From NCBI GenBank assembly GCA_028874765.1, contig JAPPIE010000139.1, positions 1-38,236 on the forward strand: a stretch of 38,236 nt of DNA, in the 5' to 3' direction. The notes under the pieces are model-generated. The model saw only the letters and a program-made list of their open reading frames with translations. It searched no databases and was not told where the DNA came from. Made by a program: the position numbers and the translations under genes. Source of the stretch: Gemmatimonadota bacterium (GTDB lineage Bacteria > Latescibacterota > UBA2968). Position 1 is the stretch's first letter. The number at the start of each line of letters is the position of its first letter. Below, piece after piece: positions 1-38,236 of the stretch.

Positions 1-56
1 GCAGCAGGACGAGTGCAAGAAAATATACTTGTCATTTTTTCACAGGACGATATATA
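1..56 (+). repeat. Dispersed imperfect direct repeat A, copy 1
   Basis: Begins with GCAGCAGG and ends with AGGACGATATAT. It matches 9043-9098 along its whole length with a few small indels; the longest shared blocks are AAATATA, GTCATT and AGGACGATATAT. The copy may extend left of the window. An imperfect dyad (ATATA..TTGTC against GACGATATAT) sits inside it. It lies about 145 nt upstream of the lacI-type gene. It could be a conserved promoter/operator, a small mobile repeat or an attachment-like flank. Confidence 0.6.
29..56 (+). promoter_or_regulatory. Candidate sigma-70 promoter for the LacI-type regulator
   Basis: TTGTCA at 29-34 and TATATA at 51-56 are separated by 16 nt, close to the vegetative consensus. 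It lies inside repeat A. The predicted transcript would have a leader of about 140 nt before the ATG at 202. Not verified; the region is AT-rich, so chance matches are possible. Confidence 0.4.
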
Positions 57-61
57 GATCC

Positions 62-108
62 TTTATATAATGTACTGGTATTCTTAAGATAAAATCAGTA
101 CCTTTATA
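62..108. promoter_or_regulatory. Inverted repeat upstream of lacI-type gene, candidate operator
   Basis: GTACTG at 72-77 and CAGTAC at 96-101 are exact inverted repeats around a near-central TCTTAAGA (82-89). The symmetry continues outward roughly as TTTATA on both sides. The location just downstream of the predicted lacI promoter would suit autoregulation, but the sequence is not a classic CG-centred LacI operator. Confidence 0.3.
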
Positions 109-201
109 AAAAATATCATCCCGCTCAAGTCACATCAAAGCAGTCTATTCGAGAATTATGTCCCTTCATTTATATCGCTTAATTGATGACGAGATAATCC
201 A

Positions 202-1230
202 ATGAAAAAGAATCAAGCTACGATTAAAGATATTGCGAGGCAGTTGGGGATTTCGTATTCAACAGTCTCACGGGCGTTATCCCCACATGCATCGGTACTG
301 GTGAAAGAGAAGACCCGAGAACTGGTGCGACAAACAGCCGCCGAGATGGACTACAGTCCCAATTTGATGGCGCGGGGGATTGTGATGGGGAAGACGGGTA
401 CACTGGGTCTGCTAACCTACCAGATTTTCCAGGAGATGTTTGGGCGTCAGACCGACCAGATACTGAAGGAGGCTGACGAGCATGATTATCAAATCATGAT
501 GGGAGTGGCCTCTAACCGGATCCTTCAAAGTTCACGGGATGACCGGACTACACAGATCAAGCAATTGATTTCCTGGGGCGTAGATGGGCTTTTAATTCAT
601 ATGCAGGGAGACGCAGGAGAGTCAGAGCGTATTTTGGACGCTGTGAAAGGACGTGTGCCAGTGGTGACATTGCACTATCCAGCTGAAAACCAGAGCGGAG
701 TCGTGCTGGACTATGTGGCGAATTTTTACGAGGCCACGGAACATTTGATCAAGTTGGGTCACGAGCAGATCGGGTTTATAGGAGAGGACCAGAATGAGGC
801 CAGTCCGGTTTCAGCTAAGGGTAAAGGATATTTGCTGGCGATGCAAAAGCACGACTTGACGCCTAAAAGCATACCTGTCAGCTCCATCTGTATCGAAGCG
901 GGGTATCGCGAGGGCAAAGAACTCGGCGGCCGGTTTACGGCTCTTGTATGTCGGGATGATTATACCGCGATAGGCGTTTGTCGGGGACTACGGGAATCGG
1001 GTATTTGCGTCCCTGAGGACGTGGCTGTAGTGGGCAGTGGTGATATTGACGTAGCGGCTTATATGACGCCAGCACTGACGACACTGGTAACGCCTTACGA
1101 GGCGATTGCCCAGGCTGCGATGGACCTGATGCTGGAACAACTCGAAGAGCAGGATGAGCCTCGGCAAGTAACCTTGAAGTCGCATCTGGTCGTGCGGGAA
1201 TCGTGTGGATCTAACAAAAGTGAAAAATGA
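202..1230 (+). CDS. LacI/GalR-family transcriptional regulator
   Basis: A 342-residue one-component repressor or activator. Residues 6-27 form the typical LacI helix-turn-helix (IKDIARQLGISYSTVSRAL), followed by the hinge region (YSPNLMARGI near 52-61) and a periplasmic-binding-protein-like effector domain to about residue 330. Length is normal for the family. The ATG gives the HTH its expected N-terminal position; no strong Shine-Dalgarno is visible. A perfect hairpin terminator follows, so the gene is monocistronic. Family members usually sense sugars or sugar acids. With a PL22 lyase and a transporter-like membrane protein next door, a uronate-type ligand is a reasonable inference, but the effector cannot be read from the sequence. 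Confidence 0.93.
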   Translation: MKKNQATIKDIARQLGISYSTVSRALSPHASVLVKEKTRELVRQTAAEMDYSPNLMARGIVMGKTGTLGLLTYQIFQEMFGRQTDQILKEADEHDYQIMMGVASNRILQSSRDDRTTQIKQLISWGVDGLLIHMQGDAGESERILDAVKGRVPVVTLHYPAENQSGVVLDYVANFYEATEHLIKLGHEQIGFIGEDQNEASPVSAKGKGYLLAMQKHDLTPKSIPVSSICIEAGYREGKELGGRFTALVCRDDYTAIGVCRGLRESGICVPEDVAVVGSGDIDVAAYMTPALTTLVTPYEAIAQAAMDLMLEQLEEQDEPRQVTLKSHLVVRESCGSNKSEK

Positions 1231-1260
1231 TAGAAATTTTGAATCTATTGTGTTAGGCAA

Positions 1261-1297
1261 AAAGGCAACCGAATTTTTATTCGGTTGCCTTTTTTAT
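1261..1297 (+). terminator. Rho-independent terminator after lacI-type gene
   Basis: A 14-bp perfect inverted repeat, arms 1261-1274 and 1279-1292, with core AAGGCAACCGAAT, a 4-nt T loop and a following T run. The A-rich 5' flank lets it work in both directions, but no minus-strand gene reads into it. Confidence 0.93.
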
Positions 1298-1320
1298 TTT
1301 GCCGTGTTTTTATTTAAGAG

Positions 1321-1365
1321 GCTCTTGGTATTTGGCTTGAATTTCGGATTGAGAGGCAATAAACT
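1321..1365 (+). promoter_or_regulatory. Dispersed promoter-like module B, copy 1
   Basis: A 45-nt block that aligns without gaps to 19679-19723, with 39 of 45 positions identical by eye. Inside it TTGAAT (1337-1342) and TAAACT (1360-1365) are separated by 17 nt and both hexamers are identical in the two copies, so it reads as a sigma-70 promoter. Both copies lie upstream of plus-strand genes, here 154 nt before a DUF6785-type membrane protein. Conservation outside the hexamers suggests a shared regulator site or a promoter that has been copied. Confidence 0.6.
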
Positions 1366-1371
1366 TATGAA

Positions 1372-1390
1372 TCGGCGGGGTATTTGCCGA
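1372..1390 (+). promoter_or_regulatory. Small leader hairpin downstream of module B
   Basis: TCGGC (1372-1376) pairs with GCCGA (1386-1390) across a 9-nt loop, just downstream of the predicted transcription start. A GC-rich hairpin also follows the other copy of the module (19790-19805). There is no T tract, so it is not a terminator. Confidence 0.3.
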
Positions 1391-1519
1391 CGAGGCAGTC
1401 TTATGAAGAAGGGGGCTATGAGCCGGAGGCGAGCGTTTTTGCACCGGGGTGTGGCGAGCAGATTGTCGAGGTGGCTTTGGGCTTGTTGAAGCAGTTGCGA
1501 TGACCAAAAAGGTTGGGAG

Positions 1520-3481
1520 ATGGCTACCTACGAAAAGCAGGTAGTGGAAGAACAGGCTAAGGGTCTCCGCGAACGGGTGACGGGACGCGCGCTGGTGATA
1601 GGTGTGCTCACGATTGTGGGTATGGCGCTTTTCATGTCCTATTTCGGGCGGAATTTGGTGAAGAATTATATGCCCGTAGCGGTGGCTCTGCCGTTTGTGG
1701 TCTGGCTGGGTATCAATACGGTGTTGAAGTTGTTTGCGCGGCGGTGGGCACTGTCCAGGATGGAGATGTTGACGGTGTTTTTTATGGTGTGGCTGGTGGG
1801 GAATTTGCCAGGTATCGGATGGGCGATGTATATGGTGACCGATATTGCGGCTCCGGCTCACTATGCCTCGCCTGAGAACCGGATGCGGGAGGTGGTGATG
1901 CCCTATTTCCCTCGCTGGCTGTTTCCAGAGGAATCGGAGGTGGTGATCGGGCAGTTGTTTACCGGGGTGCAGGTGGATGGGTCTATCCCGTGGCTGGCCT
2001 GGGTTCGGCCGCTGTTCTGGTGGTTGATGGCGTGCTTGTCGCTGGTTGGGGCGGGTTTTTTTTCGAGTGTGATTTTTTACAAACAGTGGCACGAAAAGGA
2101 GCGGCTGGTCTTTCCGATGGCGACATTCCCGATGGATATGCTCAGGCAGTCTGCGGGCAGTCGGGTGCCGGATGTGTTTAAGAATAAGGTGTTCTGGATT
2201 GGGTTCGGTTTTGTGGCGGGGATTATTGGCTGGAATATCATCGGGTATTTCGCACTCAGCTTGCCGCCTATCACCCTGTTTTATTCGACGACGTACAAAG
2301 CCGTGCCCCTGGGACATCATTTTCCGGATTATTTTTTGCGGGTGCAGCCGATGATTATGGGGCTGGCGTATTTATGCCCGCTGGATATTCTGTTCAGTTT
2401 TTGGTTTTACGATTTTGTGAATATTTTGAAAAAGGGGTTGCTGAACCGCACGGGATTTACGGTGGGTTTGCCCGGGCAACCGGCGATGGGTGGCGAGATC
2501 GCGATGCTGGAATCGCACGGGGCACTGGTGTTTCTGGTGGGATGGTCGGTGTGGGTCGCCAGAGGGCATTTGCGGGAGACGTTGCAAAAGGCGTTTGAAA
2601 GGGGGCGCGAGGGTGATGACGGGACTCCGGTTTCTTATCGCACGGCGTGGCTGGGGTTGTTGTCTTCGGCGGTGTTTTTGGGCGGGTGGATGGTGTCTGC
2701 CGGGATGCGAGTTCCCGTGATGCTGGTGCAGTTGTTGTTGCTGTTTATCTGCTTTTTTGGGATTACAAAATACGCGGCAACTACGGGATTTATTTTTTTG
2801 TCTCCTGCAGGAGGGAAGGGAGCCGATGTGCTCCTAGCGCTGGGCGGAACGTCGAATCTGCCACCTGCGACACAGACGTCTATCTGGCTGGTGAATAGCA
2901 ACGCGCTTTGTGGAGTGCCAATCCGGATTACGTGTATTCCGTCAGTGACGCATTTTTTTCGGATGCTGGGCGACCATCTGCGGCGGCATCCGCTGATCTG
3001 GGGGTGCATACCGGTTGCGTTTGTGACGGGTTTTGTGGCTTCTGTGGGCGCGCAGCTTTACCGGTGTTATACCGAGGGCGGTCTGAATGGACACATGGCT
3101 TTGTGGGATTGGGGTGTGCTGATGAGCAGGGTGTCGTTGATTGAGGGGAGCAAGCTGACGGTGTTCGATCCACAGAAGTTGGGGGTGTGGTTTTTTGGGT
3201 TTGCAGAGGCAGGAGTGCTGACTTATTTGAAGGCGCGGGTATCCTGGTGGCCTTTTCACCCGGCGGCGATTGCGTTGCCTGTAGGGCGATACGGGTTTTG
3301 TCTGCTGATTGTGTGGTTGATGAAGACCTTTGTCATCCGGTTTGGGGGCGTGAGTCTTTACCGGAGGTCACTGCCGTTTTGGTACGGGGCGATTATAGGG
3401 TATTTGTTCGGGATTGGGGTCTCAAAGGTAGTGGATATAATATGGTTTCCAGATGCGGGGCATGGGGTACATGGATGGTGA
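1520..3481 (+). CDS. DUF6785/DUF6784-type polytopic membrane protein, paralogue 1
   Basis: A 653-residue integral membrane protein with about a dozen hydrophobic segments starting near residue 25. It is paralogous to the 651-residue protein at 23900-25855: both share AxPxHYASPEN-like and LFWW segments in the N-terminal half, a WWPxHP motif, and a C-terminal GGVxLYRR block followed by a glycine-rich final helix and an acidic/aromatic tail. I recognise the layout as the DUF6785 (N-terminal) plus DUF6784 (C-terminal) family, which has no established function. Its size and topology resemble oligopeptide-type carriers, so transport across the inner membrane is an inference. The ATG at 1520 has AAGG about 7 nt upstream, and an in-frame stop at 1487 limits any extension. 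It converges on the PL22 gene with a 13-nt gap. Confidence 0.75.
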   Translation: MATYEKQVVEEQAKGLRERVTGRALVIGVLTIVGMALFMSYFGRNLVKNYMPVAVALPFVVWLGINTVLKLFARRWALSRMEMLTVFFMVWLVGNLPGIGWAMYMVTDIAAPAHYASPENRMREVVMPYFPRWLFPEESEVVIGQLFTGVQVDGSIPWLAWVRPLFWWLMACLSLVGAGFFSSVIFYKQWHEKERLVFPMATFPMDMLRQSAGSRVPDVFKNKVFWIGFGFVAGIIGWNIIGYFALSLPPITLFYSTTYKAVPLGHHFPDYFLRVQPMIMGLAYLCPLDILFSFWFYDFVNILKKGLLNRTGFTVGLPGQPAMGGEIAMLESHGALVFLVGWSVWVARGHLRETLQKAFERGREGDDGTPVSYRTAWLGLLSSAVFLGGWMVSAGMRVPVMLVQLLLLFICFFGITKYAATTGFIFLSPAGGKGADVLLALGGTSNLPPATQTSIWLVNSNALCGVPIRITCIPSVTHFFRMLGDHLRRHPLIWGCIPVAFVTGFVASVGAQLYRCYTEGGLNGHMALWDWGVLMSRVSLIEGSKLTVFDPQKLGVWFFGFAEAGVLTYLKARVSWWPFHPAAIALPVGRYGFCLLIVWLMKTFVIRFGGVSLYRRSLPFWYGAIIGYLFGIGVSKVVDIIWFPDAGHGVHGW

Positions 3482-3494
3482 GAGTTTTGAAGGC

Positions 3495-4556
3495 TTATAA
3501 AAGACTGTCTAAAAACTCCTGTGGGATTTTCGCACCATAGACCTGGGGGTGACCACTGCGGTTGGAGGTGTAGATGAGCCACGCGTTGTCAGAGGTCATG
3601 TAAGGATGTGTGTGAGACCACTGATTGCTGTCGTGCTCGGTGCGGCTGAGGACGAGGCATTTGTGACGACCCGATTCGAGGGAACCGATATGGATGGGGA
3701 TGTTTTCTTCCTGGGTGGCGTCCCCAACCCAGTATCGGCCACAGCGGGAGACGCTGACGTGACCGAAGCGGTGGGGGGTCTTGCTGACCAGACTTGGAGC
3801 CTTGTCGCGTAAGCCCGCAGTCCAGACATTCCCTTCGCTGTCTTCGTCTTGTCCTGTGGAGATGAAGATGTGGTCGGTTGTGCCTATCCACGCTTCGTGA
3901 CCGGTGGGCCGCGGCGTGTGTGGGCGATCGACGGGAAACCAGGTGATGCCTTCACGGTCGGGTTCAAGAGCGCCGAGGTGAACGAATTTGACGTCGGGCA
4001 TTTTGTTGGCTTGAATGAGGATGCGGTTGTTGCTGTCGAGGGAGAATTGTTCGTGTTTGAAGTGGTAGTCGTCGCGCTGGGCAAGGGTGCCGCATTTCCC
4101 GGTTGAGAGGTCTGTACACCAGACTTTGCTCGATCCGCCTTCGGGATGGACGCTGGCAGCGTAGTAACGACCGTCCTGGGACGTGGTGCCATAGCTGAAT
4201 CGGCCCTCTTCGGTTGGCAAAGTTGTGATGTCTTCTTTTTCGAGGGTCTGATAATTGCAACGTTTGAGTACGAGCGCGTCCCCGTCTTGTTGCTGGTAGT
4301 AGAGATGTTCACCCCAGGCGTGGAAGGCGGGGAAATGGGGTGCTTCGGCGAGTACTGTGTGGAGGCTACCGTCTGCAAGGTCGAGGAAGGATAGGCCACC
4401 GTCCTGATCGTTGTGAGGATAATATCGGATTGTGACGCGGCTTCCATCAGCTGAGGAATAGGGTTGTTCGCCATAGATGTTGTCGGCGGGACGGGGATCG
4501 TTGATGAGCTGGTAAATTTCAGCGCCGGAGTTGGGATCGGTTTCGACGAGTTTCAT
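3495..4556 (-). CDS. ogl: Oligogalacturonate lyase, PL22-type beta-propeller
   Basis: 353 residues without a signal peptide, so cytoplasmic. PL22 enzymes beta-eliminate short oligogalacturonides, mainly digalacturonate, in pectin catabolism. From memory of the Yersinia enzyme, the Brønsted base is His242 in a THEFW context and Mn is held by His287, Gln350, His353 and His355. This protein has matching blocks: TGHEAW (His220), GHVSVSRCGRYWVGD (His266), and QWSHTH (Gln312, His315, His317), followed by the propeller strand LIYTSNRSGHPQVYG. The Gln-x2-His-x-His spacing is exact. The shorter His266-Gln312 gap and total length are differences from the reference enzyme. AGGAGA lies about 7 nt before the ATG. 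Related TolB-like propellers are the alternative, but the metal set argues for PL22. Confidence 0.82.
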   Translation of the reverse strand: MKLVETDPNSGAEIYQLINDPRPADNIYGEQPYSSADGSRVTIRYYPHNDQDGGLSFLDLADGSLHTVLAEAPHFPAFHAWGEHLYYQQQDGDALVLKRCNYQTLEKEDITTLPTEEGRFSYGTTSQDGRYYAASVHPEGGSSKVWCTDLSTGKCGTLAQRDDYHFKHEQFSLDSNNRILIQANKMPDVKFVHLGALEPDREGITWFPVDRPHTPRPTGHEAWIGTTDHIFISTGQDEDSEGNVWTAGLRDKAPSLVSKTPHRFGHVSVSRCGRYWVGDATQEENIPIHIGSLESGRHKCLVLSRTEHDSNQWSHTHPYMTSDNAWLIYTSNRSGHPQVYGAKIPQEFLDSLL

Positions 4557-4600
4557 GGCGTGTCTCCTGAGACTGGGAGGTTAGAGGGAAGATTAGAATA

Positions 4601-4630
4601 AATATAACATGCCTGTGGATGACCCATCAA
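4601..4630 (-). promoter_or_regulatory. Candidate promoter for the PL22 lyase
   Basis: Read on the minus strand, TTGATG (4625-4630) and TATATT (4601-4606) are 18 nt apart. The predicted start leaves a leader of about 40 nt before the lyase ATG at 4556. It lies in the 109-bp divergent gap shared with the transglutaminase-like gene. Confidence 0.4.
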
Positions 4631-4665
4631 GCGATTTTCCGTTTTGATTGGGGGGAGGATCGGAG

Positions 4666-6810
4666 ATGATACTCAAAATTTTGGATATAGCAGTCAATTG
4701 CGTCACCATGCAGGTGGCGTGCAAAGACGCTCGGGGGATGCGAATCTATCGCGCGGATCGGGCGGATGGTTTATTTGAAGAAGTTGGCGTTGCCCGAGAG
4801 GATCGGTTTGTGGATGCGACGGATTTGATACCGGGGAATACTTATTGTTATATCGCGGTTGGTTCTGATCGGCATCCAGAGCAGGATGAGTTGAAGGATA
4901 TGGAACACGTTGAAGCACAGGTGCCCTGCGCGCCTTGTGAGAAACAGTTCGATCTGACGCAGGAGGCAGAAGCGTTTGAGGTTCAGATGGGTGGATATGT
5001 AGATGAGTCGAATGCTGTGACTCTTGGACCAGAGGTGTATTGCCCGGGGCCAAATTCGAGTATGCCGCCCTATGACCAGGTGTTTGAGCCAAATCTGTAT
5101 GTGGTGATCGAGAATACGGGTGAGACAGATTTGGTGAATCCGTGGTTGGTGGCAAATGGACAGCGGGATTGGTGGTCGGTGGAGACGATGGCGAAAGAGG
5201 CGATAGACGGGCGGGATTTGGATGAGGAAGAGCGGATGATGGGGTTGTGGCAGTTTGTCGTAGATGAGGTTTACGACAGCCGATGCGGGATGTCGTGGTA
5301 TGACGATGTGAGCGATCCGGTGAAGTTGTTCAATGCGTATGGGTTTGAGGGGTGTATAGGGTATGCGATTGCCACGAGTCGGTTGGGCGAGGTGATGGGG
5401 GTGAAGTCGCGCGAGGTATGGGTTGGCGGTATTCTGGATGGGCACGGTCGAGGGCGGCAGTGCAGCCATACGATTTTCGAAGCGTGGGCAAATGGGGCAT
5501 GGCATTTGCTCGATACAGATCAGATGGTGTTTTTCTTAAAGCGCGATAACCGCACGGTGGCCAGTGTCGCCGATCTGGCGCAGGATCCAGAATTAATGAG
5601 CAGGTCGCACCGGAACCTGGGGCTGGCGGGAAAGGATTTGGCGGAGAAGGATTATTACAGCGCGCAGTTCAAGAATCGGGAATTTGTGTATCCGACTAAT
5701 CCGAGTGGTGCATGGACTCGCGGAGATGGCCGGGTGCAACAGGATACGACGCAGTTGCCGCCCCATACGATGGCGATGCGCTTGCGGCCGGGCGAGAAGC
5801 TGGTGCGCTATTGGGATCAGGTGGGCAAGACGGTGGTGCGGGGGCGTCGGTTACATCCCGAGGTGCGATATTCCAATGGCAAGCTGGTCTATCGGCCCGA
5901 TTTGCGAAATCCGCTGGCAATGAGAGGGTTAGAACAGCATGTGAATGTGGTGCAGGAAACGTCGGGGCGATTGCCAGCTGTTCATCCTGCTCAGGCTCAG
6001 CGCGTTTCCAGAATGATCTGGAAGGTACATTCGCCATATCCCATTGCCGGGGCGCGGGTGGGTTTGTCCTATAGACGGGAGAGCAGGGAAGACGGGCTTG
6101 AGGTGTTGCTGTCTCAGGATGGAAAGGACTGGCGGTCGGTCTGGGTGGCAGTGGGACATCGGGCAAGTGCGTGTGTGGATCTGGACTGGTATTTGAATCC
6201 GGCTTTGTTCGATTGGCGGGGAGATTGGGATCCGGGATGGCGGGTTGGACCGCGTTATGAATATTATGTTCAGGTGGCGATGTGGGCCGGCGCGAACGCC
6301 GGGGATGTGGGAGTGGATAAATTCTGGTTTGATACGGATTTGCAGTGTGCAACGCGATCTTTGCCATCGCTGTTCTGCGGTGAAAATCACATTCAATATC
6401 GAGATGAGACAGAGGAAAAACGGAGTGTTCGGATAATCTACGGATGGCAGGAGGAGCACTGTATTAAACCACCGGATGTACCCGAGCCGGTGGTTCCCTC
6501 GGATGGGGCTGAGTTGGATCAGACGGATTTTGAGTTTTGCTGGAGACAGCCTGAGGGAAATGGGTCAGAGGTGGATGATTATCACGTACAGGTGAGCAGG
6601 TACCCGGATTTCAGGTGGTGCGTGTGTCCCACTTTTGACCGGTATGTGAGCCGCACGGCATACGCGGGGAAGACGCGCTGGCAACCTCAGTTTGCGGGGC
6701 TGTTGAATCCGGGAGAGCGATATTATTGGCGCGTGCGCGCGCGGAATGCACAAGGGGTGTGGAGCGATTGGAGCCGGGCGTGTGCGTGGTCGGTTATTCG
6801 GGGAAGCTAA
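4666..6810 (+). CDS. Transglutaminase-like protein with fibronectin-III-like ends
   Basis: 714 residues from the ATG at 4666, chosen because GGGGGGAGG sits about 7 nt upstream; an in-frame TTG at 4648 lies before that sequence and is unlikely. Residues 1-70 form an Fn3-like beta domain ending in NTYCYIAVGSD. The middle carries a transglutaminase-type core: Cys230 in GFEGCIGYA, His268 in SHTIFEAW and Asp283 in WHLLDTD, the usual Cys-His-Asp order. A further beta domain around residues 620-714 (from PPDVPEPVVPSDG through ERYYWRVRARNAQGVWSDW) is Fn3-like. There is no signal peptide, which is odd for an Fn3-decorated protein. Bacterial members are mostly proteases or peptide ligases; the substrate is unknown. 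The 3' end overlaps the peroxidase gene on the other strand by 17 bp. Confidence 0.72.
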   Translation: MILKILDIAVNCVTMQVACKDARGMRIYRADRADGLFEEVGVAREDRFVDATDLIPGNTYCYIAVGSDRHPEQDELKDMEHVEAQVPCAPCEKQFDLTQEAEAFEVQMGGYVDESNAVTLGPEVYCPGPNSSMPPYDQVFEPNLYVVIENTGETDLVNPWLVANGQRDWWSVETMAKEAIDGRDLDEEERMMGLWQFVVDEVYDSRCGMSWYDDVSDPVKLFNAYGFEGCIGYAIATSRLGEVMGVKSREVWVGGILDGHGRGRQCSHTIFEAWANGAWHLLDTDQMVFFLKRDNRTVASVADLAQDPELMSRSHRNLGLAGKDLAEKDYYSAQFKNREFVYPTNPSGAWTRGDGRVQQDTTQLPPHTMAMRLRPGEKLVRYWDQVGKTVVRGRRLHPEVRYSNGKLVYRPDLRNPLAMRGLEQHVNVVQETSGRLPAVHPAQAQRVSRMIWKVHSPYPIAGARVGLSYRRESREDGLEVLLSQDGKDWRSVWVAVGHRASACVDLDWYLNPALFDWRGDWDPGWRVGPRYEYYVQVAMWAGANAGDVGVDKFWFDTDLQCATRSLPSLFCGENHIQYRDETEEKRSVRIIYGWQEEHCIKPPDVPEPVVPSDGAELDQTDFEFCWRQPEGNGSEVDDYHVQVSRYPDFRWCVCPTFDRYVSRTAYAGKTRWQPQFAGLLNPGERYYWRVRARNAQGVWSDWSRACAWSVIRGS

Positions 6811-7861
6811 ATGGCGGCTCAATGTGGAGCCAGTTGATGCCGTTGAGTGCTTTGAGGAAGGCGATCAGGTCCTGTTTTTCGGCGTCTGTGAGGTCGAGGG
6901 GGGTAATTAATTCGTCGAGGAAGGGATTGGGATTACCGCCTTTGTCGTAAAATTCGATGATTTCTTCCAGAGTTTTGATGCTGCCGTCGTGCATATAGGG
7001 GGCTGTGCGTGCGACTTCGCGGAGGGTAGGTGTTTTCATTGCGCCAAAGTGTTCTGGCTTTTGAGTTTGGGCATAGCGCCCGGGATCGATGCCTTTGATG
7101 TCTTGCAGTTTGCCGGTTTTTTCGTAAGCGGAAAGATCGGCGCGGTCCCAGCCAGTACCGATGTTGTGGAAATCTTCATCGGTGTAGTTGAATCCCATGT
7201 GGCAGAGTGTACAGCGCGCTTTGGTGCGAAAGAGGCGCAGGCCCCGGATGGCGGATGCGGACATGGCGCCTTTGGGACCGCCGTATTCGAACAAATCGTA
7301 GGGCGATTCGCCAGAGATCAGGGTGCGTTCGAAAGCGGATAGGGCTTTGGCGATGCGGCCGGACGTGATGGTGCTGTCCCCAAATGCGGCTTTGAAGTGG
7401 GTGCGGTAACCAGAGATGGTTGATAAGGTAGAGACGACCTGTTCAAGGGTGTTGCCCATTTCTGTGGGGCTCTGGATGGGGATAAGGGCCTGTTCTTCGA
7501 GGGAAGCAGCCCTGCCGTCGTAGAAATAAATCGTGCCGTAGGCCCGGTTGATGAGGGTGGGCACATTGCGTGTGGGAGTCTGACCGTCGATACCGGTGGG
7601 CAAGACGCGGCCATCGGTAAAGGCGCGGTGGGGCTGGTGGCAAGAGCCACAGGCTATGCTGCCGTCTCTGGAGAGCCGCTTGTCGAAAAAGAGGAGTTTG
7701 CCCAGGGCTATTTTAGTTTGGGTGAGGGGATTGTCTTTGGGAATGCTGCTGAGATAGCGGATTTCGTCATGGCCCAATGGCACGCGGGGTATGTCGCCAC
7801 TATATATGGCTATCGGCAGGGCGATCAGGAGGGCGCAGAGAAATGTGAGGCGGATTGCCAT
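6794..7861 (-). CDS. Dihaem cytochrome c peroxidase / MauG-family protein
   Basis: 355 residues with a signal peptide (roughly 1-21) for periplasmic export. Two c-type haem sites are present: CGSCH at 71-75 and CTLCH at 217-221. The APYMHDGS motif at 287-294 carries Met290, the likely distal ligand of the high-potential haem, and RNVPTLINRAY follows the first haem as in CcpA enzymes. Family members reduce hydrogen peroxide with electrons from small cytochromes, or, as in MauG, oxidise a protein partner. The residues seen do not decide between these. It is the second gene of a two-gene operon, starting 12 nt after the stop of the FGE-like/TPR protein; the ribosome binding site is a weak AAGAGAGA. 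It overlaps the convergent transglutaminase-like gene by 17 bp. Confidence 0.9.
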   Translation of the reverse strand: MAIRLTFLCALLIALPIAIYSGDIPRVPLGHDEIRYLSSIPKDNPLTQTKIALGKLLFFDKRLSRDGSIACGSCHQPHRAFTDGRVLPTGIDGQTPTRNVPTLINRAYGTIYFYDGRAASLEEQALIPIQSPTEMGNTLEQVVSTLSTISGYRTHFKAAFGDSTITSGRIAKALSAFERTLISGESPYDLFEYGGPKGAMSASAIRGLRLFRTKARCTLCHMGFNYTDEDFHNIGTGWDRADLSAYEKTGKLQDIKGIDPGRYAQTQKPEHFGAMKTPTLREVARTAPYMHDGSIKTLEEIIEFYDKGGNPNPFLDELITPLDLTDAEKQDLIAFLKALNGINWLHIEPPFSFPE

Positions 7862-7873
7862 GGGGTCTCTCTT

Positions 7874-8974
7874 TTACCGGGCGCAGCGAAAGCCGAAGTA
7901 GGCCATGCTGCCGTTGTCCTGAGCCGAAGGCTCGCCCCCATATCGGCGGGCACAACGCAGGGAATGAGGGGAGGACTGCCACTGCCCGCCCCTGCGCGTG
8001 TGTTGATAATCGAAGCCTTTGTCCGGACCTTTGGGGTTATCAGTAGGGGCGTTTTTGTAATAGTTGGGATCGTACCAATCGGCACACCACTCCCATACAT
8101 TTCCGGCCATGTCGTAGAGACCGTAGGCGTTGGGGGGGTGGGATTTGACGGCTCTCGTGGGATAAGGCGTTTTGAAAATGCGTCCGTAATTGGCTTTTTG
8201 TTCGTCGGGCGGATCGTCGCCCCAGGGATATTTGGATTGGGTGCGGCCCGCGCGGCAGGCATATTCCCATTCGGCTTCGGTGGGCAAGCGCGCGTCCAGC
8301 CATTGGCAATAGGCTTCGGCGTCGTAATAGGTGATGTTGACAACGGGGTGGGTGCCGAACTCAGACATCCAGAACCAGTCTTCGCGCCAGTGTTCGGGCG
8401 AGGGATGAGCCGTGGCACTGGTGAAGGAGAAGTATTCGGCGTTGGTTACTTCGTGGTCTAAGAGTTCGAAATCGGACACTGTGACCAGACGGATGGGGTT
8501 TTCGTTTTCAAAAGTGCCGCCCATAAGGAAGGTTCCGCTCTGGATGGATATAAAACCGAGTTCGTCGGATTGGGGGGGGGCAGATGGACGCCAGGGTTTC
8601 GATGGGTCGATGACGACCCAGCCTTTGCCGGATGCGTTCAGGCTTTCGGCAAGGGTATTGAGCAAGGCGCGAACTGTGGCTTTGTCGGGTGTTTCAGGCG
8701 AGAGATCGAGATAGGTTTTGAGGTGGCGATAAGCATTGGCGTTGTGTTTTTGACGGTGATAGAGGCGGCCCAAAATTAAATGTGTGGGTGCGTGCTTGGG
8801 GTCAATTTTGAGGATTTTGAGAAATTGCTGCTCGGCATAATAGACCTCGCCGTCTTCCAGCGACATGCGGGCCAGATCGTAGCGTGCGGGGATCTCGGCG
8901 GGATCGCCCTGCGCGTTGGCAGAGGCAATAAGTCCCAGAAGAAAGACAAAGGTAAAATACAGATGTGTGGGCAT
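7874..8974 (-). CDS. TPR protein with FGE-sulfatase (SUMF1)-like domain
   Basis: 366 residues from the ATG at 8974, chosen because it opens a clear signal peptide ending in SANAQG; an upstream in-frame ATG at 9076 would bury it. Residues about 28-105 are TPR-like (GEVYYAEQQFLKILKIDPKHAPTHLILGRLY). Residues about 135-366 are an FGE-sulfatase/ergothioneine-lyase-type fold: MGGTFENENP, HEVTNAEYF, RLPTEAEWEYACRAG, YPWGDD, YGLYDMAGNVWEWCADWY, RRGGQW and a terminal YFGFRCAR. The copper-ligand cysteines of true formylglycine-generating enzymes, expected just after GGQW, are Gln-Ser-Ser here, so sulfatase activation is unlikely. A binding or peptide-modifying role in the periplasm is more plausible. 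It is first in an operon with the dihaem peroxidase. Confidence 0.88.
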   Translation of the reverse strand: MPTHLYFTFVFLLGLIASANAQGDPAEIPARYDLARMSLEDGEVYYAEQQFLKILKIDPKHAPTHLILGRLYHRQKHNANAYRHLKTYLDLSPETPDKATVRALLNTLAESLNASGKGWVVIDPSKPWRPSAPPQSDELGFISIQSGTFLMGGTFENENPIRLVTVSDFELLDHEVTNAEYFSFTSATAHPSPEHWREDWFWMSEFGTHPVVNITYYDAEAYCQWLDARLPTEAEWEYACRAGRTQSKYPWGDDPPDEQKANYGRIFKTPYPTRAVKSHPPNAYGLYDMAGNVWEWCADWYDPNYYKNAPTDNPKGPDKGFDYQHTRRGGQWQSSPHSLRCARRYGGEPSAQDNGSMAYFGFRCAR

Positions 8975-9011
8975 GGAGATATCCGTAAAGAATACAGTGA
9001 GTAGATGCCGA

Positions 9012-9040
9012 AAGTTAAGGGGGTTGAGAGGCGTTGTCAA
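9012..9040 (-). promoter_or_regulatory. Candidate promoter for the FGE-like/peroxidase operon
   Basis: On the minus strand a perfect TTGACA (9035-9040) is followed after 17 nt by TAACTT (9012-9017), a weak -10. Repeat A copy 2 starts 2 bp upstream of the -35, a position where an activator could bind. Confidence 0.4.
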
Positions 9041-9042
9041 GC

Positions 9043-9098
9043 GCAGCAGGGCGATATAAAAAATATAACTCGTCATTCTCTAAAAAGGACGATATATC
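9043..9098 (+). repeat. Dispersed imperfect direct repeat A, copy 2
   Basis: Same orientation as 1-56, from GCAGCAGG through CGTCATT to AGGACGATATAT. The promoter hexamers of copy 1 are preserved in weaker form (TCGTCA at 9070-9075, TATATC at 9093-9098, spacer 17). The dyad ATATA..TCGTC against GACGATATAT is clearer here than in copy 1. It could fire plus-strand transcription into the long leader of the envelope operon, or act as an operator for the minus-strand operon. Confidence 0.55.
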
Positions 9099-9315
9099 AT
9101 TTACGCGATGTGTGACTTCAAAATTTTACGAGGCCGTCAAAATCGAGCGGGTCTCTGTAATTGATGATATTGAGAGAGACACACAGGGTATGGGTTAAGA
9201 TTTTGGTATGCAACAGTTTTAATAGATGCCAGGCATAGGGATAGGTCGGTAACAAAGATTAAAGCTGGATCATGCAGCTTGTATGTTTTTCGTGAGCAAA
9301 TGATCGAAAAAACAC

Positions 9316-9345
9316 TTGACATTGGGCGAAATCTTAATGCATATT
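9316..9345 (+). promoter_or_regulatory. Candidate promoter in the envelope-operon leader
   Basis: A perfect TTGACA at 9316-9321 is followed at 18 nt by CATATT (9340-9345); TATTAT at 9342-9347 is a better hexamer but 20 nt away. The predicted start near 9352 lies about 315 nt before the outer-membrane protein ATG. Confidence 0.4.
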
Positions 9346-9438
9346 ATGTGTAATATAAGTGAAAATGTATGATTGTATTATAAATTTAGCGCTAAAAAAT
9401 AATAGACAATAATTTATCTTCATTATCAGTTTGGAGCT

Positions 9439-9487
9439 AAAACCGTCTAAAAACCTGCAGGAGGGCATGGTATAGATGGTTTTTTTG
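9439..9487 (+). terminator. Terminator-like hairpin in the envelope-operon leader
   Basis: AAAACCGTCTA (9439-9449) pairs over 11 bp, with one G-U, with TAGATGGTTTT (9473-9483), followed by more T. The 23-nt loop contains the palindrome CCTGCAGG. With the promoter at 9316 it would release a transcript of about 135 nt, or act as an attenuator ahead of the operon. The stem is AU-rich at its base, so its strength is uncertain. Confidence 0.4.
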
Positions 9488-9608
9488 TACTCATGTTTGA
9501 AAGTTAGAAATAGATATTTAACTGATTATTAGATTAGATGATTTTTTTTCTCAATGTAAAGATAAGTTTTACAAATGTATTGAGCCGGAGAAAGGAGGGG
9601 TATTTGAA

Positions 9609-9692
9609 TTGAGAGCGATACCGTGTTGTGTTTGTGTTTTTTCCTATCTCAAAGGAGGGCCAGCTTATGCGGATGTTGAGAGAGATGTTTAG
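9609..9692 (+). CDS. Possible 27-codon upstream open reading frame
   Basis: A TTG at 9609 lies 8 nt after the strong Shine-Dalgarno AAAGGAGGGG (9591-9600). It opens a frame with Cys-Cys-Val-Cys near its start and ends with TAG at 9690-9692, overlapping the start of the outer-membrane protein gene (9667) in another frame. The frame runs across that gene's own AAAGGAGGG site. Another TTG at 9604 would give only Met-Asn-stop. It may be a leader peptide for translational coupling, or a chance frame; it rests on the Shine-Dalgarno spacing alone. Confidence 0.2.
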   Translation: MRAIPCCVCVFSYLKGGPAYADVERDV

Positions 9693-10365
9693 AACACTAT
9701 GCCTCGCTGGGGCGGTTCTAATTTCGGTTTCCACGGCTGGAGCCTTGGAAGAAGGCCAGTCGGGGATCGGGTTTTTCGGGAGTGCAAATGTACCGTTGTT
9801 CAAATTTGGCGAGTGGTACTCTGCGTCTCCCAAGTTGGGGATTAGCTATAACTATGTAGCTTCGTCGAGGATTGTCGCCGAGATTGAGTATCACTATTCT
9901 TCGATGCTGGGTGGCGATCTGGATACGCGAGAGTTCACCTGGCCAATTGATAGCCAGAACTACCGCAGTCCAAATGTCGATCAAGGCGTGACGTTCAATA
10001 GCCTGACCGCCAGCGGCCTGCTCCATTTCAACGAGTTGGGTGAAGGCACATCGCCCTATATAATGGGTGGCGTCGGGTTCTTCGGATTTTCGAACGAAGT
10101 GTCGGGGTTGATTTTTCCCGGGCAGTCGGGAACGTCCCTGGATACCAGCATTATGAATCCCGCCTTTAACGACAAGGTGGCGGCACTGACCTTCTCTATT
10201 GGAGGTGGGATCAGCATCGCGGGGTCCGAACAATTTGTGATCGATCTTCGCTTGCGGTATAATGTGATTATGGGCGAACTCCGTCCCCTGGAGGACTGGG
10301 GGCTTGAAAAAGTCTTCCCAATGCAGGCCATAGATCTGTCGGGTGGGATTAAATATTATTGGTAA
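9667..10365 (+). CDS. Small outer-membrane beta-barrel protein
   Basis: 232 residues from the ATG at 9667, which has AAAGGAGGG 8-9 nt upstream. The signal peptide runs to about residue 23 (cleavage near STAGA/LEE). The mature part alternates aromatic and polar residues in strand-length units (KLGISYNYVASSRIVAEIEYHY; TASGLLHFNELGEGTSPYIMGGVGFFGF; FSIGGGISIAGSEQFVIDLRLRYNVI) and ends GGIKYYW with a terminal aromatic. This is the pattern of OmpA/OmpW-like eight-stranded barrels. No peptidoglycan-binding domain follows. It is first in an apparent operon with the TonB-dependent receptor 22 nt downstream, so it may be an accessory barrel for that system. The exact function is not known. Confidence 0.78.
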   Translation: MRMLREMFRTLCLAGAVLISVSTAGALEEGQSGIGFFGSANVPLFKFGEWYSASPKLGISYNYVASSRIVAEIEYHYSSMLGGDLDTREFTWPIDSQNYRSPNVDQGVTFNSLTASGLLHFNELGEGTSPYIMGGVGFFGFSNEVSGLIFPGQSGTSLDTSIMNPAFNDKVAALTFSIGGGISIAGSEQFVIDLRLRYNVIMGELRPLEDWGLEKVFPMQAIDLSGGIKYYW

Positions 10366-10387
10366 TCTTCACTAAGGAGGCTTTTCG

Positions 10388-13300
10388 ATGTACAGAAAAT
10401 GTCTGGGTTTTGTTCTCGTTGCGATTTTTGCCCTCGGTTTTATCAGCCTGGCCGAGGCGGCGACAACGGGAAAAATTACTGGTCGTATTGTCGATAAGGC
10501 TGGAGAGGCCCTGCCGGGTGCCAACGTGTTGGTGGAGGGGACGACCCGTGGGGCAACAACCGATGGAGAGGGGTATTATTTTATTCTTTCCGTCGATCCG
10601 GGGAGTTACACGGTGAAGGCGTCGATGGTCGGGTACACGGGTGAGACCAAGTCCGATGTGCGAGTTGCGTCGGATCTGACGACGACAGTTGATTTCTCGC
10701 TCAATGAAGCGACGCTGGAACTGGGTGAGTTGACGGTGATTGCAGAGCGGCCTCCGGTGGAGGCAGATGTGACGGAGAGTCGTTATGTGGTGACAGCCGA
10801 GGATATCGCAGTGCTGCCCATTGTCCGCGATCTGGATTCATTTATCGAACTGGAGGCGGGTGTCAACATCGACGGCACAAATCGGATCCGCAATGCCTTT
10901 TTGGGCGGCGATGGCGGCGAGTTGGCCGAATATACAGTAGATGGTGTGCGTATGACGCACTCGGATGGTCGGCGCAGTACAGGCACCCGCGGGAGCACGC
11001 AGAACTGGACCGGCGACGTCAATACGTCGGCGATTTCAGAGATTACGGTGCTGGCTGGCGGGTTGAATGCCGAATACGGCAACACTGGCTCTATCCAGAT
11101 TGTAACCAAAGATGGCAGTCGGGATTACCACGGGCAGTTGCACTATCGGTATTCGCCAGCGCAACAGAAGCACTGGGGCAACAATGCTTACGAGAGTTTC
11201 GTGCATCAGGGCCGGCTGAAGTATGGCGATACTGAATGGGCAAATGAAACAGTCAATGGTCGGAAGGTGCATCAGCGGCCTTCGAGCGATTATACTGATG
11301 TGCAAGGGCATTTTTTAGAGGCATCCCTTTCGGGGCCTATTAACCGCGATCTGTCGTTCTTTGCCACCACAAAGCACGATATTCAGCCGCGGAACCTGCC
11401 CCAGCCGACTGAGCGCGAGCCATTTAACGCGGATGTGAGTTACAAATTAACCTATAGTGCCACACCGGATATCAAGCTCCGTGCAGGTGGGCTGTATTCC
11501 AGCCGAAAAGGTCGCTATGCAGATAGTTTTGATTCCAGGGCGATTTTCCTCAATGAACGCGGAAGACTCGGCGGAGAGTGGCAGGTGACGGACAATATGT
11601 TCTATGTGTCCAGCATCCACACCCTATCGGCAAAGACGTTCTACGAGGTGCGGCTGTCGTATATTGCCAGCAAGCAGGACACGATTGACATTCCAAGTGT
11701 GACGATAAATCCCTCCCTGGATAATGACGGGTGGTTTTACACCGATCCCGGGCAGGTGCGGGATCTGCGCGTCGGGCAGCAGAACAAGCTGGCACTCCGG
11801 TTTGATCTGGCGAGTCAGGTGACCCGCACGCACTTCTTGAAGGGCGGGTTCACGTTTTATCGCTACAACAACTGGAAGACCGAGACGTATGAAAATGTGG
11901 ATGGGCGCACCCGGTGGATGATTTACTGGGGCAAGCGCTATGAACCCGGTGTGGGAATTACGCCCACCGAACTCCACGCTTATGTGCAGGACAAGATGGA
12001 GTTTGAGGGGTTGATCATCAATGCTGGCTTCCGCTACGAGCGGTATAGCGGTGGTGAGGCGTTGCTTTATCCCTATCAGGGAACGCCTATGGCCTACAAC
12101 TTCACGCGTTTCCGAGAGCATGCGCAGTACGGGAATATGCAGCCGATGAACTGGTTCATGCCCCGGGTGGGTATCTCGCATCCTATTACAGCCAAGTCGA
12201 AGATTCACTTCTTCTACGGAAAATTCCACACCCGTCCGGATTTCCGCCGGATATACCAGCAAAATTGGCAATCCACTGGTCCTCACTCGCTTGACTTAAA
12301 CAACGACGGGGTCATCAGCCCGCAAGAAGAGAACAATGCGCTGGATCGGAACGATTCATTTGGCGCTGGTTTTGTGATTGACCAGTTCTATTCCTTGCAG
12401 CATTCACAGGTCTCTACGGCTTTTGAACTGGGCACGGAGTGGAATTTTATCAGCGATTATTCCTTCCAGGGCACTGCCTATTACCGCATCACCAATGGGT
12501 TTTTGAGTGTTAATGGTGCGGTATTTCAAGACCCACAGCAGGGTGGCAAGGCCAAGACCCGTTCGCAGGGTCCGAGGGGGCACACCACGACCCGCGGCAT
12601 CGAACTGGCATTGAAGAAGGGGTTGAAGCACAACTTCTCGTTCAAAGCCGCACTCAACTTCGGCTGGGGCGAGCGCCTGACCATTGGCGGTACCAAGCGG
12701 GGCAACATGGGCGCCAGCATCTATCCGGATGCATCCTATATTGCCGATCCCAACCGGTACTGGGTCAGTCACACGATTGATCCGAATACGGGCGCAGAGA
12801 TCCCCGCTCCGCCGACCGGTGCCAAGCTGGAAGAATTGAAGGCAAAAGCACAGGCTGTGGTTGACCGGGGTCTGGCTGGCGGGTTCGGTCAGGGTGCGAT
12901 GTACGCGACCAACGATGGGAAATTTTATCCCTTGTGGGAGCAGAGCGGGCTGTCCAGTGAGGAGCAAGCAGCGCTGCGAGGGCTTTACGCCTTTTCGACG
13001 ACGGGTTGGAGTGTGGAAGGTGGGCGCAGCGATGCCACGCGGACAAATGGGAGCCTGGTACTGATTTATGCCAGCCCGCCCGATTTTGGTCCCGGTGAGA
13101 TGTTCTGGGGCAGCAAGTTGTTCGGCGATGTTCGGGTGAACATGATCTACCGCATCTTCACGGGGCGGATCTTCGATTTTCAGGATCCGGCAACCAGTCT
13201 GAACCTGAAGAAAGAGGGTCCCACGATCTCGACGGTGGATCTCAGCTTCCAGAAAGGGTTCAACATCAGGGGCATCCGCCCATTGCTCTATGTGGAGATC

Positions 13301-13483
13301 GAAAATTTGTTCAACTTCAAAGGCTCGCCATCCACGAGTCCAGACTACGTGCGATGGGGATTGCTTGAATCGCAACCCACCGATCCGTTGTACGTGCAGT
13401 TCGGCGGCGATTCCAGTGAGTTGAGCAGATATACGAGGACTAATCCGCGCCTGGTATTTGCAGGGTTGCGATTGACCTGGTAA
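10388..13483 (+). CDS. TonB-dependent receptor with N-terminal carboxypeptidase-regulatory-like domain
   Basis: 1031 residues; AAGGAGG lies 8 nt before the ATG. Signal peptide about 1-24 (SLAEA/ATTG). Residues about 27-115 are a CarboxypepD_reg-like beta domain (GKITGRIVDKAGEALPGANVLVEGT, then TTDGEGYYFILSVDPGSYTVKASMVGY). Residues about 120-240 are the plug (YVVTAEDIAVLPIVRDLDSFIELEAGV, AEYTVDGVRM, ISEITVLAGGLNAEYGN). The rest is a large barrel ending RLVFAGLRLTW. This is the SusC-like receptor layout, but no SusD-like lipoprotein gene is near, so it is closer to the lone receptors of this kind. The imported compound is unknown; the secreted protein and PorV-like barrel that follow are its likely partners. 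Confidence 0.93.
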   Translation: MYRKCLGFVLVAIFALGFISLAEAATTGKITGRIVDKAGEALPGANVLVEGTTRGATTDGEGYYFILSVDPGSYTVKASMVGYTGETKSDVRVASDLTTTVDFSLNEATLELGELTVIAERPPVEADVTESRYVVTAEDIAVLPIVRDLDSFIELEAGVNIDGTNRIRNAFLGGDGGELAEYTVDGVRMTHSDGRRSTGTRGSTQNWTGDVNTSAISEITVLAGGLNAEYGNTGSIQIVTKDGSRDYHGQLHYRYSPAQQKHWGNNAYESFVHQGRLKYGDTEWANETVNGRKVHQRPSSDYTDVQGHFLEASLSGPINRDLSFFATTKHDIQPRNLPQPTEREPFNADVSYKLTYSATPDIKLRAGGLYSSRKGRYADSFDSRAIFLNERGRLGGEWQVTDNMFYVSSIHTLSAKTFYEVRLSYIASKQDTIDIPSVTINPSLDNDGWFYTDPGQVRDLRVGQQNKLALRFDLASQVTRTHFLKGGFTFYRYNNWKTETYENVDGRTRWMIYWGKRYEPGVGITPTELHAYVQDKMEFEGLIINAGFRYERYSGGEALLYPYQGTPMAYNFTRFREHAQYGNMQPMNWFMPRVGISHPITAKSKIHFFYGKFHTRPDFRRIYQQNWQSTGPHSLDLNNDGVISPQEENNALDRNDSFGAGFVIDQFYSLQHSQVSTAFELGTEWNFISDYSFQGTAYYRITNGFLSVNGAVFQDPQQGGKAKTRSQGPRGHTTTRGIELALKKGLKHNFSFKAALNFGWGERLTIGGTKRGNMGASIYPDASYIADPNRYWVSHTIDPNTGAEIPAPPTGAKLEELKAKAQAVVDRGLAGGFGQGAMYATNDGKFYPLWEQSGLSSEEQAALRGLYAFSTTGWSVEGGRSDATRTNGSLVLIYASPPDFGPGEMFWGSKLFGDVRVNMIYRIFTGRIFDFQDPATSLNLKKEGPTISTVDLSFQKGFNIRGIRPLLYVEIENLFNFKGSPSTSPDYVRWGLLESQPTDPLYVQFGGDSSELSRYTRTNPRLVFAGLRLTW

Positions 13484-13495
13484 GCAGGCACAGTA

Positions 13496-13526
13496 CCGTG
13501 GTGTGGGCACTGCGCTCACACCGCGG
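13496..13526 (+). promoter_or_regulatory. Intercistronic hairpin between receptor and secreted-protein genes
   Basis: CCGTGGTGTG (13496-13505) pairs over 10 bp with CACACCGCGG (13517-13526), one G-U pair, 11-nt loop. There is no T tract, so it is probably an mRNA-stabilising or processing hairpin rather than a terminator. It may set unequal expression of receptor and downstream genes. Confidence 0.5.
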
Positions 13527-13551
13527 ATTCAACTTAGATAGAGGATATGAC

Positions 13552-16056
13552 ATGAAAATGTATGCGAAATTTTCTCGCACGGCCGGGGCAATCCTTGTGG
13601 GAATCTTTGTGATGTCGCTGGCCTGCGAGGTAGCCGCTCAAAATATTCCTCGGTTGCCGTGGCGCAACCTGCGGCGCAGCAAGCTCTGGACGGGGCTGAT
13701 GAACACAGGCATGCACGGTCCCGATCGAGATGGAAGTCGGCGCGCCAGTATGGAGGGCGTGGCTTATCCGGGGCGGAACCGCTTGCCGGGGAGTTTGTGG
13801 GATAGTCGCGGATGGCCAGGGTCTAACCAGTGGGTGCAAAATTACCTGCTGAGAACGGCCACGGCGCGGAGCCTGGGAACATTTATTATCACCAGGCCCG
13901 ATCCGTCGGAATACACCCCCTCGCGTGGGAACGAACTCGTGGTATCGTTTACGAGTCTGACCACCAGTCCGGATATTACACCGATGGAGTATCCGGTGAG
14001 TACAGAAATCGAAGGGCAATTGGGTGTGGGGATGGATCCGCAGCACCCGCTCAAAGGAATTCCTATCGGGGAAGCCAAGAACTGGTATCCGGGGCAGCCA
14101 CATCCTGGCGCGGAAAATATCGTGGAGATCCTCAACTGGGATTTCCACACGTATATGAAGCCAGAGCACAAGCGGTTTGGAGAACTGGTGGCGATTGCCA
14201 AGTGGACGACGGAGGCCGGTATTCAGGGCACGAAGAAGATTTACCAGTGGACGTTTCGGGACTGGGATGACTTCATCATTGTGGAGAATATATTTGAGAA
14301 TACCGGAGACTCCGACGGCGATGGCGTTGCCGATCTCAACGGGGGTGCCGGGTTGAATCTCAAGGATGTTTATTTTGCCTTTTACAACTATTTTTGGCCC
14401 ACGGAAGGCGGTACGGCCAACCGCGATCGCGTAGATAGAGCGCGGGGGTATTACTACTGGTTGTTGCGCCGGTCTGAAACGGAGAACTACAATGTGATCC
14501 AGGACGATGTGTACCGCTATACCGAGGCGGCCAACTATGGAACGGCCGACCCGAATCACGCGGATGTAGCCGATGCAGTGGGGATGAAGATGAGCTATGC
14601 GTTTGACTGGGATTCTCCGCTGACAGCGCACGACGATGCGGGGGATCCCCACCAGCCCGAAAACCAGTGCTGCTGGGGGCGGGTGAATTTCCAGGAGCGC
14701 GGAGAACTTCTGGCCGGGCAGTACGTGGGGGCGATTCCGATTGACTATACGCCGCCTTTTGTGAACGATGACTACGCAAATTACGTAGCTCCAAAGGTGG
14801 CAGAGCAGCCCTTTGCCGTGCCGTGGTTCACCCACAAGGAAGAACCGGATATCAACCGGCACAGCACCGACGAGATCGGTATTGCGCTGGTGTCGGTGGC
14901 CAAGCCGGGCGAACGGGTGAGTACGTTCAATATCGCCGGACGCACGGGCTGGCCGGACAATCCGACTGCACCGCTGCCAGTGCAGGACAATCCCACGCGA
15001 CGGGGAGAGACCCCCGAGCAACCCATGTCGCCCAACTGGCATGCGTTTTCTCACACTTACGGTCCCTACGATATGCAAAGGGGAGACCGCGTGAAGATCG
15101 TGATGGCTTTTACAGCGGCGATGCCGGTAGAGGAAAATATGTGGGGCTGGCAGCGGAATATTCCGCAGAACCAGGCCGATTTGCACACGGATAAGGCTAT
15201 GCGGAATTTGATGAAGCACGCGCAGCACGCGCAGGCGATGTACGAACTGGGCGGCGATGTGCCGCTCCCGCCGCCGGATCTCCACACCTGGATCGCGAAT
15301 ACACCGGCAGCTACGTCCAAAATTAGCTGGCAGAGCATCGACGATCTGGAAGATCCCGATTATGCGGGTACTGCTGAGGCCAAGGATATTGCTGGGTACC
15401 GGGTTTACCGCAGCGATTTTTACTTCGACAACTGGCAACTCCTGAAGGATATCAAGGTCGGAGATACGGCGCACAAAGAAGGTGATCGGTATTCTTACAC
15501 CGACGATACATCTTTGGCTGGATTTGCCTATTATTATGCGGTGACGGCTTATGATACTGGTCACAGCACCTGGACCAGCAGCGATGGCACCAGGACGCTA
15601 TCCGATTTGCCACCGGCTGCCCAGCAGTCGGTACAAAGCGGGCTGGAGAGCGGATTGGCTGCGCCCGAGCAATTCTTCCGGTATTCGTGGATACCCACGA
15701 GTCCGGCAGTGGCCGCTTATGCAGAGGCCGAACGCCTGGAAGCGAAGGTGTCGGTGGTGCCCAATCCCTTCCTGGCCGATGGTTCTCACGCCTATGAGGG
15801 GTCGGATAAAATTCGGTTCGTGAATTTGCCGTCCAAGTGCAAGGTGAAGATTTTCTCGGTTTCCGGGGATCTGATGTCGGAGTTTGACCACGATAATCCA
15901 TCGGTTGGAGAAGCGGAATATATCCAGCTCACCAAAGCGGTGACGGGACAGGTTCCGGCCGGGGTCTATTTCTTCGTGGTGAAATCCCTGACGCCAGAAA
16001 GTAACGGAAAGATCCAGCGCGGGACATTTGTGGTGGTTGGGGGATCTGTCAGGTAA
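13552..16056 (+). CDS. Large secreted protein with FlgD/T9SS-like C-terminal sorting domain
   Basis: 834 residues from the ATG at 13552, preceded by GAGG and opening a signal peptide that ends near EVAAQ (about residue 30); an in-frame GTG at 13498 lies inside the upstream hairpin and is not used. The main part (about 40-590) matches no family I can name; it is rich in Trp, Tyr, Asp and Pro, including DSDGDGVADLNGG, a possible calcium loop. Residues about 605-700 look Fn3-like (DIAGYRVYRSDFYFDNWQLL, FAYYYAVTAYDTG). The last 100 residues follow the secreted-protein C-terminal pattern VVPNPF, IRFVNLPSKCKVKIFSVSGDLM, PAGVYFFVVKS and GTFVVV. In Bacteroidota such tails direct type IX secretion with PorV. 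A PorV-like gene follows directly, so surface display or release is likely. Confidence 0.7.
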   Translation: MKMYAKFSRTAGAILVGIFVMSLACEVAAQNIPRLPWRNLRRSKLWTGLMNTGMHGPDRDGSRRASMEGVAYPGRNRLPGSLWDSRGWPGSNQWVQNYLLRTATARSLGTFIITRPDPSEYTPSRGNELVVSFTSLTTSPDITPMEYPVSTEIEGQLGVGMDPQHPLKGIPIGEAKNWYPGQPHPGAENIVEILNWDFHTYMKPEHKRFGELVAIAKWTTEAGIQGTKKIYQWTFRDWDDFIIVENIFENTGDSDGDGVADLNGGAGLNLKDVYFAFYNYFWPTEGGTANRDRVDRARGYYYWLLRRSETENYNVIQDDVYRYTEAANYGTADPNHADVADAVGMKMSYAFDWDSPLTAHDDAGDPHQPENQCCWGRVNFQERGELLAGQYVGAIPIDYTPPFVNDDYANYVAPKVAEQPFAVPWFTHKEEPDINRHSTDEIGIALVSVAKPGERVSTFNIAGRTGWPDNPTAPLPVQDNPTRRGETPEQPMSPNWHAFSHTYGPYDMQRGDRVKIVMAFTAAMPVEENMWGWQRNIPQNQADLHTDKAMRNLMKHAQHAQAMYELGGDVPLPPPDLHTWIANTPAATSKISWQSIDDLEDPDYAGTAEAKDIAGYRVYRSDFYFDNWQLLKDIKVGDTAHKEGDRYSYTDDTSLAGFAYYYAVTAYDTGHSTWTSSDGTRTLSDLPPAAQQSVQSGLESGLAAPEQFFRYSWIPTSPAVAAYAEAERLEAKVSVVPNPFLADGSHAYEGSDKIRFVNLPSKCKVKIFSVSGDLMSEFDHDNPSVGEAEYIQLTKAVTGQVPAGVYFFVVKSLTPESNGKIQRGTFVVVGGSVR

Positions 16057-16061
16057 TCGGC

Positions 16062-16090
16062 GGGCGGTGGGCAGTTTCTGTCCATCGCCC
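16062..16090 (+). promoter_or_regulatory. Intercistronic hairpin before the PorV-like gene
   Basis: GGGCGGTGGG (16062-16071) pairs along all 10 positions with TCCATCGCCC (16081-16090), two of them G-U, around a 9-nt loop. No T tract follows. It ends 10 nt before the AAGGAG of the next gene, so it could affect that gene's translation as well as transcript stability. Confidence 0.45.
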
Positions 16091-16111
16091 CTCTGAATAA
16101 GGAGTGCAAGT

Positions 16112-17053
16112 ATGTATAAAAAAGTTTTTGTCATCTGCATGCTCGCCACGACATTGATGGCTATTCCAGCATATGCAGGTGGGCTTATTAAGCGGCCGGA
16201 CTTGACAATCTTCTCACCCCTTGCGGTGGCGCAAAGCCCTCGAGCCGTGGCAATGGGGAGTGCTTATGCAACAGCCGCAGACGATGTCAATGCCGCGTGG
16301 TGGAATCCAGCCGGGATGACGGGCGTGGAGAAATTGGAAGTGTCGTTGAGCCATTCGCAGTGGTTCGTAAATTCTACATTCAACACCGGGGCTATAGCTT
16401 ATACAAGCGGTGTGCATACCATTGGGGTCAGCATCCTGACTTTTAAGCCACAGGATGTGGAAGAGACTACGATTTTGCAGCCGGGAGGCACGGGTCGAAC
16501 GCTCAGCCTGGGCACATCGGCTTTTAGTCTCATCTATAGCCGCAAGTTCACGGACAAGCTGTCCTTTGGCGTGCGATTTATGCTGGCTCGCGAGGATCTT
16601 GATCTGACCAACCACACGACTTTTAATGTGGATTTTGGCACCAAGTTCTACACTGGGCTTGGCAGCCTGAGGTTGTCAATGGCACTGCGGAACTTCGGAA
16701 AGGACACAGAGGTGCTGCGGCGACAGTTCCAGCAACCCCTGTCGTTCAATCTGGGAACCGCTGCCGAGGTCTATGGGCAGCAAGGCGATCCGTTTTATAT
16801 CACCGGGGCGGCTGAGATGAACTTCCTGATTAACTGGGAAGAGCGCTACCATGTGGGCGGTGAAGCCTGGTTGGGCAATATACTGGCGTTGCGCGGAGGG
16901 TATATGTTCCGCTACGATTCCTTTGGACTTACAGCAGGTGCAGGCGTGAAATTGCCTCTGGCCGGGACAGAGATCACGGCGGATGTGGCCTGGCAGGAGT
17001 CCAAACACGATCTGAATCAACCCTTGCGGTTTGGGATGGGCTTCGCTTTTTAG
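16112..17053 (+). CDS. PorV/PorQ-family outer-membrane protein
   Basis: 313 residues; AAGGAG lies about 7 nt before the ATG. Signal peptide about 1-23 (IPAYA/GG). The diagnostic block is residues about 38-70: SPRAVAMGSAYATAADDVNAAWWNPAGMTGVEKLEVSLSHSQWF, the conserved start of the FadL-like PorV/PorQ/UPF0164 barrels. The rest is strand-like with a final barrel strand ending FGMGFAF. In Bacteroidota PorV carries type IX substrates across the cell surface. Here it follows a protein with a sorting-like C-terminal domain in the same operon, which supports a dedicated export pair. The other type IX components are not in the window. A strong terminator follows. Confidence 0.85.
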   Translation: MYKKVFVICMLATTLMAIPAYAGGLIKRPDLTIFSPLAVAQSPRAVAMGSAYATAADDVNAAWWNPAGMTGVEKLEVSLSHSQWFVNSTFNTGAIAYTSGVHTIGVSILTFKPQDVEETTILQPGGTGRTLSLGTSAFSLIYSRKFTDKLSFGVRFMLAREDLDLTNHTTFNVDFGTKFYTGLGSLRLSMALRNFGKDTEVLRRQFQQPLSFNLGTAAEVYGQQGDPFYITGAAEMNFLINWEERYHVGGEAWLGNILALRGGYMFRYDSFGLTAGAGVKLPLAGTEITADVAWQESKHDLNQPLRFGMGFAF

Positions 17054-17072
17054 CTCGTTGTGTTGAGCATGT

Positions 17073-17107
17073 AAAAAGGCGACCGAGTTTTTCGGTCGCC
17101 TTTTTTT
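17073..17107. terminator. Bidirectional Rho-independent terminator
   Basis: AAAAAGGCGACCGA (17073-17086) pairs perfectly with 17092-17105 around a 5-nt T-rich loop, with A run before and T run after. It sits between the convergent PorV-like (+) and GWxTD (-) genes and can end both transcripts. Confidence 0.95.
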
Positions 17108-17122
17108 GATTTTGCCATCTCT

Positions 17123-19591
17123 CTATTTTTTATACCTGAACTGGATTTCTTTGGCGGCTTTCTGTCCATTGTTGAGGTCTTCTACTGTGACGGTGAGGCG
17201 GTTGTAACCGGCTTTGACTTTTTTCAGGCTGAGTTCAAAATACCCGGTGGTAGATTGTTCGTTGCCGGTCTGTTCAAAGCTGACTGTGACCTGTGTTTTG
17301 TCTTGCCGCTGAAATATCCTGGTAAGAGCACCAACGCTGCTGCGGACCAGATTGAAGGGGCGTATTGGATCTTCCACGGCAATGGTATAGGTGACGCGAT
17401 AGCGGGTTTGCCCAAAATCGTTTCGGTTGAGGTTGTAGAGTTCGTAGTAGGCATAGGCATTCTGGTTCTTCTGATAGGCGCGGGAGATCATGGGCACGAC
17501 CCATACGTCGCCCTTGCGGAATTTTTCGTCGCCCGAATTTTCTGAGATATTCCAGCTCAGCTGGATATCGCTGAGTTGCAAGGCGTTGGACTGGTAAGGT
17601 TCAACGTGTACTTGATGGCGATAAATACCCTTGCGTTCGGCAGCGCGGTCGTTGACCTGTACTGTGAGCAGGTAGTTGCCGGGGGGTACGTCGATCGGGA
17701 TGAGGGTGGGGATGAAGGAGCCTTCGGGCCACATGCGGTGGCCGATAGACCGAAAAAATATGGCGTCTTGTGCGCGGTAAACATTGGTGTAGGAGGTATC
17801 GGCCAGGATGACGGCGCAGTCGGCGACAATCGTGGAGGTATCGCCCGAAGCAAAGGTGCCCATTTCTACGGGGTCGATGCCGTAGTAGATTTCCAGGCGG
17901 GTGGTGCCATCTGATCCGCGAAAGTCGGCAAAATCGTAGTGGAATCCGAGGCCCGACATGGGGCCGCCGGGCGTGTAAAAGTCGGGGACTTCGCTGACCG
18001 TGCGATTGGCGATGGCCTCGGGGGCGTAATACGCGAGAAGGGAGTATCGGTGAAGGCCAATGGTGGTTTCTTCGTGGGGGAAGTCGGGAAGCGGCGCGTA
18101 GCTGTAAACCCCGTTGCCCAATTCGTTGGTGAAGGTGATTTCGATGCCTTCTCCGATGTTGGTATAGACCCAGGTTTCCCAGGGGACAATGGTCATGTCG
18201 CCGCGTGAGGTGACGGGCAGGAAGTGGTGCTGGTTTTCGGGGCGCATCTGCCGCCGCTGGTATTCGTCGAGAGCCAACTGCCCAATTTCTCCGACTTCAC
18301 CGCTTGCCTCTCCATCTGCACCAAGGGCTTCTGTGAGAATGAATTCGTCCTGGTTGCCTTCAATTGTGCCGGGGGGTACGAGAATATTGCCGCCTTCATC
18401 TGTGCGTGCGAGAGCCGCTGGGTCGAGTTCGCCCACGAAAGACTGGTTGGATCGGATCGGATAGACCGGTCCGGTAAAGACTTCGTCCATGGCTTCGGGA
18501 CCGTAGAGAGCCAGAGCGAGGCGTTCTTTGACCTGTTCTACGGCGGGCGTGATTTCGGGATTGGCCCTGCCAGAACGCGCGCGGTAGTCGGGGTCGCCGT
18601 AGCGGATGTAGATATCTCCCCGCGCATCCCAGGGCGTTTTGGCTTCGGCGAAGTGGTTTCGCGCGTACCACACCCTGCGGTAGTGTTCAATGAGGCGTTC
18701 GTTGACTTCGGTGAGCAAATCAAAATCGCGCTTTGCCCAGAATAGTTCGAGAAAGACGGGTTGCTCGGCTTCGGGGGTTTCTTCGTAGATTTTGATTTCT
18801 TCTTTGGTACCTACCCTGGCGATGTCGTCGTAATAGGCCCGTTCTTTTTCGGGCAGGGTGGCGATGAATTGCTCAAAGACGTTGAGTGCTTTTTCTGGCT
18901 CTCCTTTATCGAAGAGGATCTGCGCGGCGATGGGGAGGAAGCGAGCATTTTCGAGGTGGTATTCGAGGTTTTTGAGGATGGATTCGCTCAGGATCATCTG
19001 GTTGTCGCGCTGACGGCCTTGGGCGTTGCGGCGGAGTTCAATATAAGAAGTGCCCAGGAGATAGGCGATTTCGGGATTGTCGGGCTGGTGTGTCAATGCC
19101 TGTGCAAAAGCCCGCGAGGCAGCGGTGTGGTTCTCATTCAGGCGGATGTACGCGCGACCGAGGAGGATGTAGGCGGGCGCGTAGGTGGGGTCGAGCCGGG
19201 TGGCGCGCCGGGCCGCGCTGACGGCTTTGCGGGCATGGTAAACGGCCATGATCCCACCAGAGGCTTTTTTATAGTGGATTTCTGCAATACCGGTCTGGGC
19301 TTCTGGCGAGGCATCATTGAGTTTGAGGGCTTCTTTGAATGCCTTCATCGCGTGATCCAGATATTCCGCCTTGATGTATATGGGGGCAACGGCGAGGTAG
19401 GTCTGGATGTTATCGGGATTTTGTTTGATGGCTGCTGTAAGCGCTTTGATGGCCTGGTCTTTTCTATTGGCTTCAAAGGCAGCCTGTCCCTGGGCAATGA
19501 GAGAGTCAATCTGGGCTTTTTGAGCGGCAAGCGGTGCAGAGAGCAGGAAACAGAGCAGGGCGGGTGCAACACATTTGAGGGTTGTGTTCAT
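17123..19591 (-). CDS. TPR/GWxTD-domain exported protein, paralogue 1
   Basis: 822 residues from the ATG at 19591, which opens a signal peptide ending in APLAAQ; AAAGG lies upstream with reasonable spacing. Residues about 30-250 are TPR repeats (ALTAAIKQNPDNIQTYLAVAPIYIK; AFKEALKLNDASPEAQTGIAEIHYKKA; AFAQALTHQPDNPEIAYLLGTSY). Residues about 280-345 are the GWxTD domain: FWAKRDFDLLTEVNERLIEHYRRVWYAR, then PWDARGDIYIRYGDPDYR. The C-terminal third is beta-rich and includes FRKGDVWVVPMISRAY and FGQTRYRVTYTI, closely matched in the protein at 31423-33720. GWxTD proteins are common in Latescibacterota, Acidobacteriota and relatives, and their function is not established. It is transcribed alone and ends at the shared terminator. 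Confidence 0.88.
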   Translation of the reverse strand: MNTTLKCVAPALLCFLLSAPLAAQKAQIDSLIAQGQAAFEANRKDQAIKALTAAIKQNPDNIQTYLAVAPIYIKAEYLDHAMKAFKEALKLNDASPEAQTGIAEIHYKKASGGIMAVYHARKAVSAARRATRLDPTYAPAYILLGRAYIRLNENHTAASRAFAQALTHQPDNPEIAYLLGTSYIELRRNAQGRQRDNQMILSESILKNLEYHLENARFLPIAAQILFDKGEPEKALNVFEQFIATLPEKERAYYDDIARVGTKEEIKIYEETPEAEQPVFLELFWAKRDFDLLTEVNERLIEHYRRVWYARNHFAEAKTPWDARGDIYIRYGDPDYRARSGRANPEITPAVEQVKERLALALYGPEAMDEVFTGPVYPIRSNQSFVGELDPAALARTDEGGNILVPPGTIEGNQDEFILTEALGADGEASGEVGEIGQLALDEYQRRQMRPENQHHFLPVTSRGDMTIVPWETWVYTNIGEGIEITFTNELGNGVYSYAPLPDFPHEETTIGLHRYSLLAYYAPEAIANRTVSEVPDFYTPGGPMSGLGFHYDFADFRGSDGTTRLEIYYGIDPVEMGTFASGDTSTIVADCAVILADTSYTNVYRAQDAIFFRSIGHRMWPEGSFIPTLIPIDVPPGNYLLTVQVNDRAAERKGIYRHQVHVEPYQSNALQLSDIQLSWNISENSGDEKFRKGDVWVVPMISRAYQKNQNAYAYYELYNLNRNDFGQTRYRVTYTIAVEDPIRPFNLVRSSVGALTRIFQRQDKTQVTVSFEQTGNEQSTTGYFELSLKKVKAGYNRLTVTVEDLNNGQKAAKEIQFRYKK

Positions 19592-19678
19592 CGAGGGGCC
19601 TTTCGCCAAAAATACTAAAGTTTTGAGAATAAGAGCTATTAGAAATATAGACTATTGGCTTGTCTCACACAAGGCATA

Positions 19679-19723
19679 GCTCGTAGTATTTGGCTTGAAT
19701 TTTGGGCTGAGAGGCGATAAACT
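19679..19723 (+). promoter_or_regulatory. Dispersed promoter-like module B, copy 2
   Basis: Gap-free match to 1321-1365, 39 of 45 identical. TTGAAT (19695-19700) and TAAACT (19718-19723) are 17 nt apart. It is placed 129 nt before the PhyH gene, the first gene of a very long plus-strand run that also contains the second DUF6785 paralogue. So each DUF6785 gene is downstream of a copy of this module. Confidence 0.6.
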
Positions 19724-19741
19724 AAAAAAGAAAACAAGCTC

Positions 19742-19764
19742 ATTCAGACAAGAATAGTCTGAAT
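19742..19764. promoter_or_regulatory. Perfect palindrome just downstream of module B, candidate operator
   Basis: ATTCAGAC (19742-19749) and GTCTGAAT (19757-19764) are exact inverted repeats with a 7-nt A/T-rich spacer. At about +12 to +34 of the predicted start, it could be a repressor site or a leader hairpin. It has no counterpart after copy 1 of the module. Confidence 0.45.
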
Positions 19765-19789
19765 CGAATGATTTCTTTATGGGATTATC

Positions 19790-19805
19790 GCGGCAGGGAT
19801 GCCGC
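19790..19805 (+). promoter_or_regulatory. Leader hairpin upstream of PhyH gene
   Basis: GCGGCA and TGCCGC pair perfectly around a GGGA loop, 36 nt before the gene's Shine-Dalgarno. It resembles a stability or processing hairpin; there is no T tract. Confidence 0.4.
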
Positions 19806-19852
19806 TCCAACGGCGTGATAGAAGTTTGATTCGAAACACTAAGGGAGGAGCT

Positions 19853-20740
19853 ATGCTGTTTACCGATGCACAAATGAGGCAATACGATGAGGAGGGAGCC
19901 GTTACGATCGACAGTCCCTTCACGACTGAGGAACTGGATCGCACGGAAGCGGCATGGGATAGGTTGAAGGCGAGCGGGCGTCCGCCTTATGAAGATCCGG
20001 ATTATGTCGATGTTGTCCAGCATCCCTATTTTGAGGAGGTCGCCAAAAAGGTGTTGCGAGCCGAGTCCGTACATCTGTGGTGGGGATTGTCACCCCACGA
20101 GCGCGCGCCGAGTAGCGCACCTTTTGCGAGCGTTCGCGAGCAATGGGGGAATGGCTGCCATGTCGATATCCAGGCGACCTGGGAGGATTTTCAGGCGACG
20201 CCGCGCCGGATGCGCGCTGAGTTGTGGTTCTGGGTCAATGACGTGCCGAAGCATCGGGGAGCTATGCGCATTTTGCCGGGTAGTCATCGCCCAATTATGG
20301 AACACTGGAGCCGGGTTTTGACGCCAGAGCACAAGGCGATGTTGCCCCGCGTCCACGGGTTGCGTCCAGAGCCGTCGGATACTGCGCCGGCTTATCCCGA
20401 GCATGTGCCCGAACTGGTTGATACGCCGTGGCTGGAACAGGAGCCGGTTTCGGCCGTTGCGCGTCGAGGTCAGATGCTGATTCTGTGCAGCGGGGGATTG
20501 CACTCTGCATGGCAGAACGAGGATACGGTGCCCCGCAAGGCGATGCTAACAGCATGGGTCGCTACTGGCGTGTCCTGCGGGTTGCCGAAGAATCAGCGCG
20601 ATGGGGTGATGTCGTTTTTCCCGCGGCTGCGAGAGAAGTTGCGTCCCGAGCGCGCGCATATTGTGCCCGAGGACTTCGACTGGCTGTTTGAGAGCGATTA
20701 CGAGCCGAAATGGCCAGAGATTTTTTTGGGAGCTATTTAG
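19853..20740 (+). CDS. Phytanoyl-CoA dioxygenase (PhyH)-family Fe(II)/2-oxoglutarate oxygenase
   Basis: 295 residues from the ATG at 19853; GGGAGGAG lies immediately upstream, whereas the longer in-frame start at 19799 has no such site. PhyH enzymes hydroxylate small molecules using Fe(II), 2-oxoglutarate and oxygen. The iron triad is visible as His103-x-Asp105 (GCHVDIQATW) and His217 (GGLHSAW), with Arg228 eleven residues later as the 2-oxoglutarate carboxylate ligand. PGSH at 142-145 is the usual motif before the second half of the jelly roll. There is no signal peptide, so it is cytoplasmic. Substrates vary too widely to guess. It is the first gene of the long run, 15 nt before the multihaem lipoprotein gene. 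Confidence 0.9.
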   Translation: MLFTDAQMRQYDEEGAVTIDSPFTTEELDRTEAAWDRLKASGRPPYEDPDYVDVVQHPYFEEVAKKVLRAESVHLWWGLSPHERAPSSAPFASVREQWGNGCHVDIQATWEDFQATPRRMRAELWFWVNDVPKHRGAMRILPGSHRPIMEHWSRVLTPEHKAMLPRVHGLRPEPSDTAPAYPEHVPELVDTPWLEQEPVSAVARRGQMLILCSGGLHSAWQNEDTVPRKAMLTAWVATGVSCGLPKNQRDGVMSFFPRLREKLRPERAHIVPEDFDWLFESDYEPKWPEIFLGAI

Positions 20741-20755
20741 AATAGAGGAAGATCG

Positions 20756-22966
20756 ATGCGCGCAGTGATCCCGGGGTTTTTTCTCTTTGTAGTAATGGTA
20801 TGTGGGTGTGCGAAGGATGCACCACAACCCGTGACTTCCAAAGCGATATATACGGGCGCAGAGGCGTGTGCAACGTGTCATCAGGAGGCTTATAAAGAAT
20901 GGCAGGGGTCGTTGCATCGGCGGTCCATGCAGGTGCCTTCGGTTGAGACTGTGCGGGGAGATTTTACACAGAACAATACATATACGTATAGGGGGATGAC
21001 GTCTCGAATGTTTGTGCGGGATGGGACCTATTTTATGGAGACGGATGGTGCTGATGGAACACGAGAAGTCTATCCCATCGAATATGCGATCGGAGACAGG
21101 GATACACAGTGGTACTTAACTACGCTCGAAGGTGGACGTATTCAGGTACTGCCGGCCTATTGGGATGTTCGGGAACAGACGTGGTTCGATCCAGTAGAAG
21201 GGTTGTTCGACCATCCGCAGGGATTTGCGCCGGGCGATGTCAATTATTGGACGAATTTTGGGCGGAACTGGAATTTTCAGTGTCATGACTGTCACGCGAG
21301 TCAGATTGAGAAAAATTACGATCCAGAGACAGGTGCTTACGCGACGCGCTGGACAGATTTGAGTATTAATTGCGAAACATGTCATGGGTCTGGAGGCCAA
21401 CATGTGGCATTCTGGAAAGCGCTGCCAGACCAGGTGCCCGCGCGGGATACGACACTGGTAAATTTGCGATTTTTGAGTTCGGAGCAGTCAGTGGAGGTCT
21501 GCGCGCAGTGTCACGCACACAAGCGAATCATTGGGGAGGGATATCAGCCGGGCGATCCGTTTTACGACTTTTACGAATTGGAAGTGCTGGATAGCGAAAA
21601 GTTCTGGGCAGATGGACGCTACCGCGAATTGAACTACAACACGCTGGCTTTTTTGATGAGTTCGTGTTATACGGTGGGGCATCTGACGTGCGCTGGTTGC
21701 CACGATTCTCACCACCTGGGTCCTGTGAGAGCGGAAGGCGAGACGCGCGCTGCAACCTATGACCGGGTGTGCTTGAACTGTCACAGGGTGGATGTGGGAG
21801 AGCAGCATAGCAATCACGAGACGGTGGGGTGCGTGGATTGCCATATGCCACCTGTAGAAGAGGTGAAGCGCATTGGGATATACGACCACCGCATCCTGTC
21901 GCCAGTACCGGAAAATACGGTTCGGTTTGGTATTCCAAATGCGTGTACCGAATGCCATAGCGATCAAACGCCCAACTGGGCGGCGAGTTGGGTAAAAACG
22001 TGGTGGGGTTCACAGGCAGATGAAGTGGCTCAGGCCGAAGCAATTGTTCTGGGACGGGTGGGAGATCCAAAGGCTCTGGATGGTTTGGTCGCGCTTTTGA
22101 AAGACCAGAGTATGGTGTTGCGGGCTTCGGCAGCCGTGTTGCTGGGCAGGCAGGCTGATGAGAGGGCTGAAAAGGCTTTAATAGATGCTCTGGACGATCC
22201 GCATCCGATGGTACGCACCCGGGCTGTAGAGGGATTGATGGTTTATGGAAGTGATGTGGGTATTGAGGCCGTAGCCGAGCGGCTGGATGATCCCTCGCGC
22301 CTGGTGCGCATTAGGGCGGCTTCGATGCTGGAGGGTGTGAATCTATCGGGCGATAGGGGTAATAAGCTATCCGAAGCTCTGACAGAATATCGGACAATAG
22401 TGACAGATCTTCTTGCCGATGATCCAGAGGCACAGGTGCAGGTGGGCATTGAGGCATTGCAACAGGGTGATGACCGGGCCGGGGAGATTGCGTTTCGGCA
22501 GGCTCTGAAGGTCTGGCCCGGAATGGCAGATGCTTATGCGGGGCTTGGTACTGTGTTTGTCAGGAACAGGCAATTCTCGGAGGCGGTAAAAATGTGGCGG
22601 GAAGCAGCGGCAAGGGATTCGACTCTGGTTGCACCTCTGCATCACGCTTGCGAGTTGTGGGAGGCTGATATTCGGAAGGGGTTTAGAACGCGACCCGGCA
22701 CAGCCCGGGATTATACCGACCTGGGGGATACATATACGCTTCGGGATTCTCTGGATGTGGCAATCTACTGGTATCGAAAAGCCATTGAGTCCGATCCCAA
22801 TTACGCTGTACCTTACCACAATCTGGCACTGGTCTGTGCAGAGGCTGGGCGGGAGGTGGAGGCTGAGGCGGCGTTGGATAGATACCGGCAAATTGCGAGA
22901 GATGCGAATGCTGTGCGCGAGTTGGAAGTGTTGATCCGGGAAAGAAGAAAGAGGCCCGGTGGATAG
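20756..22966 (+). CDS. Octahaem cytochrome c lipoprotein with HEAT and TPR repeats
   Basis: 736 residues. The N-terminus (FFLFVVMVCGCAKD) has a lipobox-like VCGC, so lipid anchoring at Cys18 is likely. Eight CxxCH haem sites are present, at 38-42, 176-180, 206-210, 249-253, 312-316, 339-343, 359-363 and 397-401, in a cytochrome c554/NapC-nitrite-reductase-like domain. Residues about 425-540 are HEAT-like (DPKALDGLVALLKDQSMVLRASAAVLLG and similar). Residues about 550-730 are TPRs (AEIAFRQALKVWPGMADAYAGLGTVF; AIYWYRKAIESDPNYAVPYHNLALV). This haem-HEAT-TPR fusion is known from Planctomycetota and Acidobacteriota genomes but I know no assigned reaction. Extracellular-side electron transfer or oxyanion reduction is inferred. 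AGAGGAAG precedes the ATG. Confidence 0.88.
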   Translation: MRAVIPGFFLFVVMVCGCAKDAPQPVTSKAIYTGAEACATCHQEAYKEWQGSLHRRSMQVPSVETVRGDFTQNNTYTYRGMTSRMFVRDGTYFMETDGADGTREVYPIEYAIGDRDTQWYLTTLEGGRIQVLPAYWDVREQTWFDPVEGLFDHPQGFAPGDVNYWTNFGRNWNFQCHDCHASQIEKNYDPETGAYATRWTDLSINCETCHGSGGQHVAFWKALPDQVPARDTTLVNLRFLSSEQSVEVCAQCHAHKRIIGEGYQPGDPFYDFYELEVLDSEKFWADGRYRELNYNTLAFLMSSCYTVGHLTCAGCHDSHHLGPVRAEGETRAATYDRVCLNCHRVDVGEQHSNHETVGCVDCHMPPVEEVKRIGIYDHRILSPVPENTVRFGIPNACTECHSDQTPNWAASWVKTWWGSQADEVAQAEAIVLGRVGDPKALDGLVALLKDQSMVLRASAAVLLGRQADERAEKALIDALDDPHPMVRTRAVEGLMVYGSDVGIEAVAERLDDPSRLVRIRAASMLEGVNLSGDRGNKLSEALTEYRTIVTDLLADDPEAQVQVGIEALQQGDDRAGEIAFRQALKVWPGMADAYAGLGTVFVRNRQFSEAVKMWREAAARDSTLVAPLHHACELWEADIRKGFRTRPGTARDYTDLGDTYTLRDSLDVAIYWYRKAIESDPNYAVPYHNLALVCAEAGREVEAEAALDRYRQIARDANAVRELEVLIRERRKRPGG

Positions 22967-22991
22967 AGAAGGCATCGGGAAGGAGGATGCT

Positions 22992-23900
22992 ATGAAGGTC
23001 TTGAGATGGATTCTATGTGCGATAGGGATTCTGGTGATGGGAGGGGAGGTTTGTGCTGCGGATCAGGTGATGTTGAAGTTGCAGTATCCCGAAGGGCGAA
23101 TCGCGCGCTACAAAAATAAGTATCGCCTGGATTATTTTAGCGATAAGGCCGAGATGATTTTGAGAGAAGGCTCATTTACTATGCAGGGGTATGGGGAATG
23201 GCGGAGTCGAGAAATGGTGGTTGAAGAGGGCGATAGCGTGAAAGTGACTGCCAGAGTAGATAAGGCCGGGAGCCAGGCCATATTGACTGGTGAGCGGTTG
23301 ACCTATGAGCAATTTCCCTATACTCTGGATTTGTTGAATGACCTTTCGTTTGCCTGGGGGATTGCGCCCGGGGGACAGGTGGGTGCGTTTGGTCCCGATT
23401 TTTCGGCTTTCAAGGCCAAGCGCAAGGATATGATTACGGATTTGCGGCAGGTCTGGATGCCCGGTCTCGCGCCCGTGCTGCCCGATCAGCCGGTATCGGT
23501 CGGAGATACATGGGAGGGTGAGCAGCGCATTGAGGTACCGTTTTACGATTTCGATGCCGGGTTAGAGCCTTCACTTGTGCAGTTTACCAGTGCGTATAAG
23601 CTGAAGAAGGTCAAAGAGCAAAAGGGATACCGGGTGGTGGAGATTGAGGAGGAGCGCGAGGTACATTACCGAATTTGGTTTCACATTGAGGTGTTGTCGC
23701 TGGTGATTGATGGCAAGGGATCGGGGAATGCGGAGTGGGAGATCGATATCGACCGCGGGCTTGTGCTTTCCCACAATATGAAGATCGGTCTGGGATTGCC
23801 GCAGGTGCGTATGGCAGGCGATCCAAAGCCTATTGATGATATCAAAGCAGAGATTGAATTGGTTTTTAGTAGAAAGTTAGATAAGCTGGAGAAAGAGTAA
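22992..23900 (+). CDS. Exported protein of unknown function
   Basis: 302 residues from the ATG at 22992, with AGGAGG at 22981-22986; an in-frame ATG at 22959 lies before that site. Signal peptide about 1-23 (EVCAA/DQ). The mature protein is beta-rich with short charged strands (LKLQYPEGRIARYKNKYRLDYFSDKAEM; GYRVVEIEEEREVHYRIWFHIEVLSLVIDGKGSGNAEWEIDIDRGLVLSHNMKIGL). The pattern resembles the exported DUF6263-like proteins of Planctomycetota, or a LolA-type lipid-binding half barrel, but I cannot assign it. Its TAA overlaps the ATG of the DUF6785 membrane protein by one base (TAATG), so the two are probably translationally coupled and may work together at the inner membrane. Confidence 0.7.
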   Translation: MKVLRWILCAIGILVMGGEVCAADQVMLKLQYPEGRIARYKNKYRLDYFSDKAEMILREGSFTMQGYGEWRSREMVVEEGDSVKVTARVDKAGSQAILTGERLTYEQFPYTLDLLNDLSFAWGIAPGGQVGAFGPDFSAFKAKRKDMITDLRQVWMPGLAPVLPDQPVSVGDTWEGEQRIEVPFYDFDAGLEPSLVQFTSAYKLKKVKEQKGYRVVEIEEEREVHYRIWFHIEVLSLVIDGKGSGNAEWEIDIDRGLVLSHNMKIGLGLPQVRMAGDPKPIDDIKAEIELVFSRKLDKLEKE

Positions 23901-25855
23901 TGAGTCTGGCTTTTGATACATCTGTTGCGATTCAGTCAGCTGGTCGGGGCGTGACCGCCCGCGCTGTATTGCTGGGCCTGGCGCTGGTCTGTGCAGAGAT
24001 CGCGGTGATTACATTTTCCGAGCCGGTGGCGCGGTCATCGTCTATGAACGTGAGCCACTTTCCCGTGGGATTTTTCATGTGGTTTGTGGTTGTGGTTTTG
24101 GGTTTGAACCCGCTTTTGAAATGGATTTATCCGGGGTATATGCTCTCGCGTTCAGAGCTTTTGACTGTTGCTGCGATGGGATTGATTGGGGCACATATTC
24201 CCGGTAGCGGTCTTTTGGGATTTTTCCTGGGAGTGCTGGCTGCGCCTTATTATTTTGCCTCGCCAGAGAATCAATGGGAAACTCTGTTGCATCCGACTAT
24301 TCCCTCGTGGTTGGCGCCTTTGAATGAGCGCGGTGCCATGCAGGGGTTTTTTGAGGGGCTACCTTCAGACTCAGTACCGTGGTCGGTCTGGATTATGCCG
24401 TTATTCTGGTGGATGTGTTTGATCGGGGTGCTGACTTTTGTGCTGCTGTGTATGGCGGTGATGCTGAGAAAGCAATGGGTGGAAAACGAGCGTCTGGTTT
24501 ATCCCCTGATTTCACCGGTGTCCGATCTGATTGAAGATGACGGCGTGGGGGGAATACTGTCTGGTCTGATGCAGAACAAGCTGTTCTGGTTCGGATTTGT
24601 TTTGGGTTTTGGCCTTTTGGCATGGAATTTTGTGTGGTATTTCTGGGATGCCTGGCCCCGTATCAACTTTTTTGGGCGCAAAGATTTGGTATTTATCGAC
24701 GGGTTCCCCGCGATGACCAACCGGGTCAATTTGTACATTATCGGGTTTGGTTATTTTGCCAATCTGGATGTGTTGTTTAGCCTCTGGTTTTTTTATCTGG
24801 TTTATTGGGCGCAGAACGGGATTTTCAACCGCATTGGTCTGGATTTGGGACCGGGAACGGGTGCGGCGAGTGCATGGGAAAATCTGGGGGCGTTGTTCGC
24901 GCTGGTCTGGTGGGCATTGTGGACAGCGAGGCATCATCTGCGGGATGTGGTGAGAAAAGCGATCAATACTAAGTACGGGGTGGATGATTCGGGGGAAATG
25001 GTGTCTTACCGCACAGCTGTATTGGGGGTGGTTCTGGGGTCGGGATTTTGTTTGTTGTGGCTGTGTATGGCCGGGATTGAGTGGTACATCGGGGTTTTGT
25101 TTTTGCTCGCGCTCTACGGGGTGTGTTTGGGGCTGGCAAAGGTGGTGTGTGAGAGTGGTTTGCTCTATCTGGCATGGGGAGTGAGTCCGCAGACATTGGT
25201 GACCAATTGTTTGGGGTCGGTGTCTATGGCGGGGGGTACGATTACGACGCTGGCATTTACAGAGGGGCTATTTTTCCACGGCAAGGGCCTGTTTATGTCG
25301 TCTCTGGCCAATAGCGCGAAGATGGGTGATCTGGCCGGTACCGATCAGAGGCGGCTGGGAAAGAGCATGGGGTTGGCACTGCTGGTGGGTATTCCCCTGT
25401 GTATTTATTTGAGTTTGGGATGGGGCTATGAACAGGGCGCGTACAATTTTGGGGGGTTTCCATTTCGCTATGGCCGCGATAGTGTGTTTGCGCGGGCTGT
25501 GAGCATGATGCAAAGTCCTCAGGGACCTGCGTCGTCTCGTCTCATATTTTTCGGGGTTGGCGTGGTGGGTATGACGGTGTTGACGGTGTTGCGCTACCGC
25601 TTGCCCTGGTGGCCGTTGCATCCGATTGGGTTTGCAGTGGGGGGAAGCGGTCGCGCTACGAAATCGACGTGGTCTATTTTTATTGCCTGGGCGTGTAAGT
25701 TTTTAATTGTGAAAATTGGCGGTGTGACGCTTTATCGGCGGTATCGCCCGTTGTTTACGGGATTGCTTTCGGGATATTCGCTGGGGGTTGGTGTGTCGTT
25801 TGCTGTGGATGTGTTGTGGTTTATGGGACGAGGGCATTGGATTCATTTGTATTGA
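23900..25855 (+). CDS. DUF6785/DUF6784-type polytopic membrane protein, paralogue 2
   Basis: 651 residues with about a dozen hydrophobic segments. It is paralogous to the protein at 1520-3481 along its whole length: APYYFASPENQW matches APAHYASPENRM, MPLFWWMCLIGVL matches RPLFWWLMACLSL, RKQWVENERLVYPL matches YKQWHEKERLVFPM, WWPLHPIGFA matches WWPFHPAAIA, and GGVTLYRRYRPLFTG matches GGVSLYRRSLPFWYG. The charged ExERLVxP loop and HP motif are the best candidates for functional residues. Family function is not established; transport is inferred from topology. Its start overlaps the upstream stop by one base, and the TPR gene follows 12 nt after its own stop. Confidence 0.75.
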   Translation: MSLAFDTSVAIQSAGRGVTARAVLLGLALVCAEIAVITFSEPVARSSSMNVSHFPVGFFMWFVVVVLGLNPLLKWIYPGYMLSRSELLTVAAMGLIGAHIPGSGLLGFFLGVLAAPYYFASPENQWETLLHPTIPSWLAPLNERGAMQGFFEGLPSDSVPWSVWIMPLFWWMCLIGVLTFVLLCMAVMLRKQWVENERLVYPLISPVSDLIEDDGVGGILSGLMQNKLFWFGFVLGFGLLAWNFVWYFWDAWPRINFFGRKDLVFIDGFPAMTNRVNLYIIGFGYFANLDVLFSLWFFYLVYWAQNGIFNRIGLDLGPGTGAASAWENLGALFALVWWALWTARHHLRDVVRKAINTKYGVDDSGEMVSYRTAVLGVVLGSGFCLLWLCMAGIEWYIGVLFLLALYGVCLGLAKVVCESGLLYLAWGVSPQTLVTNCLGSVSMAGGTITTLAFTEGLFFHGKGLFMSSLANSAKMGDLAGTDQRRLGKSMGLALLVGIPLCIYLSLGWGYEQGAYNFGGFPFRYGRDSVFARAVSMMQSPQGPASSRLIFFGVGVVGMTVLTVLRYRLPWWPLHPIGFAVGGSGRATKSTWSIFIAWACKFLIVKIGGVTLYRRYRPLFTGLLSGYSLGVGVSFAVDVLWFMGRGHWIHLY

Positions 25856-25867
25856 GGAGGAGCGATT

Positions 25868-27352
25868 TTGAAAAGATTTGGTTATGGGATAATGGCGTGG
25901 ATGCTATTTGTCTCAAATGTTGAGCCATCACAGATGGACTCGGTGCTGGTCGATATTATCAAGGGCAATTATTACGGGGCAATGGTGCGGTGCGAGGATG
26001 TGATAGCAGCCGATTCGACAGCGGCGGATGCGTACCGATTTTTGGGATGGCTTCAGATTGTGACGAGGCAGGGCGATTTGCAAGAGGTCGGGGAGAATTT
26101 GCAGCGGGCCATTCATCTTAAAGAGGATGCGGGAGCCCATAACGATCTCGGGGTGGTGTATTTTTTTCAGCGCAACTACAGCCCGGCGATTGAGGCATTC
26201 AGGCAGGCGGTCGCGCTAAGACCCGATGAGACAATGTTTTACCGAAATCTGGGTTTTGTGGCTGAATTGGCGGGGGCGTATTCCGATGCGGAATCGGCGT
26301 TTCAGGCTGTTTTAGAGCGAGACCCGACGGATGATCTGGCGGTTTACGGATATGGTCTTGCGCTGGTCAGGCAAGCGCGTCACGACGAGGCGCTGGAGGC
26401 ATTTCAAAAGGCTGTCCACATGTTTTCGGATCGCAAAGAGGCGCATTTAGAAATTGGACAACTCATGATGATGCACGGCAAGTATGCGTCTGCTATATCT
26501 GCGTACAAACGGGCGACAAAAATCGATTTTGAAGATCCCAAAGGTCATTATGGATTGGCACAGGCTTATCAGGTATCGGGCGATTCACTATCGGCGCGAC
26601 ATGCGTGGGAGGCGTTTAAGTTTTTTGACGAGCGCCACCGGCACGCGGTTCGAGATCAGTATGTGTTGCCTGTGCGATTTGATAAGGTAGCTGATTTGCT
26701 GGATTTTGGAGACAGGTTTGTGAGATTGGGGCATCACGATAAGGCTATAGAGGTTTATAGAAAAGCGGTCGCTCTGGTAGAAGATCCGGATTTGCCGTGG
26801 CGGTTTAGTCCGGAGGTCCCCGTGGTGTATCTGGCTCTGGGACAGTCCTATCAGGCGTTGGGCGAGGTAGAGCGGGCGCGGCGGTCTTATGACGCGGCTT
26901 TTGCGCTGGGTGAAGGGGGCATGGTATCTGACGAGGCATTGAGACACAGGGCAGATATGTTTTTGTGTGCCGATGGGTTGTCGCGCGATGTGGTGGAGGG
27001 ATATGAGCGGATTGTGGCTATGGATCCAATTGCTTATGCCGCGTTCTATATTTACGATCAGATTGGCCAGGCACAGGCGAAGACGGGACATTTGAATAAG
27101 TGTATTTCGACATATCAGACCAGAGCAGATCAGGTTGCGTATTCTGCGGGATTGTTGGTGCGATTGGGTGTGGCACATGCGGTGGTGGGAGATATGGACT
27201 CGGCAAGGGCGTTGTACGATCAAGTGATTGAGGGGGCAGAAGATCCGCGCGAATTGTATCTCCAGTTGTCGGTTCTCTATGGTCGGGCGGGACGGAAAGC
27301 AGAGGCCGAGGCGATGAAGGCTAAAGCATCCGCAGAAAAAAAACGCGAATGA
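25868..27352 (+). CDS. TPR-repeat exported protein
   Basis: 494 residues starting at a TTG at 25868, chosen because GAGGAGG lies 7-8 nt upstream and the frame then gives a Lys-Arg signal-peptide start; the first internal ATG is nearer the middle of the hydrophobic segment. TPR units run through most of the protein, for example NDLGVVYFFQRNYSPAIEAFRQAVALRPDETMFYRNLGFVAELAGAYSDAESAFQAVLERDPTDD (about 95-160), HLEIGQLMMMHGKYASAISAYKRATKIDFEDP and VYLALGQSYQALGEVERARRSYDAAFALG. There is no enzymatic domain, so it is probably a scaffold for the neighbouring envelope proteins. A structured intergenic element begins 3 nt after its stop. Confidence 0.85.
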   Translation: MKRFGYGIMAWMLFVSNVEPSQMDSVLVDIIKGNYYGAMVRCEDVIAADSTAADAYRFLGWLQIVTRQGDLQEVGENLQRAIHLKEDAGAHNDLGVVYFFQRNYSPAIEAFRQAVALRPDETMFYRNLGFVAELAGAYSDAESAFQAVLERDPTDDLAVYGYGLALVRQARHDEALEAFQKAVHMFSDRKEAHLEIGQLMMMHGKYASAISAYKRATKIDFEDPKGHYGLAQAYQVSGDSLSARHAWEAFKFFDERHRHAVRDQYVLPVRFDKVADLLDFGDRFVRLGHHDKAIEVYRKAVALVEDPDLPWRFSPEVPVVYLALGQSYQALGEVERARRSYDAAFALGEGGMVSDEALRHRADMFLCADGLSRDVVEGYERIVAMDPIAYAAFYIYDQIGQAQAKTGHLNKCISTYQTRADQVAYSAGLLVRLGVAHAVVGDMDSARALYDQVIEGAEDPRELYLQLSVLYGRAGRKAEAEAMKAKASAEKKRE

Positions 27353-27354
27353 GC

Positions 27355-27419
27355 GGTGTACAACTGGCCGGTGAACGAGCCTGAAAAGCGGCTCGTTGTA
27401 CACCATCCCCAGGCCAGTT
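27355..27419 (+). promoter_or_regulatory. Structured leader element with competing stems before CRTAC1-like gene
   Basis: GGCTCGTTGTACACC (27390-27404) can pair with ACGAGCC (27375-27381) and, past a 10-nt bulge, with GGTGTACAAC (27355-27364). Alternatively AACTGGCC (27362-27369) pairs perfectly with GGCCAGTT (27412-27419) around the inner stem. The two outer pairings share 27362-27364 and cannot form fully at once. No T tract follows. It may be a switch-like leader, a read-through or processing element, or a small palindromic insertion. Confidence 0.5.
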
Positions 27420-27488
27420 CATTTGAGCGTTTTCGCAGATAAACGCAGATGAGTGTAGCTATACTTTCGCAATTGGATGGGGGTATTA

Positions 27489-29090
27489 ATGATTAGAGTC
27501 ATTGGCATTCTTTTTTTGCTTTTATGTTCGGGTTCTGTTGCCGCAGAGCAATTTGTAGAGGTCGCAGAAGCGTCTGGTATATCGTTTGTGCATCGGACTG
27601 GCGCGCAGGGAAATTGGCATTATTTGGAGACCATGGGGTCGGGCTGTGTGGTGTTTGATGCGGATGGGGATGGCGATCTGGATTTGTATTTTGTCAATGG
27701 AGAACACGGGCAGACGGGTGGTGAGAATGCGTTGTACAGAAATGATGGCGGGTTTCGTTTTTCGGCTGTGCCGGGTGCGCCTGGGGTGGGGTATGGGATG
27801 GGGTGTGCGGTTGGGGATTATGACAATGATGGCGATCTGGATCTTTATACGACGGGTTATGATGCCAATGTGCTGTATCAGAACGATGGCCGTGGCGGTT
27901 TTGCTGAAAAGAAGGCGGGGGTGGAGGGTGGAGGGTGGTCTACTGGTGCCACCTTTTTTGATGCGGATGGAGATGGCGATCTGGATTTGTATGTGGTGCG
28001 CTATTTGACGTATGATGTGAAAACCGAGCCGCATTGCGAGCGGGTGGGTGTTCGCACGTATTGTGATCCCGGCTATTTTGAGGGTGCGCCGGATTTGCTT
28101 TATCGGAATGAGGGGAATGGACTATTTACGGATGTTTCCTTTGAGGCGGGTGTGGCAGATTCTTCGGGCAAAGGACTTGGGGTGGTGAGTCTGGATTACG
28201 ACGGGGATGGAGATACCGATCTCTATGTGGTGAATGATACGACGCCAAATTTTTTGTACCGCAATGTGGGGGGACGGTTTGAGAATGTGGGTGTAGAGGC
28301 GGGTGTGGCGTTTAATGCACAGGGTCGGACGCAGGCGGGGATGGGGGTCGATGTGGGGGATGTAGATGGGGACGGACGATCAGATATTTTTGTGACGAAT
28401 TTTTCCTACGAGACCAATGCGATTTATCAAAGTATGGCGGGTGGTTTTTTTTCAGAGGTCAGCGCGCTAACCGGGATTGCTGGCGCGTCTCTGCTGCCTC
28501 TGGGTTTTGGTACTCATTTTTTTGATTATGACAACGATGGCGATCTGGATCTATTTGTGGCAAATGGACATATTTTCCCGAATGTAAAGGCGTTTTCCAG
28601 GGCGGAATCCTATTTACAGGCGGATCAAATATTTCGCAATGCGGACGGGCGGTTTGAGGTGGTCAATGCGGGCGTTGAAACACCAGGGGTGAGTCGCGGA
28701 TCGGCGATTGGCGATCTGGATGGGGATGGCGATCTGGATCTGGTGGTACTGCATTCGGGACAGCGTGCGCGGGTGTTCCGCAATGAATTTGAGAACTCGG
28801 GACACTGGATCATTGTAAAACTGGTAGGGGGAGGTATGCAGGGAGAGGAACATGGGTTTTCAAATAGGGATGGGATTGGGGCGGTGGTGCATGTGAGCGC
28901 GGGGGGAAAGATCCAGGTGCGCGAGGTTCGGAGTCAGTCGAGCTATTTGTCTGCGAGCGATTTGCGGCTTCATTTTGGGCTGGGCAATGCGCGTCGCGTG
29001 GATCGAATTGAGGTGCGCTGGGTGAGTGGGCGCGTGCAGGTGTTGGAAGATGTTGGGGTGGACCGCGTTGTGGTTGTGGAAGAAAATTGA
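27489..29090 (+). CDS. CRTAC1-like FG-GAP/VCBS beta-propeller with ASPIC/UnbV domain
   Basis: 533 residues from the ATG at 27489, which has GGGGG about 5 nt upstream; an in-frame ATG at 27477 would add four residues. Signal peptide about 1-19 (SVAAE). Seven calcium-loop repeats are visible, as FDADGDGDLDLY (twice), YDNDGDLDLY, YDGDGDTDLY, DVDGDGRSDIF, YDNDGDLDLF and DLDGDGDLDLV, giving a seven-bladed integrin-alpha-like propeller. The last 70 residues (DGIGAVVHVSAGGKIQVREVRSQSSYLS to LHFGLGNARRVDRIEVRW) are the ASPIC/UnbV domain. The DNA of the loops is almost the same (GATGGCGATCTGGAT recurs). Such proteins often occur beside multihaem-TPR genes, as here; they are thought to bind at the surface, with no known reaction. 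Confidence 0.92.
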   Translation: MIRVIGILFLLLCSGSVAAEQFVEVAEASGISFVHRTGAQGNWHYLETMGSGCVVFDADGDGDLDLYFVNGEHGQTGGENALYRNDGGFRFSAVPGAPGVGYGMGCAVGDYDNDGDLDLYTTGYDANVLYQNDGRGGFAEKKAGVEGGGWSTGATFFDADGDGDLDLYVVRYLTYDVKTEPHCERVGVRTYCDPGYFEGAPDLLYRNEGNGLFTDVSFEAGVADSSGKGLGVVSLDYDGDGDTDLYVVNDTTPNFLYRNVGGRFENVGVEAGVAFNAQGRTQAGMGVDVGDVDGDGRSDIFVTNFSYETNAIYQSMAGGFFSEVSALTGIAGASLLPLGFGTHFFDYDNDGDLDLFVANGHIFPNVKAFSRAESYLQADQIFRNADGRFEVVNAGVETPGVSRGSAIGDLDGDGDLDLVVLHSGQRARVFRNEFENSGHWIIVKLVGGGMQGEEHGFSNRDGIGAVVHVSAGGKIQVREVRSQSSYLSASDLRLHFGLGNARRVDRIEVRWVSGRVQVLEDVGVDRVVVVEEN

Positions 29091-29112
29091 TGTATTTAAC
29101 AGGAGGCCGAGT

Positions 29113-30417
29113 ATGGGTGAAGCACAGAGAGATGCGCGGTTGCTGTGGGAACTGGATGTGGACGGTGTTGGCGGGCAGATGGTTGTGGCGGATGTGAATG
29201 GCGATGGAAAGCAGGAGTTTTTGTTGCGGCAGAGTCCGGGGCAGTTGAAGTCGGATCTCTATATTGAGCGGGGATGGAATACGGATGAGGAACGGCATTT
29301 GTTCTGCATTACGGCAATTGACCAGGAGGGCAACCAGCTATGGCAGGTGGGGGAGCCGCATCGGGGTACAGATCCGTACTGCGCGCATGGGGGCAATGAT
29401 TTTCTTACCGCGGATGTGGATGGCGATGGGAAGGCGGAGGTGGTTTCGGTTGTGTGGGATGTGCTGACGGTTTTTGACGGGGAAACGGGCGAGGTGCAAG
29501 CGAAGAAGAAGCTGCCAGCAGATAATTTTTCTCAGGTGAAGGCCGGAAATTTGAAGGGCGATCCGACGCGGCAGCAACTCGTTGTGAAAGTCAATGATGG
29601 TGCTTATCCGCCTTATGAATACGGCAATCCGACTTATGTTCTGGATAGCGATTTGTCGGAGTTGTGGATGACGCCGCATTATCACGGGGCAGGGCATGCG
29701 CCGGTTTTGATCGATGTGGATGGCGATGGGTGCGACGAGATGTTGATCGGGTATAATCTGGTGGATAGCGATGGGACTTTGTTGTGGTCGATTCCAGTGG
29801 AGAATGCCACGAAAGAGCATGCGGATAATATCAATCCGGTGGATTTCAATGGGGATGGCGAGATTGAGATTGCGTATTCGGGCAGCAAGGATTTTTTTGT
29901 GGCGAATATGCAGGGCGAGGTAATCTGGAGACGCCCTCATGAGCATTCGCAGAATACGACGGTGGGGCGTTTTCGCAGTGATATAGATGGGCAGACGATG
30001 ATTTTGAACGAAAAGTGGATTGGGATGACGTGTTATACCCCCGATGGACAGGCATTGTGGCAAAAAGCCGGTGTGGGATATGCCCAACATGCTGTGCGCG
30101 GCTGGCGAGATGACGGACTGGATCTGGTGATTTATGCCCCGGCTTTAAAGAGGCAACAAGAGGATGTGCCTTATGATAGCGAGCCGGAAGATACACATCT
30201 TTACTGGCCGTTTCTGATGGATGGCGATGGCAACCGGGTGATGGAATTTCCCTTTCGAGAGGATTTCAAACAGCCCAAACAGCGCATCCGGGGATTTCGT
30301 GCGTACGATTACGGGATTGGATATGGCGCGATGGTGTTGGATCTGGATGGGGACGGAAGAGATGAGGTGCTGATTTATGACCGGCGGAAGATTCTGGTAT
30401 ATGGCGCGCCAGCATAA
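29113..30417 (+). CDS. FG-GAP beta-propeller resembling PL11 rhamnogalacturonan lyase
   Basis: 434 residues from the ATG at 29113, with AGGAGG at 29101-29106; the longer GTG frame lies inside the previous gene. No signal peptide is seen, so it appears cytoplasmic. Calcium-type loops occur at 27-35 (DVNGDGKQE), 101-109 (DVDGDGKAE), 201-209 (DVDGDGCDE), 244-252 (DFNGDGEIE) and near 412 (DLDGDGRDE). The order DVDGDGCDEMLIGYNLVDSDGTLLWS, then EHADNINPVDFNGDGEIEI, resembles the PL11 propeller as I remember it. I cannot confirm the catalytic residues. An enzyme acting on rhamnogalacturonan fragments would fit the PL22 lyase elsewhere in the window; a non-catalytic propeller is the alternative. Confidence 0.65.
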   Translation: MGEAQRDARLLWELDVDGVGGQMVVADVNGDGKQEFLLRQSPGQLKSDLYIERGWNTDEERHLFCITAIDQEGNQLWQVGEPHRGTDPYCAHGGNDFLTADVDGDGKAEVVSVVWDVLTVFDGETGEVQAKKKLPADNFSQVKAGNLKGDPTRQQLVVKVNDGAYPPYEYGNPTYVLDSDLSELWMTPHYHGAGHAPVLIDVDGDGCDEMLIGYNLVDSDGTLLWSIPVENATKEHADNINPVDFNGDGEIEIAYSGSKDFFVANMQGEVIWRRPHEHSQNTTVGRFRSDIDGQTMILNEKWIGMTCYTPDGQALWQKAGVGYAQHAVRGWRDDGLDLVIYAPALKRQQEDVPYDSEPEDTHLYWPFLMDGDGNRVMEFPFREDFKQPKQRIRGFRAYDYGIGYGAMVLDLDGDGRDEVLIYDRRKILVYGAPA

Positions 30418-30442
30418 GCACTAATCATGTAGGAGGTGTGCT

Positions 30443-31405
30443 GTGAGGAATCAGTGGATATTATATCTTCTGTTTTTTTCTCTGCTTCATTGTGCGGGGA
30501 ACACCGATCTGCTGGATTCCGATTATTCAACTGTTGAGGGCCGCATTGCGTTTGTGGGACCGGGAGATTTTACATCATTCAAAATTTTTGTGATGCGTCC
30601 CGATGGCAAAGGTTTGATTAGGCTTACGAGCGAGCAGGGGGGCTATACCAATCCCTCCTGGTCTCCGAATGCGCGGCGCGTTGCATTTGCTTCAAACCGG
30701 GATGCCGTCGGGAATTTCGATATTTATATTTTTAATCTGAAGGATGGAGACATACAGAAGGTGGTTGATTTGCCCGGTCCCGACCTCGGTCCAGTCTGGT
30801 CTCCCGGTGGTGGAAAGATCGCTTTTCAGGCGCAGAAGGATAATAGGGATAGATGGGATATCTACACGGTCAACCTGAATGGGACAGGATTGCAAAATCT
30901 AACAAATTCTCCCAGTAGTGATGAAGCACCGGACTGGTCACCCGATGGACGCAGAATTGCTTTTCAATCGCGCCAGGGGAACAATATCGACATTTTGATC
31001 ATGGATTCAGATGGTTCTAACCGGGTCAGACTTACGGATTTCGATGGTGTTCAGAATATTCATCCAGCCTGGTCGCCAGATGGAACACGCATTGCATTTG
31101 CATCAAATCGGCATCAACCACAGGTGCGAAATCAGTTTCCGGAATGCGAGATTTATACTATGGATTCCGGTGGGGCTATGGTGCGACGGTTGACCCTGGG
31201 TGCGAGTTCTACAGTGGCTTTTTTTTCTCCTACCTGGTCGCCCGACGGTCAAAGGATTGCGTTTGAAGTGCGACGAACCCTTGAGAGACAGGGTGGCCTG
31301 GAACACAGGTTGATGATGATAAATTCCGATGGCACAGATTTGCATGAAGTTTCTGTGGATATGGAGGTCTCTGCGCCTCACTGGTCGCCGAGGCAAACCG
31401 AGTAG
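30443..31405 (+). CDS. TolB-like PD40 beta-propeller, exported
   Basis: 320 residues from a GTG at 30443, preceded by AGGAGGTG with normal spacing. The N-terminus WILYLLFFSLLHCAG is a signal peptide, with a Cys at residue 17 that may be lipidated although His at -1 is unusual. Six PD40/WD40-like repeats are marked by WSPNARR, WSPGGGK, WSPDGRR, WSPDGTR, WSPDGQR and WSPRQTE, each followed by a strand of the IAFxS type, which makes a six-bladed propeller like the C-terminal half of TolB. There is no TolB N-terminal domain or protease domain. It lies 25 nt after the PL11-like gene. Its ribosome binding site and signal-peptide DNA closely match those of the TlpA-like gene at 33754. Confidence 0.88.
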   Translation: MRNQWILYLLFFSLLHCAGNTDLLDSDYSTVEGRIAFVGPGDFTSFKIFVMRPDGKGLIRLTSEQGGYTNPSWSPNARRVAFASNRDAVGNFDIYIFNLKDGDIQKVVDLPGPDLGPVWSPGGGKIAFQAQKDNRDRWDIYTVNLNGTGLQNLTNSPSSDEAPDWSPDGRRIAFQSRQGNNIDILIMDSDGSNRVRLTDFDGVQNIHPAWSPDGTRIAFASNRHQPQVRNQFPECEIYTMDSGGAMVRRLTLGASSTVAFFSPTWSPDGQRIAFEVRRTLERQGGLEHRLMMINSDGTDLHEVSVDMEVSAPHWSPRQTE

Positions 31406-31422
31406 AAGGGAAGTGGAGGATA

Positions 31423-33720
31423 GTGTTGAAATCGCGGTACAGGGGTTTTAGAAACGTTTATCTGTGTGCTCTTTTTGTTATACTGCCCATTGTCGCTTTG
31501 GCCCAGGAACCGGATTCTTTGAAGGTATTAGAGAGAATGGTGCAGGCATCTCCAGGGGACCGCGAAGCCTGGGTGCGGTTGGGGTATGCCTATTTGGATG
31601 CGGGGGATTTAGACCGGGCAGATAAGGCGTTCCGAAAAGGCATCCAGGGCACAACGGCATCTAGGGCGTTCAACGGCCTGGGACTGGTCTATACGAGACG
31701 CCCCAAACAGCCTGAGAAAGCGCTGTTTTATTTTCGCCGAGCATTGGGAGCCGATCCCACATTTTTTGAAGTTCGGATGAACATCGCCCGGTTGTACCTC
31801 AAGATGGGTAATTTCGATGCTGGAAAGGCATTGGAAGAGGTCATCCAGGCCGATTCGACATATGCGCCAGCCTATTTGGCGTTGGGAAATTGGTATGCAG
31901 ACTGGTTTGAGGGATGGGATGCCAACAGCGACGAACAGCAGCGGAGAATCGAGCTTTTTAAACGCTATATTTTGTTCCATCCTGAGGATTCGGAGGGTCC
32001 CTATAGGCTGGCGTTGACTTATATTGAGATGCAGCGCTATGGACAAGCTCTGGACGTGGCTGAACCCGCGATGGAATTACATCCAGATGAGGCGCGTCTT
32101 TTGCCATTAGCTGCCCAGGCGTATGCAACTCAGGGGGAAGCGGATCAGGCACTGGGCTTGTTTCGGATCTTTTTTTGGATGCTTCCAGATAGCAATCGGG
32201 CGTTGTATGAGGGCCTGTCACTGGTGGCGTTTCCAGAGGAGTTGGCGGCCTACAGATCTTTGTCTGAAGCGGAACAAGAGGCGTTTTTAGATCAATTCTG
32301 GCTCAAGCGGGATCCAACGCTCATTTCAGCGGGAAGAGCACGGCGAGTGGAACACTATCGGCGAGTGTGGTATGCGCGTACGTATTTTGCCAGCAAGGTG
32401 CAGCCCTGGGATAAGCGCGGAGAGGTTTATATCCGGTATGGTGCGCCGGACTACAGGTCCCGGTCTGGTCGGACCAACCCACCTCCCAGCATGGCGGTAC
32501 AGGCTATTAAAGAGCGAAATGCGTTCACCATTTACAGAAAAAAAGAATCTGACGCCCTACCCATACCAGGAGAAATTGCACACGGCAGAGCGTTGATAGA
32601 GCCGGTTTTCCCTCTGGATCGATCAGCGCGTGAAAGGGTAGATGATGTTTATGTTGCGGAGGAACCGACAGTACATTGGGAATCGTGGGTTTATACGCAG
32701 GTAGGTGGTGGCATTGAGTTTGTGTTTACAGATCAGATGTTGAACGGACAATGGGCATTCGCGCCACCTCCTCTTTCTGCAAATTTTCCGATTGGTTTAA
32801 TGACCCGGTTGGCGGAATTGAATCCGGCCAATGTCCTGCAGGTCGTGTCTTCGGCAATGCCAGAACGCTACACCCTGCCTCCAGGGGCAGAACCACTGGC
32901 GTTCTATTACGACCTGGCGACTTTTCGCGGTAAGGCAGAAAACACCGAGGTGGAGGTTTATTACGGCATTGCACCCGAACAGATGGCTGTTCAGGAGGTG
33001 GGACAACTGGCGCAAATCCAGGTGGAGCGAACAGTCGTATTTATCGATAGTACCGGTGAAGTTGCACACCGAAATGTAGAGGCGCTACCGTTCGCTTGGG
33101 CGGCATCATCGCCCCTCAAGCAGGGCACTTTCTTGCCAGATGTTGTCACTCTGGAAGTGCCATCGGGAACCTATCGCGTGGCCGTGCAGTTGATCGATCA
33201 GGTCTCTGGCAAGTGGGGTATCTACCAACAGGCAGTGACGGTGCCTGCTTATAGGGATTCTCTGGGCATCAGCGATCTGGAACTGGCCTGGTCGATTTCA
33301 GAAAAACCTCAGGGGAAGAAGTTTCAGAAGGGAAACGTATGGGTGATTCCGATGCCAAGCCGAAGCTACCGGGACGAGCAGGAGGTCTATGTGTACTATG
33401 AGATCTACAACTTGCAGAAGGATCAGTTCGGACAGACGAAGTATCGCATCAGCTATGCTATCCGTCAGGATTTACGCACGCGATTAGGGGTGTTTGGCGC
33501 AGTATTTTCGGGATTCCGCAGGTTGCTCTCGGCCGGGAAACCGGAGGTGGTGGTGAGCTATGACCGGACTGGAAACGAGACTTTTGAGCCGATCTATTTC
33601 GAGCTTGAGACAGAGAAGTTGGATATGGGAGTCCACCAGATTGAAGTGAGGGTGGTAGATCTGAATGGCGGGGGTGCTGTCTCCAAGAGTGCCGTATTTG
33701 TTTTGGGAAAGGGAGAGTAA
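31423..33720 (+). CDS. TPR/GWxTD-domain exported protein, paralogue 2
   Basis: 765 residues. GGAGG ends only 3 nt before the GTG at 31423 and 6 nt before a TTG at 31426, so the latter may be the true start. Signal peptide to about residue 28 (IVALAQ). TPRs span about 30-270 (EAWVRLGYAYLDAGDLDRADKAFRKGI; EKALFYFRRALGADPTFFEVRMNIARLYLKMG). The GWxTD domain is at about 285-345: FLDQFWLKRDPTLISAGRARRVEHYRRVWYAR and PWDKRGEVYIRYGAPDYRSRSGR. The C-terminal block FQKGNVWVIPMPSRSY / FGQTKYRISYAI matches the paralogue at 17123-19591 closely, so these are two copies of one architecture. Function unknown. Confidence 0.88.
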   Translation: MLKSRYRGFRNVYLCALFVILPIVALAQEPDSLKVLERMVQASPGDREAWVRLGYAYLDAGDLDRADKAFRKGIQGTTASRAFNGLGLVYTRRPKQPEKALFYFRRALGADPTFFEVRMNIARLYLKMGNFDAGKALEEVIQADSTYAPAYLALGNWYADWFEGWDANSDEQQRRIELFKRYILFHPEDSEGPYRLALTYIEMQRYGQALDVAEPAMELHPDEARLLPLAAQAYATQGEADQALGLFRIFFWMLPDSNRALYEGLSLVAFPEELAAYRSLSEAEQEAFLDQFWLKRDPTLISAGRARRVEHYRRVWYARTYFASKVQPWDKRGEVYIRYGAPDYRSRSGRTNPPPSMAVQAIKERNAFTIYRKKESDALPIPGEIAHGRALIEPVFPLDRSARERVDDVYVAEEPTVHWESWVYTQVGGGIEFVFTDQMLNGQWAFAPPPLSANFPIGLMTRLAELNPANVLQVVSSAMPERYTLPPGAEPLAFYYDLATFRGKAENTEVEVYYGIAPEQMAVQEVGQLAQIQVERTVVFIDSTGEVAHRNVEALPFAWAASSPLKQGTFLPDVVTLEVPSGTYRVAVQLIDQVSGKWGIYQQAVTVPAYRDSLGISDLELAWSISEKPQGKKFQKGNVWVIPMPSRSYRDEQEVYVYYEIYNLQKDQFGQTKYRISYAIRQDLRTRLGVFGAVFSGFRRLLSAGKPEVVVSYDRTGNETFEPIYFELETEKLDMGVHQIEVRVVDLNGGGAVSKSAVFVLGKGE

Positions 33721-33753
33721 ATGAAAAGGATGCTCTTTCACAGGAGGTGTGCT

Positions 33754-35874
33754 ATGATGAAACGATGGGTCCTATATCTTCTATTTTTTTCTCTGTGTCC
33801 AATTCCCATTCAAGGGCAAGATACAGCAGAAGAAGTGATTGAGAGGTTGAGATCTCTGCGAATAATACGGAATTATAAAGATGGATATGTTGAGGGGAAA
33901 AAGCTGGTCGAACGGTTTCCGGATAATTTGCATCTACGCGCCTGGTTCATTTATTATCTGGCCGCGGAGAATAAAGAGGAAGCAGTTGCCGCCGCTGAAG
34001 AGATGATCGCGTCTCATGAAAATAGCGCGTGGGGTTGGGTCGCGCTTGCGAGCGCACTTGATCGACTTGGTAAAGAGCGCAGGGATGAGGCTCTTTTAGC
34101 CAGTGAAAAAGCCATGGAGATGTTGCCCGACCATGCGGATGTTATCAATACAAGAGCGGATGTGCTGTATGGAAGCAGTAAAGAGGATGCCATTGCCTTT
34201 GTGGATGAGTATAAAACGCGAGTCGAGAATCCAGCGAGGCTTCTGGTCGTCAAGGGGAATGCGCTATACTATACTTCTAATAGGGGCAAAAACACTGAAA
34301 GATTTGAGGCTTGTCTGAAGGCGTTTGCAGAAGTGCGCAAAGCCGACCCCGGCAATGCAAATGGATATTTTCGACCGGCTTATTATCTGTATTTGGTAGG
34401 TCGTTATGATGAAGCCTATCCGCTATACCAGAAAGCGGCGCAATTGGCATCTACAGATGTAAAGGTACATCAGCGGTTCTGGCGAGCGATTGAGCGACTT
34501 AAAAACAAGCCCATAGCAGAGAAAATTGCCGAGATTGAGGCTGATGCTGATGTGCTTTTGAAGGCGCGTGGGGAAGGTGTAGTTTCTCTAAATATATTAT
34601 ACGGTGTCTATGTGAGGCTGGACGCAGAAGAGAAGGCAAAAGTGGTAGGAGACCGCATTCTCAGGACCTATGGCGAAAGTGCAGAGGCAGAGGAGGTTCT
34701 GGCGCATCGCTATCGTGAGGTGCTAGATGCCGCCGGTTATGAAGGGTTCAAAGATCCTGAGCAAGAGGCGATGTTTCGAAATTTACTGAGGGCATTTATC
34801 GCACGGCCTCGACACCATGATGAGAAGCTGCTGGGACAGGCTTATATGTATCTATTTGATTCTATTCAAGAGGATTCTACGGTATCGGCAGAAGAACTTC
34901 TGGATGTGGTGCAGGGTATGGTTAAATATGAAGGCGACAATCCAAACTTAACATTTTCAATGGGCGCGATTGCGCTGGCAGAACGCACGTCGCATTATCG
35001 AGAGGCTGAACAGATTGCCCGGGATGGTGTTGCGGCAGCACAGGAATTTCTGAAAGGTCAGAGGAAGTACTTCGACTCAGAGGAAGAGTATCAACTGACC
35101 ATAAAAGGGATGACCGGGTTGATGGCCGATGCCCTCGGCTGGGTGTTTTTTCAGGAAGGGCGTTTGGAAGATGCCGAGCGAGAATTGATGCGTGCCTATG
35201 AACTGGACCCCAAAGAGAAGGACACGATTTACCATTTGGGTCAGGTTTACGAGGCGATGGGCGATTTCGATCAGGCAGAAATATTTTATAAAATGGGTAT
35301 AGTTATTCTATCGCCAGGTGAAAATCCCAATGACCAGGCTCTAAAGTCACTCTATTTGAAACGACACGGGAGTTTAGAAGGATACCAAGATTACTTAAAA
35401 CCTTTGATAGCATCAGATCGAGAAAAGCGAAAGCAGGAGGTTCTGTCTTCTCGGATTGAGGTTCCAGAACCCGCTCTTGCGTTCAATTTGAAGACTCTAA
35501 AGGGTAAGCAAGTATCGCTAACTTCTTTGAAGGGCAAGGTCGTGGCGATCAATTTCTGGGGGATATGGTGTGGCCCATGTGTGAAAGAGATGCCGGATTT
35601 TCAGAATTTGTACGAGCATTACAAAGACGATCCCGATGTGGCGATTTTGACGATTAATAATGATCGCAATCCCGAGTCGGTACCTCCGTGGATGGAGGAA
35701 AAGGGTTACACGTTCCCGGTTTTGCTCGATGATGGATATGTGAATAAAGCGGGAATTCAGGGCTTTCCCACAACCTGGTTTTTCAATCGGGAAGGGCAGA
35801 TTGCGTTTCTAAAGCGGGGATGGACAAAAGAATTGGAGGAGGAATTTGGTTGGCGTATCGAGGCTTTGAGATAA
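33754..35874 (+). CDS. TPR protein with C-terminal TlpA/ResA-type thioredoxin domain
   Basis: 706 residues from the ATG at 33754, chosen because AGGAGGTG sits 5 nt upstream and the frame opens a signal peptide (MMKRWVLYLLFFSLCPIPIQGQ); an in-frame ATG at 33721, directly after the preceding stop, is less likely. Residues about 25-560 are helical with TPRs (ADALGWVFFQEGRLEDAERELMRAYELDPKEKDTIYHLGQVYEAMGDFDQAEIFYKMG). Residues about 570-706 are a TlpA-like fold: PALAFNLKTLKGKQVSLTSLKGKVVAINFWGIWCGPC, active-site Cys606 and Cys609, cis-Pro672 in GFPTTWF. Such proteins reduce disulfides outside the inner membrane, for instance in cytochrome c maturation, which suits the octahaem protein upstream. 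Last gene of the run; no clear terminator follows. Confidence 0.9.
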   Translation: MMKRWVLYLLFFSLCPIPIQGQDTAEEVIERLRSLRIIRNYKDGYVEGKKLVERFPDNLHLRAWFIYYLAAENKEEAVAAAEEMIASHENSAWGWVALASALDRLGKERRDEALLASEKAMEMLPDHADVINTRADVLYGSSKEDAIAFVDEYKTRVENPARLLVVKGNALYYTSNRGKNTERFEACLKAFAEVRKADPGNANGYFRPAYYLYLVGRYDEAYPLYQKAAQLASTDVKVHQRFWRAIERLKNKPIAEKIAEIEADADVLLKARGEGVVSLNILYGVYVRLDAEEKAKVVGDRILRTYGESAEAEEVLAHRYREVLDAAGYEGFKDPEQEAMFRNLLRAFIARPRHHDEKLLGQAYMYLFDSIQEDSTVSAEELLDVVQGMVKYEGDNPNLTFSMGAIALAERTSHYREAEQIARDGVAAAQEFLKGQRKYFDSEEEYQLTIKGMTGLMADALGWVFFQEGRLEDAERELMRAYELDPKEKDTIYHLGQVYEAMGDFDQAEIFYKMGIVILSPGENPNDQALKSLYLKRHGSLEGYQDYLKPLIASDREKRKQEVLSSRIEVPEPALAFNLKTLKGKQVSLTSLKGKVVAINFWGIWCGPCVKEMPDFQNLYEHYKDDPDVAILTINNDRNPESVPPWMEEKGYTFPVLLDDGYVNKAGIQGFPTTWFFNREGQIAFLKRGWTKELEEEFGWRIEALR

Positions 35875-35948
35875 ATGAACTACTGTCGCAGACCCATTCG
35901 GCTCCGCGCTGGACGGGTTTGTACTCCGATTGTCATTTTGGCATCAGG

Positions 35949-36956
35949 TCAATAATACGTTTCAATTCTACGACATTGGTTTGCTCTGATAATAAACTCT
36001 CGATTGGGCCATTGATTGCGGTCTGCCGGTAAATGGATTTTGCCACCTAAATAGGCAGTTAGCTGCGGCAAACCAGCGTCAAGACCCTGTTTTCTCAGTT
36101 CAGTCGCTTTTCTATCATTTAGTCTGATATAGTAATTTTCATCCAGGAAAATTAGGCTGTGGTCATAAGCTCGATGCATTGTTGGCGATAATGCGATACC
36201 ATTGGATACATGATCGCTACTTCCTTCTACAGATACAGGTAGAATGTGAGCAGCATCCACCAGCTTAAGCTGTGCTTGAGTGACAGCACAACGGTGTTCA
36301 TAAGCACTTAAAACTCGCTGACGAAAACTTCCATCTCTTGCGTAGCGACTTACGTTTGTGACTATTCGCCGTCTTTCAACAGTGAGCGATTCAATTTCCT
36401 GTGGTACTATTTCCTCAGATTTGGCTGCTTTTACAACCAAATCGAGTGTTTGGGTATCGGTACCGAGTTCGTGTAGAATATTCGCATTGCGTATGTAGTG
36501 CAAAAATTGATCTGGACGAAATGCAACAGCGATTTCCCGATTTTCTTTTTCATGGAAAGCCAATCCATCTTGCAAGGCAGTATAAATAGCAGATATATCG
36601 ATTTGTACAGAGGGGGAGCCTGTAGTAAAAGTGCGATGTCCTTGAATATCAAAGCCCGCGAACATATCCCGATCTGGAAAGTATCCAAGTAGCGCTGTAT
36701 AACCATTTGGATTGAGGCGTAGCGGAGAACTCACCGAGGTCATTTGAATGCGGTATTCATCTGGCAAAGATGGTCGTCCACCGGGTGTGAGTGTCCAAAT
36801 ATAGACCCAGAGAGAAAATGTTTCCTCTAAATATTGGATTGCAAATTCTCTGGGATGAATGCGTATATTGTCTGATGTGTAAACACCTGTTCCGCCGGAT
36901 AGTTGGATTGCATTAAGGACAGAATCAATCAGGGTGGAAGCAGAAACAGGAGGCAT
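35949..36956 (-). CDS. HNH restriction endonuclease (predicted)
   Basis: 335 residues. The C-terminal third has an HNH_2-type nuclease: YEHRCAVTQAQLKLVDAAHILP (Cys223, His237), SNGIALSPTMHRAYDHSLIFLDENY (Asn252, His261). The N-terminal 170 residues are of unknown fold and may recognise DNA. It starts 3 nt after the stop of the methyltransferase gene, in the modification-first order typical of type II systems; the ATG has AAGG upstream within the methyltransferase 3' end. No controller gene is seen. Base composition is clearly AT-richer than the rest of the window, which suggests transfer. That it cuts the sequence protected by the neighbour is an inference from adjacency. Confidence 0.83.
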   Translation of the reverse strand: MPPVSASTLIDSVLNAIQLSGGTGVYTSDNIRIHPREFAIQYLEETFSLWVYIWTLTPGGRPSLPDEYRIQMTSVSSPLRLNPNGYTALLGYFPDRDMFAGFDIQGHRTFTTGSPSVQIDISAIYTALQDGLAFHEKENREIAVAFRPDQFLHYIRNANILHELGTDTQTLDLVVKAAKSEEIVPQEIESLTVERRRIVTNVSRYARDGSFRQRVLSAYEHRCAVTQAQLKLVDAAHILPVSVEGSSDHVSNGIALSPTMHRAYDHSLIFLDENYYIRLNDRKATELRKQGLDAGLPQLTAYLGGKIHLPADRNQWPNREFIIRANQCRRIETYY

Positions 36957-36959
36957 ATT

Positions 36960-37964
36960 TTAAACCTTAGATTTTTTCTTTTTGGGTCTTTGCTTACCAC
37001 CATCTTTGGGCAATGGATTTTCATTTGCAGGTCCATGCCATAAAGCGGCGGGATGGGAGAGGTTGTAGGAAGGTGTTTTCTTCGTTTTATTTTTTGTTTC
37101 TGGATTAAAGCGATAGAGTGCGCCCTTTAAATATTCTTCGATAAGTTCACAGCAAATCCACCTTCTTTTGAGTTTTTCCGCCACTTCTCCGGTAACACAG
37201 GAACCGGCAAAAGGGTCAAAGACGAGATCATCTTGATCGGTCAACATCCTTATGAAATACTCTGGGAGATCGGCAGGGTATCGCGCAGGATGGGGTTTTA
37301 TCCCATTTTCTTTGCAAAGTCTGAGATAAATTGAATTGCTTTCGGTATTAGCAATTGCTATTAAGTTTGGCGGAATAGAAGCACCATTATTAACAGAAAA
37401 TTTTGCACTGATGTCGTGTCCACTCGGTCTTAATTTGGCATTGTAACCGTTTTTGAGAAGCCCCTTCATTGAATCGCTATATGGAACCAGAACCCGGCGA
37501 TTACTGGCCTTGGGCCACGGTGTAGGAGAAAGCCACCAGATGCAATCAATAGCATCTTTAACTCGGATTCGACGAATATTGACCCATTCTGCGGGCGTGG
37601 GAAGTTTCGACGGATTCCACCAGAAAAATTCCTGTGCAAGATGAAATTCAAATTCCTTACAGAGCATGATTAAGAGTTCGTAATGGTAAAGAGAGCGAGT
37701 GGGTTGCCCTGGTATCCATGAACCGCCAATATCTATTACCATTGAACCACTATTTTTTAAGACGCGCCGAAATTCTTTCGCAAAAGGTCGGAACCAGTCC
37801 AGGTACTGGTCGGCATCAACATTACCGTAGTCCTTTTTTCGGACTAAGCCAAAAGGAGGAGATGTCATAATTAGATCAACAGAATGATCTTCCATGACAG
37901 ACATTAATTCAAGAGCATCTCCGAGATACATTCGCCCAAATTTTGTTTTAAAAAAATTACTCAT
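36960..37964 (-). CDS. PvuII-like DNA N4-cytosine methyltransferase
   Basis: 334 residues, beta-class order: the catalytic motif IV TSPPF (34-38) comes before the AdoMet motif I DPFAGS (250-255), where the usual Gly-Thr is replaced by Cys-Val (DPFAGSCVTG). SPPF/SPPY is typical of N4-cytosine enzymes. Long segments match what I remember of M.PvuII (CAGCTG), including RKKDYGN, EFFWWNPSKLPTPAEWVN, RIRVKDAID.IWW, RPSGHDI, IPPNLI and HPARYPADLPEYFIRMLT. The recognition sequence may therefore be PvuII-like, but the partner nuclease here is HNH type, unlike PvuII. The start ATG at 37964 has a purine-rich AAAGAAAAAGCGG upstream, and a good promoter lies at 38021-38049. Confidence 0.9.
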   Translation of the reverse strand: MSNFFKTKFGRMYLGDALELMSVMEDHSVDLIMTSPPFGLVRKKDYGNVDADQYLDWFRPFAKEFRRVLKNSGSMVIDIGGSWIPGQPTRSLYHYELLIMLCKEFEFHLAQEFFWWNPSKLPTPAEWVNIRRIRVKDAIDCIWWLSPTPWPKASNRRVLVPYSDSMKGLLKNGYNAKLRPSGHDISAKFSVNNGASIPPNLIAIANTESNSIYLRLCKENGIKPHPARYPADLPEYFIRMLTDQDDLVFDPFAGSCVTGEVAEKLKRRWICCELIEEYLKGALYRFNPETKNKTKKTPSYNLSHPAALWHGPANENPLPKDGGKQRPKKKKSKV

Positions 37965-38020
37965 AACCGCTTTTTCTTTGATGATTCATAATTCAAAATA
38001 TTTGTGAAGAATACATAAAT

Positions 38021-38049
38021 AATGTAGTATCCATTTGTATATATATCAA
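38021..38049 (-). promoter_or_regulatory. Candidate promoter for the restriction-modification operon
   Basis: Read on the minus strand, TTGATA (38044-38049) and TACATT (38021-38026) are 17 nt apart. The predicted leader is about 50 nt. The region is very AT-rich, so alternative matches exist. Confidence 0.4.
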
Positions 38050-38187
38050 GGAAAATATATTCAGATGTTGATAGAATATTTTGGGTCTCAATCGGGTATA
38101 TATTGAAGCATTACTAACGTCGTGATATTGAGCTAAAAAAAACGGCCATTCGTGCGACAAGTTGATAACCAACAGAGAGGGATGGAC

Positions 38188-38230
38188 TTGACCCGTTTTG
38201 GTGGGTACCTTATCAGTAATCAGAAAGGAG
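38188..38230 (+). promoter_or_regulatory. Promoter and ribosome binding site of a gene beyond the right edge
   Basis: TTGACC (38188-38193) and TATCAG (38211-38216) are 17 nt apart, and AAGGAG (38225-38230) follows. The start codon would fall just outside the window. The very short leader this implies weakens the promoter call; the ribosome binding site alone is convincing. Confidence 0.4.
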
Positions 38231-38236
38231 CCCCAC

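Follow-up and report, generated by a model that had tools for sequence, protein, structure and literature searches.

The systems closest to the locus described here are the sigma-70-type bacterial core promoter, the divergent promoter pair, and promoter capture by deletion or rearrangement. On the genes concerned, a paper on sponge Poribacteria mentions phytanoyl enzymes, and no mention of DUF6785 was found in the literature searched. We analyzed a stretch of 38,236 nt (the window) from a Latescibacterota-like metagenome-assembled genome (MAG; 4.9 Mb, 474 contigs, 6% contamination) that carries two closely matching 45-nt stretches. We are confident, with some reservation, that one of them (copy 2) is the promoter of an operon headed by a PhyH gene and that the other (copy 1) was once a PhyH promoter, which a rearrangement separated from its gene and possibly re-aimed at a different one, DUF6785 paralogue 1.

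The paired 45-mers and the genes around them

Copy 1 (1321-1365) and copy 2 (19679-19723), both on the forward strand, share 39 of their 45 bases in an ungapped alignment. The hexamer TTGAAT lies at 1337-1342 in copy 1 and at 19695-19700 in copy 2, TAAACT lies at 1360-1365 and 19718-19723, and the spacer between them is 17 nt in both. The match, which was confirmed as described in the initial annotation, has a binomial expectation of about 2e-8 for one as good anywhere in the window, and the likeness does not extend past either edge: the two loci are unrelated over the preceding 60 nt and beyond the -10 hexamer. As an ungapped 45-nt self-match of the window it is the joint best, tied with an internal coding repeat in an FG-GAP/ASPIC gene (27650-27694 and 27953-27997, 39/45, 303 nt apart). 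Neither copy was called by a scan for the E. coli consensus at a threshold of 9/12 hexamer matches, a yardstick that belongs to E. coli and is no requirement in this phylum. A structured RNA leader in the 45-mer region was also considered and dropped, with no Rfam match near any gathering score.

Copy 2 is the predicted promoter of a forward-strand transcription unit that begins with a PhyH-type gene of the phytanoyl-CoA dioxygenase family (19853-20740; PF05721, 1.8e-8), apparently the native target of the 45-mer. The rest of the unit (20756-25855, from Pfam matches and gene order) consists of a multihaem cytochrome c gene, an ORF of 313 aa and DUF6785 paralogue 2 (23900-25855), which encodes a DUF6785+DUF6784 protein by Pfam. 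Orthologues of PhyH in congeners are 91-97% identical, and the gene order around copy 2 is common to G004, G006, G007, and G008. Judged by these comparisons, copy 2 is the native PhyH promoter in its ancestral setting. Within the PhyH leader, an insertion of about 80 nt that is absent from congeners holds CGCGGCAGGGATGCCGCTCC (19789-19808), a dispersed palindrome-like repeat with 8 occurrences in the genome at no more than 1 mismatch.

On the other side of copy 2, a TPR-repeat gene (17123-19609, reverse strand; Pfam TPR) is transcribed divergently and keeps this position in congeners. Its predicted promoter, TTGTGT-17-TATATT (19644-19672, reverse strand), stands back to back with copy 2; it is found in 7/7 congeners with TPR beside PhyH and also, as TTGTGC, in G009, which has neither the 45-mer nor PhyH. 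It is absent in G002 and beside copy 1, neither of which has an adjoining TPR gene. The upstream block AGAAATATAG...CTTGTCTCACACAAGG was considered as a possible operator acting on the PhyH promoter and rejected; since it is kept in the PhyH-less G009 and absent in G002 and at copy 1, where no TPR gene adjoins, it is better read as the divergent TPR promoter. The simplest reading of the copy 2 intergenic region is a back-to-back promoter pair in which one promoter would serve TPR and the other PhyH. In G009 (L112, 11573-11810), the next gene after TPR is the orthologue of DUF6785 paralogue 2, and the missing block comprises PhyH, the cytochrome, and the 313-aa ORF, promoter included.

Copy 1 has different neighbors, all on the forward strand. 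Upstream are a LacI-family regulator gene (202-1230; PF00356, PF13377) and its intrinsic terminator (1259-1294), a 16-pair stem with a T run. Downstream, the first intact gene is DUF6785 paralogue 1 (1520-3481; PF20581/PF20580), encoding a second DUF6785+DUF6784 protein. The initial annotation was right in placing copy 1 before paralogue 1 and copy 2 at the head of the run that includes paralogue 2; absent from it was the broken tail of a ceramidase-like gene that lies between copy 1 and paralogue 1. This remnant (about 1372-1503) retains ~43 codons from the 3′ end of a 422-aa gene and is 92-97% identical to the corresponding part of the full-length genes of congeners.

Distribution and conservation of the 45-mer

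Two different patterns, of 37 and 30 nt, were searched through the MAG with up to 3 mismatches, and no third site was found besides copies 1 and 2; the genome-wide motif search that had been proposed as a check therefore leaves a regulon unsupported. Across the 59 relatives searched, matches to the 45-mer were confined to the same genus. Ten congeners were examined, and each of the eight with an orthologous PhyH (8/8) has exactly one 45-mer, always just upstream of that gene; in the other two (G005 and G009), both without PhyH, the 45-mer was not found. Direct pattern matches were obtained in G002, G006, G008, and G010. A shorter pattern was used for G001, G003, G004, and G007, in which the site is one base short upstream of the -35 hexamer (TTTGC for TTTGGC), and it found one copy in each. 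Counting the genome of the window, the 45-mer is present in 9/9 genomes with PhyH and 0/2 without (Fisher p = 0.018), and distant PhyH relatives lack it, with at best 19-22 of 37 positions matching. A single copy before PhyH in every PhyH-bearing congener, and none in the PhyH-less ones, argues that the 45-mer is the PhyH promoter. A hint in the initial annotation that PhyH was involved thus proved well founded.

The pattern of conservation is consistent with this assignment. Among nine aligned PhyH promoters, 33 of 45 columns are invariant, with no variable position in the -35 hexamer (0/6) and one in the -10 hexamer (1/6), where the sole change is TAAAAT in G006; the spacing is 17 nt in all 10 copies. 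Mean divergence is 0.086 for the 45-mer versus 0.227 at PhyH four-fold sites, implying that the 45-mer is under selection. Spacer and flank diverge by about 10%, also below neutral, so that a regulator site could overlap the promoter. Genus-wide footprinting thus supports the earlier reading of the 45-mer as a promoter, through its fixed place, its invariant -35 hexamer and spacing, and its low divergence. On this comparative evidence, the 45-mer appears to be a sigma-70-type core promoter that serves, in a single genus of Latescibacterota, solely the operon of a PhyH-family oxygenase: an ordinary gene-specific promoter, neither a DUF6785 switch nor a mobile promoter. The footprint provides a predicted promoter for a genus known here from metagenome-assembled genomes only.

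Origin of copy 1 and competing explanations

Copy 1 matches the promoter between LacI and PhyH in G002 at 44/45 positions, versus 39/45 for copy 2, which shows that it did not arise by recent duplication of copy 2. G002 has a LacI gene followed by a terminator, the promoter and PhyH, and the window is alike up to the PhyH leader; the homology covers window positions 1228-1375 at 89% identity and so extends past the 45-mer by 93 nt on its upstream side and by 10 nt downstream. The LacI genes of the window and G002 are nearest neighbors among 13, with moderate support (83/90), in a genus whose gene trees are nearly star-like. The G002-like sequence gives way at the tetranucleotide TCGG (1372-1375) to the 3′ portion of the ceramidase-like gene, so that the sequence on the left matches G002 and that on the right matches eight congeners. 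In those eight, the gene is intact (422 aa; PF04734, 4.9e-12) and immediately precedes DUF6785 paralogue 1; part of paralogue 1 is lost in G002. No 45-mer was found before paralogue 1 or the ceramidase-like gene in congeners, where the sequence was examined. The 5′ part of the ceramidase-like gene was not found in the genome of the window, the best other match being 41%. The switch from a G002-like promoter half to a ceramidase tail at TCGG suggests that copy 1 is a PhyH promoter stripped of PhyH by a gene-truncating rearrangement.

We propose that copy 1 descends from a second arrangement, with promoter and PhyH behind a LacI-family gene, that is still intact in G002. This arrangement would have reached a position upstream of the ceramidase-like gene by duplication or by exchange between strains. 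A rearrangement at the 4-nt microhomology could then have fused the beginning of the PhyH leader with the 3′ end of the ceramidase-like gene, at the cost, in the lineage of the window, of PhyH and the greater part of the ceramidase-like gene. In this order of events, DUF6785 paralogue 1 would have lost its own upstream gene, the orphaned copy 1 would point at it, and copy 1 may drive its expression, a case of promoter capture. It is also conceivable, though unlikely, that the rearrangement was kept because it extended control of the PhyH operon to paralogue 1, creating a new two-unit regulon that the LacI protein encoded next to copy 1 may regulate.

Two other observations concern these gene families. 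The intergenic region between g6 and g7 (9304-9627) has no LacI gene and matches, at 86%, the stretch immediately following the LacI gene that G003 has at this place; G001 also has LacI after g6, and genomes of the genus carry 0-3 LacI copies at two positions, which suggests that this gene turns over quickly. Identical ceramidase-like matches at G000:C146:161-1432 and G000:C152:210-1481 suggest strain redundancy in the MAG.

The initial annotation treated the 45-mer as a module of DUF6785 units and took it to indicate a common regulator or a mobile promoter, neither of which fits its distribution. A small regulon, in which a shared regulator governs both units through the 45-mer, would account for the DUF6785 gene in each unit, for a spacer conserved beyond the strict need of a sigma-70 promoter, and for the LacI-family gene that adjoins both copy 1 and the PhyH promoter of G002. 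But DUF6785 matches number 35 in the genome at E <= 1e-40, against only two sites, so the 45-mer is no DUF6785 signal; paralogue 1 of congeners lacks the site, and their single copy always precedes PhyH. We consider such a regulon highly improbable, and as an ancestral design it is largely refuted. The DUF6785 family is strongly expanded throughout, with 29-49 matches in congeners. It is even harder to see the 45-mer as a mobile promoter or small mobile element inserted at two places, an explanation we regard as extremely improbable. Two copies with sharp edges in one genome would suit it, but every PhyH-bearing congener has a single copy in the same place, and copy 1 carries PhyH-leader sequence past the 45-mer as well as an upstream flank in common with G002. 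Neither target duplications nor terminal repeats were seen, and rather than the many dispersed copies at varying positions expected of a MITE-like element, the ten congeners show no further insertion sites.

Copy 1 might also be a chimera of assembly, in which a LacI-promoter-PhyH contig of one strain was fused to the ceramidase-DUF6785 region of another. The MAG is fragmented and partly contaminated, and the junction of promoter and ceramidase tail is seen on one contig, with 1320 nt to its left end, beside a LacI family whose copy number differs from genome to genome. Against this, the LacI-promoter half was assembled independently in G002, the novel join overlaps by 4 nt only, too short for an assembler, and the 5′ part of the ceramidase-like gene is missing from the assembly. 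A chimera is thus very unlikely, and we favor the orphaning of a PhyH promoter by rearrangement.

Comparison with known systems

Two matching promoter-like stretches in a genome need not imply a regulon, and here it was the relatives that settled the question. Copy 1 resembles known cases of promoter capture by deletion or rearrangement in that short homology links it to a gene that has been cut short, and the gene after that is intact. It differs in that the event is known from one contig and expression from copy 1 is putative. As proposed here, it would illustrate cleanly how a short-homology rearrangement can orphan a promoter and aim it at another gene. The copy 2 intergenic region is like other divergent promoter pairs in that it houses both the 45-mer and the TPR promoter predicted here, with spacers of 17 nt in the two; at copy 1 the TPR partner is gone, and the arrangement is otherwise unremarkable. 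Finally, although its hexamers match TTGACA and TATAAT of E. coli only partly, the 45-mer resembles a sigma-70-type core promoter in having TTGAAT and TAAACT 17 nt apart, upstream of an operon and nearly invariant across the genus.

Follow-up and report, generated by a model that had tools for sequence, protein, structure and literature searches.

A nest of dispersed repeats at the 3' end of a TPR gene upstream of a CRTAC1-like gene in a Latescibacterota genome

The gap between a TPR-repeat gene and a CRTAC1-like gene of a Gemmatimonadota bacterium (GTDB lineage Latescibacterota, UBA2968; assembly GCA_028874765.1) holds a real, non-random structure that is made of dispersed repeats and is not a leader or a switch. 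With high confidence, we interpret it as dispersed non-coding repeats that have gathered one within another, through one insertion after the next, where the TPR gene has its 3' end. A decanucleotide array, (CGCAGATNNA)n, encloses a hairpin termed P (AAAACGC...GCGTTTT), the loop of P holds a hairpin unit termed U, and an inverted second U lies in the loop of the first. The strongest argument against a chance arrangement is the recurrence of the hairpin unit and of the array motif in the same genome.

Results

Position and pairings of the gap

The window, that is, the whole stretch of 38,236 nucleotides of contig JAPPIE010000139.1 analysed here, comprises a same-strand run of ten open reading frames (ORFs) at 19799-35874. 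The TPR-repeat protein is encoded at 25868-27352 on the plus strand, with its last codons read from the repeats and its TGA stop at 27350-27352. The CRTAC1-like protein, with FG-GAP repeats and an UnbV_ASPIC domain, is encoded on the same strand at 27477-29090, and its start may lie at 27489. The gap between the two genes is the longest of the run, as a previous reading of the letters without database searches (the sequence-only reading) had pointed out, and the whole feature extends over about 27329-27453, wider than the interval 27353-27488 first given. Elsewhere in the window, an N6/N4 DNA methylase (PF01555) adjoins an MTaX1 plus HNH_2 protein on the minus strand (35949-37964), likely as a pair of the restriction-modification type, and a strong terminator-like hairpin, AAAAGGCGACCGA...TCGGTCGCCTTTTTTT, is located near a gene end at about 17069-17120.

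At the centre of the gap, an inner hairpin pairs AACGAGCC (27374-27381) with GGCTCGTT (27390-27397). Outer pairing 1, of 10 bp, joins GGTGTACAAC (27355-27364) to GTTGTACACC (27395-27404), and outer pairing 2, of 8 bp, joins AACTGGCC (27362-27369) to GGCCAGTT (27412-27419). Pairing 1 crosses pairing 2 and overlaps one arm each of pairing 2 and of the inner stem, so that the two outer pairings are mutually exclusive, in agreement with the sequence-only reading. The related CGCAGA flanks that it described are equally real, with CGCAGA at 27331-27336 and CGCAGATAAACGCAGATGAG starting at 27434. Folded as DNA, the 65-nt core reaches -17.8 kcal/mol (z = -4.6), and positions 27336-27433 as a single strand reach -24.3 kcal/mol versus a shuffled mean of -12.1 kcal/mol (z = -5.0), with none of 200 shuffles as good in either case. 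As RNA, a stretch of 151 nt gains less over its shuffles (z = -2.1), 5 of 200 of which do as well.

Architecture of the nest

The nest is read here from its left end, on the plus strand unless indicated otherwise. Layer 1 begins with a left remnant of the decanucleotide array, TCCGCAGA (27329-27336), recognized from the orthologous alignment and from genome-wide copies. A collinear BLAST alignment with the relative G009 delimits the 97-bp insertion that follows (27337-27433), in place of which G009 has 4 nt (TGAA) within surrounding DNA that is about 90% identical. Layer 2 is hairpin P, whose left arm and shoulder, AAAAACGCGAAT (27339-27350), are identified by the fold and by copies of P without U elsewhere, and whose right arm, TTTGAGCGTTTT (27422-27433), is identified by the fold and by P copies elsewhere. 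The left shoulder of P is followed by GAGCGG (27351-27356), which the junction test and the flanks define as the short 5' shoulder of the outer unit; where the empty repeat has one A, GAGCGG and the hairpin stand instead, and the TPR stop codon spans the border between the two shoulders.

Layer 3 is the outer unit, U1 (27357-27421), composed of TGTAC, the stem AACTGGCC/GGCCAGTT and CA, with the inner unit in its loop, as indicated by the fold, the junction test and the finding of the nested pair elsewhere. Layer 4 is the inner unit, U2 (27372-27402, minus strand), a 31-nt TGTAC-AACGAGCC-GCTTTTCA-GGCTCGTT-CA that matches the covariance model of U with an E value of 1.6e-9, U2 itself being among the five seeds of that model. 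The right part of the array, CGCAGATAAACGCAGATGAG (27434-27453), identified from genome-wide copies and from the relatives, completes layer 1. TGTACA is its own reverse complement and is present in both U1 and U2 in opposite orientation, which accounts for the competing outer stem.

The hairpin unit U

U is a 31-nt unit consisting of an unpaired TGTAC, an 8-bp stem that starts with AA and ends with TT, an 8-nt loop and an unpaired CA tail. A covariance model built from five copies found U in all 11 genomes of the genus, with at least 14 to at least 132 matches each and at least 33 in the own genome; at most 150 candidates were scored per genome, and these counts can be low. The same model, used with stricter filters, found U in none of the 53 other genomes of the phylum among the candidates scored (at most 113 per genome). 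We also queried the own genome (4.9 Mb in 474 contigs; completeness 95.8, contamination 6.2) with positions 27330-27500, which returned 20 matches, itself included. The genome-wide search for the palindrome that the sequence-only reading had called for thus yields dispersed copies.

Across 35 distinct rows (80 aligned matches), 99.6% of the stem cells are paired, two-sided changes occur in 4 of the 8 stem pairs, a number reached by 5 of 500 shuffles, and the covariation score exceeds that of all 500 shuffles, in an alignment that was fitted to the covariance model and therefore favours structure. Further pair types are not above shuffles (4 versus 4.6), and stem pairs 1 and 2 are A-U in all 35 distinct rows. 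The tag reads GGTAC at loci L117, L192, L201 and L207, TGTAA at L191 and TGTAC in the other scanned copies of U, under a scan that demanded TGTACA with at most one mismatch and in which more distant GTAG variants would not show. The 65-nt nested pair is matched over its full length at L002 (29.8 bits) and, with 24.8-24.9 bits, at L164, L174, L176 and L181 (G009) and at L146 (G006). A long loop is present in 18 of the 72 distinct U copies of the fetched DNA.

U lies inside other repeats

U lies inside other repeats, often at A/AT (the slash marking the junction), without evident target duplication where this can be judged. Among the fetched loci, a search for P in the array, as AAAACGCGARTAATTTGAGCGTTTT with at most 2 mismatches, gave 12 that are empty of U and 12 that contain it; the own genome contributes 11 of the former and 4 of the latter. 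The pattern for the U-filled form fixes the junction, so identical junctions among these 12 loci prove nothing, and the U-filled composites fit composite copying as well as repeated insertion. U is also found within (CGAATAGA)n, (CGAATCAA)n, CAGGATTTACAGGAT-, GAATTAGG-, CACACAAAG- and GGAGTCGAAG-type repeats.

When 6 nt and the hairpin as far as TTC are exchanged for one A, the outcome matches a sequence of the fetched DNA (at most 2 mismatches) for 27 of the 57 non-inner U copies. This rule is the best of seven, with 19 of 57 for a near-equivalent rule and 0, 0, 1, 2 and 2 for the others; controls with swapped flanks gave 9, 1 and 8 of 57, values that overstate chance because the swaps often remain within one repeat family. 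Among the copies that fit the rule the junction is mostly A/AT, a form broken by L120, L144 (in its CACACAAAG site), L196 and L207. With regard to the terminal inverted repeats and target-site duplication of MITEs of DDE transposons, U takes the place of a single A, with nothing duplicated, where its surroundings are P or GTCGAAG, and a duplication would escape notice in the periodic arrays.

At a second locus of the own genome, L117, another CRTAC1-like gene ends in a CGAATAGA array that carries copies of U. BLAST alignments show that L110, L116, L118 and L119 are continuous at the site of this insert but for 3 nt (the letters were inspected for L116 and L118, and the L117 insert adjoins a run of N), and in L109 (G010) 53 nt are unaligned at this point.

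The orthologous site in relatives

The TPR-CRTAC1 gene pair was found in eight relatives of the same genus, and none of them has the hairpins. Parsimony favours insertion of the hairpins over their loss, and the absence at eight orthologous sites, together with the other genomic copies, bears out the palindromic insertion that the sequence-only reading had put forward as one possibility. Six relatives (G001, G002, G003, G007, G008 and G009) carry the bare array, which reads CCGCAGATGTACGCAGATAAACGCAGATGAG in G007, and two (G005 and G010) have no array. The proposal that the insertion duplicated its flanks did not survive this comparison: the six relatives hold the CGCAGA array without hairpins, which rules out a target duplication as the source of the flanks. 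No orthologue-level copy was among the matches listed for G004 and G006 (best 64 bits, and 63% identity). A CRTAC1 tree separates first G010 and then G005 from the other sequences, though weakly (80/77).

Compared with the seven relatives translated, the C-terminus of the upstream protein has been reshaped, as had been suspected. The TPR protein terminates with KASAEKKRE in the window, with KASADVRR, KASADERR, KASANIRR or KATTDERR in the five translated relatives that have the bare array (G002 is not among them), and, in those devoid of the array, with KARK (G005) or KARYK (G010). The TPR stop codon of G005 overlaps the start of the next gene, and G010 appears similar from its sequence; the overlap in G005 indicates that the array uncoupled the TPR and CRTAC1-like genes. 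At the other end of the CRTAC1-like gene (window 29087-29100), G005 has a CGCAGAT array and, behind it, a repeat of the GTAGGGGC type, G009 has another, GC-rich repeat and the window has neither, and these differing repeats suggest that gene ends take up repeats independently.

Arrays and GxxExxY genes

When one mismatch at most is allowed, the own genome yields 132 hits of the array motif CGCAGATNNACGCAGAT, overlapping units being taken separately, and 2 of the reversed control. Many arrays start with ATCCGCAGAT, and the exact array motif occurs in 22 of the 64 phylum genomes. A same-strand frame of at least 100 codons ends between -30 and +100 nt of the array start for 47 of 58 arrays, compared with 24% of random points, and an opposite-strand frame ends near the far edge for 25 of 58, compared with 20% at random points. 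Two peaks stand out among the distances from frame end to array start, one at -18, with 8 arrays that contain the stop, and one at +3, with 7 arrays.

Genes of the PF13366 family (GxxExxY, PDDEXK_3), with matches in 8 of the 11 genus genomes and 26 of the 64 phylum genomes, are associated with such arrays. CGCAGAT units are located near both ends of four GxxExxY genes of the genus (L213, L214, L215 and L222), one of which belongs to the own genome (G000:C99, L214) and is flanked on both sides by the units of the window array. In the phylum genome G017, CGCAGAT arrays at 5687 and 6318 bracket a PF13366 gene (C254, 5745-6083). The window array has the same unit as these flanking arrays, but it is a solo copy without the gene. 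Other PF13366 genes come with other phased units, e.g. CACAGAT, CACGAAG, CAGGAT, CACAAAA and CGCGAAA.

At least 60 PF13366 matches were listed in the phylum, some of them pieces of one gene; 34 loci were taken and 33 scored (the flank of L308 was too short). Flank-to-flank local similarity of at least 28 was found for 27 of these 33 genes, which include the orthologous pairs L211/L217, L213/L222 and L214/L215, versus 14 of 532 syntenic genus segments and 1 of 84 same-locus segments. With cut-offs of 34 and 40 the counts become 24 and 19 of 33, versus 6 and 3 of 532 and 1 and 1 of 84. Scores below 28 were obtained for L305, L312, L319, L321, L322 and L218, the last of which carries a CACAAAG-type array at just one flank.

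Across the PF13366 loci L209-L222 and L305-L325, most genes are bounded by two copies of a phased short repeat, and the unit tracks the protein subclade within the genus and not between genera. Mean protein identity is 72.5% for pairs sharing a flank unit (18 pairs) versus 41.5% for pairs with different units (258 pairs), with units labelled by eye for 24 of the 29 proteins, one of them doubtfully, and two close protein pairs (89% and 82%) differ by one base in the unit. Among the eight same-unit pairs between genera, one is close (76%) and seven are at 41-51%, no better than the 41.5% mean. The higher mean of the same-unit pairs stems from comparisons inside the genus and from this one close pair. 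At what is apparently the same neighbourhood in G009 (L209) and G006 (L220), the GxxExxY genes differ and so do their repeats, with CACGAAG in the former and CACAAAA in the latter, which looks like a second use of the site or an exchange.

The tie between arrays and GxxExxY genes is an association only, and in the literature searched, with few subscription papers and no preprints, we found neither a print record of a GxxExxY-array link nor the array strings; the mention of GxxExxY consulted there does not concern repeats. We rejected four-helix-bundle 23S IVP genes as array makers: PF05635 is matched in 2 of the 11 genus genomes, with end repeats of other kinds. Two PF05635 genes (L223 and L224) are bounded by inverted short repeats of the GGGGCTGG and AGTGGCGAGTGG types.

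Candidate movers of U and known relatives

Matches to PF01797 (Y1 transposase) are present in 6 of the 11 genus genomes, and there is none in G000 (the own genome), G004, G008, G009 or G010, all of which have U. G009, which like G010 is a single contig, has the most U (at least 132 matches) yet no PF01797 match. We consequently did not retain a Y1/RAYT transposase as the present mover in the own genome, where none was found. In G003, the region 1117-1775 of L207 includes a Y1-like ORF of 202 aa with a U some 20 nt past its stop codon, where this U splits the middle of a GTAGG...ACCCGCTAC palindrome. The ORF is itself interrupted in frame by a GTAGGCGCGGGTTT...AACCCGCGCCTAC palindrome related to the one behind its stop; the GTAG-type repeat, and not U, looks like the ORF's own repeat, and U would be a guest. 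A loose pattern check of the seven Y1 loci L202-L208 revealed no other U with both arms.

Non-autonomous IS200/IS605-type elements have a subterminal hairpin and insert in a target-specific manner without target duplication, features that U shares as far as its sites allow a judgement, although no such transposase is tied to U and the ends of U are predicted from its sequence. U resembles REPs and appears closest to their CGTC-tagged class, yet it has neither of the two published tags. The CGTC-tagged REPs, described with RPE-4/RPE-6 of Rickettsia and dRS3 of Neisseria (PMC3733652), are like U short palindromes with an unpaired 4-nt end tag. According to the same source, their stem is of 8-9 bp with AT pairs at the first and second positions (8 bp and AA/TT in U), their unpaired tail is CCA (CA in U) and no dedicated transposase is known for them, as for U. 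The tag differs, however, being (T)GTAC in U and CGTC (or TGTC, CCTC) in this class, as does the loop, of 8 nt in standard U and 4-5 nt in the class, and U, unlike CGTC REPs, forms nested inverted pairs, in which the loop of one unit harbours the second.

The GTAG REPs and REPINs associated with RAYT share with U many dispersed small hairpins and inverted doublets, mostly downstream of genes (PMC3116915, PMC3733652), and some of their families lie within other palindromes, as U does (PMC3733652). U differs from them by lacking the GTAG tag, by its nested doublet and by the missing PF01797 in five U-bearing genomes. REPINs are presented as inverted doublets with a spacer (PMC3116915). The insertion of some REP families within palindromes, reported in section 7 of PMC3733652, is the nearest precedent for the nest.

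Discussion

The sequence-only reading had offered a metabolite- or protein-sensing leader, in which the exclusive RNA pairings around the inner hairpin would control the CRTAC1-like gene. The pairings exist and the RNA of the region folds slightly better than shuffles (z = -2.1), but we consider such a riboswitch or leader highly improbable and have set it aside, since the structure is missing from all eight relatives that have the gene pair, Rfam gives no match at gathering scores in the whole window and 27200-27600, examined by a simple scan, shows neither a terminator-like nor a promoter-like site. At least 33 matches of the same hairpin unit across the own genome argue in the same direction, and the alternative pairing follows from two inverted units with self-complementary TGTACA. 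A by-product repeat can still have been co-opted by the host.

The other alternatives concern how the repeats came together. Slippage, template switching and gene conversion among existing repeats, and not transposition, might mainly have made the nest: U is mostly seen inside other repeats, no target duplication is evident where this can be judged, and the composites share one junction, an observation limited by the search pattern. We nonetheless judge this unlikely, as the use of the same A/AT kind of point by U across several repeat families with no relation to each other calls for a step that recognizes the site, and as a given gene end may carry an array in one genome but none in its relatives. 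It is also rather doubtful that U is a REP- or REPIN-like element whose mover, a RAYT-type Y1 transposase, has since been lost, is hidden in an assembly gap or is too divergent for PF01797. The size of U, its 8-bp AA/TT-edged stem, its tag and tail, its gene-end site and its insertion in palindromes match REPs as described (PMC3733652), Y1 matches occur in 6 of the 11 genus genomes, and the L207 copy lies about 20 nt past the stop of a Y1-like ORF. Against it stand the GTAC tag, which is neither GTAG nor CGTC, the richness in U of the single-contig G009 (at least 132 matches) with no PF01797 match, the guest-like position of the L207 copy inside a GTAG-type palindrome and, by the loose pattern, the lack of any other two-armed U at L202-L208.

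In the history that we favour, by successive insertion, a phased array (CGCAGATNNA)n would have arrived near the stop of a gene pair with overlapping stop and start. In the lineage of the window, hairpin P would then have entered the array, a U the loop of P and an inverted U the loop of that U. We infer this order of the layers, and likewise that U spreads as a folded single strand via a trans-acting enzyme, perhaps aided by conversion among its copies. The effects on the host, namely the uncoupled gene pair, the new TPR C-terminus and a strong mRNA hairpin, are probably side effects.

A broader joint reading can be put forward tentatively, and we hold it for possible and somewhat short of an even chance. 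Two little-known mobile systems would meet at this site. The arrays would be traces, left without the gene, of a class of mobile elements encoded by GxxExxY PD-(D/E)XK proteins, whose genes lie amid copies of the same repeat, and would spread to gene 3' ends with stop codons making the landings tolerable; U would be a RAYT-independent, GTAC-tagged REP-like hairpin that inserts in such repeats, often at AAT, and in its own loop, so producing nests of hairpins within hairpins. The weak fit between unit and protein subclade across genera has slightly reduced our confidence in this combination, which was limited from the start.

These results remove a false riboswitch candidate and replace it by a readable history of nested gene-end insertions. 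They add a REP-like family, found here in one genus only, without both published tags and without PF01797 in its richest genome. They also point to the GxxExxY nuclease family as a candidate maker of phased short repeats, given how frequently a gene of this family has such a repeat on either side. Repeat insertion of this kind would offer a simple route to new protein C-termini and to the uncoupling of coupled genes.
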